Notes under the pieces: model-generated
Told to the model about the DNA's origin: nothing
Seen by the model: the letters and a program-made list of their open reading frames with translations, nothing else
The model's database searches: none
In this document: positions 1 to 64,000 of the stretch, piece after piece
Layout: every line of letters starts with the position of its first letter
Position numbering within the stretch: position 1 is the first letter of the stretch
Source of the DNA: Medicago truncatula
Taxonomy: Eukaryota > Streptophyta > Magnoliopsida > Fabales > Fabaceae
Reading direction: 5' to 3'
Length of the DNA stretch: 64,000 bases
Assembly (NCBI RefSeq): GCF_003473485.1
Contig: NC_053042.1
Coordinates: 14,900,501 to 14,964,500 of the forward strand
Position numbers and translations under genes: made by a program

Positions 1-744
1 ATATAAATTGCTCAAATTTCCAATTGTAGAAGGGATTGCACCGGAGAGATGATTCATAGACAAGTCAAGTTCACCGAGTTGTTTTAGAAATCCAATTTCT
101 CGAGGAATGAAGCCAGAAAGGCTGTTATTTCCAAGATATAGTCTCTGGAGGTTGACTAAATTTCCTATTTCACGAGGAATGTGGCCGAAAAGTTGATTGG
201 AATGTAACTTGAGATTTGTTATTTTGGCCAACTTTCCTAAAGAAATAGAGATAGACCCACTGAGATAATTAAAGCTGAGATCAAGATAGGATAGTTTGGA
301 GAAATTACCAATGGTATTGGGAACGCTACCAGAGAGTTCATTTAGTGACAAATCAAGAGTTTCTAGATTGGACATTACACCAATATGATGTGGAACAACT
401 CCAAAGAATGAGTTGTTTCTTAAAACTAAGCTATGGATTTTTGGAAGTGATGAGATATTGAGATTTTGAAGTGTACCTTTTAGTCCAATACTTGCAAGAT
501 GTATCTTGTAGATAGATTTTGACTTGCCATCACATGTGATTCCCACCCAATTGCAAGGCTTATTACCAATCCATGAAGAGAGCAATGACTTGCTTTGGTT
601 GTCAAAGCTTGCTTTCCATTTCAATAAAGCATTTGCCTCGCTGCTTTGCGTTTTTGACGAAGCATGAGGTGATGTTGCCATTACAAACATACAAAAGAAC
701 CAAAGAAGACATGATAATGGAAACAGCTTCATGCTCTGAAGCAT
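1..744 (-). CDS. MIK2-like LRR receptor kinase X, copy 1 (N-terminal part, cut by window edge)
   Basis: This is the first 248 codons of gene X; the rest lies left of the window. The visible part is identical to the intact copy at 44683-48321. It has a hydrophobic signal peptide starting MLQSMKLFPL (M5 is an alternative start) and an LRR N-terminal cap with paired cysteines around PCNWVGITC. About seven complete plant-type LRRs follow, with an eighth cut by the window edge. The start at 744 lies about 110 bp downstream of a TATAAATA box at 855-862, which fits a short leader. Whether this copy is intact beyond position 1 cannot be judged. The family role is a plasma-membrane receptor kinase with an extracellular ligand-binding LRR domain. 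Confidence 0.9.
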   Translation of the reverse strand, partial: MLQSMKLFPLSCLLWFFCMFVMATSPHASSKTQSSEANALLKWKASFDNQSKSLLSSWIGNKPCNWVGITCDGKSKSIYKIHLASIGLKGTLQNLNISSLPKIHSLVLRNNSFFGVVPHHIGVMSNLETLDLSLNELSGSVPNTIGNFSKLSYLDLSFNYLSGSISISLGKLAKITNLKLHSNQLFGHIPREIGNLVNLQRLYLGNNSLSGFIPREIGFLKQLGELDLSMNHLSGAIPSTIGNLSNLY

Positions 745-854
745 TTTGGAAATTTAATCAATGAAATGAAAGTATGTATAGTTAACTGAAAGTATAATTG
801 AACAAGAGACTCTTTATGATATTGCATGCATTATAATGGGAGATGTAGATGATA

Positions 855-862
855 TATTTATA
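855..862 (-). promoter_or_regulatory. TATA box of X copy 1
   Basis: TATAAATA on the minus strand, 111 bp before the ATG at 744. A start site 25-30 bp downstream would give a leader of roughly 80 bases. The same box precedes copies 2 and 3. Confidence 0.6.
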
Positions 863-1384
863 CACATAATATGGTAATAAACACTTGATATTCCCTTTGC
901 AATAGGGAAGAGAGACACTAGGTTGGATTAACACGGAGTTTAAACTAAGCCACATAAAAAAATCTTCTTATCTTTCATTAGTCTATTCAAGTCTAGAACC
1001 ACAAAATATTAAGTCGTTCATTATTAATCTATTCTCAATATTCCAATTTCTCCACCATTTGTATATTTGTTATTACACTCTTTAGAAAGAAAAAAAAGAT
1101 TATCTGGATATAATAATAATAATAATACGTCTTAATTTGTATGCACTAAGTGACAATATGATAGCTTTAAATTTCAAACATGAGTGAAGAAGATTCAAAC
1201 ATATTCCAATGGAAAATGGCAAATGCCGTTAGAGCACATAGTAGGAGTAGATGGTGATTGCATTAGCGTCCATTTTGGTCTAGAATCATTGATCTATCCT
1301 CCCAAGGAGGGGTAGAGTTGTTGAGGTGGACCATGAGATTTTAAAATATTGATATTTTTTTTTGTTGAATATAGTATTTAATAT

Positions 1385-1794
1385 GCTTAATTGCATGTTT
1401 GATCTCTTATGTTTATTTTAGGTTTTAAGTTGGTCTCTTATGTTTTAAAAGTTTCAAGATGATTGCTTACGTTTTAAAAGTTTTAATTTGGTACAAAATG
1501 TTACTCGCATTGAAATAAGCTAGTCTCTTCTATAACTTAACGTTTAAAGATTCAGGTTGAGTATAAAATTTAATTTATTTAGACAATCACTTTTAAAACA
1601 TTTTTTAAATTTTTTGTTTTATTAGACTCAATTGCGAAATGGACTGACTTATTCCAATGTGAATAACATTTTTGACCAACTTAAAACTTATAAAACACTT
1701 ATAAAACGTAAGGGACCAATTTGAAACTTTTAAAACATAAGGGACCATCTTAAAAATTAAAATAAACATAAGAGATCAAACATGGAATTAAGCC
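1385..1794. mobile_element. Mutator-type MITE, 410 bp (unit copy 1)
   Basis: The ends are inverted repeats of about 75 bp. The left end begins GCTTAATTGCATG and the right end, read inversely, GGCTTAATTCCATG; both continue TTTGATCTCTTATGTTTATT. It is flanked by a perfect 10-bp direct repeat TATTTAATAT (1375-1384 and 1795-1804). Long inverted ends plus a 9-11-bp target duplication are typical of Mutator-like elements. No transposase is encoded, so it is non-autonomous. Confidence 0.85.
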
Positions 1795-2375
1795 TATTTA
1801 ATATCTAAGCATATCATGTTCTATTATTTATATAATTATTTTTAAGTGAACTTAATTTTGGGATCCTATTATTTTTATCAAATTCATGAATTTAATTTTT
1901 ATCCATGATTTATTTTTTATGATTTTCTGGGAAGTTTTAGAGCAATCTGATCAAGTAGTACGGAAACCAGATTTTTTTCTAAAACAGAAAATGAGAGTTA
2001 TGATGATTAATATATATGGTCCTTAAAATGGTTATCCATGTTACGAATAGACTCAGAATTTGTGTTGATACAGTTTGAGTTATATAATCTGGACTAATTT
2101 TCCCCTGAAAAATGGCGTTTAGGGGTATTCGGATTCTATAATCCAAAAAAGTAAGGAACACGCCCTATTTCTTGAGGTTTTTGGATTATAAAATCCGAAC
2201 CGGTGAAAAATTCATTTTTTTAATCCCATAACAAAGAAAAAACTCAATTTAGATTATAAAATTTGAAAATCACATGATCATTTTCATAAAAAATAAAAAA
2301 TGGATGCGCGAAAAATAGGTAGAGAGGAAAAGGCAATAGTCTAACATTTTGTGTGTTGAACACTCCCCCATTGTC

Positions 2376-2471
2376 TTAAATCATAGTGTCCTTCACTACT
2401 CTAGGAAGGATCACTTTTGGAAAATGCTTGCTGCACCAAACTTCTATCCCTTCAGCAATATCCTTTTGTGC
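2376..2471 (-). pseudogene. Coding-like fragment, unidentified
   Basis: A 31-codon open stretch on the minus strand contains the motif IEVWCSKHFPKV and ends in TAA. It has no start codon and is preceded by a stop, so at most it is a remnant. Twelve bases past the stop is a purine run, GGGGGAG, followed by TGTT. That could be a polypurine tract at the edge of an LTR retrotransposon, but no LTR pair was found. Copies exist in the other two units. Confidence 0.25.
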
Positions 2472-3475
2472 TCACTGTGATTCTTGGATTGTTGATATTG
2501 ATTCTTGTTTTACATGTCTAACAATGTAACTGTTCCAGTCAAAGCACGCAGTAGGCACCATCAGATTAATTGTCTCTGATAATTATGATTCGATTTATTA
2601 AAATTTTATAACATTTTTTAATTAAAATAATATAAAAAATAATTTTTTTAATAATTATAAAAAAACAATTACACACGTGACATCCACGTCAGCATTGATT
2701 TGGTCAAAATTGGTCTGGGAGACCAAAACTGCAAAAGGGGGAGTACTTATGGAGCTGAATTGTATTTTATTTTGTTAGGGGGCCAAAACTGCTATTAAGC
2801 CTAAAATTTATAGTAGTAATAAATATGTAATATTACAACTTTAATTTTTTGTTTATATATTATAGTTTATTTTAGTGGTCAATTTAAATTTTTTCTGACT
2901 CGGTTAACCGGTGGAATATGAGTCAACTCTTTGTGAACCGAACAAACCTTCTTCACTTGTTTAATTTATTTGGGTCTTTCCACAATATTTTGGAGTTTCT
3001 TAAAGTCTTGAGAACATCTGCACGTTTTCCCTTATGGCATGATTTCTCCTCTTCTTCATGTCATATTTGTCCTCTTGCAAAACTTAATTAGAAGGTTATC
3101 TTATATCTTACATAATCACTTGTCTAAATCTACCTTTGAAGTATTGCATTGTGATATTGAATGGAGACCTATATGGACATTTCACATGACATGCAATACA
3201 CTATAATTCAAAAGCAACATAATTAAAGCCTTAAAATTACTCAATAAAAAACAGTTTCATAAGAGGTTTACCATTACAAAACAGAAAAATGGTGGTCTTA
3301 TTTTTATAGAAGCTAAAATGAGTACACCAACTCATACAACAAAGCTACACCCAACAGAGCAATACATTGACACTTAACTATAATTTTATTCTCAAGATAA
3401 AACACTTATCATGTAATAGAAAAAGGGATGGAAAATCCTCTAAATCATTAGATAAAACCACCCATTTCCTATATC

Positions 3476-6240
3476 TTAAGATGACTTTGACATTACAATC
3501 TCCTTGCAAACTTGCCCCATTGTAGGGCGATCATGTGTTCTCTCACTTAAGCAATGAATTGCAATCCTTAAAATTGATAACACCTCATTCTTGATATCTT
3601 TAGTAGGATGCGGGAGGCGTTGATCCAACTTATCAATCAATGACATAGCGTCGACTGTTACATATATACCACTTGAATGCAAAGCAGTTGATACAATGTC
3701 TCCAGGATGCTTTCCAAAAAGTATTTCCAAGGTTAATATCCCAAAACTATACACATCACACTTCTCATTTACTTCCATTGTGTATGCAAGTTCTGTAACA
3801 AACACTAAGAGTTATCAATGTGAAAAATAGGGTTCCAAAACAAACAGGATATGTAGACAATTAATACAAAGAAAAGAAATTAACCTGGAGCAGCATATCC
3901 AAAGGTTCCTACAAAACAGGTCCAATTGGAAGAATCGGGATTAAGAAACTTGGCTGTTCCGAAGTCTGAGACATGAGCCACATATTCCAAATCCAAAACA
4001 ACATTCTTGCTGGATATATCACGATGAACAATTGAAGGTGAGCAATTGTGATGCATATAGCATAAAGCATTAGCTACACCTTTAATGGCATTTACCCTCC
4101 TATTCCAATTCAACTTAATTGCTTGGTCATTGTCTTTCAAAATCTTGTCCACACTGCCTTTCTCCAAGAACTCATAAACCAAAAATGAGTGCAATGGATG
4201 TGAACAATACCCGTATAACTTCACAATGTTTCGATGCCGGATTTCAGTTAAAGCTTGGATCTCACTTGCGAAAGCTTTCAGATTGGACGTCTCTCCATTT
4301 TGTAATGAATGGAGTTTCTTCACCGCTACAACTTGTCCTGTGGGGAACTCTGCTTTGTAAACACTTCCGTGTCCTCCTATCCCAATGAGATGCTTGTTGT
4401 CAAACTCTTCAGTTGCTTCAACAATGTTCTCATACACCAATTTTCCATCAAAGCTCCATATTGCAAATAGATTTTCAGTTTGAAATTCTCCTGCAGTCTT
4501 GTATTCTTTTGTGCTTGAAGTTCGACATAAAAGGCATGAGAGGCCATAAAGAAATAATGCTGACAATAGAGTGCCTAGAGTGATGGGTAAAACAACCACC
4601 AAAATGTGTTTAGTCTTATGACTATGAAAGTTACCACCTAATGTTGAGCAAGGCTCTAAGCCAGAGTTACCACACAAGCCTTTGTTATTTCTTAATGCTT
4701 CAATTGGAGCATTTTTGAAGGCTGGAATGTTTGGAATTGGACCTTCAAATTGGTTGTATGATATATCAATAGTTGTTAAGCTTGACATCTCACCATAGGT
4801 CAAGGGAATGGTACCAGAAAAATTATTATGTGAGAGATTCAATGTTTCTAAGCGATTTAACTCTCCAAGCATTGTTGGTATGGTTCCATTCAAAACATTC
4901 TCGCTAAGATCAAGATTTTCAATAATTTTCAATTGTCCAAACTCAGCAGGAATGTCTCCTTCAAACTTATTTTGGCTCAAATTCAAGTCCAATAAATTAG
5001 GTAATCTTCCAAGTTGTTCTGGGATGAAGCCACTGAAATTATTTGTTGCAAGCTCCAAGATAGTTATTTTATGCAATAATGCAATTTGTTCAGGAACTTC
5101 TCCTACAAGATGATTGCTACTTATCAAGAGCTGGATCAATGAGGATAAGTTTCCTAGCTCCTTTGGAATTTCTCCTGTGAGTTGATTCGAGGAAAGGTCC
5201 AGTATAGTTAAATTGGTTGCTTCGGCCAATTCGGGTGGTATGCTTCCTGATATATTATTATTGAAAACTTTAAGGCTTGTGAGATTCTTGCACTTTCCCC
5301 AATTTGGAGAGAGATGACCATAAAAATTATTATCACTCAATTCCATATATTCCAAATTCGGATACACACCAAAGCTATCTGTTATATTTGCAGTCAGTTG
5401 GTTTTGTTGAAGTCTCACTCTCTTAAGGCTTGAGCAATTTTTTAAACTCTTTGGAACTAGACCAATGAACTGGTTATTACTAGTGGAGAAACGAGTTAAC
5501 TTTCCACTAACACATATATTGTGAGGTAAATGACCTGTGAAATTATTATTGCATAACTGGAGAATTTCAAAATTAGTAAGCCTATTCATTTCAGTTGGAA
5601 TATTTCCAGTGAGAGCATTTGAAATAAGAGATAACTTAGTGAGTTTTGTCAAATTTCCAATAGTGGAAGGAATATGTCCGCAGAGTTTATTATCATCAAG
5701 AAGAATAGAAGTCAATTTGATCAAATTACCAATGGATGATGGGATTGGCCCAGAGAGGTTGTTTCCTGACAATTGGATTGTGGTAAGGGAATTGAGCTTT
5801 CCAACTTCACTGGGAATGTTACCAGAGAGTCTATTAAGTGATAAATCAAGAGTTTCCAGATTTGACATCACCCCAATATGGTGAGGAACAACTCCGTAAA
5901 AGGAATTGTTTTTTAAAACTAAGATGCGGATTTTTGGAAGTGATGAGAAATTGAGACTTTGAAGCATACCTTTTAGGCCAATATTGGTGAGATTTAACTT
6001 GCAGATAGATTTTGAGTCATCACAACATGTGATTCCTTCCCAACTACTACAAGGATCGTTACCGATCCATGAAGAGAGCAATGCCCTACTATGGTTGTCA
6101 AAGCTTGCTTTCCACTTCAATAGAACATCTACTTCGCTGCCTTGGATTTTTGTTGTGGCATGAGGTGATGTGGCTATTACAAACACATAGAAGAACAGAC
6201 GAACACACAACAATGGTAAGGGCTTCATCTTCTGAAACAT
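3476..6240 (-). CDS. MIK2-like LRR receptor kinase Y, copy 1
   Basis: Two exons, 6240-3885 and 3792-3476, with a 92-bp intron (GT..ACAG), encode 890 residues. The start is the Met of MFQKMKPL, because a TATA box at 6311-6318 lies inside the longer open frame upstream. Domains: signal peptide (about 1-28), LRR cap, 18 LRRs of 24 residues (about 78-510), paired cysteines near [10 protein letters not shown], transmembrane helix (about 545-572), and a Ser/Thr kinase. The kinase has the G-loop [15 protein letters not shown] lysine K641, HRD 739-741, DFG 759-761, and an APE motif split by the intron. It is an RD kinase with all catalytic residues present. Arabidopsis MIK2 perceives SCOOP peptides; assigning the same ligand here is not justified. 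Confidence 0.93.
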
Positions 6241-6310
6241 TTTGGAAATTTGGACACAAAGAAAGTTACGTATTAGACTAAGAGACTTGTTGTTATAATG
6301 CCATGGGAGA

Positions 6311-6318
6311 TATTTATA
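6311..6318 (-). promoter_or_regulatory. TATA box of Y copy 1
   Basis: TATAAATA on the minus strand, 71 bp before the chosen ATG at 6240. It decides the start: the upstream in-frame Met at 6447 would lie before the promoter. Confidence 0.65.
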
Positions 6319-6798
6319 CACAAAATACAAGTCTTCCATCGGCCTGATTAAAGTCTTCCATGTTGAACTTCCATGAATAAGTGACGTTCCCTTCCCAAAA
6401 AAAAAAATTAATAAGTGACATTGACAATGGTGACTTATAAACTTCAAAAATGGTGACTTTTAATGCCGTAAGAAAGATTGTTTGAATGTGAAGCAAGTTA
6501 GGTGACGGTCTTTGCACTAGAGTCTTGTTTTGGGGTTAGTATCTGTCAAAGGACCGATAAAGACCTGTTTGGTCACCACTCCAGATTATTTTGGTTTGGA
6601 CACACTCATAATAACTCATAAGAGAAAAAGATAAAATCAAATTGAATTAAATAATTAATTGATCTATCAATACTTTCCCGGGATTATCCTAGTGGAAATT
6701 TTATTCCTAGAAAAGTTTGACAAAAGTGTTTGGATATTGATTTGAATTCTGAGGAACTATATTTTAAGGAAATGGTGTAATTATTAAAATACCCCTTG

Positions 6799-7347
6799 AG
6801 TGTGTTTGGATGAGGGAATGTTTTGAGGGAATATAATGTTTTGAGGAAATTCAAATATTTTGGGGTGAATTCCATTGTTTGGATAATAATTTGAAGCATT
6901 TTCAAAATGATGGAAATTTATGAAGTATTTTGTTCAAGTTAAATTTAGAGAATTTCAAATGACACCTAAAAGTTAAGAATTTCAAATTTCTTCATTGTTG
7001 TTATTTTTCATATTTTGCATTTTAGTCCTCAATTTTTCCAAAAATTTCAAATTGACCCCAATAAATTTCCAAAAAATTGCAAATTGGTCCCTCAAAATTT
7101 TCAAAAATTATAATTTGACCCCTTAAGTTTTTGAAATTTGTAAATTGACCCCTAATTTCAATTTTCAAATTTGGCCCTCTAAAAATTAAAATTTATAAAA
7201 GTTGCCCAAAAATGATGACAATAAATTTTTTTATTACTCCATCCAAACAATAATATTTAAGAATGAAAGCAATTTAATTGAATCATTTGAATAACCTAGA
7301 ATTCTAAATTCTTCAAAAAATTTCAAATACTCCATCCAAACACACTC
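6799..7347. mobile_element. MITE-like element with GAGTGTGTTTGGATG ends, 549 bp
   Basis: The 15-bp ends GAGTGTGTTTGGATG are perfect inverted repeats. The interior (about 7046-7195) is a decayed tandem array of units of about 30 bp around the core AAATTGACCCC. I could not find a clear target duplication, so the superfamily is open. Copies lie at 30606-31154 and 54375-54923. Confidence 0.55.
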
Positions 7348-7414
7348 TTATAGTAGGTGGACACAAATGATGGGTGGCCCGATAGCGGAAACCTGATAGC
7401 AGGTGGCCCAGTGG

Positions 7415-7560
7415 ATCTTGGAGAGGATCTGATACCATATTAGAAATTGTGGTTGTGCCTAACACAACCCCACAAAACTGGCTTGTGAGGTGAGGATTGC
7501 CCCCCACTTATTAACACATTGTCAGGCCATCAGCTATCCGATGTGGGACTCTTAAGAAGA
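7415..7560. repeat. Dispersed plant repeat motif, family unknown
   Basis: The stretch runs from CTGATACCATATTAGAAATT to CCGATGTGGGACTCTTAAG. It resembles a repeat I associate with many legume intergenic regions, and is more GC-rich than its surroundings. No coding capacity, and the element boundaries cannot be fixed. It also occurs at about 31222-31367 and 54991-55136. Confidence 0.35.
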
Positions 7561-8534
7561 CCGCGGGAAGACAGAGAAGAAGTATGGAGCTGACAGAACT
7601 AACCCACTCAAAGATTATTCAACGCCAGCAACCAAAGGATCTCAGGTCTTGAAGGATAAGTGGCGAGTTTATTGGGGATTGAACCTTTGAAAAAGCAACA
7701 ATTTGAGTTTTGAGGTTGTGATGATAGCTCAACTTACCTTGTATTTGGTATATTTTTGAGTCACTTTAATAAGCATTTAAAGACAATATAAATGAGTTTT
7801 AGATAAGTTGATCATGGTTTAAGAGAACTTTTGCATTTTTTTTTATTTTAATTCGTTGTAATTTTGTTTCTTCCCTAACCAAACAACTCCATAGGTGTTT
7901 TAACTCATTTTATCAATATGTTATATAAGCCGGAAAACAAGACATCTCATGAAATCTATGGAACACAAAGAATGAAGATCAACGAGGTTTTGGAAGGCTT
8001 TGAAGACAATACAAGTTGGGGGAACAAAGGAAGAAGAAGTTACTGGGTGTTTTTAGTTTTTATTTTTTTAAAATAAAAACAATCCATGTGGCATCAATAT
8101 CATCAAAATAGTCCACATGACAGCGTTGTGTAGACTGCCACGTGAAATTTTGTTAGTAAAATGTTAGTTGACCTAACTTTAGAGACTAAAATCGTTATGA
8201 AAGATTTTGGAGGGATGAAAACATGTGATTTTTTTATAGGAACAAAAACCAAAATTTGCTAACTTTTTATAAACAATAAACTTATTTAACCCTTGAGGAT
8301 TTTTTTTTTCCTCTACTCCCCTCTCTCCAAAGCCCTCCACACCCATCCAAATTCCCAAAGAGACCCTTAAAGCATTTGAGTGAAGGACTGCACTAAATTC
8401 AAAGGCTTTCACTTTTCCTTTTTGTAAAAACAAAATAAAATTCACCTTATTATGGTTCACGTCCACAAGTTTCATACTAAGGAGTACACCATTTCTAGCA
8501 CAAGATATCAAGGATCACTAAACAATTATAGAAC

Positions 8535-8557
8535 GAAATATACAGACTGTATATTTC
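8535..8557. repeat. Perfect 23-nt palindrome in 3' flank of D
   Basis: Two perfect 11-base arms (GAAATATACAG and its complement) surround a single central A, about 150 bp downstream of the D stop codon. It could form a hairpin at the transcript 3' end; function unknown. It is repeated in the other unit copies. Confidence 0.5.
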
Positions 8558-8707
8558 ATTCACCTATAAACACAATTCTATAGTTCAAAGCAAGAATTAT
8601 TTTGATATGCAAAGCTGCATATAAGTTACCTTACCTAACAAATACTTGTGACACGAAATGGATTATTTTCTCTTGGGTGGAGGGAAATATGTTGGAATAA
8701 CATTAAC

Positions 8708-9994
8708 TTACTTTACAAGACCTAAATTGAGGATACCCCATGAAGTATTTGGCCAAGATTTCTCTTTTGCCTTCATTAACAAAACTCTAGTCCATGCAAT
8801 CCAACCTTCCCAAGAAATCCTTTTATCCCAATGACATCCCCATTCAAGCAAAAGAGTCAATCCTCTCTCAGCTTCTTTCTCACCCTCTTCAAATCTACCC
8901 TTTGTCAAATAAACTTGACTCAACACCACATATGGCTCTCCCACAAAAGGGTTTTTCTCAATACTCTTCACCAACAACTCCTCAATCTTCTCCAACCCTT
9001 CTTCACAAATCATAGCTTCCCAATACAAATCCCTTGCAACAATTTGATCCCTTGCATCCAAAACCTTGGTACATTTAGCGAAAACCGGTGGCAAAACCAA
9101 CTCAATATGTTCATCTCTCTCATAATCAACACCATTAACTCCTTTTACTCCCAACATTTTCTTCTTTTCTTCCAAGAATATCTCTTCCTCTCTCAGAATC
9201 AAATTGTAAACAGCTCCCATCCTCGAAATAGAATTCAACCACAAACCCGGCTTACCATTTCCCGGCCAAACAGCACCAAAATTGTTCCCTTTAAACTCAA
9301 GCCTACCATCAAAGTTCTCAAACAACATATCTTGAAAACCAAAAAGCTGATCACAAAAATCAGCCATAGTCATCATAACAAAAACCGCGACAACCCTCCT
9401 CGAAAGCTTCACATCTTCACCTGTACGAATATGCTTCACTTTTATCCCATCAGCAGGAACAAGACCTTGCAATTTCTTCCTCCAACTTTCATCCTTATTA
9501 AATATCCCCTTCTCCTTTGCATTCCTCAAAGACAATTCTGATTTTTCAAGATCATGACAAAGCTCCTTATCAGAGTAGTGAAAAAGTAGATCATCATGAA
9601 TAAGAGATTGTCTAGGAACAACACAAAACAAATGAATCAGACGCTCAGCTTCTACGCCAACATGTCCACGAACAACTTCGCGAGAGGTTGAAGGATCAAA
9701 GATAGCAAGATTAACATAGGAATTGGAGTATGCTGAGTGGAATAGGCCACAAAGAGACACGGAGTATGGAGATTTCCAAAGATGGAGAATGCGGAAAATA
9801 TCAATAAGGTGTTCAAGGAAAGTTCCATGTTTGTGCCAACATTCAGATGCACCAACAGAACGGAGGATTGTGATTAGGGAAGGGAGTTTGGGATCGATGG
9901 AAATGAGCTCGTTACGAAGGAAGGGTTTAGCTGAGGTTAAGAGGGTTTCGAGGTATTCACTTGAACTTGATGAATAAGAAGAAGAATTTGACAT
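8708..9994 (-). CDS. Gene D, HD-like/TPR-like plant protein, copy 1
   Basis: Intronless, 428 residues. A Ser-rich N-terminus is followed by a conserved block (about 25-170) rich in His: H54, H56 and H62 in CWHKHGTFLEHLIDIF, H86 in GLFHSAYSN, and HDD at 133-135. This spacing resembles a diverged HD-type metal-binding fold; I associate it with the plant domain called DUF6817, from memory. The C-terminal third (about 318-420) is helical with a TPR-like stretch (PYVVLSQVYLTKGRFEEGEKEAERGL). No signal peptide or membrane segment, so probably soluble. Function unknown. A weak TTAAATA lies at 10041-10047. It is identical to copy 3. Confidence 0.88.
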   Translation of the reverse strand: MSNSSSYSSSSSEYLETLLTSAKPFLRNELISIDPKLPSLITILRSVGASECWHKHGTFLEHLIDIFRILHLWKSPYSVSLCGLFHSAYSNSYVNLAIFDPSTSREVVRGHVGVEAERLIHLFCVVPRQSLIHDDLLFHYSDKELCHDLEKSELSLRNAKEKGIFNKDESWRKKLQGLVPADGIKVKHIRTGEDVKLSRRVVAVFVMMTMADFCDQLFGFQDMLFENFDGRLEFKGNNFGAVWPGNGKPGLWLNSISRMGAVYNLILREEEIFLEEKKKMLGVKGVNGVDYERDEHIELVLPPVFAKCTKVLDARDQIVARDLYWEAMICEEGLEKIEELLVKSIEKNPFVGEPYVVLSQVYLTKGRFEEGEKEAERGLTLLLEWGCHWDKRISWEGWIAWTRVLLMKAKEKSWPNTSWGILNLGLVK

Positions 9995-10735
9995 GGTTAT
10001 TAATTCGTTAACGAGTTGGTGAATGATTTTGGAAGACTACTATTTAACGAGAAACAACGAGGATTGGTCTAGCAGAAGGAGTTAGACTCTTAAAACATGG
10101 CGATCTAAGGATTAAAACATGGTTGAAGTGTTCAAATTTGAGACGTCTAAATAGAATTACCAGGAACCTATGAGAAACAAACAAAAGAAAATTATGTGAA
10201 ACAAAATGTGGTTGGTGCCGTGTTGTTGTTGTTGTGTTGTTGAGAAACAATCCAAGTGGGTAATGATGAGGCACTGAAAATGAAAGTGATAGAGACAAGT
10301 GATTCATAATATAGAGAGATTGAGACGTTGCCTAGATTCTTATGCAGTCACATTCAGTGTGTTTGTTTGTTAAACTGATAAGATCAAACAATTTATCTGG
10401 CTACGGATAGTTTCTTAACGCTGATTTTGTGCAGTCACATTCAGTGTGTTTGTTTGTTTGTTAAACTGCATTGTATTTTTATGACTTTTTCTTTATGTCA
10501 TGACTCAATTTATTTTGTTTTGATTTTAGTTTTCTTTACTGTTGGTACTAAAGAGAGCCTAGAAGGACAGTAAAACTAGGTAAATGTAACACAACCTCGA
10601 CTGTAACGTAATCAAGTCAAGGTTGTGAAGTTCAAAGAGAGTCTCCGTAGAAAAGAAAGAAGATCCAATATCCGACTTAAAGACCGATTGATTCGAAGGG
10701 TTCAATTTTATTGTCCATTTGCGGAGCTCTATTTA

Positions 10736-11763
10736 GGATCCGTTTGGTTCGAGAGTTTTGGAGGGGAGGGGAGGGAAGGGGAGGGGAGATTTTTAATTTG
10801 AAGTGTTTGGTTCAATTTTTAGAAGGGAAGGGAAGGGGAGGGGAGGGGAGCAAATCTCTTTAAAATTTTATTGCATTGCCATAATTATCCTTAAATTAAT
10901 TTCAAATCTCAATATTAACCTTGTAACAACTTTTATTATTATTAGATTATATTATTTTTGTAACAATCTTATTATTATTATTAGGTTATCTTATTCTTGT
11001 AACAATTATTATTATTATTATTTTGTTATATTTTCCTTGTAACAATTTTTATTATTATATAATCTACCACTCTTATTTGTTAGACATACTTAGAATGATT
11101 CTTCAATGTCCACCCAAAGCACGCAAAGCAGTCATAATGGAAACTGTCTTTGGTTCTTCTGATTAATCATACTATGATGGTGTTATGATGTTTATGAGTT
11201 TTTTTAGGGAGACTGTTTTGTTATGATGTTTATCATTATTTTTTTTAAGGAGAAATAGTTAACAGTAGTCATAGTCACTTTCATGTGTCTTATTTGTTCA
11301 TATGCAACAAATTTCATTTATCTTACAATTGTTAATTAATAAGCACTATCCATGATTTTGAAAATTCTTATGTCATATATTTAAGAGCTATGCTATTTTT
11401 TACGAAAGTAATTGGAAAAAAATGCAAGGATTACAAAGAATTGCTCTTATAAAAAAAATATTACAAAGAATTGCTCCGATAAAAAAAGCCAAAAAAAAAA
11501 ACAATATGATGCTTGGAGCAAAATACATGAGCCAGTTTAAGATAAAATAGCGGCTTAGATGTGTGCTTGTCTTTGTCAGTTTCTGAAATCGTAAAAACAA
11601 ACAGTTTCTTTTATTTAATTAAGTTTAAGGGTAAAACGGTAAAATACTGTTAAAATCTCTCCCCTCCCCTTGTGAACCAAACACACTTTTAATTAAAAAT
11701 ATCTCTCCTCCACTCCCCTCCGTAAAAATCCCTCCCCTCCTAATTCTCGAACCAAACGGACCC
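10736..11763. mobile_element. Tourist-like (PIF/Harbinger) MITE, 1028 bp (unit copy 1)
   Basis: Ends are inverted repeats GG(A/G)TCCGTTTGGTTCGAGA followed by G-rich GGAGGGGAGGG. Flanked by TTA on both sides (10733-10735 and 11764-11766), the target duplication expected for PIF/Harbinger elements. The interior carries repeats of TTGTAACAA plus (ATT)n at 10917-11055. No transposase. A later short A-rich scar lies inside it at 11430-11476. Confidence 0.8.
11430..11476. repeat. Short A-rich scar between 17-bp direct repeats
   Basis: ATTACAAAGAATTGCTC occurs twice (11430-11446 and 11460-11476) around the 13-base insert TTATAAAAAAAAT. This could be target duplications around a retroposon truncated to its tail, or a slippage duplication. 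It also occurs at 35236-35282 and 59006-59052. Confidence 0.5.
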
Positions 11764-12046
11764 TTAAAATCAAGGTAAAGCTTTCTTCCAAATAATCCAT
11801 TAAAATTGGCATCGAAGAAATCAAACGCTTTAAGAAAAACACACTCCAAACTTTCAAACGAACACCATTAGAAAAACTCATAACATTTAACACAAAAGTT
11901 ACCATCACACCTCATAAGCATGATGTTTCCATGGCCGAGAGATTCACGATCAGCAAGGCCTTACTTTAGGCCTTCTAAAAAAAAAAAATTATCTAAAGCA
12001 TTTTACACCTCTTTAAAATACAATAGTTCACTATTATTAAAAACTA

Positions 12047-12099
12047 AGTTGCAAATATACAAGTTCGTCAACAAAAAAAAAAAGAGTTGCAAATATACA
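12047..12099. repeat. Short A-rich scar between 15-bp direct repeats
   Basis: AGTTGCAAATATACA occurs twice (12047-12061 and 12085-12099). The 23-base insert begins AGTTCGTCAAC and ends in an A run. The GTCAA-plus-oligo(A) ending resembles the 3' end of the retroposon at 12408-12875 (GTCAAAAAAA). Repeated in the other units. Confidence 0.5.
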
Positions 12100-12407
12100 C
12101 AAGAAGATTTGTAACATCTTGCATTTTAATCCCAGATATTACTTAAATTTTATTTATTTATTTTTTACAAAATATGACTATTTTTTTTATATGAAAACAA
12201 ATTTACTACATGGTAATTTATTTTTCACTAGAAATTTTATTTTGTTAAATAACCATTTAAATTGTAAATGAAAATCATCTAACTTACATTTTAGTTAAAA
12301 TAATTGATTTTCTTTTACAACATAATTTTATAAAAAAAATATATTCATTGTTGCGGAAGTATAAAATTTAGGCAAAATTATTGAAATTCAAATTAATTAA
12401 AACTTAA

Positions 12408-12875
12408 ATATATATTTATTTTACTCTACAAGCCGGCCCTAGTTTTCTCTCTCTAGGTTTTCTCTTCTAGATTTTCCATCGAGCGGTGGTTTTGTGTCAA
12501 TTCTTGACCTGAAATCACTCATCTTCATCTTTTTCTCTATATTTCAATCTAAATAAGTGATTTTCACATAGATCTAGGTTTTTTCTTTGTGATTTCATCA
12601 TCTAAGTGTGGTGGTTTGTTGTTCGTCGTCTTGTGCGACGCTGTTTGATTCCCGTCTTCTTGCGGTGTTCATCTGATTTATTTTGAAGATCGATTATTCA
12701 ATCAAAGATTTGGGCGTCAACGTTGCAGATCCGGAGGCCATGAGTATTCCGATCATTTTAATTTTATCATATATTTTTGTAGGCATTATGCCGTTATACG
12801 CTATTAACTTAGCGGTATTGAATGATGTAATCTCTCTATTTGAACGAATGAATATCATTTTGTTTTTGTCAAAAA
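12408..12875 (+). mobile_element. Retroposon I, 468 bp, with 17-bp target duplication (unit copy 1)
   Basis: Flanked by a perfect 17-bp repeat AATTAATTAAAACTTAA (12391-12407 and 12876-12892). It ends in GTCAAAAAAA, the hallmark of LINE-driven retroposition. The interior is related to the element at 14853-15301, so this is a family. A 69-codon frame (12683-12892) runs over its 3' half into the duplication. It could be a 5'-truncated LINE or a SINE-like element; no clear pol III boxes were seen. Confidence 0.75.
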
Positions 12876-13061
12876 AATTAATTAAAACTTAACAACATTT
12901 TGATTAGTTTCTAGCGGAGGAAAACTCACTTCCACGTTTCTAGTTTGGAACAAAGGATAATGCTAAGCACAACGACAAAAATCAAAAAAAATCAAACCCC
13001 TATAGAGAAAGAGATTTAGTTTCATCAAAAAAAAAAAAATTAGTTATATAAATTGTCACGC

Positions 13062-13062
<1 letters not shown>

Positions 13063-13116
<54 letters not shown>
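13063..13116. repeat. (ATT)18 microsatellite
   Basis: Eighteen perfect ATT units about 85 bp inside the left end of the tandem unit. The next unit has 17 (36869-36919), one of the few differences between copies. Confidence 0.9.
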
Positions 13117-13639
13117 TTCTAACTCAATATTCAAGCCCGGCATAAAAATAACCCCAAAATTGATAGCAGTTTTGCACATCAATTTTATTGTTTTCAGAAC
13201 AATCTTAACTTTCGTAAAGCCTAACCCTTCCGCCAGTGACTAAGCCCCCACCATCCGCCTTCCAACATTTGTGAAATTAAGGTTTTGATTTTTGTGTTTA
13301 AAATAAGATTTGAGGTGAATATAACATTAATTCACGATATTTGGAGATGTATTTTAGTAGTTTTTTTTATTTAAAGAAGATGATGAAGATTCAAAGGAAG
13401 AAGATGAAGATGATGAACATCTTCATCATATTTTTGGATTTTTTTTCAGTTTTAATAAAAATATATTTTTAAAAATAAAATTATGTATTTTTTAACAAAA
13501 AAAATACGAAAAAAGATGTACATGTGCTTTTAAGAGAGATAAAGAACCTAAACGGGAAAAAATAAAGACAAACGACCAAAGTGTTACAAATAAATAAGAT
13601 AAATGACTCATAATGTAATATTGCCTTAATTATATTTCA

Positions 13640-14477
13640 GTGTTCAATCTTAATTAATTTACACGACAGGACTGACTTAGAACAATTAAATTTTCACATC
13701 AAATTTCTTTAATCTGAATGTCCTTAAATTTATCAGTTATATTCATAAAATTTATTCCTCCGATTTTGATTGTTCAATTTTGTCGTTCCCAACTACCACA
13801 TTTTTCAATTTTCGTGAGAATCGTCATGATTTCCAATATCGTGAGAATTGTCGTTATTTCCAGTACAACTTCAGGTATGATGACTTGATTTTTCTTTTTG
13901 ATTTGATTTTTCTTGGTTGTGAGGTAGTTAATTATAACAATTGAGAAAATCATCCGTTGTATTTTGAGGGCTAATAGCAGGTGTTACCGCTGTGATGTTG
14001 TGGGAGTTTGCTAGCATTTTTTTGGTTGTTGCTGAAATGGTTATGTGATGAGGCTTTTGTTCTTTTATTTTGGCTTAAAGGCTTTTGCTGATAGTGAGAC
14101 ATGTCTATGCGTGTTAACAGATTTTATTAGGTTGGCTGCTTAAATAAAAAATAAAAAAAAGTCACGATACCTGACGCGGTTCTAGAAACAACGACAATTC
14201 TCACGATAATTGGAAATTGGGGCAATTTTGAACGACAAAATTGAACAATCAAAATGGGAATAAGAATGAAAAAGAAACAAAAATTGATCAATATGGAAGA
14301 ATAAAGGACAAGAAATTTGAAAGAAGGAGATGTTTTTGTTCTCACGTTCGGGGTTCTGGAATGAAAGAAATTTTATGAATGTAAATGATGAATTTAAGGA
14401 CATCCAGATGAAAGAAATTTGATGTAAAATTTTATTTGTTATAAGTCTTGTAGTGTAAATTAATTAAGATTGAACAC
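13640..14477. mobile_element. Foldback element with long imperfect inverted arms, 838 bp
   Basis: The arms start GTGTTCAATCTTAATTAATT at 13640 and end with the complement at 14477. They pair over about 225 bp, with a short insertion in the right arm and roughly 320 bp between arms. Inner parts, such as the segment around TTTTGATTGTTCAATTTTGT near 13757, also pair. No coding capacity and no clear target duplication. Such a foldback could give a double-stranded RNA if transcribed. A second copy lies at 37443-38280. Confidence 0.7.
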
Positions 14478-14537
14478 CTTAATATAAATAAAATAAAAAA
14501 ATTAAATAAAAATTAAAGTATTAAAAGTTACCTTATG

Positions 14538-14579
14538 ATTAAGATTAACTCTCATTAAAAAAAAATTAAGATTAACTCT
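14538..14579. repeat. Short A-rich scar between 15-bp direct repeats
   Basis: ATTAAGATTAACTCT occurs twice (14538-14552 and 14565-14579) around a 12-base insert CATTAAAAAAAA. It has the same form as the scars at 11430 and 12047. The second copy is at 38341-38382. Confidence 0.5.
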
Positions 14580-14852
14580 TTTATTTTTAGAAAAAATCTA
14601 CTCATTTATTTGACATTTAATATTACTTATGTATATTACATTTTTATTGGTTGATATCATATAGGCCTCACCCGGTTCTAAACTTTGATGAGATTATTTG
14701 ATCTTTATTGCTAAAGTCAACGCCGCTCATTATTGCCATGCATTTTATTCCTTAACAATCATGAATGATAATGCATTTAATAATGCCACTCATTATTGCC
14801 TTGCATTTCATATTAATTTTCTCATTTGGTGAGAAATATTTCATAGTCATGG

Positions 14853-15301
14853 ATAAAAAAAATCTCGTTCACTCGGTGGTTTGAAGTTATTTTTAACATA
14901 GAATATTTCATCTGTATCTTTTTTTTTATCTAAATAAGTTTTTTTATGTGTTAGTGTAGTGTTATGTTGTTCGTCGTCTTGTACCTTGTTTTTTAATTTC
15001 ACTTCTTATTGTGATGTTTGTTTGATTCATAATGAAAGATCAGTTTCACTCCATAACATATTCAATCAATAATCTGGACGTCAATGTGACAGATTCGTTA
15101 GCGTGGGGTATTCTGGTGATTTAGATTTTATCATATTATTTGTAGGTATTTTGTTGTTGTATGTTATTAACTTGGGTATTGAGAGTTTATTAGCATATTC
15201 ACCCTTTACGTTTTTAGCGATGTTAATCATGTCATTGTATTTGATATATTCTATAATTTGAATAAATGTATATTGTTTTTTTAATTTGTAAACTAAAATA
15301 A
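14853..15301 (+). mobile_element. Retroposon II, about 449 bp, same family as retroposon I
   Basis: Shares with retroposon I, in the same order, an ATCTAAATAAGT segment, the core GTTGTTCGTCGTCTTGT, GTTTGATTC, ATTCAATCAA and a TTTTATCATAT..TTTGTAGG block, but is more diverged. Flanked by an imperfect 17-18-bp repeat: AATATTTCATAGTCATGG at 14835-14852 and, with one T fewer, 15302-15318. It is probably an older insertion than retroposon I. Confidence 0.65.
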
Positions 15302-16409
15302 AATATTCATAGTCATGGTCATGGATGATATGTTACTCTTTGCAATTAAACCACGTCCTTCCTTTTTCATTGTGTGCGACACGTTTTGCAAGAGTTACAT
15401 TCTGATTTTGCTTTCTCTCACTCTGTTGCACGCTTCTTGATTTTCAAACGACACACGTGAAAATTGGTGTCTAATTTTATTCAACATTTAACAATTTAAT
15501 CATTAATTGATACATTTTTTAATTGTACTAAAATAAAATCATTTTCGTACTATCTTTAATTCTTTCCACAATTCAACTAAGGTGGATTAAATAAATGTAC
15601 ATTCTCTTGTAAATCAAACATGGAGAATGATCTTTAAAAAAAATGAGAACGCTAACGAGTAGGCATTGGTTAAAATTCTAAAATAAGTAAGTTTGTATAA
15701 AAAAAAAAATGTGTAATTATTGCTAAGATAAAGGTCAAAATTTATATTTTCAAGACAAAGTTTTTTTGCGGATGATTGTTTTTGTTTGGTTATTTGATGT
15801 TTATGTTATCGACATTAAATATGCTATAATATTTTGATGTGTTTTACATTTTTAAATTATGTATCGCTTGAACAAATTTTGACTTGTATGTAAAAAAATA
15901 ATTTATTTTGTGTCTAAATTCTACATTTAACTATAGTACTTGAAATTTAATTTGATTGGTAACTAAGGATAAAATTGTAAGAAAAAAATCAATTATATAA
16001 AGGGTAATATAATTTATATAGGTTATTAAAAATTAAAAAAAAAAAAGTTTTTAAAAAATTTAATTACCAAACAGGTTTTCTAATTTTCTGTTTTCTAAAA
16101 CTGTTTTTGAAAATTATATTACCAAATGGATTTTCTAATTTTTTTCATTTCTAAAACAGTTTTTAAAAGTCACATTACCAAACAAGTTTTTTCTTTTTCT
16201 CTTCTTGAAATCACTTTTCTAAAATTGTTTTTTAAAACATATTTTGAAAAATAAAAACATATTTTGTCATTTTTTTTAAGAAGTTAAAATGGAATATATT
16301 ACGAAATCAATGAGTCTTTCCTAGCACAAGATGTACTAAGAAAGAATCAGCAAAATCCAAACAATATTTACAATAGAAGCAGAGCAAAAACTAAAATAGG
16401 CAGAAAAAT

Positions 16410-16580
16410 ATCTGGATATAATAATAATAATAATTATAAGTCTTAATTTGTATACACTAAGTGACAATTTATTGGCTTTAAACCTCCAATATGAGTGAAG
16501 AAGATTCAAACATATTCCAATGGAAAATTGCATATGCCGTGAGAGCATAGTAAGAGTAGAGTAGATGGTGATTGCTTTAG
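16410..16580. repeat. Duplicate of a segment upstream of X
   Basis: Aligns by eye over about 170 bp with 1103-1275, which lies upstream of X1. Shared stretches include ATCTGGATATAATAATAATA and GAGTGAAGAAGATTCAAACA. A weaker third match is at about 17310-17395. It may be the remnant of a lost receptor-gene promoter. The second-unit copy is at about 40213-40383. Confidence 0.6.
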
Positions 16581-16622
16581 CGTCCTTTATTCATAGTAAG
16601 AGTAGAGCATAGTAAGTTTTTT

Positions 16623-16787
16623 TTATTCATATGCAAAATTTTCTCTTGAACCAAAAGAATCTTCATCGTAAAATACATGTTTTTCTAGTTTTTTCACTTT
16701 AATAATCTGAACCGGAGACAAATTAACATCTTCTGCAGAGGACTTCATCTTCTTAGGTGAAGAAACTCCCAAAGTTGTTTTTTTACC
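16623..16787 (-). pseudogene. Coding-like fragment, unidentified
   Basis: A 54-codon open stretch on the minus strand ends in TAA and reads like real protein (motifs SPKKMKSSAEDVNLSP and EKHVFYDEDSFGSRENFAYE). It is preceded by a stop, has no clear splice acceptor and no recognised domain. It could be the last exon of a decayed or captured gene. The second copy is at 40426-40590. Confidence 0.3.
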
Positions 16788-16885
16788 CTATCTGTCTCTT
16801 TATTCATGTCAAAAATATTATTTTTTTACTATGGTTATTTCCTTGCAATAATTGAACTATTTTTAGTATTGTATTATTAACTCTG

Positions 16886-16887
<2 letters not shown>

Positions 16888-16938
<51 letters not shown>
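16888..16938. repeat. (TA)n microsatellite, 51 bp
   Basis: Perfect AT/TA alternation over 51 bp. The equivalent tract at 40691-40707 is only 17 bp. This accounts for most of the length difference between the two full units. Confidence 0.9.
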
Positions 16939-16941
<3 letters not shown>

Positions 16942-18479
16942 AGTATAGTAAGTATAATTCAGATAATAAAAGACTGCATAATGTTTCAAAAGAAAAAAGA
17001 CTACAGAAGAAAGTTAATATTTTTTTTAATGATAAATGTTATTAATTATTTTTTTAAAGGAAATGTTATTATTTAATTGTTAGATTAATATATATTTCTT
17101 TGTTCGGATTTCAATCTAAAACTTGCAATTTATTAATCTGTAGTTCAAACTAGCTGAGCTACTCAACTCTTAAAAAAAAATTGATATGTTGGAGCATGGA
17201 TTAATAAGACTTTCGATTCTCCACTTTTCAACATTGCAAATTCGTAGTTTAGGCTCTTTAATTTAGGGGGAAATGATATTTGTGTGGATATTAAAAAAAA
17301 AACGGTAGGCCTAATTAATTTGTATGTATTAAGACAACATGTGGCTTTAAACTTCCAACATGAGTGAACAAGACCCTTACATAATTCTGCAGGATTACGG
17401 ATGCAATTGAAAAGATAGCTAATTAGTTACTAAAACATATCAACATAATGAACTAGGGATTGATTGTGAAATAGCAGCTATATATTTGTTCCAGCAACGA
17501 TGGGACGCTTATTTGCTAGGAAAAGTTTTCATGTTAATTCGTTGCTAATATAAAGATGTCATAGCAAATTCATAGTCAATGTGCAGCAACATCCTATTCA
17601 AAAGTTTATGTTCTCTAGTTTTTTTTTTTTTTTAAGTAAGATATGTCCTCTAGATATATAGCTTAGATATTGCAACAAATTTCCTAGTAAATCTCTAGCT
17701 AAAACTGGTCAAAATTTCAAAGCAAATTCTATATTTCATTGGTAAGTATTTTAGTTTTTCCAATTAATTTGTTAAAAATTTGCTCTAAACAAGAATAACG
17801 TTGTCCTGAGAACAAAACGGTAAGTTCCATAAAACATATTGGTTCCTTTTGTTAAATCCAACTCACACAAACTCCTAAAACCAACAGCAACATAAGAAAG
17901 GAAACATTAAAACAACATGAACACACAATCTTCCAAAGCACAAATCTACCATTGAGAAATCTGTATGAAGTTATTAAGACAATTTCTTAACTTCAAAACA
18001 ATTACTCAAACAAATTAAAGAATGAAAGAGCTGATGGCGTCAAATTGCATAAATTGGTCTAATATAAAGACCAATTCTGTACAATTATATTGATCTAAAT
18101 TATATATTAAAATTGATAAGACCAGAACCATAACACAAAATGTAGAGTATCAAAAATGCTCCAGCATAAGGAAATATTCGGCCTAAAGCTATCTTACCCC
18201 ATCTTCAAGTTTGAAAACATTACACAGTTGCAATAAAAACTTTACCACAAGATCAACATTTTCAGGTCTCACAAGAAATAGATGACTTGGTAACTCTGGT
18301 CAATAAAGGCTAGTGGGTTAGATCTATTTTCAATATAGAAAACATACAAATGTCCAATTCAAGTACAGATATAGGAAAATCAAGAGAGTGAAGAGACAAA
18401 CATTAGATAGATATACAAGTATTCTTAAGCCAGGAAAAGACAACACACCTTAGGCACAAGTGTAATGGTAGCAAGAAGC

Positions 18480-18566
18480 TGATTCGGATGCACCTACGGA
18501 ACGGAGGACTGTGATTCGGGAAGGGAGGTTGGTAATGATGGAAGTCAAATCGTTACGGAGGAAGAG
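18480..18566 (-). pseudogene. Fossil fragment of gene D
   Basis: The minus-strand frame reads FLRNDLTSIITNLPSRITVL then RSVGASES. It matches residues 25-52 of gene D (FLRNELISIDPKLPSLITIL, RSVGASEC). Homology stops on both sides; the surrounding 96-codon frame has nothing else in common with D. It is a remnant of an older D duplication, distinct from the recent tandem event. Confidence 0.75.
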
Positions 18567-19880
18567 TTTATTGATCAGTACAGTTGCAGAAATTCGTGAA
18601 TTTTGCTGGAAGTCGAGCTTTGGAATATAAATATAGAAGAACCACCTAAAAGGATTGAGACTCATGTTCTTGTTTTTTTTAACACTAATCTTCAACAATA
18701 AGAAGTTGTAGACATCATGCATTTTTAATTTTCTTAACAATTAAAAATTGAAAGCTTATAAAAGTCCTGCTCTTCTACACGAAAGGATGTATTAAAACTG
18801 AGTAGAATGAAATAGTATTTATGGGAAAATTTTGAAATCTATCATTTTGAAGTCTATTCTTCTATTCTCTCTAATATGTTCAACAGTTAGTCCTTAGGTT
18901 GTTCTCTTGTTTAACGGGCACACCGATGTTCATAGAATATGAACTCTTATATTAGGCTGACCAATAATTGTTTCTTTTAAGATGACTTGTTTGAGAAGGT
19001 TCCCACCATTTATATCTACTATTTTTTTTAGATAGTGAATAAAAATCAAAGATGAAGGAAAGAGGGTCATTGGTGTTTCCTTTCGATGAGGTTCCATTAA
19101 CATTTCGCATTTTAATTTTATAATAATAATTCAATGGTTGGAGAAATGGGATCACCGGTCCTTTTAACTGCACCTCAAACCAGACGTGCTCAACATCTTG
19201 TGTAAATCAAATTTGGTTTTTAAAAGAACAAAGCTGATCCGATGGCATAGGGAAACAGTTTCTATTACTGCATACACACTTTACATCTTGCTTACATTAA
19301 AAAAATTTGACAAAATCTTGTTTACATAATTTGTTCACATATAATAGATACAATGCCAATGGTAATAATTTTTCCAATATATAAAATATATATGAAATAC
19401 TATTATTTGTGTTTAGTCTCTCCCATTTGAGGAAGTTTCAATTTTAGTTACTGAAAAAAAAAATCTTCAGAACCTACACCAACTTAAGATTGCATCATAT
19501 TTAGTCTCTAGGATAACACTTACCATACTAGAAAACTATGATTACAAACTCTTTGTTTTTTTATTACCGGACTTTGTGAAAAATGCAATCCTATTTGATT
19601 CTTGTGTATTTAGATTAGAATCAGATAGTTCATCCTTTATTGATGTATCAATTTGGAGGTTTTTTCTGCAGTGCATAAATCACGATACTTAATGTGTAAT
19701 TCTCAGTATAAAAGATAGGAAATCAATTTACTTTTATAAATTTTACATAAAATTATTTATTAGGATTTGGATCTTCTCATTTAGTTCTTAACAGAAAACC
19801 TTTTCACTTCATATAGGACGAGAAAGTAAGGGGGGTGTATTGGATCATGATTCTAAGGGTTAAAAGACTTTTTTATCATG

Positions 19881-20030
19881 AAAAAATCTTGTGGTATTCA
19901 ATCAAGACTCTTTCCAATTTAAAAAAAGTCTTGTGTTATTCAATCAAGATTCTTTGTCATTTAAAAAAAGTCTTGTAGTATTCAATCAAGACTCTTAATC
20001 ACTTAAAAAAAGTCTAGTGGTATTCAAAAT
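19881..20030. repeat. 42-bp tandem repeat array, about 3.4 copies
   Basis: The core CTTGTGGTATTCAATCAAGA recurs with small changes at 19888, 19930, 19972 and 20014, an exact 42-bp period. It is followed by degenerate AAATCCTTTAAAATC-type sequence to about 20600. The block may belong to one unrecognised element starting near 19831 (GGGGGGTGTATTGGATCATG). The second copy is about 23,768 bp downstream. Confidence 0.7.
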
Positions 20031-20170
20031 CATTCAAATTTCGAAGGATTGTTTAATAAATCAGATTTTGATGGATTTTGTGGGATTTTCTAGTGAAATT
20101 TTAGCATGAAAAAGTCTTTCATGAAAACATGAAATTTCTTAGGATTGTTTTTTTCTTTTAAGATTTTACT

Positions 20171-20330
20171 ATCTCTCCCTCTCTCTCCTCCCTTCTCTCT
20201 TACTCTCTCTTTTCCTCTCCCCTCTCTCCCTCTCTCTCTCCCCTTCCTTCTCTCTCTCTCTCTCTCTCTCTAGCTCTCCCGTAAAAAACCTCTCTCTCTC
20301 TAGCTCTCCCGTAAAAAATAAAATAAAATA
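20171..20330. repeat. CT-rich low-complexity tract
   Basis: Almost pure pyrimidine on the plus strand, with (CT)n runs. It includes a tandem duplication of about 29 bp ending TAGCTCTCCCGTAAAAAA. The Arg/Glu-rich frame opposite it is a low-complexity artefact. The second copy is at about 43939-44098. Confidence 0.8.
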
Positions 20331-20914
20331 AATAGAAGAGTCTTTATTGAGATTTTGTGAAAGAGAGTGTGTTATGATATTTTTTTTCAACTATTTCTTA
20401 AAATTCATAAAATCTGTTGAAATCTCTTGAAATCCATAAAATCATTTCAAATCCTTTAAAATCTTATGAATTAAATCCATTTAAATCCTTAATAGTCTTT
20501 TAAAATCATCAAAGTCATCAAAATCTTGCAAAATCTTTTAAAATCCTCAAGACTTTTTTAAACAAAAATTGTCCTTTAAAATCCTAAAAGGATGTGTGAG
20601 ACACAATATTGGATTCAACTGAAGCAAAAGTTATATATTATATATAGGTTTTCATCTTTTTTTTTTGGCATATAAATAAGTATCATATAAAGTTAAAATA
20701 AAACTTTAAATTATAGCAATATTGAAAGCGTACTTGAAACTATAAATTCATAATAATTATAAAAACGATTCACAATGCCAAAAAAGATTTTACAAATACA
20801 AAACAATGATGTATTATTGAAGTACATATATTTCGTAAACACCATATTTTGTAAACACAATATTTAGGCTATATATATGAGACAATATATATGTAACTGA
20901 CCCTTTGAACATGG

Positions 20915-23900
20915 CTATGACATTACAAGCTGCTTGCAGACCTGCTCCATGGTAGGGCGAGAACACGGGCTTTTTGTTATGCAAGCAACTGCAATCCTTA
21001 GCACAGAAGACACCTCTTGAACAATGGTATTTGTGGGATGAGGGAGACGTTGGTCCAATTTATCTATCAATGGCATAGGATCAAGTGTCACGTCCATAAC
21101 ACTTTGTGAAGCTTGCTGCCACAAAGAAGTTACAACATCTCCAGGGTGCTTTCCATAAAGTATTTCCAAGGTTAATATCCCAAAACTATACACATCACAT
21201 TTCTCATTTACTTCCATTGTGTATGCAAGTTCTGTGGAAATTTAAAAAGAGTTATCACGTGAAAAATATGATTCTGTAAAAATAGCATGATATGTAGATT
21301 TCATAGTTGTGAAATAATTACATTTTACATGTAAGTACTAAAAATGAACTACAAATTATTATAACCTTTAATTAATATAAAAGAAAAGGAATTGACCTGG
21401 AGCTGCATATCCAAAGGTGCCTGCAAAAGAAGTCATGTTGGATGAATTGGGATTTAGGAACTTGGATGTTCCGAAGTCTGAGACATGAGCTACATATTCC
21501 AAATCCAAAATAACATTCTTGCTGGATATATCTCGATGAACAATAGGAGGGGAACAATCATGATGCAGATAGAATAAGGCATTAGCTATATCTTTAATGA
21601 TATTCACCCTCTTATTCCAATCAAATTCAGCAGCTTGTTCATTGTCCTTCAAAATGTTGTACATGCTACCCTTCTCCAAAAATTCATAAACCAAAAATGA
21701 GTGTAGTCGATGTGAACAAAAGCCGTATAACTTCACAATGTTGCGATGTCGAATTTCTGTCAAAGCATGGATCTCATTATTGAATGCTTTCATATTAGAC
21801 ATTTCTTCATGTTCTAATAAATGAAGTTTCTTCACAGCTACAACTTGACCTGAAGGCAACTCTGCTTTGTAAACATTTCCATGTCCTCCAACCCCAATGA
21901 GATGCTTGTTGTCAAAATCTTCTGTGGCTTCGATTATGTTCTCATATACCATTTTTCCATCAAAGCTCCATGTTGCAAAGAGATTTTCAGTTTGAAATTC
22001 TTCTGTAGGCTTGTATTCTTTTTTTCTTGAAGTGTGGTAGAAAAGGTATGAGAACCCATAAACAAATAATGCTAACAATAGAGTTCCAAGAGTGAGGGGT
22101 AAAACTAGATCCAAAATTTTGTTAGTCTTATGACTATGAAAGTTATGAAAGTTTCCACCTGATGTTGAGCAAGGCTCTAGACCAGAGACATTACCACACA
22201 AGCCTTTGTTATTTCTCAGTGCTTCAATTGGAGCTTTTAGGAAGGCTGGAATGTTAGGAATCGGACCCTCCAATTGGTTGTATGATATATCAACAATTGT
22301 CAAGCTTAACATCTTACCGTAGCTCAAAGGAATGGTTCCAGAAAGATTATTATGTGAAAGATTCAATGTTTGTATGTGATTTAACTGTCCAAGCATTGAT
22401 GGTATGGTTCCGTTCAAAAAATTTCCACTAAGGTCAAGATCTTCAATAACTTCTAATTGGCCAAACTCAATGGGAATGTTTCCTTCAAACCTATTTTGGC
22501 TCAAATTCAAATGTATTAACTCAGACAACCTTCCAAGTCTTCTAGGGATGAAGCCACTTAAATTATTTTTTTCAAGCTCCAAGGCAGTTAGTGCCTGCAG
22601 TGATGCAATTTGTACAGGAACTTCTCCCAAAAGATTATTGTTATTTATCGAGAGTTTGATTAACAAAGATAAGTTTCCTAGCTCCTTTGGAATTTTTCCA
22701 GTAAGATGGTTTGAAGACAGATTAAGTTCTTGTAATTGTGTTGCTCCACCTAGTTCTTGCGGTATGCTTCCAGTTAAATTATTGTTGGAGATTTGAAGAC
22801 TTGTGAGTTTCTTGCACTTACCCCAATTTGGTGATATATGGCCATAAAAATTATTATCACTTAATTCCATGTAGACCAAATGTGGATAAACACCAAAACC
22901 ATCTGTTATATTTCCAGTTAATTGATTTTTTGAAGCCTAACTCTAATAAGGCTGGAGCAATTCTTCAAACTCATTGGAACTAATCCTGTGAAATGATTAT
23001 TGGATGCAGTGAACCAATATAACTTTCCACTAACACAAATGTTGTGCGGTAATTGACCTGTGAAATTATTATCACCTAACAACAAAACTTCTAAATTGGT
23101 AACTCTATTCATTCTGGTTGGAATGTTGCCACTTAATGCATTTGAGAAAGGAGGTAAGCTACTGAGTTTTGTCAAATTTCCGATAGTGGGAGGAATTGGT
23201 CCAGAGGGTTTATTTGTTGAAATGGTAATAGAATCCAAGTTGACCAAGTTACCAATGGAAGGTGGAATTTGTCCGGTGAGAGCATTTGAGAAAAGAGATA
23301 ACACTGTGAGTTTTGTCAAATTTTTTATAGTGCAAGGAATTGGTCCGAGAGTTTATTTATATGAAGGATAATAGAATCCAAATTGACCAAGTTACCTATG
23401 GAATGTGGAATTTGTCCGGTGAGAGCATTTGAGAAAAGAGTTAACTCAGTGAGTTTTGTCAAATTTCCTATAGTGAAAGGAATAGGTCCAGATAGTGTAT
23501 TTGTATGAAGGACAATAGTATCCAAATTGACCAAGTTATATATGGAAGGTGGAATTTGTCCGGTGAGAGCATTTGAGAAAAGAGATAACATTGTGAGTTT
23601 TGTCAAATTTCCGATAGTGGTAGGAATTGGTCCCGAGAGTTTATTTCTATGAAGGAGAATAGAATCCAAATTGACCAAGTTACTCATGGATGGAGGGATT
23701 GACCCTGAGAGGTTGTTGTCTAACAACTGGATTGTGGAAAGGGAATAAAGTTTTCCAACTTCATTCGGAATGCTACCAATGAGATGGTTTGAATAAAGGT
23801 AAAGATAATATAAATTGCTCAAATTTCCAATTGTAGAAGGGATTGCACCGGAGAGATGATTCATAGACAAGTCAAGTTCACCGAGTTGTTTTAGAAATCC

Positions 23901-24551
23901 AATTTCTCGAGGAATGAAGCCAGAAAGGCTGTTATTTCCAAGATATAGTCTCTGGAGGTTGACTAAATTTCCTATTTCACGAGGAATGTGGCCGAAAAGT
24001 TGATTGGAATGTAACTTGAGATTTGTTATTTTGGCCAACTTTCCTAAAGAAATAGAGATAGACCCACTGAGATAATTAAAGCTGAGATCAAGATAGGATA
24101 GTTTGGAGAAATTACCAATGGTATTGGGAACGCTACCAGAGAGTTCATTTAGTGACAAATCAAGAGTTTCTAGATTGGACATTACACCAATATGATGTGG
24201 AACAACTCCAAAGAATGAGTTGTTTCTTAAAACTAAGCTATGGATTTTTGGAAGTGATGAGATATTGAGATTTTGAAGTGTACCTTTTAGTCCAATACTT
24301 GCAAGATGTATCTTGTAGATAGATTTTGACTTGCCATCACATGTGATTCCCACCCAATTGCAAGGCTTATTACCAATCCATGAAGAGAGCAATGACTTGC
24401 TTTGGTTGTCAAAGCTTGCTTTCCATTTCAATAAAGCATTTGCCTCGCTGCTTTGCGTTTTTGACGAAGCATGAGGTGATGTTGCCATTACAAACATACA
24501 AAAGAACCAAAGAAGACATGATAATGGAAACAGCTTCATGCTCTGAAGCAT
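20915..24551 (-). pseudogene. MIK2-like LRR receptor kinase X, copy 2 (two frameshifts)
   Basis: Same gene as the intact copy at 44683-48321: exon 1 24551-21397, exon 2 21231-20915. It has two single-base losses. CCC is shortened to CC at about 23345 (near codon 403, inside the third two-LRR module), and T7 to T6 at 22926-22931 (near codon 542). The frame is thus split into pieces of 408, 133 and 503 codons. As read, translation stops after about 400 LRR-domain residues, with no membrane anchor or kinase. Both losses are in homopolymers and the sequence otherwise matches copy 3, so a sequencing error is as likely as a real null allele. Splice sites and kinase motifs are preserved. Confidence 0.85.
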
Positions 24552-24661
24552 TTTGGAAATTTAATCAATGAAATGAAAGTATGTATAGTTAACTGAAAGT
24601 ATAATTGAACAAGAGACTCTTTATGATATTGCATGCATTATAATGGGAGATGTAGATGATA

Positions 24662-24669
24662 TATTTATA
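24662..24669 (-). promoter_or_regulatory. TATA box of X copy 2
   Basis: TATAAATA, 111 bp before the ATG at 24551, same context as X copy 1. Confidence 0.6.
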
Positions 24670-25190
24670 CACATAATATGGTAATAAACACTTGATATTC
24701 CCTTTGCAATAGGGAAGAGAGACACTAGGTTGGATTAACACGGAGTTTAAACTAAGCCACATAAAAAAATCTTCTTATCTTTCATTAGTCTATTCAAGTC
24801 TAGAACCACAAAATATTAAGTCGTTCATTATTAATCTATTCTCAATATTCCAATTTCTCCACCATTTGTATATTTGTTATTACACTCTTTAGAAAGAAAA
24901 AAAAGATTATCTGGATATAATAATAATAATAATACGTCTTAATTTGTATGCACTAAGTGACAATATGATAGCTTTAAATTTCAAACATGAGTGAAGAAGA
25001 TTCAAACATATTCCAATGGAAAATGGCAAATGCCGTTAGAGCACATAGTAGGAGTAGATGGTGATTGCATTAGCGTCCATTTTGGTCTAGAATCATTGAT
25101 CTATCCTCCCAAGGAGGGGTAGAGTTGTTGAGGTGGACCATGAGATTTTAAAATATTGATATTTTTTTTGTTGAATATAGTATTTAATAT

Positions 25191-25600
25191 GCTTAATTGC
25201 ATGTTTGATCTCTTATGTTTATTTTAGGTTTTAAGTTGGTCTCTTATGTTTTAAAAGTTTCAAGATGATTGCTTACGTTTTAAAAGTTTTAATTTGGTAC
25301 AAAATGTTACTCGCATTGAAATAAGCTAGTCTCTTCTATAACTTAACGTTTAAAGATTCAGGTTGAGTATAAAATTTAATTTATTTAGACAATCACTTTT
25401 AAAACATTTTTTAAATTTTTTGTTTTATTAGACTCAATTGCGAAATGGACTGACTTATTCCAATGTGAATAACATTTTTGACCAACTTAAAACTTATAAA
25501 ACACTTATAAAACGTAAGGGACCAATTTGAAACTTTTAAAACATAAGGGACCATCTTAAAAATTAAAATAAACATAAGAGATCAAACATGGAATTAAGCC
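25191..25600. mobile_element. Mutator-type MITE, 410 bp (unit copy 2)
   Basis: Same element as at 1385-1794, with the same flanking TATTTAATAT repeats (25181-25190 and 25601-25610). The insertion therefore predates the tandem amplification. Confidence 0.85.
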
Positions 25601-27282
25601 TATTTAATATCTAAGCATATCATGTTCTATTATTTATATAATTATTTTTAAGTGAACTTAATTTTGGGATCCTATTATTTTTATCAAATTCATGAATTTA
25701 ATTTTTATCCATGATTTATTTTTTATGATTTTCTGGGAAGTTTTAGAGCAATCTGATCAAGTAGTACGGAAACCAGATTTTTTCTAAAACAGAAAATGAG
25801 AGTTATGATGATTAATATATATGGTCCTTAAAATGGTTATCCATGTTACGAATAGACTCAGAATTTGTGTTGATACAGTTTGAGTTATATAATCTGGACT
25901 AATTTTCCCCTGAAAAATGGCGTTTAGGGGTATTCGGATTCTATAATCCAAAAAAGTAAGGAACACGCCCTATTTCTTGAGGTTTTTGGATTATAAAATC
26001 CGAACCGGTGAAAAATTCATTTTTTTAATCCCATAACAAAGAAAAAACTCAATTTAGATTATAAAATTTGAAAATCACATGATCATTTTCATAAAAAATA
26101 AAAAATGGATGCGCGAAAAATAGGTAGAGAGGAAAAGGCAATAGTCTAACATTTTGTGTGTTGAACACTCCCCCATTGTCTTAAATCATAGTGTCCTTCA
26201 CTACTCTAGGAAGGATCACTTTTGGAAAATGCTTGCTGCACCAAACTTCTATCCCTTCAGCAATATCCTTTTGTGCTCACTGTGATTCTTGGATTGTTGA
26301 TATTGATTCTTGTTTTACATGTCTAACAATGTAACTGTTCCAGTCAAAGCACGCAGTAGGCACCATCAGATTAATTGTCTCTGATAATTATGATTCGATT
26401 TATTAAAATTTTATAACATTTTTTAATTAAAATAATATAAAAAAATAATTTTTTTAATAATTATAAAAAAAACAATTACACACGTGACATCCACGTCAGC
26501 ATTGATTTGGTCAAAATTGGTCTGGGAGACCAAAACTGCAAAAGGGGGAGTACTTATGGAGCTGAATTGTATTTTATTTTGTTAGGGGGCCAAAACTGCT
26601 ATTAAGCCTAAAATTTATAGTAGTAATAAATATGTAATATTACAACTTTAATTTTTTGTTTATATATTATAGTTTATTTTAGTGGTCAATTTAAATTTTT
26701 TCTGACTCGGTTAACCGGTGGAATATGAGTCAACTCTTTGTGAACCGAACAAACCTTCTTCACTTGTTTAATTTATTTGGGTCTTTCCACAATATTTTGG
26801 AGTTTCTTAAAGTCTTGAGAACATCTGCACGTTTTCCCTTATGGCATGATTTCTCCTCTTCTTCATGTCATATTTGTCCTCTTGCAAAACTTAATTAGAA
26901 GGTTATCTTATATCTTACATAATCACTTGTCTAAATCTACCTTTGAAGTATTGCATTGTGATATTGAATGGAGACCTATATGGACATTTCACATGACATG
27001 CAATACACTATAATTCAAAAGCAACATAATTAAAGCCTTAAAATTACTCAATAAAAAACAGTTTCATAAGAGGTTTACCATTACAAAACAGAAAAATGGT
27101 GGTCTTATTTTTATAGAAGCTAAAATGAGTACACCAACTCATACAACAAAGCTACACCCAACAGAGCAATACATTGACACTTAACTATAATTTTATTCTC
27201 AAGATAAAACACTTATCATGTAATAGAAAAAGGGATGGAAAATCCTCTAAATCATTAGATAAAACCACCCATTTCCTATATC

Positions 27283-30047
27283 TTAAGATGACTTTGACAT
27301 TACAATCTCCTTGCAAACTTGCCCCATTGTAGGGCGATCATGTGTTCTCTCACTTAAGCAATGAATTGCAATCCTTAAAATTGATAACACCTCATTCTTG
27401 ATATCTTTAGTAGGATGCGGGAGGCGTTGATCCAACTTATCAATCAATGACATAGCGTCGACTGTTACATATATACCACTTGAATGCAAAGCAGTTGATA
27501 CAATGTCTCCAGGATGCTTTCCAAAAAGTATTTCCAAGGTTAATATCCCAAAACTATACACATCACACTTCTCATTTACTTCCATTGTGTATGCAAGTTC
27601 TGTAACAAACACTAAGAGTTATCAATGTGAAAAATAGGGTTCCAAAACAAACAGGATATGTAGACAATTAATACAAAGAAAAGAAATTAACCTGGAGCAG
27701 CATATCCAAAGGTTCCTACAAAACAGGTCCAATTGGAAGAATCGGGATTAAGAAACTTGGCTGTTCCGAAGTCTGAGACATGAGCCACATATTCCAAATC
27801 CAAAACAACATTCTTGCTGGATATATCACGATGAACAATTGAAGGTGAGCAATTGTGATGCATATAGCATAAAGCATTAGCTACACCTTTAATGGCATTT
27901 ACCCTCCTATTCCAATTCAACTTAATTGCTTGGTCATTGTCTTTCAAAATCTTGTCCACACTGCCTTTCTCCAAGAACTCATAAACCAAAAATGAGTGCA
28001 ATGGATGTGAACAATACCCGTATAACTTCACAATGTTTCGATGCCGGATTTCAGTTAAAGCTTGGATCTCACTTGCGAAAGCTTTCAGATTGGACGTCTC
28101 TCCATTTTGTAATGAATGGAGTTTCTTCACCGCTACAACTTGTCCTGTGGGGAACTCTGCTTTGTAAACACTTCCGTGTCCTCCTATCCCAATGAGATGC
28201 TTGTTGTCAAACTCTTCAGTTGCTTCAACAATGTTCTCATACACCAATTTTCCATCAAAGCTCCATATTGCAAATAGATTTTCAGTTTGAAATTCTCCTG
28301 CAGTCTTGTATTCTTTTGTGCTTGAAGTTCGACATAAAAGGCATGAGAGGCCATAAAGAAATAATGCTGACAATAGAGTGCCTAGAGTGATGGGTAAAAC
28401 AACCACCAAAATGTGTTTAGTCTTATGACTATGAAAGTTACCACCTAATGTTGAGCAAGGCTCTAAGCCAGAGTTACCACACAAGCCTTTGTTATTTCTT
28501 AATGCTTCAATTGGAGCATTTTTGAAGGCTGGAATGTTTGGAATTGGACCTTCAAATTGGTTGTATGATATATCAATAGTTGTTAAGCTTGACATCTCAC
28601 CATAGGTCAAGGGAATGGTACCAGAAAAATTATTATGTGAGAGATTCAATGTTTCTAAGCGATTTAACTCTCCAAGCATTGTTGGTATGGTTCCATTCAA
28701 AACATTCTCGCTAAGATCAAGATTTTCAATAATTTTCAATTGTCCAAACTCAGCAGGAATGTCTCCTTCAAACTTATTTTGGCTCAAATTCAAGTCCAAT
28801 AAATTAGGTAATCTTCCAAGTTGTTCTGGGATGAAGCCACTGAAATTATTTGTTGCAAGCTCCAAGATAGTTATTTTATGCAATAATGCAATTTGTTCAG
28901 GAACTTCTCCTACAAGATGATTGCTACTTATCAAGAGCTGGATCAATGAGGATAAGTTTCCTAGCTCCTTTGGAATTTCTCCTGTGAGTTGATTCGAGGA
29001 AAGGTCCAGTATAGTTAAATTGGTTGCTTCGGCCAATTCGGGTGGTATGCTTCCTGATATATTATTATTGAAAACTTTAAGGCTTGTGAGATTCTTGCAC
29101 TTTCCCCAATTTGGAGAGAGATGACCATAAAAATTATTATCACTCAATTCCATATATTCCAAATTCGGATACACACCAAAGCTATCTGTTATATTTGCAG
29201 TCAGTTGGTTTTGTTGAAGTCTCACTCTCTTAAGGCTTGAGCAATTTTTTAAACTCTTTGGAACTAGACCAATGAACTGGTTATTACTAGTGGAGAAACG
29301 AGTTAACTTTCCACTAACACATATATTGTGAGGTAAATGACCTGTGAAATTATTATTGCATAACTGGAGAATTTCAAAATTAGTAAGCCTATTCATTTCA
29401 GTTGGAATATTTCCAGTGAGAGCATTTGAAATAAGAGATAACTTAGTGAGTTTTGTCAAATTTCCAATAGTGGAAGGAATATGTCCGCAGAGTTTATTAT
29501 CATCAAGAAGAATAGAAGTCAATTTGATCAAATTACCAATGGATGATGGGATTGGCCCAGAGAGGTTGTTTCCTGACAATTGGATTGTGGTAAGGGAATT
29601 GAGCTTTCCAACTTCACTGGGAATGTTACCAGAGAGTCTATTAAGTGATAAATCAAGAGTTTCCAGATTTGACATCACCCCAATATGGTGAGGAACAACT
29701 CCGTAAAAGGAATTGTTTTTTAAAACTAAGATGCGGATTTTTGGAAGTGATGAGAAATTGAGACTTTGAAGCATACCTTTTAGGCCAATATTGGTGAGAT
29801 TTAACTTGCAGATAGATTTTGAGTCATCACAACATGTGATTCCTTCCCAACTACTACAAGGATCGTTACCGATCCATGAAGAGAGCAATGCCCTACTATG
29901 GTTGTCAAAGCTTGCTTTCCACTTCAATAGAACATCTACTTCGCTGCCTTGGATTTTTGTTGTGGCATGAGGTGATGTGGCTATTACAAACACATAGAAG
30001 AACAGACGAACACACAACAATGGTAAGGGCTTCATCTTCTGAAACAT
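27283..30047 (-). CDS. MIK2-like LRR receptor kinase Y, copy 2
   Basis: Intact second copy: exon 1 30047-27692, exon 2 27599-27283, predicted 890 residues, same protein as Y copy 1. Signal peptide, 18 LRRs, transmembrane helix, and RD kinase with Lys, HRD, DFG and split APE. It lies 2.7 kb downstream (in transcription direction) of the X copy 2 start. Because all three Y copies are predicted identical, expression studies could not tell them apart. Confidence 0.92.
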
Positions 30048-32514
30048 TTTGGAAATTTGGACACAAAGAAAGTTACGTATTAGACTAAGAGACTTGTTGT
30101 TATAATGCCATGGGAGATATTTATACACAAAATACAAGTCTTCCATCGGCCTGATTAAAGTCTTCCATGTTGAACTTCCATGAATAAGTGACGTTCCCTT
30201 CCCAAAAAAAAAAATTAATAAGTGACATTGACAATGGTGACTTATAAACTTCAAAAATGGTGACTTTTAATGCCGTAAGAAAGATTGTTTGAATGTGAAG
30301 CAAGTTAGGTGACGGTCTTTGCACTAGAGTCTTGTTTTGGGGTTAGTATCTGTCAAAGGACCGATAAAGACCTGTTTGGTCACCACTCCAGATTATTTTG
30401 GTTTGGACACACTCATAATAACTCATAAGAGAAAAAGATAAAATCAAATTGAATTAAATAATTAATTGATCTATCAATACTTTCCCGGGATTATCCTAGT
30501 GGAAATTTTATTCCTAGAAAAGTTTGACAAAAGTGTTTGGATATTGATTTGAATTCTGAGGAACTATATTTTAAGGAAATGGTGTAATTATTAAAATACC
30601 CCTTGAGTGTGTTTGGATGAGGGAATGTTTTGAGGGAATATAATGTTTTGAGGAAATTCAAATATTTTGGGGTGAATTCCATTGTTTGGATAATAATTTG
30701 AAGCATTTTCAAAATGATGGAAATTTATGAAGTATTTTGTTCAAGTTAAATTTAGAGAATTTCAAATGACACCTAAAAGTTAAGAATTTCAAATTTCTTC
30801 ATTGTTGTTATTTTTCATATTTTGCATTTTAGTCCTCAATTTTTCCAAAAATTTCAAATTGACCCCAATAAATTTCCAAAAAATTGCAAATTGGTCCCTC
30901 AAAATTTTCAAAAATTATAATTTGACCCCTTAAGTTTTTGAAATTTGTAAATTGACCCCTAATTTCAATTTTCAAATTTGGCCCTCTAAAAATTAAAATT
31001 TATAAAAGTTGCCCAAAAATGATGACAATAAATTTTTTTATTACTCCATCCAAACAATAATATTTAAGAATGAAAGCAATTTAATTGAATCATTTGAATA
31101 ACCTAGAATTCTAAATTCTTCAAAAAATTTCAAATACTCCATCCAAACACACTCTTATAGTAGGTGGACACAAATGATGGGTGGCCCGATAGCGGAAACC
31201 TGATAGCAGGTGGCCCAGTGGATCTTGGAGAGGATCTGATACCATATTAGAAATTGTGGTTGTGCCTAACACAACCCCACAAAACTGGCTTGTGAGGTGA
31301 GGATTGCCCCCCACTTATTAACACATTGTCAGGCCATCAGCTATCCGATGTGGGACTCTTAAGAAGACCGCGGGAAGACAGAGAAGAAGTATGGAGCTGA
31401 CAGAACTAACCCACTCAAAGATTATTCAACGCCAGCAACCAAAGGATCTCAGGTCTTGAAGGATAAGTGGCGAGTTTATTGGGGATTGAACCTTTGAAAA
31501 AGCAACAATTTGAGTTTTGAGGTTGTGATGATAGCTCAACTTACCTTGTATTTGGTATATTTTTGAGTCACTTTAATAAGCATTTAAAGACAATATAAAT
31601 GAGTTTTAGATAAGTTGATCATGGTTTAAGAGAACTTTTGCATTTTTTTTTATTTTAATTCGTTGTAATTTTGTTTCTTCCCTAACCAAACAACTCCATA
31701 GGTGTTTTAACTCATTTTATCAATATGTTATATAAGCCGGAAAACAAGACATCTCATGAAATCTATGGAACACAAAGAATGAAGATCAACGAGGTTTTGG
31801 AAGGCTTTGAAGACAATACAAGTTGGGGGAACAAAGGAAGAAGAAGTTACTGGGTGTTTTTAGTTTTTATTTTTTTAAAATAAAAACAATCCATGTGGCA
31901 TCAATATCATCAAAATAGTCCACATGACAGCGTTGTGTAGACTGCCACGTGAAATTTTGTTAGTAAAATGTTAGTTGACCTAACTTTAGAGACTAAAATC
32001 GTTATGAAAGATTTTGGAGGGATGAAAACATGTGATTTTTTTATAGGAACAAAAACCAAAATTTGCTAACTTTTTATAAACAATAAACTTATTTAACCCT
32101 TGAGGATTTTTTTTTTCCTCTACTCCCCTCTCTCCAAAGCCCTCCACACCCATCCAAATTCCCAAAGAGACCCTTAAAGCATTTGAGTGAAGGACTGCAC
32201 TAAATTCAAAGGCTTTCACTTTTCCTTTTTGTAAAAACAAAATAAAATTCACCTTATTATGGTTCACGTCCACAAGTTTCATACTAAGGAGTACACCATT
32301 TCTAGCACAAGATATCAAGGATCACTAAACAATTATAGAACGAAATATACAGACTGTATATTTCATTCACCTATAAACACAATTCTATAGTTCAAAGCAA
32401 GAATTATTTTGATATGCAAAGCTGCATATAAGTTACCTTACCTAACAAATACTTGTGACACGAAATGGATTATTTTCTCTTGGGTGGAGGGAAATATGTT
32501 GGAATAACATTAAC
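30048..32514. other. Intergenic region Y2-D2
   Basis: Counterpart of 6241-8707: MITE-like element at 30606-31154, dispersed repeat near 31222-31367, 3' flank of D with the 23-nt palindrome. No gene seen. Confidence 0.55.
30118..30125 (-). promoter_or_regulatory. TATA box of Y copy 2
   Basis: TATAAATA 71 bp before the ATG at 30047; supports that start over the upstream in-frame Met at 30254. Confidence 0.65.
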
Positions 32515-33800
32515 TTACTTTACAAGACCTAAATTGAGGATACCCCATGAAGTATTTGGCCAAGATTTCTCTTTTGCCTTCATTAACAAAACTCTAGTCC
32601 ATGCAATCCAACCTTCCCAAGAAATCCTTTTATCCCAATGACATCCCCATTCAAGCAAAAGAGTCAATCCTCTCTCAGCTTCTTTCTCACCCTCTTCAAA
32701 TCTACCCTTTGTCAAATAAACTTGACTCAACACCACATATGGCTCTCCCACAAAAGGGTTTTTCTCAATACTCTTCACCAACAACTCCTCAATCTTCTCC
32801 AACCCTTCTTCACAAATCATAGCTTCCCAATACAAATCCCTTGCAACAATTTGATCCCTTGCATCCAAAACCTTGGTACATTTAGCGAAAACCGGTGGCA
32901 AAACCAACTCAATATGTTCATCTCTCTCATAATCAACACCATTAACTCCTTTTACTCCCAACATTTTCTTCTTTTCTTCCAAGAATATCTCTTCCTCTCT
33001 CAGAATCAAATTGTAAACAGCTCCCATCCTCGAAATAGAATTCAACCACAAACCCGGCTTACCATTTCCCGGCCAAACAGCACCAAAATTGTTCCCTTTA
33101 AACTCAAGCCTACCATCAAAGTTCTCAAACAACATATCTTGAAAACCAAAAAGCTGATCACAAAAATCAGCCATAGTCATCATAACAAAAACCGCGACAA
33201 CCCTCCTCGAAAGCTTCACATCTTCACCTGTACGAATATGCTTCACTTTTATCCCATCAGCAGGAACAAGACCTTGCAATTTCTTCCTCCAACTTTCATC
33301 CTTATTAAATATCCCCTTCTCCTTTGCATTCCTCAAAGACAATTCTGATTTTTCAAGATCATGACAAAGCTCCTTATCAGAGTAGTGAAAAAGTAGATCA
33401 TCATGAATAAGAGATTGTCTAGGAACAACACAAAACAAATGAATCAGACGCTCAGCTTCTACGCCAACATGTCCACGAACAACTTCGCGAGAGGTTGAAG
33501 GATCAAAGATAGCAAGATTAACATAGGAATTGGAGTATGCTGAGTGGAATAGGCCACAAAGAGACACGGAGTATGGAGATTTCCAAAGATGGAGAATGCG
33601 GAAAATATCAATAAGGTGTTCAAGGAAAGTTCCATGTTTGTGCCAACATTCAGATGCACCAACAGAACGGAGGATTGTGATTAGGAAGGGAGTTTGGGAT
33701 CGATGGAAATGAGCTCGTTACGAAGGAAGGGTTTAGCTGAGGTTAAGAGGGTTTCGAGGTATTCACTTGAACTTGATGAATAAGAAGAAGAATTTGACAT
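32515..33800 (-). pseudogene. Gene D, copy 2 (one frameshift)
   Basis: Same gene as 8708-9994, but GGG has become GG at about 33684-33685, near codon 38-39, so the true start at 33800 leads into an early frame change. The remaining open frame starts only at an internal Met (33567, 350 codons) and would lack the first histidine cluster, including the CWHKHGTFLEHL block. The loss is in a homopolymer and the rest matches the intact copies, so it may be a base-calling error. Confidence 0.85.
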
Positions 33801-34541
33801 GGTTATTAATTCGTTAACGAGTTGGTGAATGATTTTGGAAGACTACTATTTAACGAGAAACAACGAGGATTGGTCTAGCAGAAGGAGTTAGACTCTTAAA
33901 ACATGGCGATCTAAGGATTAAAACATGGTTGAAGTGTTCAAATTTGAGACGTCTAAATAGAATTACCAGGAACCTATGAGAAACAAACAAAAGAAAATTA
34001 TGTGAAACAAAATGTGGTTGGTGCCGTGTTGTTGTTGTTGTGTTGTTGAGAAACAATCCAAGTGGGTAATGATGAGGCACTGAAAATGAAAGTGATAGAG
34101 ACAAGTGATTCATAATATAGAGAGATTGAGACGTTGCCTAGATTCTTATGCAGTCACATTCAGTGTGTTTGTTTGTTAAACTGATAAGATCAAACAATTT
34201 ATCTGGCTACGGATAGTTTCTTAACGCTGATTTTGTGCAGTCACATTCAGTGTGTTTGTTTGTTTGTTAAACTGCATTGTATTTTTATGACTTTTTCTTT
34301 ATGTCATGACTCAATTTATTTTGTTTTGATTTTAGTTTTCTTTACTGTTGGTACTAAAGAGAGCCTAGAAGGACAGTAAAACTAGGTAAATGTAACACAA
34401 CCTCGACTGTAACGTAATCAAGTCAAGGTTGTGAAGTTCAAAGAGAGTCTCCGTAGAAAAGAAAGAAGATCCAATATCCGACTTAAAGACCGATTGATTC
34501 GAAGGGTTCAATTTTATTGTCCATTTGCGGAGCTCTATTTA

Positions 34542-35569
34542 GGATCCGTTTGGTTCGAGAGTTTTGGAGGGGAGGGGAGGGAAGGGGAGGGGAGATTTTT
34601 AATTTGAAGTGTTTGGTTCAATTTTTAGAAGGGAAGGGAAGGGGAGGGGAGGGGAGCAAATCTCTTTAAAATTTTATTGCATTGCCATAATTATCCTTAA
34701 ATTAATTTCAAATCTCAATATTAACCTTGTAACAACTTTTATTATTATTAGATTATATTATTTTTGTAACAATCTTATTATTATTATTAGGTTATCTTAT
34801 TCTTGTAACAATTATTATTATTATTATTTTGTTATATTTTCCTTGTAACAATTTTTATTATTATATAATCTACCACTCTTATTTGTTAGACATACTTAGA
34901 ATGATTCTTCAATGTCCACCCAAAGCACGCAAAGCAGTCATAATGGAAACTGTCTTTGGTTCTTCTGATTAATCATACTATGATGGTGTTATGATGTTTA
35001 TGAGTTTTTTTAGGGAGACTGTTTTGTTATGATGTTTATCATTATTTTTTTTAAGGAGAAATAGTTAACAGTAGTCATAGTCACTTTCATGTGTCTTATT
35101 TGTTCATATGCAACAAATTTCATTTATCTTACAATTGTTAATTAATAAGCACTATCCATGATTTTGAAAATTCTTATGTCATATATTTAAGAGCTATGCT
35201 ATTTTTTACGAAAGTAATTGGAAAAAAATGCAAGGATTACAAAGAATTGCTCTTATAAAAAAAATATTACAAAGAATTGCTCCGATAAAAAAAGCCAAAA
35301 AAAAAAACAATATGATGCTTGGAGCAAAATACATGAGCCAGTTTAAGATAAAATAGCGGCTTAGATGTGTGCTTGTCTTTGTCAGTTTCTGAAATCGTAA
35401 AAACAAACAGTTTCTTTTATTTAATTAAGTTTAAGGGTAAAACGGTAAAATACTGTTAAAATCTCTCCCCTCCCCTTGTGAACCAAACACACTTTTAATT
35501 AAAAATATCTCTCCTCCACTCCCCTCCGTAAAAATCCCTCCCCTCCTAATTCTCGAACCAAACGGACCC
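34542..35569. mobile_element. Tourist-like MITE, 1028 bp (unit copy 2)
   Basis: Same element, same length and same TTA flanks as the copy at 10736-11763. Confidence 0.8.
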
Positions 35570-36213
35570 TTAAAATCAAGGTAAAGCTTTCTTCCAAATA
35601 ATCCATTAAAATTGGCATCGAAGAAATCAAACGCTTTAAGAAAAACACACTCCAAACTTTCAAACGAACACCATTAGAAAAACTCATAACATTTAACACA
35701 AAAGTTACCATCACACCTCATAAGCATGATGTTTCCATGGCCGAGAGATTCACGATCAGCAAGGCCTTACTTTAGGCCTTCTAAAAAAAAAAAAATTATC
35801 TAAAGCATTTTACACCTCTTTAAAATACAATAGTTCACTATTATTAAAAACTAAGTTGCAAATATACAAGTTCGTCAACAAAAAAAAAAAGAGTTGCAAA
35901 TATACACAAGAAGATTTGTAACATCTTGCATTTTAATCCCAGATATTACTTAAATTTTATTTATTTATTTTTTACAAAATATGACTATTTTTTTATATGA
36001 AAACAAATTTACTACATGGTAATTTATTTTTCACTAGAAATTTTATTTTGTTAAATAACCATTTAAATTGTAAATGAAAATCATCTAACTTACATTTTAG
36101 TTAAAATAATTGATTTTCTTTTACAACATAATTTTATAAAAAAAATATATTCATTGTTGCGGAAGTATAAAATTTAGGCAAAATTATTGAAATTCAAATT
36201 AATTAAAACTTAA

Positions 36214-36681
36214 ATATATATTTATTTTACTCTACAAGCCGGCCCTAGTTTTCTCTCTCTAGGTTTTCTCTTCTAGATTTTCCATCGAGCGGTGGTTTTG
36301 TGTCAATTCTTGACCTGAAATCACTCATCTTCATCTTTTTCTCTATATTTCAATCTAAATAAGTGATTTTCACATAGATCTAGGTTTTTTCTTTGTGATT
36401 TCATCATCTAAGTGTGGTGGTTTGTTGTTCGTCGTCTTGTGCGACGCTGTTTGATTCCCGTCTTCTTGCGGTGTTCATCTGATTTATTTTGAAGATCGAT
36501 TATTCAATCAAAGATTTGGGCGTCAACGTTGCAGATCCGGAGGCCATGAGTATTCCGATCATTTTAATTTTATCATATATTTTTGTAGGCATTATGCCGT
36601 TATACGCTATTAACTTAGCGGTATTGAATGATGTAATCTCTCTATTTGAACGAATGAATATCATTTTGTTTTTGTCAAAAA
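36214..36681 (+). mobile_element. Retroposon I, 468 bp (unit copy 2)
   Basis: Same insertion with target duplications at 36197-36213 and 36682-36698. Confidence 0.75.
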
Positions 36682-36867
36682 AATTAATTAAAACTTAACA
36701 ACATTTTGATTAGTTTCTAGCGGAGGAAAACTCACTTCCACGTTTCTAGTTTGGAACAAAGGATAATGCTAAGCACAACGACAAAAATCAAAAAAAATCA
36801 AACCCCTATAGAGAAAGAGATTTAGTTTCATCAAAAAAAAAAAAATTAGTTATATAAATTGTCACGC

Positions 36868-36919
<52 letters not shown>

Positions 36920-37442
36920 TTCTAACTCAATATTCAAGCCCGGCATAAAAATAACCCCAAAATTGATAGCAGTTTTGCACATCAATTTTATTGTTTTCAG
37001 AACAATCTTAACTTTCGTAAAGCCTAACCCTTCCGCCAGTGACTAAGCCCCCACCATCCGCCTTCCAACATTTGTGAAATTAAGGTTTTGATTTTTGTGT
37101 TTAAAATAAGATTTGAGGTGAATATAACATTAATTCACGATATTTGGAGATGTATTTTAGTAGTTTTTTTTATTTAAAGAAGATGATGAAGATTCAAAGG
37201 AAGAAGATGAAGATGATGAACATCTTCATCATATTTTTGGATTTTTTTTCAGTTTTAATAAAAATATATTTTTAAAAATAAAATTATGTATTTTTTAACA
37301 AAAAAAATACGAAAAAAGATGTACATGTGCTTTTAAGAGAGATAAAGAACCTAAACGGGAAAAAATAAAGACAAACGACCAAAGTGTTACAAATAAATAA
37401 GATAAATGACTCATAATGTAATATTGCCTTAATTATATTTCA

Positions 37443-38280
37443 GTGTTCAATCTTAATTAATTTACACGACAGGACTGACTTAGAACAATTAAATTTTCAC
37501 ATCAAATTTCTTTAATCTGAATGTCCTTAAATTTATCAGTTATATTCATAAAATTTATTCCTCCGATTTTGATTGTTCAATTTTGTCGTTCCCAACTACC
37601 ACATTTTTCAATTTTCGTGAGAATCGTCATGATTTCCAATATCGTGAGAATTGTCGTTATTTCCAGTACAACTTCAGGTATGATGACTTGATTTTTCTTT
37701 TTGATTTGATTTTTCTTGGTTGTGAGGTAGTTAATTATAACAATTGAGAAAATCATCCGTTGTATTTTGAGGGCTAATAGCAGGTGTTACCGCTGTGATG
37801 TTGTGGGAGTTTGCTAGCATTTTTTTGGTTGTTGCTGAAATGGTTATGTGATGAGGCTTTTGTTCTTTTATTTTGGCTTAAAGGCTTTTGCTGATAGTGA
37901 GACATGTCTATGCGTGTTAACAGATTTTATTAGGTTGGCTGCTTAAATAAAAAATAAAAAAAAGTCACGATACCTGACGCGGTTCTAGAAACAACGACAA
38001 TTCTCACGATAATTGGAAATTGGGGCAATTTTGAACGACAAAATTGAACAATCAAAATGGGAATAAGAATGAAAAAGAAACAAAAATTGATCAATATGGA
38101 AGAATAAAGGACAAGAAATTTGAAAGAAGGAGATGTTTTTGTTCTCACGTTCGGGGTTCTGGAATGAAAGAAATTTTATGAATGTAAATGATGAATTTAA
38201 GGACATCCAGATGAAAGAAATTTGATGTAAAATTTTATTTGTTATAAGTCTTGTAGTGTAAATTAATTAAGATTGAACAC
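37443..38280. mobile_element. Foldback element, 838 bp (second copy)
   Basis: Same inverted-arm element as at 13640-14477, in tandem unit copy 3. Confidence 0.7.
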
Positions 38281-38655
38281 CTTAATATAAATAAAATAAA
38301 AAAATTAAATAAAAATTAAAGTATTAAAAGTTACCTTATGATTAAGATTAACTCTCATTAAAAAAAAATTAAGATTAACTCTTTTATTTTTAGAAAAAAT
38401 CTACTCATTTATTTGACATTTAATATTACTTATGTATATTACATTTTTATTGGTTGATATCATATAGGCCTCACCCGGTTCTAAACTTTGATGAGATTAT
38501 TTGATCTTTATTGCTAAAGTCAACGCCGCTCATTATTGCCATGCATTTTATTCCTTAACAATCATGAATGATAATGCATTTAATAATGCCACTCATTATT
38601 GCCTTGCATTTCATATTAATTTTCTCATTTGGTGAGAAATATTTCATAGTCATGG

Positions 38656-39106
38656 ATAAAAAAAAATCTCGTTCACTCGGTGGTTTGAAGTTATTTTTAA
38701 CATAGAATATTTCATCTGTATCTTTTTTTTTATCTAAATAAGTTTTTTTTATGTGTTAGTGTAGTGTTATGTTGTTCGTCGTCTTGTACCTTGTTTTTTA
38801 ATTTCACTTCTTATTGTGATGTTTGTTTGATTCATAATGAAAGATCAGTTTCACTCCATAACATATTCAATCAATAATCTGGACGTCAATGTGACAGATT
38901 CGTTAGCGTGGGGTATTCTGGTGATTTAGATTTTATCATATTATTTGTAGGTATTTTGTTGTTGTATGTTATTAACTTGGGTATTGAGAGTTTATTAGCA
39001 TATTCACCCTTTACGTTTTTAGCGATGTTAATCATGTCATTGTATTTGATATATTCTATAATTTGAATAAATGTATATTGTTTTTTTAATTTGTAAACTA
39101 AAATAA
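38656..39106 (+). mobile_element. Retroposon II (second copy), about 451 bp
   Basis: Same insertion in unit copy 3, with flanking repeats at 38638-38655 and 39107-39123. Confidence 0.65.
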
Positions 39107-40690
39107 AATATTCATAGTCATGGTCATGGATGATATGTTACTCTTTGCAATTAAACCACGTCCTTCCTTTTTCATTGTGTGCGACACGTTTTGCAAGAGT
39201 TACATTCTGATTTTGCTTTCTCTCACTCTGTTGCACGCTTCTTGATTTTCAAACGACACACGTGAAAATTGGTGTCTAATTTTATTCAACATTTAACAAT
39301 TTAATCATTAATTGATACATTTTTTAATTGTACTAAAATAAAATCATTTTCGTACTATCTTTAATTCTTTCCACAATTCAACTAAGGTGGATTAAATAAA
39401 TGTACATTCTCTTGTAAATCAAACATGGAGAATGATCTTTAAAAAAAATGAGAACGCTAACGAGTAGGCATTGGTTAAAATTCTAAAATAAGTAAGTTTG
39501 TATAAAAAAAAAAATGTGTAATTATTGCTAAGATAAAGGTCAAAATTTATATTTTCAAGACAAAGTTTTTTTGCGGATGATTGTTTTTGTTTGGTTATTT
39601 GATGTTTATGTTATCGACATTAAATATGCTATAATATTTTGATGTGTTTTACATTTTTAAATTATGTATCGCTTGAACAAATTTTGACTTGTATGTAAAA
39701 AAATAATTTATTTTGTGTCTAAATTCTACATTTAACTATAGTACTTGAAATTTAATTTGATTGGTAACTAAGGATAAAATTGTAAGAAAAAAATCAATTA
39801 TATAAAGGGTAATATAATTTATATAGGTTATTAAAAATTAAAAAAAAAAAGTTTTTAAAAAATTTAATTACCAAACAGGTTTTCTAATTTTCTGTTTTCT
39901 AAAACTGTTTTTGAAAATTATATTACCAAATGGATTTTCTAATTTTTTTCATTTCTAAAACAGTTTTTAAAAGTCACATTACCAAACAAGTTTTTTCTTT
40001 TTCTCTTCTTGAAATCACTTTTCTAAAATTGTTTTTTAAAACATATTTTGAAAAATAAAAACATATTTTGTCATTTTTTTAAGAAGTTAAAATGGAATAT
40101 ATTACGAAATCAATGAGTCTTTCCTAGCACAAGATGTACTAAGAAAGAATCAGCAAAATCCAAACAATATTTACAATAGAAGCAGAGCAAAAACTAAAAT
40201 AGGCAGAAAAATATCTGGATATAATAATAATAATAATTATAAGTCTTAATTTGTATACACTAAGTGACAATTTATTGGCTTTAAACCTCCAATATGAGTG
40301 AAGAAGATTCAAACATATTCCAATGGAAAATTGCATATGCCGTGAGAGCATAGTAAGAGTAGAGTAGATGGTGATTGCTTTAGCGTCCTTTATTCATAGT
40401 AAGAGTAGAGCATAGTAAGTTTTTTTTATTCATATGCAAAATTTTCTCTTGAACCAAAAGAATCTTCATCGTAAAATACATGTTTTTCTAGTTTTTTCAC
40501 TTTAATAATCTGAACCGGAGACAAATTAACATCTTCTGCAGAGGACTTCATCTTCTTAGGTGAAGAAACTCCCAAAGTTGTTTTTTTACCCTATCTGTCT
40601 CTTTATTCATGTCAAAAATATTATTTTTTTACTATGGTTATTTCCTTGCAATAATTGAACTATTTTTAGTATTGTATTATTAACTCTGGA

Positions 40691-40707
40691 ATATATATAT
40701 ATATATA
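40691..40707. repeat. (TA)n microsatellite, short allele, 17 bp
   Basis: Counterpart of the 51-bp tract at 16888-16938, shorter by 34 bp (17 dinucleotides). Confidence 0.9.
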
Positions 40708-42246
40708 GTAAGTATAGTAAGTATAATTCAGATAATAAAAGACTGCATAATGTTTCAAAAGAAAAAAGACTACAGAAGAAAGTTAATATTTTTTTAATGA
40801 TAAATGTTATTAATTATTTTTTTAAAGGAAATGTTATTATTTAATTGTTAGATTAATATATATTTCTTTGTTCGGATTTCAATCTAAAACTTGCAATTTA
40901 TTAATCTGTAGTTCAAACTAGCTGAGCTACTCAACTCTTAAAAAAAAATTGATATGTTGGAGCATGGATTAATAAGACTTTCGATTCTCCACTTTTCAAC
41001 ATTGCAAATTCGTAGTTTAGGCTCTTTAATTTAGGGGGAAATGATATTTGTGTGGATATTAAAAAAAAAACGGTAGGCCTAATTAATTTGTATGTATTAA
41101 GACAACATGTGGCTTTAAACTTCCAACATGAGTGAACAAGACCCTTACATAATTCTGCAGGATTACGGATGCAATTGAAAAGATAGCTAATTAGTTACTA
41201 AAACATATCAACATAATGAACTAGGGATTGATTGTGAAATAGCAGCTATATATTTGTTCCAGCAACGATGGGACGCTTATTTGCTAGGAAAAGTTTTCAT
41301 GTTAATTCGTTGCTAATATAAAGATGTCATAGCAAATTCATAGTCAATGTGCAGCAACATCCTATTCAAAAGTTTATGTTCTCTAGTTTTTTTTTTTTTT
41401 AAGTAAGATATGTCCTCTAGATATATAGCTTAGATATTGCAACAAATTTCCTAGTAAATCTCTAGCTAAAACTGGTCAAAATTTCAAAGCAAATTCTATA
41501 TTTCATTGGTAAGTATTTTAGTTTTTCCAATTAATTTGTTAAAAATTTGCTCTAAACAAGAATAACGTTGTCCTGAGAACAAAACGGTAAGTTCCATAAA
41601 ACATATTGGTTCCTTTTGTTAAATCCAACTCACACAAACTCCTAAAACCAACAGCAACATAAGAAAGGAAACATTAAAACAACATGAACACACAATCTTC
41701 CAAAGCACAAATCTACCATTGAGAAATCTGTATGAAGTTATTAAGACAATTTCTTAACTTCAAAACAATTACTCAAACAAATTAAAGAATGAAAGAGCTG
41801 ATGGCGTCAAATTGCATAAATTGGTCTAATATAAAGACCAATTCTGTACAATTATATTGATCTAAATTATATATTAAAATTGATAAGACCAGAACCATAA
41901 CACAAAATGTAGAGTATCAAAAATGCTCCAGCATAAGGAAATATTCGGCCTAAAGCTATCTTACCCCATCTTCAAGTTTGAAAACATTACACAGTTGCAA
42001 TAAAAACTTTACCACAAGATCAACATTTTCAGGTCTCACAAGAAATAGATGACTTGGTAACTCTGGTCAATAAAGGCTAGTGGGTTAGATCTATTTTCAA
42101 TATAGAAAACATACAAATGTCCAATTCAAGTACAGATATAGGAAAATCAAGAGAGTGAAGAGACAAACATTAGATAGATATACAAGTATTCTTAAGCCAG
42201 GAAAAGACAACACACCTTAGGCACAAGTGTAATGGTAGCAAGAAGC

Positions 42247-42333
42247 TGATTCGGATGCACCTACGGAACGGAGGACTGTGATTCGGGAAGGGAGGTTGGT
42301 AATGATGGAAGTCAAATCGTTACGGAGGAAGAG
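42247..42333 (-). pseudogene. Fossil fragment of gene D (second copy)
   Basis: Identical to the fragment at 18480-18566, carried along by the tandem amplification. Confidence 0.75.
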
Positions 42334-44682
42334 TTTATTGATCAGTACAGTTGCAGAAATTCGTGAATTTTGCTGGAAGTCGAGCTTTGGAATATAAATA
42401 TAGAAGAACCACCTAAAAGGATTGAGACTCATGTTCTTGTTTTTTTTAACACTAATCTTCAACAATAAGAAGTTGTAGACATCATGCATTTTTAATTTTC
42501 TTAACAATTAAAAATTGAAAGCTTATAAAAGTCCTGCTCTTCTACACGAAAGGATGTATTAAAACTGAGTAGAATGAAATAGTATTTATGGGAAAATTTT
42601 GAAATCTATCATTTTGAAGTCTATTCTTCTATTCTCTCTAATATGTTCAACAGTTAGTCCTTAGGTTGTTCTCTTGTTTAACGGGCACACCGATGTTCAT
42701 AGAATATGAACTCTTATATTAGGCTGACCAATAATTGTTTCTTTTAAGATGACTTGTTTGAGAAGGTTCCCACCATTTATATCTACTATTTTTTTTAGAT
42801 AGTGAATAAAAATCAAAGATGAAGGAAAGAGGGTCATTGGTGTTTCCTTTCGATGAGGTTCCATTAACATTTCGCATTTTAATTTTATAATAATAATTCA
42901 ATGGTTGGAGAAATGGGATCACCGGTCCTTTTAACTGCACCTCAAACCAGACGTGCTCAACATCTTGTGTAAATCAAATTTGGTTTTTAAAAGAACAAAG
43001 CTGATCCGATGGCATAGGGAAACAGTTTCTATTACTGCATACACACTTTACATCTTGCTTACATTAAAAAAATTTGACAAAATCTTGTTTACATAATTTG
43101 TTCACATATAATAGATACAATGCCAATGGTAATAATTTTTCCAATATATAAAATATATATGAAATACTATTATTTGTGTTTAGTCTCTCCCATTTGAGGA
43201 AGTTTCAATTTTAGTTACTGAAAAAAAAAAATCTTCAGAACCTACACCAACTTAAGATTGCATCATATTTAGTCTCTAGGATAACACTTACCATACTAGA
43301 AAACTATGATTACAAACTCTTTGTTTTTTTATTACCGGACTTTGTGAAAAATGCAATCCTATTTGATTCTTGTGTATTTAGATTAGAATCAGATAGTTCA
43401 TCCTTTATTGATGTATCAATTTGGAGGTTTTTTCTGCAGTGCATAAATCACGATACTTAATGTGTAATTCTCAGTATAAAAGATAGGAAATCAATTTACT
43501 TTTATAAATTTTACATAAAATTATTTATTAGGATTTGGATCTTCTCATTTAGTTCTTAACAGAAAACCTTTTCACTTCATATAGGACGAGAAAGTAAGGG
43601 GGGTGTATTGGATCATGATTCTAAGGGTTAAAAGACTTTTTTATCATGAAAAAATCTTGTGGTATTCAATCAAGACTCTTTCCAATTTAAAAAAAGTCTT
43701 GTGTTATTCAATCAAGATTCTTTGTCATTTAAAAAAAGTCTTGTAGTATTCAATCAAGACTCTTAATCACTTAAAAAAAGTCTAGTGGTATTCAAAATCA
43801 TTCAAATTTCGAAGGATTGTTTAATAAATCAGATTTTGATGGATTTTGTGGGATTTTCTAGTGAAATTTTAGCATGAAAAAGTCTTTCATGAAAACATGA
43901 AATTTCTTAGGATTGTTTTTTTCTTTTAAGATTTTACTATCTCTCCCTCTCTCTCCTCCCTTCTCTCTTACTCTCTCTTTTCCTCTCCCCTCTCTCCCTC
44001 TCTCTCTCCCCTTCCTTCTCTCTCTCTCTCTCTCTCTCTAGCTCTCCCGTAAAAAACCTCTCTCTCTCTAGCTCTCCCGTAAAAAATAAAATAAAATAAA
44101 TAGAAGAGTCTTTATTGAGATTTTGTGAAAGAGAGTGTGTTATGATATTTTTTTTCAACTATTTCTTAAAATTCATAAAATCTGTTGAAATCTCTTGAAA
44201 TCCATAAAATCATTTCAAATCCTTTAAAATCTTATGAATTAAATCCATTTAAATCCTTAATAGTCTTTTAAAATCATCAAAGTCATCAAAATCTTGCAAA
44301 ATCTTTTAAAATCCTCAAGACTTTTTTAAACAAAAATTGTCCTTTAAAATCCTAAAAGGATGTGTGAGACACAATATTGGATTCAACTGAAGCAAAAGTT
44401 ATATATTATATATAGGTTTTCATCTTTTTTTTTTGGCATATAAATAAGTATCATATAAAGTTAAAATAAAACTTTAAATTATAGCAATATTGAAAGCGTA
44501 CTTGAAACTATAAATTCATAATAATTATAAAAACGATTCACAATGCCAAAAAAGATTTTACAAATACAAAACAATGATGTATTATTGAAGTACATATATT
44601 TCGTAAACACCATATTTTGTAAACACAATATTTAGGCTATATATATGAGACAATATATATGTAACTGACCCTTTGAACATGG

Positions 44683-47600
44683 CTATGACATTACAAGCTG
44701 CTTGCAGACCTGCTCCATGGTAGGGCGAGAACACGGGCTTTTTGTTATGCAAGCAACTGCAATCCTTAGCACAGAAGACACCTCTTGAACAATGGTATTT
44801 GTGGGATGAGGGAGACGTTGGTCCAATTTATCTATCAATGGCATAGGATCAAGTGTCACGTCCATAACACTTTGTGAAGCTTGCTGCCACAAAGAAGTTA
44901 CAACATCTCCAGGGTGCTTTCCATAAAGTATTTCCAAGGTTAATATCCCAAAACTATACACATCACATTTCTCATTTACTTCCATTGTGTATGCAAGTTC
45001 TGTGGAAATTTAAAAAGAGTTATCACGTGAAAAATATGATTCTGTAAAAATAGCATGATATGTAGATTTCATAGTTGTGAAATAATTACATTTTACATGT
45101 AAGTACTAAAAATGAACTACAAATTATTATAACCTTTAATTAATATAAAAGAAAAGGAATTGACCTGGAGCTGCATATCCAAAGGTGCCTGCAAAAGAAG
45201 TCATGTTGGATGAATTGGGATTTAGGAACTTGGATGTTCCGAAGTCTGAGACATGAGCTACATATTCCAAATCCAAAATAACATTCTTGCTGGATATATC
45301 TCGATGAACAATAGGAGGGGAACAATCATGATGCAGATAGAATAAGGCATTAGCTATATCTTTAATGATATTCACCCTCTTATTCCAATCAAATTCAGCA
45401 GCTTGTTCATTGTCCTTCAAAATGTTGTACATGCTACCCTTCTCCAAAAATTCATAAACCAAAAATGAGTGTAGTCGATGTGAACAAAAGCCGTATAACT
45501 TCACAATGTTGCGATGTCGAATTTCTGTCAAAGCATGGATCTCATTATTGAATGCTTTCATATTAGACATTTCTTCATGTTCTAATAAATGAAGTTTCTT
45601 CACAGCTACAACTTGACCTGAAGGCAACTCTGCTTTGTAAACATTTCCATGTCCTCCAACCCCAATGAGATGCTTGTTGTCAAAATCTTCTGTGGCTTCG
45701 ATTATGTTCTCATATACCATTTTTCCATCAAAGCTCCATGTTGCAAAGAGATTTTCAGTTTGAAATTCTTCTGTAGGCTTGTATTCTTTTTTTCTTGAAG
45801 TGTGGTAGAAAAGGTATGAGAACCCATAAACAAATAATGCTAACAATAGAGTTCCAAGAGTGAGGGGTAAAACTAGATCCAAAATTTTGTTAGTCTTATG
45901 ACTATGAAAGTTATGAAAGTTTCCACCTGATGTTGAGCAAGGCTCTAGACCAGAGACATTACCACACAAGCCTTTGTTATTTCTCAGTGCTTCAATTGGA
46001 GCTTTTAGGAAGGCTGGAATGTTAGGAATCGGACCCTCCAATTGGTTGTATGATATATCAACAATTGTCAAGCTTAACATCTTACCGTAGCTCAAAGGAA
46101 TGGTTCCAGAAAGATTATTATGTGAAAGATTCAATGTTTGTATGTGATTTAACTGTCCAAGCATTGATGGTATGGTTCCGTTCAAAAAATTTCCACTAAG
46201 GTCAAGATCTTCAATAACTTCTAATTGGCCAAACTCAATGGGAATGTTTCCTTCAAACCTATTTTGGCTCAAATTCAAATGTATTAACTCAGACAACCTT
46301 CCAAGTCTTCTAGGGATGAAGCCACTTAAATTATTTTTTTCAAGCTCCAAGGCAGTTAGTGCCTGCAGTGATGCAATTTGTACAGGAACTTCTCCCAAAA
46401 GATTATTGTTATTTATCGAGAGTTTGATTAACAAAGATAAGTTTCCTAGCTCCTTTGGAATTTTTCCAGTAAGATGGTTTGAAGACAGATTAAGTTCTTG
46501 TAATTGTGTTGCTCCACCTAGTTCTTGCGGTATGCTTCCAGTTAAATTATTGTTGGAGATTTGAAGACTTGTGAGTTTCTTGCACTTACCCCAATTTGGT
46601 GATATATGGCCATAAAAATTATTATCACTTAATTCCATGTAGACCAAATGTGGATAAACACCAAAACCATCTGTTATATTTCCAGTTAATTGATTTTTTT
46701 GAAGCCTAACTCTAATAAGGCTGGAGCAATTCTTCAAACTCATTGGAACTAATCCTGTGAAATGATTATTGGATGCAGTGAACCAATATAACTTTCCACT
46801 AACACAAATGTTGTGCGGTAATTGACCTGTGAAATTATTATCACCTAACAACAAAACTTCTAAATTGGTAACTCTATTCATTCTGGTTGGAATGTTGCCA
46901 CTTAATGCATTTGAGAAAGGAGGTAAGCTACTGAGTTTTGTCAAATTTCCGATAGTGGGAGGAATTGGTCCAGAGGGTTTATTTGTTGAAATGGTAATAG
47001 AATCCAAGTTGACCAAGTTACCAATGGAAGGTGGAATTTGTCCGGTGAGAGCATTTGAGAAAAGAGATAACACTGTGAGTTTTGTCAAATTTTTTATAGT
47101 GCAAGGAATTGGTCCCGAGAGTTTATTTATATGAAGGATAATAGAATCCAAATTGACCAAGTTACCTATGGAATGTGGAATTTGTCCGGTGAGAGCATTT
47201 GAGAAAAGAGTTAACTCAGTGAGTTTTGTCAAATTTCCTATAGTGAAAGGAATAGGTCCAGATAGTGTATTTGTATGAAGGACAATAGTATCCAAATTGA
47301 CCAAGTTATATATGGAAGGTGGAATTTGTCCGGTGAGAGCATTTGAGAAAAGAGATAACATTGTGAGTTTTGTCAAATTTCCGATAGTGGTAGGAATTGG
47401 TCCCGAGAGTTTATTTCTATGAAGGAGAATAGAATCCAAATTGACCAAGTTACTCATGGATGGAGGGATTGACCCTGAGAGGTTGTTGTCTAACAACTGG
47501 ATTGTGGAAAGGGAATAAAGTTTTCCAACTTCATTCGGAATGCTACCAATGAGATGGTTTGAATAAAGGTAAAGATAATATAAATTGCTCAAATTTCCAA

Positions 47601-48321
47601 TTGTAGAAGGGATTGCACCGGAGAGATGATTCATAGACAAGTCAAGTTCACCGAGTTGTTTTAGAAATCCAATTTCTCGAGGAATGAAGCCAGAAAGGCT
47701 GTTATTTCCAAGATATAGTCTCTGGAGGTTGACTAAATTTCCTATTTCACGAGGAATGTGGCCGAAAAGTTGATTGGAATGTAACTTGAGATTTGTTATT
47801 TTGGCCAACTTTCCTAAAGAAATAGAGATAGACCCACTGAGATAATTAAAGCTGAGATCAAGATAGGATAGTTTGGAGAAATTACCAATGGTATTGGGAA
47901 CGCTACCAGAGAGTTCATTTAGTGACAAATCAAGAGTTTCTAGATTGGACATTACACCAATATGATGTGGAACAACTCCAAAGAATGAGTTGTTTCTTAA
48001 AACTAAGCTATGGATTTTTGGAAGTGATGAGATATTGAGATTTTGAAGTGTACCTTTTAGTCCAATACTTGCAAGATGTATCTTGTAGATAGATTTTGAC
48101 TTGCCATCACATGTGATTCCCACCCAATTGCAAGGCTTATTACCAATCCATGAAGAGAGCAATGACTTGCTTTGGTTGTCAAAGCTTGCTTTCCATTTCA
48201 ATAAAGCATTTGCCTCGCTGCTTTGCGTTTTTGACGAAGCATGAGGTGATGTTGCCATTACAAACATACAAAAGAACCAAAGAAGACATGATAATGGAAA
48301 CAGCTTCATGCTCTGAAGCAT
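44683..48321 (-). CDS. MIK2-like LRR receptor kinase X, copy 3 (intact)
   Basis: Two exons, 48321-45165 and 44999-44683, with a 165-bp intron (GT..CCACAG), encode 1157 residues. Domains: signal peptide (about 1-30; M5 is an alternative start), LRR cap with C64/C71, 29 LRRs of 24 residues (about 77-772), C786/C795 pair, transmembrane helix (about 813-838), and a kinase from about 880. The kinase has GVGGHGNVYKA, K908, HRD 1006-1008, DFG 1026-1028, and an APE motif split by the intron ([20 protein letters not shown]). It is an RD kinase with catalytic residues intact. Residues 292-483 are four consecutive 48-residue, two-LRR modules. Similarity to Arabidopsis MIK2 (At4g08850), including a C-terminal exon that starts at this motif, supports the family call; the ligand is unknown. 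Confidence 0.95.
46873..47448 (-). repeat. Four tandem 144-bp (two-LRR) modules inside X copy 3
   Basis: Codons 292-483 are four 48-residue modules of the form LVNLDSI..NKLSGPIP..IGN LTKL..LFSNALTGQIP. They are much more alike than LRRs elsewhere in the protein. In the fourth module consensus leucines are replaced by proline (TNKPSG and SLPPFS). The array explains part of the size difference from Y. The same array is at about 23104-23678 in X copy 2. Confidence 0.85.
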
Positions 48322-48431
48322 TTTGGAAATTTAATCAATGAAATGAAAGTATGTATAGTTAACTGAAAGTATAATTGAACAAGAGACTCTTTATGATATT
48401 GCATGCATTATAATGGGAGATGTAGATGATA

Positions 48432-48439
48432 TATTTATA
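48432..48439 (-). promoter_or_regulatory. TATA box of X copy 3
   Basis: TATAAATA, 111 bp before the ATG at 48321. Confidence 0.6.
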
Positions 48440-48960
48440 CACATAATATGGTAATAAACACTTGATATTCCCTTTGCAATAGGGAAGAGAGACACTAGGT
48501 TGGATTAACACGGAGTTTAAACTAAGCCACATAAAAAAATCTTCTTATCTTTCATTAGTCTATTCAAGTCTAGAACCACAAAATATTAAGTCGTTCATTA
48601 TTAATCTATTCTCAATATTCCAATTTCTCCACCATTTGTATATTTGTTATTACACTCTTTAGAAAGAAAAAAAGATTATCTGGATATAATAATAATAATA
48701 ATACGTCTTAATTTGTATGCACTAAGTGACAATATGATAGCTTTAAATTTCAAACATGAGTGAAGAAGATTCAAACATATTCCAATGGAAAATGGCAAAT
48801 GCCGTTAGAGCACATAGTAGGAGTAGATGGTGATTGCATTAGCGTCCATTTTGGTCTAGAATCATTGATCTATCCTCCCAAGGAGGGGTAGAGTTGTTGA
48901 GGTGGACCATGAGATTTTAAAATATTGATATTTTTTTTTGTTGAATATAGTATTTAATAT

Positions 48961-49370
48961 GCTTAATTGCATGTTTGATCTCTTATGTTTATTTTAGGTT
49001 TTAAGTTGGTCTCTTATGTTTTAAAAGTTTCAAGATGATTGCTTACGTTTTAAAAGTTTTAATTTGGTACAAAATGTTACTCGCATTGAAATAAGCTAGT
49101 CTCTTCTATAACTTAACGTTTAAAGATTCAGGTTGAGTATAAAATTTAATTTATTTAGACAATCACTTTTAAAACATTTTTTAAATTTTTTGTTTTATTA
49201 GACTCAATTGCGAAATGGACTGACTTATTCCAATGTGAATAACATTTTTGACCAACTTAAAACTTATAAAACACTTATAAAACGTAAGGGACCAATTTGA
49301 AACTTTTAAAACATAAGGGACCATCTTAAAAATTAAAATAAACATAAGAGATCAAACATGGAATTAAGCC
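48961..49370. mobile_element. Mutator-type MITE, 410 bp (unit copy 3)
   Basis: Third copy of the element, with target duplications at 48951-48960 and 49371-49380. Confidence 0.85.
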
Positions 49371-51051
49371 TATTTAATATCTAAGCATATCATGTTCTAT
49401 TATTTATATAATTATTTTTAAGTGAACTTAATTTTGGGATCCTATTATTTTTATCAAATTCATGAATTTAATTTTTATCCATGATTTATTTTTATGATTT
49501 TCTGGGAAGTTTTAGAGCAATCTGATCAAGTAGTACGGAAACCAGATTTTTTTCTAAAACAGAAAATGAGAGTTATGATGATTAATATATATGGTCCTTA
49601 AAATGGTTATCCATGTTACGAATAGACTCAGAATTTGTGTTGATACAGTTTGAGTTATATAATCTGGACTAATTTTCCCCTGAAAAATGGCGTTTAGGGG
49701 TATTCGGATTCTATAATCCAAAAAAGTAAGGAACACGCCCTATTTCTTGAGGTTTTTGGATTATAAAATCCGAACCGGTGAAAAATTCATTTTTTTAATC
49801 CCATAACAAAGAAAAAACTCAATTTAGATTATAAAATTTGAAAATCACATGATCATTTTCATAAAAAATAAAAAATGGATGCGCGAAAAATAGGTAGAGA
49901 GGAAAAGGCAATAGTCTAACATTTTGTGTGTTGAACACTCCCCCATTGTCTTAAATCATAGTGTCCTTCACTACTCTAGGAAGGATCACTTTTGGAAAAT
50001 GCTTGCTGCACCAAACTTCTATCCCTTCAGCAATATCCTTTTGTGCTCACTGTGATTCTTGGATTGTTGATATTGATTCTTGTTTTACATGTCTAACAAT
50101 GTAACTGTTCCAGTCAAAGCACGCAGTAGGCACCATCAGATTAATTGTCTCTGATAATTATGATTCGATTTATTAAAATTTTATAACATTTTTAATTAAA
50201 ATAATATAAAAAAATAATTTTTTTAATAATTATAAAAAAAACAATTACACACGTGACATCCACGTCAGCATTGATTTGGTCAAAATTGGTCTGGGAGACC
50301 AAAACTGCAAAAGGGGGAGTACTTATGGAGCTGAATTGTATTTTATTTTGTTAGGGGGCCAAAACTGCTATTAAGCCTAAAATTTATAGTAGTAATAAAT
50401 ATGTAATATTACAACTTTAATTTTTTGTTTATATATTATAGTTTATTTTAGTGGTCAATTTAAATTTTTTCTGACTCGGTTAACCGGTGGAATATGAGTC
50501 AACTCTTTGTGAACCGAACAAACCTTCTTCACTTGTTTAATTTATTTGGGTCTTTCCACAATATTTTGGAGTTTCTTAAAGTCTTGAGAACATCTGCACG
50601 TTTTCCCTTATGGCATGATTTCTCCTCTTCTTCATGTCATATTTGTCCTCTTGCAAAACTTAATTAGAAGGTTATCTTATATCTTACATAATCACTTGTC
50701 TAAATCTACCTTTGAAGTATTGCATTGTGATATTGAATGGAGACCTATATGGACATTTCACATGACATGCAATACACTATAATTCAAAAGCAACATAATT
50801 AAAGCCTTAAAATTACTCAATAAAAAACAGTTTCATAAGAGGTTTACCATTACAAAACAGAAAAATGGTGGTCTTATTTTTATAGAAGCTAAAATGAGTA
50901 CACCAACTCATACAACAAAGCTACACCCAACAGAGCAATACATTGACACTTAACTATAATTTTATTCTCAAGATAAAACACTTATCATGTAATAGAAAAA
51001 GGGATGGAAAATCCTCTAAATCATTAGATAAAACCACCCATTTCCTATATC

Positions 51052-53816
51052 TTAAGATGACTTTGACATTACAATCTCCTTGCAAACTTGCCCCATTGTA
51101 GGGCGATCATGTGTTCTCTCACTTAAGCAATGAATTGCAATCCTTAAAATTGATAACACCTCATTCTTGATATCTTTAGTAGGATGCGGGAGGCGTTGAT
51201 CCAACTTATCAATCAATGACATAGCGTCGACTGTTACATATATACCACTTGAATGCAAAGCAGTTGATACAATGTCTCCAGGATGCTTTCCAAAAAGTAT
51301 TTCCAAGGTTAATATCCCAAAACTATACACATCACACTTCTCATTTACTTCCATTGTGTATGCAAGTTCTGTAACAAACACTAAGAGTTATCAATGTGAA
51401 AAATAGGGTTCCAAAACAAACAGGATATGTAGACAATTAATACAAAGAAAAGAAATTAACCTGGAGCAGCATATCCAAAGGTTCCTACAAAACAGGTCCA
51501 ATTGGAAGAATCGGGATTAAGAAACTTGGCTGTTCCGAAGTCTGAGACATGAGCCACATATTCCAAATCCAAAACAACATTCTTGCTGGATATATCACGA
51601 TGAACAATTGAAGGTGAGCAATTGTGATGCATATAGCATAAAGCATTAGCTACACCTTTAATGGCATTTACCCTCCTATTCCAATTCAACTTAATTGCTT
51701 GGTCATTGTCTTTCAAAATCTTGTCCACACTGCCTTTCTCCAAGAACTCATAAACCAAAAATGAGTGCAATGGATGTGAACAATACCCGTATAACTTCAC
51801 AATGTTTCGATGCCGGATTTCAGTTAAAGCTTGGATCTCACTTGCGAAAGCTTTCAGATTGGACGTCTCTCCATTTTGTAATGAATGGAGTTTCTTCACC
51901 GCTACAACTTGTCCTGTGGGGAACTCTGCTTTGTAAACACTTCCGTGTCCTCCTATCCCAATGAGATGCTTGTTGTCAAACTCTTCAGTTGCTTCAACAA
52001 TGTTCTCATACACCAATTTTCCATCAAAGCTCCATATTGCAAATAGATTTTCAGTTTGAAATTCTCCTGCAGTCTTGTATTCTTTTGTGCTTGAAGTTCG
52101 ACATAAAAGGCATGAGAGGCCATAAAGAAATAATGCTGACAATAGAGTGCCTAGAGTGATGGGTAAAACAACCACCAAAATGTGTTTAGTCTTATGACTA
52201 TGAAAGTTACCACCTAATGTTGAGCAAGGCTCTAAGCCAGAGTTACCACACAAGCCTTTGTTATTTCTTAATGCTTCAATTGGAGCATTTTTGAAGGCTG
52301 GAATGTTTGGAATTGGACCTTCAAATTGGTTGTATGATATATCAATAGTTGTTAAGCTTGACATCTCACCATAGGTCAAGGGAATGGTACCAGAAAAATT
52401 ATTATGTGAGAGATTCAATGTTTCTAAGCGATTTAACTCTCCAAGCATTGTTGGTATGGTTCCATTCAAAACATTCTCGCTAAGATCAAGATTTTCAATA
52501 ATTTTCAATTGTCCAAACTCAGCAGGAATGTCTCCTTCAAACTTATTTTGGCTCAAATTCAAGTCCAATAAATTAGGTAATCTTCCAAGTTGTTCTGGGA
52601 TGAAGCCACTGAAATTATTTGTTGCAAGCTCCAAGATAGTTATTTTATGCAATAATGCAATTTGTTCAGGAACTTCTCCTACAAGATGATTGCTACTTAT
52701 CAAGAGCTGGATCAATGAGGATAAGTTTCCTAGCTCCTTTGGAATTTCTCCTGTGAGTTGATTCGAGGAAAGGTCCAGTATAGTTAAATTGGTTGCTTCG
52801 GCCAATTCGGGTGGTATGCTTCCTGATATATTATTATTGAAAACTTTAAGGCTTGTGAGATTCTTGCACTTTCCCCAATTTGGAGAGAGATGACCATAAA
52901 AATTATTATCACTCAATTCCATATATTCCAAATTCGGATACACACCAAAGCTATCTGTTATATTTGCAGTCAGTTGGTTTTGTTGAAGTCTCACTCTCTT
53001 AAGGCTTGAGCAATTTTTTAAACTCTTTGGAACTAGACCAATGAACTGGTTATTACTAGTGGAGAAACGAGTTAACTTTCCACTAACACATATATTGTGA
53101 GGTAAATGACCTGTGAAATTATTATTGCATAACTGGAGAATTTCAAAATTAGTAAGCCTATTCATTTCAGTTGGAATATTTCCAGTGAGAGCATTTGAAA
53201 TAAGAGATAACTTAGTGAGTTTTGTCAAATTTCCAATAGTGGAAGGAATATGTCCGCAGAGTTTATTATCATCAAGAAGAATAGAAGTCAATTTGATCAA
53301 ATTACCAATGGATGATGGGATTGGCCCAGAGAGGTTGTTTCCTGACAATTGGATTGTGGTAAGGGAATTGAGCTTTCCAACTTCACTGGGAATGTTACCA
53401 GAGAGTCTATTAAGTGATAAATCAAGAGTTTCCAGATTTGACATCACCCCAATATGGTGAGGAACAACTCCGTAAAAGGAATTGTTTTTTAAAACTAAGA
53501 TGCGGATTTTTGGAAGTGATGAGAAATTGAGACTTTGAAGCATACCTTTTAGGCCAATATTGGTGAGATTTAACTTGCAGATAGATTTTGAGTCATCACA
53601 ACATGTGATTCCTTCCCAACTACTACAAGGATCGTTACCGATCCATGAAGAGAGCAATGCCCTACTATGGTTGTCAAAGCTTGCTTTCCACTTCAATAGA
53701 ACATCTACTTCGCTGCCTTGGATTTTTGTTGTGGCATGAGGTGATGTGGCTATTACAAACACATAGAAGAACAGACGAACACACAACAATGGTAAGGGCT
53801 TCATCTTCTGAAACAT
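51052..53816 (-). CDS. MIK2-like LRR receptor kinase Y, copy 3
   Basis: Intact third copy: exon 1 53816-51461, exon 2 51368-51052, predicted 890 residues and identical to Y copies 1 and 2. Same domain order: signal peptide, 18 LRRs, transmembrane helix, RD kinase. Start supported by the TATA box at 53887-53894. Confidence 0.92.
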
Positions 53817-56283
53817 TTTGGAAATTTGGACACAAAGAAAGTTACGTATTAGACTAAGAGACTTGTTGTTATAATGCCATGGGAGATATTTATACACAAA
53901 ATACAAGTCTTCCATCGGCCTGATTAAAGTCTTCCATGTTGAACTTCCATGAATAAGTGACGTTCCCTTCCCAAAAAAAAAAATTAATAAGTGACATTGA
54001 CAATGGTGACTTATAAACTTCAAAAATGGTGACTTTTAATGCCGTAAGAAAGATTGTTTGAATGTGAAGCAAGTTAGGTGACGGTCTTTGCACTAGAGTC
54101 TTGTTTTGGGGTTAGTATCTGTCAAAGGACCGATAAAGACCTGTTTGGTCACCACTCCAGATTATTTTGGTTTGGACACACTCATAATAACTCATAAGAG
54201 AAAAAGATAAAATCAAATTGAATTAAATAATTAATTGATCTATCAATACTTTCCCGGGATTATCCTAGTGGAAATTTTATTCCTAGAAAAGTTTGACAAA
54301 AGTGTTTGGATATTGATTTGAATTCTGAGGAACTATATTTTAAGGAAATGGTGTAATTATTAAAATACCCCTTGAGTGTGTTTGGATGAGGGAATGTTTT
54401 GAGGGAATATAATGTTTTGAGGAAATTCAAATATTTTGGGGTGAATTCCATTGTTTGGATAATAATTTGAAGCATTTTCAAAATGATGGAAATTTATGAA
54501 GTATTTTGTTCAAGTTAAATTTAGAGAATTTCAAATGACACCTAAAAGTTAAGAATTTCAAATTTCTTCATTGTTGTTATTTTTCATATTTTGCATTTTA
54601 GTCCTCAATTTTTCCAAAAATTTCAAATTGACCCCAATAAATTTCCAAAAAATTGCAAATTGGTCCCTCAAAATTTTCAAAAATTATAATTTGACCCCTT
54701 AAGTTTTTGAAATTTGTAAATTGACCCCTAATTTCAATTTTCAAATTTGGCCCTCTAAAAATTAAAATTTATAAAAGTTGCCCAAAAATGATGACAATAA
54801 ATTTTTTTATTACTCCATCCAAACAATAATATTTAAGAATGAAAGCAATTTAATTGAATCATTTGAATAACCTAGAATTCTAAATTCTTCAAAAAATTTC
54901 AAATACTCCATCCAAACACACTCTTATAGTAGGTGGACACAAATGATGGGTGGCCCGATAGCGGAAACCTGATAGCAGGTGGCCCAGTGGATCTTGGAGA
55001 GGATCTGATACCATATTAGAAATTGTGGTTGTGCCTAACACAACCCCACAAAACTGGCTTGTGAGGTGAGGATTGCCCCCCACTTATTAACACATTGTCA
55101 GGCCATCAGCTATCCGATGTGGGACTCTTAAGAAGACCGCGGGAAGACAGAGAAGAAGTATGGAGCTGACAGAACTAACCCACTCAAAGATTATTCAACG
55201 CCAGCAACCAAAGGATCTCAGGTCTTGAAGGATAAGTGGCGAGTTTATTGGGGATTGAACCTTTGAAAAAGCAACAATTTGAGTTTTGAGGTTGTGATGA
55301 TAGCTCAACTTACCTTGTATTTGGTATATTTTTGAGTCACTTTAATAAGCATTTAAAGACAATATAAATGAGTTTTAGATAAGTTGATCATGGTTTAAGA
55401 GAACTTTTGCATTTTTTTTTATTTTAATTCGTTGTAATTTTGTTTCTTCCCTAACCAAACAACTCCATAGGTGTTTTAACTCATTTTATCAATATGTTAT
55501 ATAAGCCGGAAAACAAGACATCTCATGAAATCTATGGAACACAAAGAATGAAGATCAACGAGGTTTTGGAAGGCTTTGAAGACAATACAAGTTGGGGGAA
55601 CAAAGGAAGAAGAAGTTACTGGGTGTTTTTAGTTTTTATTTTTTTAAAATAAAAACAATCCATGTGGCATCAATATCATCAAAATAGTCCACATGACAGC
55701 GTTGTGTAGACTGCCACGTGAAATTTTGTTAGTAAAATGTTAGTTGACCTAACTTTAGAGACTAAAATCGTTATGAAAGATTTTGGAGGGATGAAAACAT
55801 GTGATTTTTTTATAGGAACAAAAACCAAAATTTGCTAACTTTTTATAAACAATAAACTTATTTAACCCTTGAGGATTTTTTTTTTCCTCTACTCCCCTCT
55901 CTCCAAAGCCCTCCACACCCATCCAAATTCCCAAAGAGACCCTTAAAGCATTTGAGTGAAGGACTGCACTAAATTCAAAGGCTTTCACTTTTCCTTTTTG
56001 TAAAAACAAAATAAAATTCACCTTATTATGGTTCACGTCCACAAGTTTCATACTAAGGAGTACACCATTTCTAGCACAAGATATCAAGGATCACTAAACA
56101 ATTATAGAACGAAATATACAGACTGTATATTTCATTCACCTATAAACACAATTCTATAGTTCAAAGCAAGAATTATTTTGATATGCAAAGCTGCATATAA
56201 GTTACCTTACCTAACAAATACTTGTGACACGAAATGGATTATTTTCTCTTGGGTGGAGGGAAATATGTTGGAATAACATTAAC
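53817..56283. other. Intergenic region Y3-D3
   Basis: Counterpart of 6241-8707, with the MITE-like element at 54375-54923, the dispersed repeat near 54991-55136 and the 3' flank of D. No gene seen. Confidence 0.55.
53887..53894 (-). promoter_or_regulatory. TATA box of Y copy 3
   Basis: TATAAATA 71 bp before the ATG at 53816. Confidence 0.65.
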
Positions 56284-57570
56284 TTACTTTACAAGACCTA
56301 AATTGAGGATACCCCATGAAGTATTTGGCCAAGATTTCTCTTTTGCCTTCATTAACAAAACTCTAGTCCATGCAATCCAACCTTCCCAAGAAATCCTTTT
56401 ATCCCAATGACATCCCCATTCAAGCAAAAGAGTCAATCCTCTCTCAGCTTCTTTCTCACCCTCTTCAAATCTACCCTTTGTCAAATAAACTTGACTCAAC
56501 ACCACATATGGCTCTCCCACAAAAGGGTTTTTCTCAATACTCTTCACCAACAACTCCTCAATCTTCTCCAACCCTTCTTCACAAATCATAGCTTCCCAAT
56601 ACAAATCCCTTGCAACAATTTGATCCCTTGCATCCAAAACCTTGGTACATTTAGCGAAAACCGGTGGCAAAACCAACTCAATATGTTCATCTCTCTCATA
56701 ATCAACACCATTAACTCCTTTTACTCCCAACATTTTCTTCTTTTCTTCCAAGAATATCTCTTCCTCTCTCAGAATCAAATTGTAAACAGCTCCCATCCTC
56801 GAAATAGAATTCAACCACAAACCCGGCTTACCATTTCCCGGCCAAACAGCACCAAAATTGTTCCCTTTAAACTCAAGCCTACCATCAAAGTTCTCAAACA
56901 ACATATCTTGAAAACCAAAAAGCTGATCACAAAAATCAGCCATAGTCATCATAACAAAAACCGCGACAACCCTCCTCGAAAGCTTCACATCTTCACCTGT
57001 ACGAATATGCTTCACTTTTATCCCATCAGCAGGAACAAGACCTTGCAATTTCTTCCTCCAACTTTCATCCTTATTAAATATCCCCTTCTCCTTTGCATTC
57101 CTCAAAGACAATTCTGATTTTTCAAGATCATGACAAAGCTCCTTATCAGAGTAGTGAAAAAGTAGATCATCATGAATAAGAGATTGTCTAGGAACAACAC
57201 AAAACAAATGAATCAGACGCTCAGCTTCTACGCCAACATGTCCACGAACAACTTCGCGAGAGGTTGAAGGATCAAAGATAGCAAGATTAACATAGGAATT
57301 GGAGTATGCTGAGTGGAATAGGCCACAAAGAGACACGGAGTATGGAGATTTCCAAAGATGGAGAATGCGGAAAATATCAATAAGGTGTTCAAGGAAAGTT
57401 CCATGTTTGTGCCAACATTCAGATGCACCAACAGAACGGAGGATTGTGATTAGGGAAGGGAGTTTGGGATCGATGGAAATGAGCTCGTTACGAAGGAAGG
57501 GTTTAGCTGAGGTTAAGAGGGTTTCGAGGTATTCACTTGAACTTGATGAATAAGAAGAAGAATTTGACAT
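56284..57570 (-). CDS. Gene D, HD-like/TPR-like plant protein, copy 3 (intact)
   Basis: Intronless, 428 residues, identical to copy 1. It retains the GGG run that is short in copy 2, so the frame is open from MSNSSS to the stop. His-rich N-terminal block (H54, H56, H62, H86, HDD 133-135) and TPR-like C-terminal third. No membrane segment. It is the last intact gene of the array, about 3 kb from the right breakpoint. Function unknown; the domain assignment is from remembered family features, not a search. Confidence 0.88.
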   Translation of the reverse strand: MSNSSSYSSSSSEYLETLLTSAKPFLRNELISIDPKLPSLITILRSVGASECWHKHGTFLEHLIDIFRILHLWKSPYSVSLCGLFHSAYSNSYVNLAIFDPSTSREVVRGHVGVEAERLIHLFCVVPRQSLIHDDLLFHYSDKELCHDLEKSELSLRNAKEKGIFNKDESWRKKLQGLVPADGIKVKHIRTGEDVKLSRRVVAVFVMMTMADFCDQLFGFQDMLFENFDGRLEFKGNNFGAVWPGNGKPGLWLNSISRMGAVYNLILREEEIFLEEKKKMLGVKGVNGVDYERDEHIELVLPPVFAKCTKVLDARDQIVARDLYWEAMICEEGLEKIEELLVKSIEKNPFVGEPYVVLSQVYLTKGRFEEGEKEAERGLTLLLEWGCHWDKRISWEGWIAWTRVLLMKAKEKSWPNTSWGILNLGLVK

Positions 57571-58311
57571 GGTTATTAATTCGTTAACGAGTTGGTGAAT
57601 GATTTTGGAAGACTACTATTTAACGAGAAACAACGAGGATTGGTCTAGCAGAAGGAGTTAGACTCTTAAAACATGGCGATCTAAGGATTAAAACATGGTT
57701 GAAGTGTTCAAATTTGAGACGTCTAAATAGAATTACCAGGAACCTATGAGAAACAAACAAAAGAAAATTATGTGAAACAAAATGTGGTTGGTGCCGTGTT
57801 GTTGTTGTTGTGTTGTTGAGAAACAATCCAAGTGGGTAATGATGAGGCACTGAAAATGAAAGTGATAGAGACAAGTGATTCATAATATAGAGAGATTGAG
57901 ACGTTGCCTAGATTCTTATGCAGTCACATTCAGTGTGTTTGTTTGTTAAACTGATAAGATCAAACAATTTATCTGGCTACGGATAGTTTCTTAACGCTGA
58001 TTTTGTGCAGTCACATTCAGTGTGTTTGTTTGTTTGTTAAACTGCATTGTATTTTTATGACTTTTTCTTTATGTCATGACTCAATTTATTTTGTTTTGAT
58101 TTTAGTTTTCTTTACTGTTGGTACTAAAGAGAGCCTAGAAGGACAGTAAAACTAGGTAAATGTAACACAACCTCGACTGTAACGTAATCAAGTCAAGGTT
58201 GTGAAGTTCAAAGAGAGTCTCCGTAGAAAAGAAAGAAGATCCAATATCCGACTTAAAGACCGATTGATTCGAAGGGTTCAATTTTATTGTCCATTTGCGG
58301 AGCTCTATTTA

Positions 58312-59339
58312 GGATCCGTTTGGTTCGAGAGTTTTGGAGGGGAGGGGAGGGAAGGGGAGGGGAGATTTTTAATTTGAAGTGTTTGGTTCAATTTTTAGAA
58401 GGGAAGGGAAGGGGAGGGGAGGGGAGCAAATCTCTTTAAAATTTTATTGCATTGCCATAATTATCCTTAAATTAATTTCAAATCTCAATATTAACCTTGT
58501 AACAACTTTTATTATTATTAGATTATATTATTTTTGTAACAATCTTATTATTATTATTAGGTTATCTTATTCTTGTAACAATTATTATTATTATTATTTT
58601 GTTATATTTTCCTTGTAACAATTTTTATTATTATATAATCTACCACTCTTATTTGTTAGACATACTTAGAATGATTCTTCAATGTCCACCCAAAGCACGC
58701 AAAGCAGTCATAATGGAAACTGTCTTTGGTTCTTCTGATTAATCATACTATGATGGTGTTATGATGTTTATGAGTTTTTTTAGGGAGACTGTTTTGTTAT
58801 GATGTTTATCATTATTTTTTTTAAGGAGAAATAGTTAACAGTAGTCATAGTCACTTTCATGTGTCTTATTTGTTCATATGCAACAAATTTCATTTATCTT
58901 ACAATTGTTAATTAATAAGCACTATCCATGATTTTGAAAATTCTTATGTCATATATTTAAGAGCTATGCTATTTTTTACGAAAGTAATTGGAAAAAAATG
59001 CAAGGATTACAAAGAATTGCTCTTATAAAAAAAATATTACAAAGAATTGCTCCGATAAAAAAAGCCAAAAAAAAAAACAATATGATGCTTGGAGCAAAAT
59101 ACATGAGCCAGTTTAAGATAAAATAGCGGCTTAGATGTGTGCTTGTCTTTGTCAGTTTCTGAAATCGTAAAAACAAACAGTTTCTTTTATTTAATTAAGT
59201 TTAAGGGTAAAACGGTAAAATACTGTTAAAATCTCTCCCCTCCCCTTGTGAACCAAACACACTTTTAATTAAAAATATCTCTCCTCCACTCCCCTCCGTA
59301 AAAATCCCTCCCCTCCTAATTCTCGAACCAAACGGACCC
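58312..59339. mobile_element. Tourist-like MITE, 1028 bp (unit copy 3)
   Basis: Third copy, same length and TTA flanks. Confidence 0.8.
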
Positions 59340-59985
59340 TTAAAATCAAGGTAAAGCTTTCTTCCAAATAATCCATTAAAATTGGCATCGAAGAAATCAA
59401 ACGCTTTAAGAAAAACACACTCCAAACTTTCAAACGAACACCATTAGAAAAACTCATAACATTTAACACAAAAGTTACCATCACACCTCATAAGCATGAT
59501 GTTTCCATGGCCGAGAGATTCACGATCAGCAAGGCCTTACTTTAGGCCTTCTAAAAAAAAAAAAATTATCTAAAGCATTTTACACCTCTTTAAAATACAA
59601 TAGTTCACTATTATTAAAAACTAAGTTGCAAATATACAAGTTCGTCAACAAAAAAAAAAAAGAGTTGCAAATATACACAAGAAGATTTGTAACATCTTGC
59701 ATTTTAATCCCAGATATTACTTAAATTTTATTTATTTATTTTTTACAAAATATGACTATTTTTTTTATATGAAAACAAATTTACTACATGGTAATTTATT
59801 TTTCACTAGAAATTTTATTTTGTTAAATAACCATTTAAATTGTAAATGAAAATCATCTAACTTACATTTTAGTTAAAATAATTGATTTTCTTTTACAACA
59901 TAATTTTATAAAAAAAATATATTCATTGTTGCGGAAGTATAAAATTTAGGCAAAATTATTGAAATTCAAATTAATTAAAACTTAA

Positions 59986-60453
59986 ATATATATTTATTTT
60001 ACTCTACAAGCCGGCCCTAGTTTTCTCTCTCTAGGTTTTCTCTTCTAGATTTTCCATCGAGCGGTGGTTTTGTGTCAATTCTTGACCTGAAATCACTCAT
60101 CTTCATCTTTTTCTCTATATTTCAATCTAAATAAGTGATTTTCACATAGATCTAGGTTTTTTCTTTGTGATTTCATCATCTAAGTGTGGTGGTTTGTTGT
60201 TCGTCGTCTTGTGCGACGCTGTTTGATTCCCGTCTTCTTGCGGTGTTCATCTGATTTATTTTGAAGATCGATTATTCAATCAAAGATTTGGGCGTCAACG
60301 TTGCAGATCCGGAGGCCATGAGTATTCCGATCATTTTAATTTTATCATATATTTTTGTAGGCATTATGCCGTTATACGCTATTAACTTAGCGGTATTGAA
60401 TGATGTAATCTCTCTATTTGAACGAATGAATATCATTTTGTTTTTGTCAAAAA
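59986..60453 (+). mobile_element. Retroposon I, 468 bp (unit copy 3)
   Basis: Same insertion with target duplications at 59969-59985 and 60454-60470. It ends about 100 bp before the right edge of the array. Confidence 0.75.
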
Positions 60454-60752
60454 AATTAATTAAAACTTAACAACATTTTGATTAGTTTCTAGCGGAGGAA
60501 AACTCACTTCCACGTTTCTAGTTTGGAACAAAGGATAATGCTAAGCACAACGACAAGAATCATCCCGAATTCTTCAAGAATGCAGTTTATTTGCTAAATT
60601 AGAGAAACTGTTTTGCTATTCCTCTTTTTATTCTATACGTTTGTGGTTCGTGAATATCCACAAAAAATAATTTCGCTGTATATAGCAGTGCCCTGCAACA
60701 AATTAACCTAAGAGCAATGCTTAATGTCACCGATATATTATCGCAGAAAACT

Positions 60753-60804
60753 CACGAATGACATTCTTTTCTTCTTTTTTAAGAAACAACACGAATGACA
60801 TTCT
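60753..60804. repeat. Short T-rich scar between 15-bp direct repeats
   Basis: CACGAATGACATTCT occurs at 60753-60767 and 60790-60804, around a 22-base insert that is A-rich on the minus strand (TTCTTAAAAAAGAAGAAA). Same form as the scars in the tandem unit, but in unique flank. Confidence 0.45.
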
Positions 60805-61960
60805 CGATCACTAGATACAACAAAATGGTCCATTCAATTCAATGTTAAAATGGGAAAAATACTTGAGTGACAATAAAAAAATGGTCTATTGTGAAAAAAT
60901 AACGATAAAAATGGATTCTAAGCTTAATATGCATCCTGTTTGGCCAACAAAGAGTGGGCGGAGAAAAGCTTTAAGATAGCCTACTGTGGTGCTAGCACAG
61001 GGGAAGAAAATCAAAGTGGACAGTCGTAACTGTGGGACAGCCTTACTTTGGGGTTGATTATAATTATGTTTTGAGAATTAAAACTATACAATGGTAAGCT
61101 TCGTGATTTATTCGTGAATTATTTGGTCCCGATAAATAGTAGCACTTGATAAATATTTGGCAAGTGTATCAAAAACTATCGAAGAAGTAATAATATTAAA
61201 TTAGTATCCACGAGTACTATTGTTAATTAATAAAAAAGTGCAGTAAAAGTTGGTTTTAGAAATTTAATTTGGAGAATGATTAAGCTTACTGAATCCTCTG
61301 ATGCTTGCTTTGCACCTCTTTCCTATCATTGTTTCCCTACTCTAATGATAGATTACAAAGTAGTTCAAATCAATCGTTTGACTTGGAACTCTCTCCTAAA
61401 GTCACAATCTCTTAAATGAGTTCGAAATATTTGGAGGTTTTAGTATTCCGTTAATCTCTAAATCATAATTTAACAATTATCCATCACTAGCTTAACAAGT
61501 TAAGTTAATCAAGTTACCTAGGTCTGATTCAAAAGTTATGGCTAGTAATCATTCAAAGTCTATAATCGATTCATATATTCAATAAGTTAGGGCTAGTAGT
61601 CAATCGTAAAAATAAAAAGCATTACATAAAAACTAACTGAAAATAGCTAACTTTAAAACACCATATAACATGTCATCAACACTCTTAACTAAAACTTTCA
61701 ATTAAGTCTTAAAGCTACAAATTCAAGAAAAACCCAAAATTTTGTCCCCCGATTAGGGCAATCATTTCATCATTCTTGATTCACATCTCGAAACACGTCA
61801 ATACCTGTAAGTGTAGGTGAGGTCTAACATGAGGGAGTGAATAGGTCCCTCATGACATGAGGGAGCAAAAGATGCTTTATTTTTACCTTAGGATCAAAGC
61901 AATGGGTTGGATCTAATCCACATCAGCAAGAGATGACCTACACCTCTCCACACTCTAACA

Positions 61961-62222
61961 AATTCAACCCAAACTCATATTTCCTCCAAAAACGATAACG
62001 ATAGATCTGCACAATCCTATTACAATTTCGTTCTCCACTCCGGCGATAAAAACCCTGGCTCCCATGCTCACCATCGCCGGCCACCGTTAACAAGAAATTC
62101 AACCCAAACTCATATCTCCTCCAAAAACGATAGATCTGCACAGATCGTATTACAATTTCCTGTCTCCACTCCGGCAATAAAAACCTTGGCTCCCATGCTC
62201 ACCATCGACAGCCACCGTTAAC
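61961..62222. repeat. Two-copy tandem repeat, period 135 bp
   Basis: AATTCAACCCAAACTCATAT begins at 61961 and again at 62096. Both copies continue through TCTCCACTCCGGC and CTCCCATGCTCACCATCG to CACCGTTAAC, with small indels. It lies in pyrimidine-rich DNA upstream of the GRF gene, probably in or near its transcribed leader. Confidence 0.8.
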
Positions 62223-62413
62223 GGCGGCGATCCTTTCAAAAACAACGAGAACACGTCCACAGCCATATCACAAAAGCTCGCCTGAGGTTTCTCTTCTCAG
62301 TTGTCACCGTCGTTTCGTCGGTCATAGTCGCCGGCAAATTTTTTCATTGGAGTCGATCTACACCGCTGGAGAAGATACAACTTCGTACATACAAATTTAC
62401 ACATTCCTTTAAG

Positions 62414-62884
62414 GTATTCTTCTCATTTCAAATTTGGATTTATACTTACCGGTTTAGATCTAAATATTGAATAATTAAGTTTAAATTCAATTGATTATTT
62501 TGTTTGTTGTGTATATTGATCAATTGCCCTGTATTGTAAGAACAATTATGTGTTGGAGATTAGTGTTTATCAATATTTTGGTTTATTGTTTTTTAAAATC
62601 ACAATCACATTTTACCAGAATAACATTTCACTTGTTTTTTAAACAAAAGGAAATTTTTCTGGCAACGGGGGGATGGAAAGAAAAGGACATCACGTGATTT
62701 CTTCTTTCTTCTCCAACGGTAGGATATTTGAGTTTAAAAACCCCCAAATCCCCCCATTCTCCATTCCCATCTCATTTATCTATTCTTCTTCTCTTAATCG
62801 AATTTCTCTTTCAATTCGTGTGCATATCTCCCTTTCTTTCCCGTATTCATCCCTTTCAATTCGTATTCATCCCTTTTTTTCCAG
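62414..62884 (+). other. Probable leader intron of the GRF gene
   Basis: A donor-like AAG|GTATTC at 62413/62414 and a strong acceptor, CTTTTTTTCCAG, ending at 62884, lie just 10 bp before the ATG at 62895. This would give a 5' UTR intron of 471 bp and explains why the upstream in-frame Met at 62673 is not the start. Predicted only. Confidence 0.5.
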
Positions 62885-62894
62885 GAATCCAACA

Positions 62895-63239
62895 ATGGGT
62901 GATTATTCATCTTCAACCCTGTCTAGTGCAACACAGCAACAAAGAGGTAACCTGGTTTGCTATTGTAGTGTTGATTCACCATTGGTAACCGCTTGGACAG
63001 ATGAAAACCCAGGGCGGAGATTCTATGGATGTGGGAGATATTTTCAGAGGAGGAAATGCAAGTTTTTTAGGCGGTTTGATCCGGAAGTCCCAGATCGACA
63101 GAAGAAAATCATCAGAGGATTGCTGAAGAAAAACGATGCTTTGAGGAAGAAAGAGAGAACTCATGTGAGTATCATTGTCATTTTAGGGGTATTGTTGTTG
63201 CTAAGTTTTGTTGTAATGTGCATTAAGTTTGCTAACTGA
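62895..63239 (+). CDS. Small GRF-type zinc-finger protein with C-terminal membrane helix
   Basis: Encodes 114 residues from MGDYSSSTLS. The GRF zinc finger spans about 20-58: C22 and C24 (VCYC), the GRRFYGC motif with C46, and C55 in CKFF, the four expected zinc ligands. A basic helical linker (61-89) is followed by a transmembrane segment (about 91-110) and a short tail. This architecture matches the small plant proteins often named At4g04775-like. GRF fingers bind single-stranded nucleic acid in some proteins; the role of the membrane-anchored plant forms is unknown. The start is preferred because a splice acceptor lies 10 bp upstream and the context AACAATGGG is good. Confidence 0.85.
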   Translation: MGDYSSSTLSSATQQQRGNLVCYCSVDSPLVTAWTDENPGRRFYGCGRYFQRRKCKFFRRFDPEVPDRQKKIIRGLLKKNDALRKKERTHVSIIVILGVLLLLSFVVMCIKFAN

Positions 63240-63755
63240 TGTGATATTAGAGAGATTAGGTGTGATGTGTTTAATTATGGTAACCTTGTAATGGTATGAA
63301 AACTATGTAAGTTATGAATTGAGAATGAAGAAGGAATTGAATAATTTTGTGTACTATGTTTGATGAATTTCTGTTAGTGTGAATAAGTTGTGCAAATAAC
63401 TGATAGACAAATAACTGATTGCAAGATATATATTGAAGCAAAATAGTACTTAACATAATATTATGATAATAAGAGTACTTAACATTACATGCCCATAGAC
63501 CATGTCTGATGTTCCACAAAGATAAGACACAATTCAAGTCAAAATACTTAAAGATTACATTCCAAAAGATGAAATTATTCAACACCCAAAAAGTGGAGCA
63601 CATATTGTAAGCTAAGTCTCTGCTAAAACAACTGAAAATAGTTTAAGGCTTGTTGGTTGATTGTTGAGTCCCAACTTGACACAAATAGTTTTTCAGACCC
63701 AACTAGATGCTTCCCACCTTTGACAATACAAAAAATTATTTACAGATTATCATTC
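63240..63755. other. Convergent 3' flanks of the GRF gene and the edge gene
   Basis: AT-rich DNA between two convergent genes, presumably both 3' UTRs. The 110-codon minus-strand frame here (63271-63603) has no recognisable features. Confidence 0.4.
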
Positions 63756-64000
63756 CTAATGCTTAGATAGCCAACTGTCTTCTGCCTTGGCCTGTAAGTT
63801 TGCAGCTAACTCATTATGTTCCCACATGATTAGGTCCGTGGCCACCTTCAACCTGATCACATCCTCATGTACCTGAAACAAAATCATGTTCTAAGTATAA
63901 AATTTTACACATTATAACAATCATAACTATTTATTTAAACAAATCACAAACCAAGCCAGTGGTGTTAGGCTGAAACATGTCCTCCATTCCCATCCATCCC
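63756..64000 (-). CDS. Unidentified gene, last two exons (partial)
   Basis: Exon ending at 63952 (open to the window edge, ..GMEDMFQPNTTGL), intron 63951-63873 (GTTTGT..TTTCAG, 79 bp), final exon 63872-63756 encoding VHEDVIRLKVATDLIMWEHN and 18 more residues, then TAG. The two exons join in the same reading phase, which supports the model. The tail is charged and probably helical or coiled coil. No family recognised. It is convergent with the GRF gene. Confidence 0.5.

What the first reader, a model, noticed from the sequence alone, without database searches (positions are those of the whole stretch)
1..60556. Near-perfect 23.8-kb tandem array carrying two receptor kinases and gene D
The whole window up to 60556 is one unit repeated head to tail, with two full copies and most of the gene content of a third. 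All three Y copies encode the same 890 residues. Such an array would multiply receptor dosage in one step. The left end lies outside the window, so the total copy number is unknown.
Basis: seen in the sequence. Interest (0 to 1): 0.75.

Follow-up and report, generated by a model that had tools for sequence, protein, structure and literature searches.

The report
Young triplicated receptor-kinase block in plant
A 24-kilobase piece of a plant chromosome carrying two immune-type receptor genes and one further gene lies three times in a row with no base substitutions between copies, and the seam between copies looks like faulty repair in a DNA hairpin; this is a very young example of a familiar kind of gene multiplication.

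Summary
The array is really in the assembly. The window is C1:14,900,501-14,964,500 of a 429.9-Mb plant assembly (probably Medicago truncatula, inferred). Extending left shows exactly three complete units, so the copy number in this assembly is three. Inside the 23.8-kb unit there is no substitution between copies, only 22 private one-base homopolymer indels and two microsatellite length differences. The one-base indels look like long-read consensus errors; three of them, all in the middle copy, break X (twice) and D. X and Y are MIK2-like LRR receptor kinases; D (DUF6817) was found nowhere else in the genome. The left breakpoint lies in the stem of a dispersed foldback transposon. The seam shows ACAA microhomology plus a duplicated 10-mer, occurs exactly twice in the genome, and is absent from copy A and from 10 of 10 family members read. 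Best reading: one end-joining duplication, then unequal exchange to three. Raw reads are still needed; extra dosage is untested.

The parts
1..12978 (.). Copy A, right part (the whole copy runs from about window -10843 to 12978)
12979..36784 (.). Copy B, complete unit, 23,806 bp
36785..60556 (.). Copy C, complete unit, 23,772 bp; a different right flank follows
12970..13000 (+). Seam A/B: unit end joined to the interior of a foldback transposon arm, with ACAA microhomology and the 10-mer AAAAATCAAA twice
   Evidence: the seam 31-mer occurs exactly twice in the genome
36776..36806 (+). Seam B/C, same sequence as seam A/B
12979..14660 (.). Truncated foldback transposon at the start of copy B (right end approximate); the full element spans the start of copy A (about -11360 to -9167)
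   Evidence: 36 dispersed matches to its part of the query (988-2001 of 2001) at 88-95%; approximate element ends
36785..38463 (.). Truncated foldback transposon at the start of copy C (right end approximate)
3476..6240 (-). Y copy A, two exons 3885-6240 and 3476-3792, 890 aa LRR receptor kinase
27283..30047 (-). Y copy B, two exons 27692-30047 and 27283-27599, 890 aa, identical
51052..53816 (-). Y copy C, two exons 51461-53816 and 51052-51368, 890 aa, identical
   Evidence: Pfam
20915..24551 (-). X copy B, frame broken by one-base deletions at 23345 and 22926 (first frame ends after 408 aa); possibly consensus errors
44683..48321 (-). X copy C, exons 45165-48321 and 44683-44999, 1157 aa LRR receptor kinase; X copy A (start 744, mostly left of the window) is identical
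   Evidence: Pfam
8708..9994 (-). D copy A, 428 aa, DUF6817 (PF20680)
32515..33717 (-). D copy B, frame broken by a one-base deletion at 33684
56284..57570 (-). D copy C, 428 aa, DUF6817
   Evidence: (E 8.2e-29)
58309..59343 (.). DNA transposon with inverted ends, at the same place in all three copies (also about 10733-11766 and 34539-35572), so older than the duplication
16888..16938 (.). AT microsatellite, 51 bases here (69 in copy A, 17 in copy C)

Best explanation
A real and very recent tandem triplication of a 23.8-kb block holding two old-paralogue MIK2-like LRR receptor kinases (X, Y) and a DUF6817 gene (D). Step 1 (inferred from the seam): a break or stalled fork in the arm of a foldback transposon, which can form a long hairpin, was joined to a point 23.8 kb to the right by microhomology end joining (polymerase-theta type) or microhomology template switching; the polymerase copied a 10-mer twice and left a scar. 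Step 2 (inferred from both seams being identical): the two-copy state went to three by unequal exchange between the identical copies. Step 3 (inferred): the copies are too young to have collected substitutions, and most of the visible differences are sequencing consensus errors. Consequence (not tested): more Y, and probably more X and D, transcript.
For: Three complete units between different flanks, no N in the 114 kb read. Seam reads CGAC+AAAAATCAAA+AAAAATCAAACCCC, whereas copy A reads CACAAAAATCAAACCCC; 10 of 10 foldback-family members read at this place lack the extra 10-mer (a first pattern scan had caught 6 of the 10). The seam 31-mer occurs exactly twice in 429.9 Mb, the pattern read backwards 0 times. 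Left breakpoint base -10841 is paired with -10533 in a predicted hairpin of -250.5 kcal/mol per 1001 bases, against mean -91.1, sd 10.1, lowest -106.0 for 20 random stretches of the same region. No substitution inside the unit. Three different AT-repeat lengths (69/51/17) argue for three separate molecules. A transposon close to its family (near-full-length relative at 94%, many partial matches at 96-99%) is shared by all three copies, so the duplication is younger still. D is found 3 times in the genome, all in the array. X and Y differ by dS 0.51, so the array is on a different time scale. PMC13015775 (passages) describes mismatch-containing microhomology (here ACAA[G/A]AATCA) in polymerase-theta joining, and PMC5730883 (passages) templated inserts.
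Against: No raw reads, read depth or second assembly could be examined, so copy number three could be an assembler's guess. The unit is longer than many older long reads. The AT-repeat lengths could in part be consensus error. Two of the three coding indels in copy B sit in runs of only two to three bases, less typical of consensus error, so some may be true mutations. The seam signature fits theta joining and replication template switching equally well. The hairpin control is of 20 stretches only, and the hairpin is a prediction for a single strand. Polymerase theta was not tested. PMC5730883 attributes tandem duplications at its cut sites to classical end joining, which would be another route.
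Confidence: 0.7

Rival explanations
1. Assembly error: a single or double copy was walked several times, and the copies differ only because each was polished with randomly placed reads.
For: No substitutions inside the unit; all 22 one-base differences are homopolymer indels, 20 of 22 in runs of five or more bases (7.5e-23 if placed at random over the unit), 20 of 22 deletions; the middle copy, farthest from unique flank, has the most (A 5, B 10, C 7) and all three coding frameshifts.
Against: The seam is a specific join with microhomology and a duplicated 10-mer that is in neither the right edge, nor copy A, nor 10 of 10 family members read, so reads with that join must exist; it is the same at both junctions, unlike overlapping contig ends. 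The AT repeat has three lengths. The right flank has no significant match to the unit start.
Confidence: 0.18
2. Alternative (reversed-ends) transposition of the foldback element made the duplication directly.
For: A transposon sits at the duplication boundary; maize Ac makes tandem direct duplications this way (PMC3744419, abstract and passages).
Against: The breakpoint lies about 519 bp inside the element, in the stem of its arm, not at its terminus (exact element ends unresolved); the seam has microhomology and a templated repeat. PMC3744419 reports 8-bp target-site duplications at such junctions.
Confidence: 0.05
3. Homologous exchange between two dispersed repeats flanking the block made the first duplication.
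For: The left boundary is in a repeat with at least 36 other copies in the genome; the neighbourhood is an old cluster of 82-89% similar receptor kinases.
Against: The right flank from 60557 has no significant match to the unit (best E 0.083), and the seam is a 4-bp microhomology (10 bp with one mismatch), not a long homology.
Confidence: 0.04
4. An older array kept identical by gene conversion or repeated unequal exchange.
For: Identity alone cannot separate youth from homogenisation (inference; the identity itself is).
Against: The identical part ends sharply at the unit edges, and flanking and internal older paralogues (X versus Y, X versus the gene at -15.4 kb) are not homogenised.
Confidence: 0.07

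Closest known systems
Soybean Rhg1 tandem copy-number locus (PMC6712407 passages; PMC4455779 passages)
   Same: A block of about 31 kb with four unlike genes repeated head to tail, up to 10 copies, with one repeat-junction sequence shared between haplotypes; here 23.8 kb, three genes, three copies, one shared seam.
   Different: Genes are receptor kinases and a DUF6817 gene, not the Rhg1 genes; copy-number variation between accessions and phenotype were not testable here.
MIK2, Arabidopsis SCOOP receptor (PDB 8web and relatives)
   Same: Best solved-structure match of both ectodomains (X 2.2e-163, Y 2.1e-168); X and Y have LRR and kinase domains.
   Different: SCOOP pocket residues D246, N268, S292, H294, H316 (PMC11331138 passages) read H,T,I,H,S in X and C,V,D,S,Q in Y in these alignments.
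LRR-RLK tandem clusters of Medicago truncatula (PMC7555646 passages)
   Different: It counts single genes, mainly on the older v4.0 assembly; the passages I saw do not mention an identical multi-gene triplication (supplementary tables not read).
Maize Ac reversed-ends tandem duplications (PMC3744419 passages)
   Same: Tandem direct duplication with a transposon at the boundary.
   Different: There the transposon end and a target-site duplication mark the junction; here the break is inside the element.

Membership tests
Young multi-gene tandem copy-number locus (Rhg1 type) | Several unlike genes in one unit repeated head to tail at near identity | tested here: met
   Three units, no substitution inside the unit, genes X, Y, D in each, X and D broken as printed in the middle one
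Young multi-gene tandem copy-number locus (Rhg1 type) | One common junction sequence | tested here: met
   Seam 31-mer exactly twice in the genome
Young multi-gene tandem copy-number locus (Rhg1 type) | Copy number varies among accessions | not testable with these tools
   Only the window's own plant genome could be searched
Young multi-gene tandem copy-number locus (Rhg1 type) | Dosage changes a trait | not testable with these tools
   No expression or phenotype data
MIK2-like LRR receptor kinases | LRRNT, LRR array and kinase with intact VAVKK, HRD, DFG, APE motifs | tested here: met
   Pfam; motifs; membrane span seen by eye only
MIK2 proper (SCOOP receptor) | Conserved S5/S7 pocket D246, N268, S292, H294, H316 | tested here: not met
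   1 of 5 in X, 0 of 5 in Y; LRR register is uncertain
DUF6817 (PF20680) | Pfam match over the curated cut-off | tested here: met
   100 bits against cut-off 25.2
Polymerase-theta or template-switch duplication | Microhomology with templated insertion at the junction | tested here: met
   ACAA plus duplicated AAAAATCAAA
Polymerase-theta or template-switch duplication | Dependence on polymerase theta | not testable with these tools
   Needs mutants
Reversed-ends transposition duplication | Transposon terminus at the junction | tested here: not met
   Break about 519 bp inside the element; a target-site duplication was not looked for systematically
Self-incompatibility locus with MIK2 genes (hazelnut, chicory) | Neighbouring PIX7 genes or linkage to an S-locus | tested here: inconclusive
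   No PIX7-like hit among the 4 and 7 proteins scanned, but flanks were not fully annotated; chromosome number does not fit hazelnut (recalled)

The most novel reading that the evidence does not exclude
A foldback-transposon hairpin acted as a fragile site and set off, within the last few thousand generations, a Rhg1-like multi-gene amplification that triples a pair of immune-type receptor kinases together with the only DUF6817 gene found in the genome; the three-gene block may be under selection for dosage and vary in copy number among accessions.
Probability: 0.15. Interest if true: 0.6.

Novelty: new member of a known kind. Interest (0 to 1): 0.38.

Why it matters
Gene families of plant receptors grow by tandem duplication, but most cases are old and their joins are erased. 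Here the join is intact, can be read to the base, and points to a hairpin-forming transposon as the starting break. If long reads confirm it, it is a clean case of how a multi-gene copy-number locus begins, with a unique marker (the seam) that can be typed by PCR in any accession. If reads refute it, it is a warning that reference gene counts in such clusters can be inflated.

Tried and rejected
Self-incompatibility locus: literature on MIK2 genes at hazelnut and chicory S-loci (PMC8921776, PMC11152071, PMC10272723; passages) raised the idea.

A test by nodule peptide family PF07127 did not complete.

Homologues of D in bacteria: none found in genome contigs (11 pattern matches, none confirmed). 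PDB: one match of residues 334-389 to a synthetic PPR protein, E 4e-4. NCBIfam hits of X and Y are all far below their cut-offs and come from shared LRR and kinase folds; rejected. Rfam: 0 matches in the window at gathering thresholds. Target-site duplication and exact ends of the foldback element: not resolved. Structure of D: not obtained. Genome-wide count of Y-like genes: not obtained.

Literature: DUF6817 0 papers; medtr1g039 4 papers, listing and abstract starts only, none on these genes by title.

Full report
OBSERVATION. The window is 64,000 bases without N, 32.3% G+C. Self-alignment gives one 23.8-kb unit head to tail, with junctions at 12978|12979 and 36784|36785 and the last unit ending at 60556. 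Y was rebuilt as a two-exon gene with a 92-base intron (splice sites predicted by me, no RNA evidence) and gives the same 890 residues in 3 of 3 copies.

LEFT END. One genome search placed the window at C1:14,900,501-14,964,500 of a genome of 429,922,655 bases in 42 contigs and showed a further unit start at C1:14,889,660. I fetched 30 kb to the left and 20 kb to the right and found no N. The array starts at about window coordinate -10843 and ends at 60556: three complete units (A, B, C), 71.4 kb in all. The flanks differ from each other and from the unit's own continuation; the left flank holds the outer arm of a foldback transposon and two older receptor-kinase paralogues. The D region as DNA matches over its full 2,501 bases only at the three array places; the other listed matches cover its last part (from about base 2304 on), a dispersed transposon (40 of 296 candidates scored). 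PF20680 rings three times in the genome, again only there, with 0 of 14 control genomes positive. So nothing seen suggests a further copy elsewhere in the assembly.

DIFFERENCES BETWEEN COPIES. A three-way alignment of the whole unit has 27 events. Three of them, one printed as a substitution, are the ragged left edge of copy A, where A continues into its own flank; they are dropped from the counts below. The other 24 are 22 one-base indels, one TAT-repeat change and one AT-repeat change; no substitution. Each one-base indel is private to one copy: A 5, B 10, C 7; 20 are deletions and 2 insertions; 20 of 22 lie in runs of five or more bases, which hold 6.0% of the unit. This is the error profile of long-read consensus (established knowledge), not of mutation, where substitutions would be expected to be common. 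Three of the 22 fall in coding sequence, all in B: 23345 and 22926 break X (the first frame ends after 408 codons) and 33684 breaks D. Two of these three are in runs of only two to three bases, so a true mutation is not excluded. X of copy A equals X of copy C (1157 aa), and D of A and C are both 428 aa. The AT repeat is 69, 51 and 17 bases and the TAT repeat 54, 54 and 51, which argues for three separate stretches of DNA rather than one stretch printed three times, though repeats of this kind are also error-prone.

AGE. With 0 substitutions in three lineages of 23.8 kb, the 95% upper bound is 4.2e-5 per site per lineage; that is about 2,800 years at the 1.5e-8 per year used in PMC7555646 (passages) or about 6,000 generations at a recalled rate of 7e-9. 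This holds only if the copies are real and not homogenised. X and Y, by contrast, differ by dS 0.51 and dN 0.149 over 886 codons, about 17 million years at the same rate. A transposon at 58309-59343 with inverted ends sits at the same place in all three copies; one relative matches nearly its whole length at 94%, and many match parts of it, mostly at 96-99%. It was there before the duplication.

THE SEAM. In copy A the unit start reads CACAAAAATCAAACCCC and lies inside a complete element of about 2.2 kb (about -11360 to -9167, ends approximate) with at least 36 dispersed relatives at 88-95% over the stretch queried (a lower bound, 40 of 2,295 candidates were scored). The element is a foldback: its left arm (-11183 to -10825) is the inverted copy of -10549 to -10195 at 86%. 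In copies B and C the element is cut short and the unit end is joined on: CGAC + AAAAATCAAA + AAAAATCAAACCCC. The two sides share ACAA, extendable to ACAA[G/A]AATCA with one mismatch, and the 10-mer AAAAATCAAA is copied twice. Of 10 relatives examined, 10 read through this place without the extra 10-mer (the stricter pattern had caught 6). The 31-base seam occurs exactly twice in the genome and the pattern read backwards not at all. Predicted as a single strand, the 1001 bases round the left breakpoint fold at -250.5 kcal/mol, against -91.1 on average and -106.0 at best in 20 random stretches of the same region; the right breakpoint region gives -97.4, that is, nothing unusual. The left breakpoint base is paired in the stem.

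HOW IT MOST LIKELY AROSE. Shown: the structure, the scar, its two identical copies, its absence from copy A. Inferred: a break or stall in the hairpin arm, joined by microhomology with a templated repeat, as described for polymerase-theta joining (PMC5730883 and PMC13015775, passages) or for template switching; then unequal exchange between two identical 23.8-kb copies, which copies the same scar. Against theta as the only candidate, PMC5730883 assigns tandem duplications at its cut sites to classical end joining. Reversed-ends transposition (PMC3744419, passages) is disfavoured since the break is inside the element; exchange between flanking repeats is disfavoured since the right flank has no significant match to the unit (best E 0.083).

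GENES. X and Y have LRRNT, LRR and kinase domains and intact kinase motifs. Their best solved relatives are MIK2 ectodomains. The SCOOP pocket residues named in PMC11331138 (passages) are mostly not kept: 1 of 5 in X and 0 of 5 in Y, with the caution that LRR register in such alignments is uncertain. That paper states that MIK2 homologues were not found outside the Brassicales. So these are MIK2-like receptors with unknown ligand, not MIK2. D has the DUF6817 domain (E 8.2e-29) and a weak helical-repeat match at its C-terminus (E 4e-4); no function is known to me. A short D-like relic lies at 42232-42336 beyond the end of X. Two older receptor-kinase genes lie left of the array at about -25.5 to -21.8 kb and -15.4 to -11.8 kb, so the array sits in an old receptor cluster.

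VERDICT. Finding confirmed and sharpened: three copies, one shared scar, hairpin transposon at the break. It is a fresh member of a known kind (multi-gene tandem copy-number locus, such as soybean Rhg1; PMC4455779 and PMC6712407, passages). The main open point is whether raw reads bear out the copy number; the dosage claim is untested.

Noticed in passing
46907-47460 (copy C; also 23138-23690): 144-base repeat, 3.8 copies, 86% matches, inside X exon 1: two LRRs duplicated repeatedly within the gene, which helps to make X longer than Y.
   Followed up: partly
42232-42336: Relic of gene D (D residues 23-54, 66% identity over 35 columns) beyond the end of X, hinting at an older D-receptor pair.
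   Followed up: partly
62958-63071: Weak GRF zinc-finger match (E 0.0021, below Pfam cut-off) in a 188-aa frame in the right flank.
   Followed up: no
61960-62222: 131-base tandem repeat, two copies, in the right flank.
   Followed up: no
L012, window-scale coordinates 67901-68797: 183-base tandem repeat right of the window, 94-96% between copies.
   Followed up: no
1372-1487 and 1690-1807 (and in each copy): Further inverted repeat of about 115 bases, possibly a second small foldback element within the unit.
   Followed up: no
38758-38987 and 60183-60399: 233-base direct match at 70% near the start and the end of the unit; not at the breakpoints; identity unknown.
   Followed up: no
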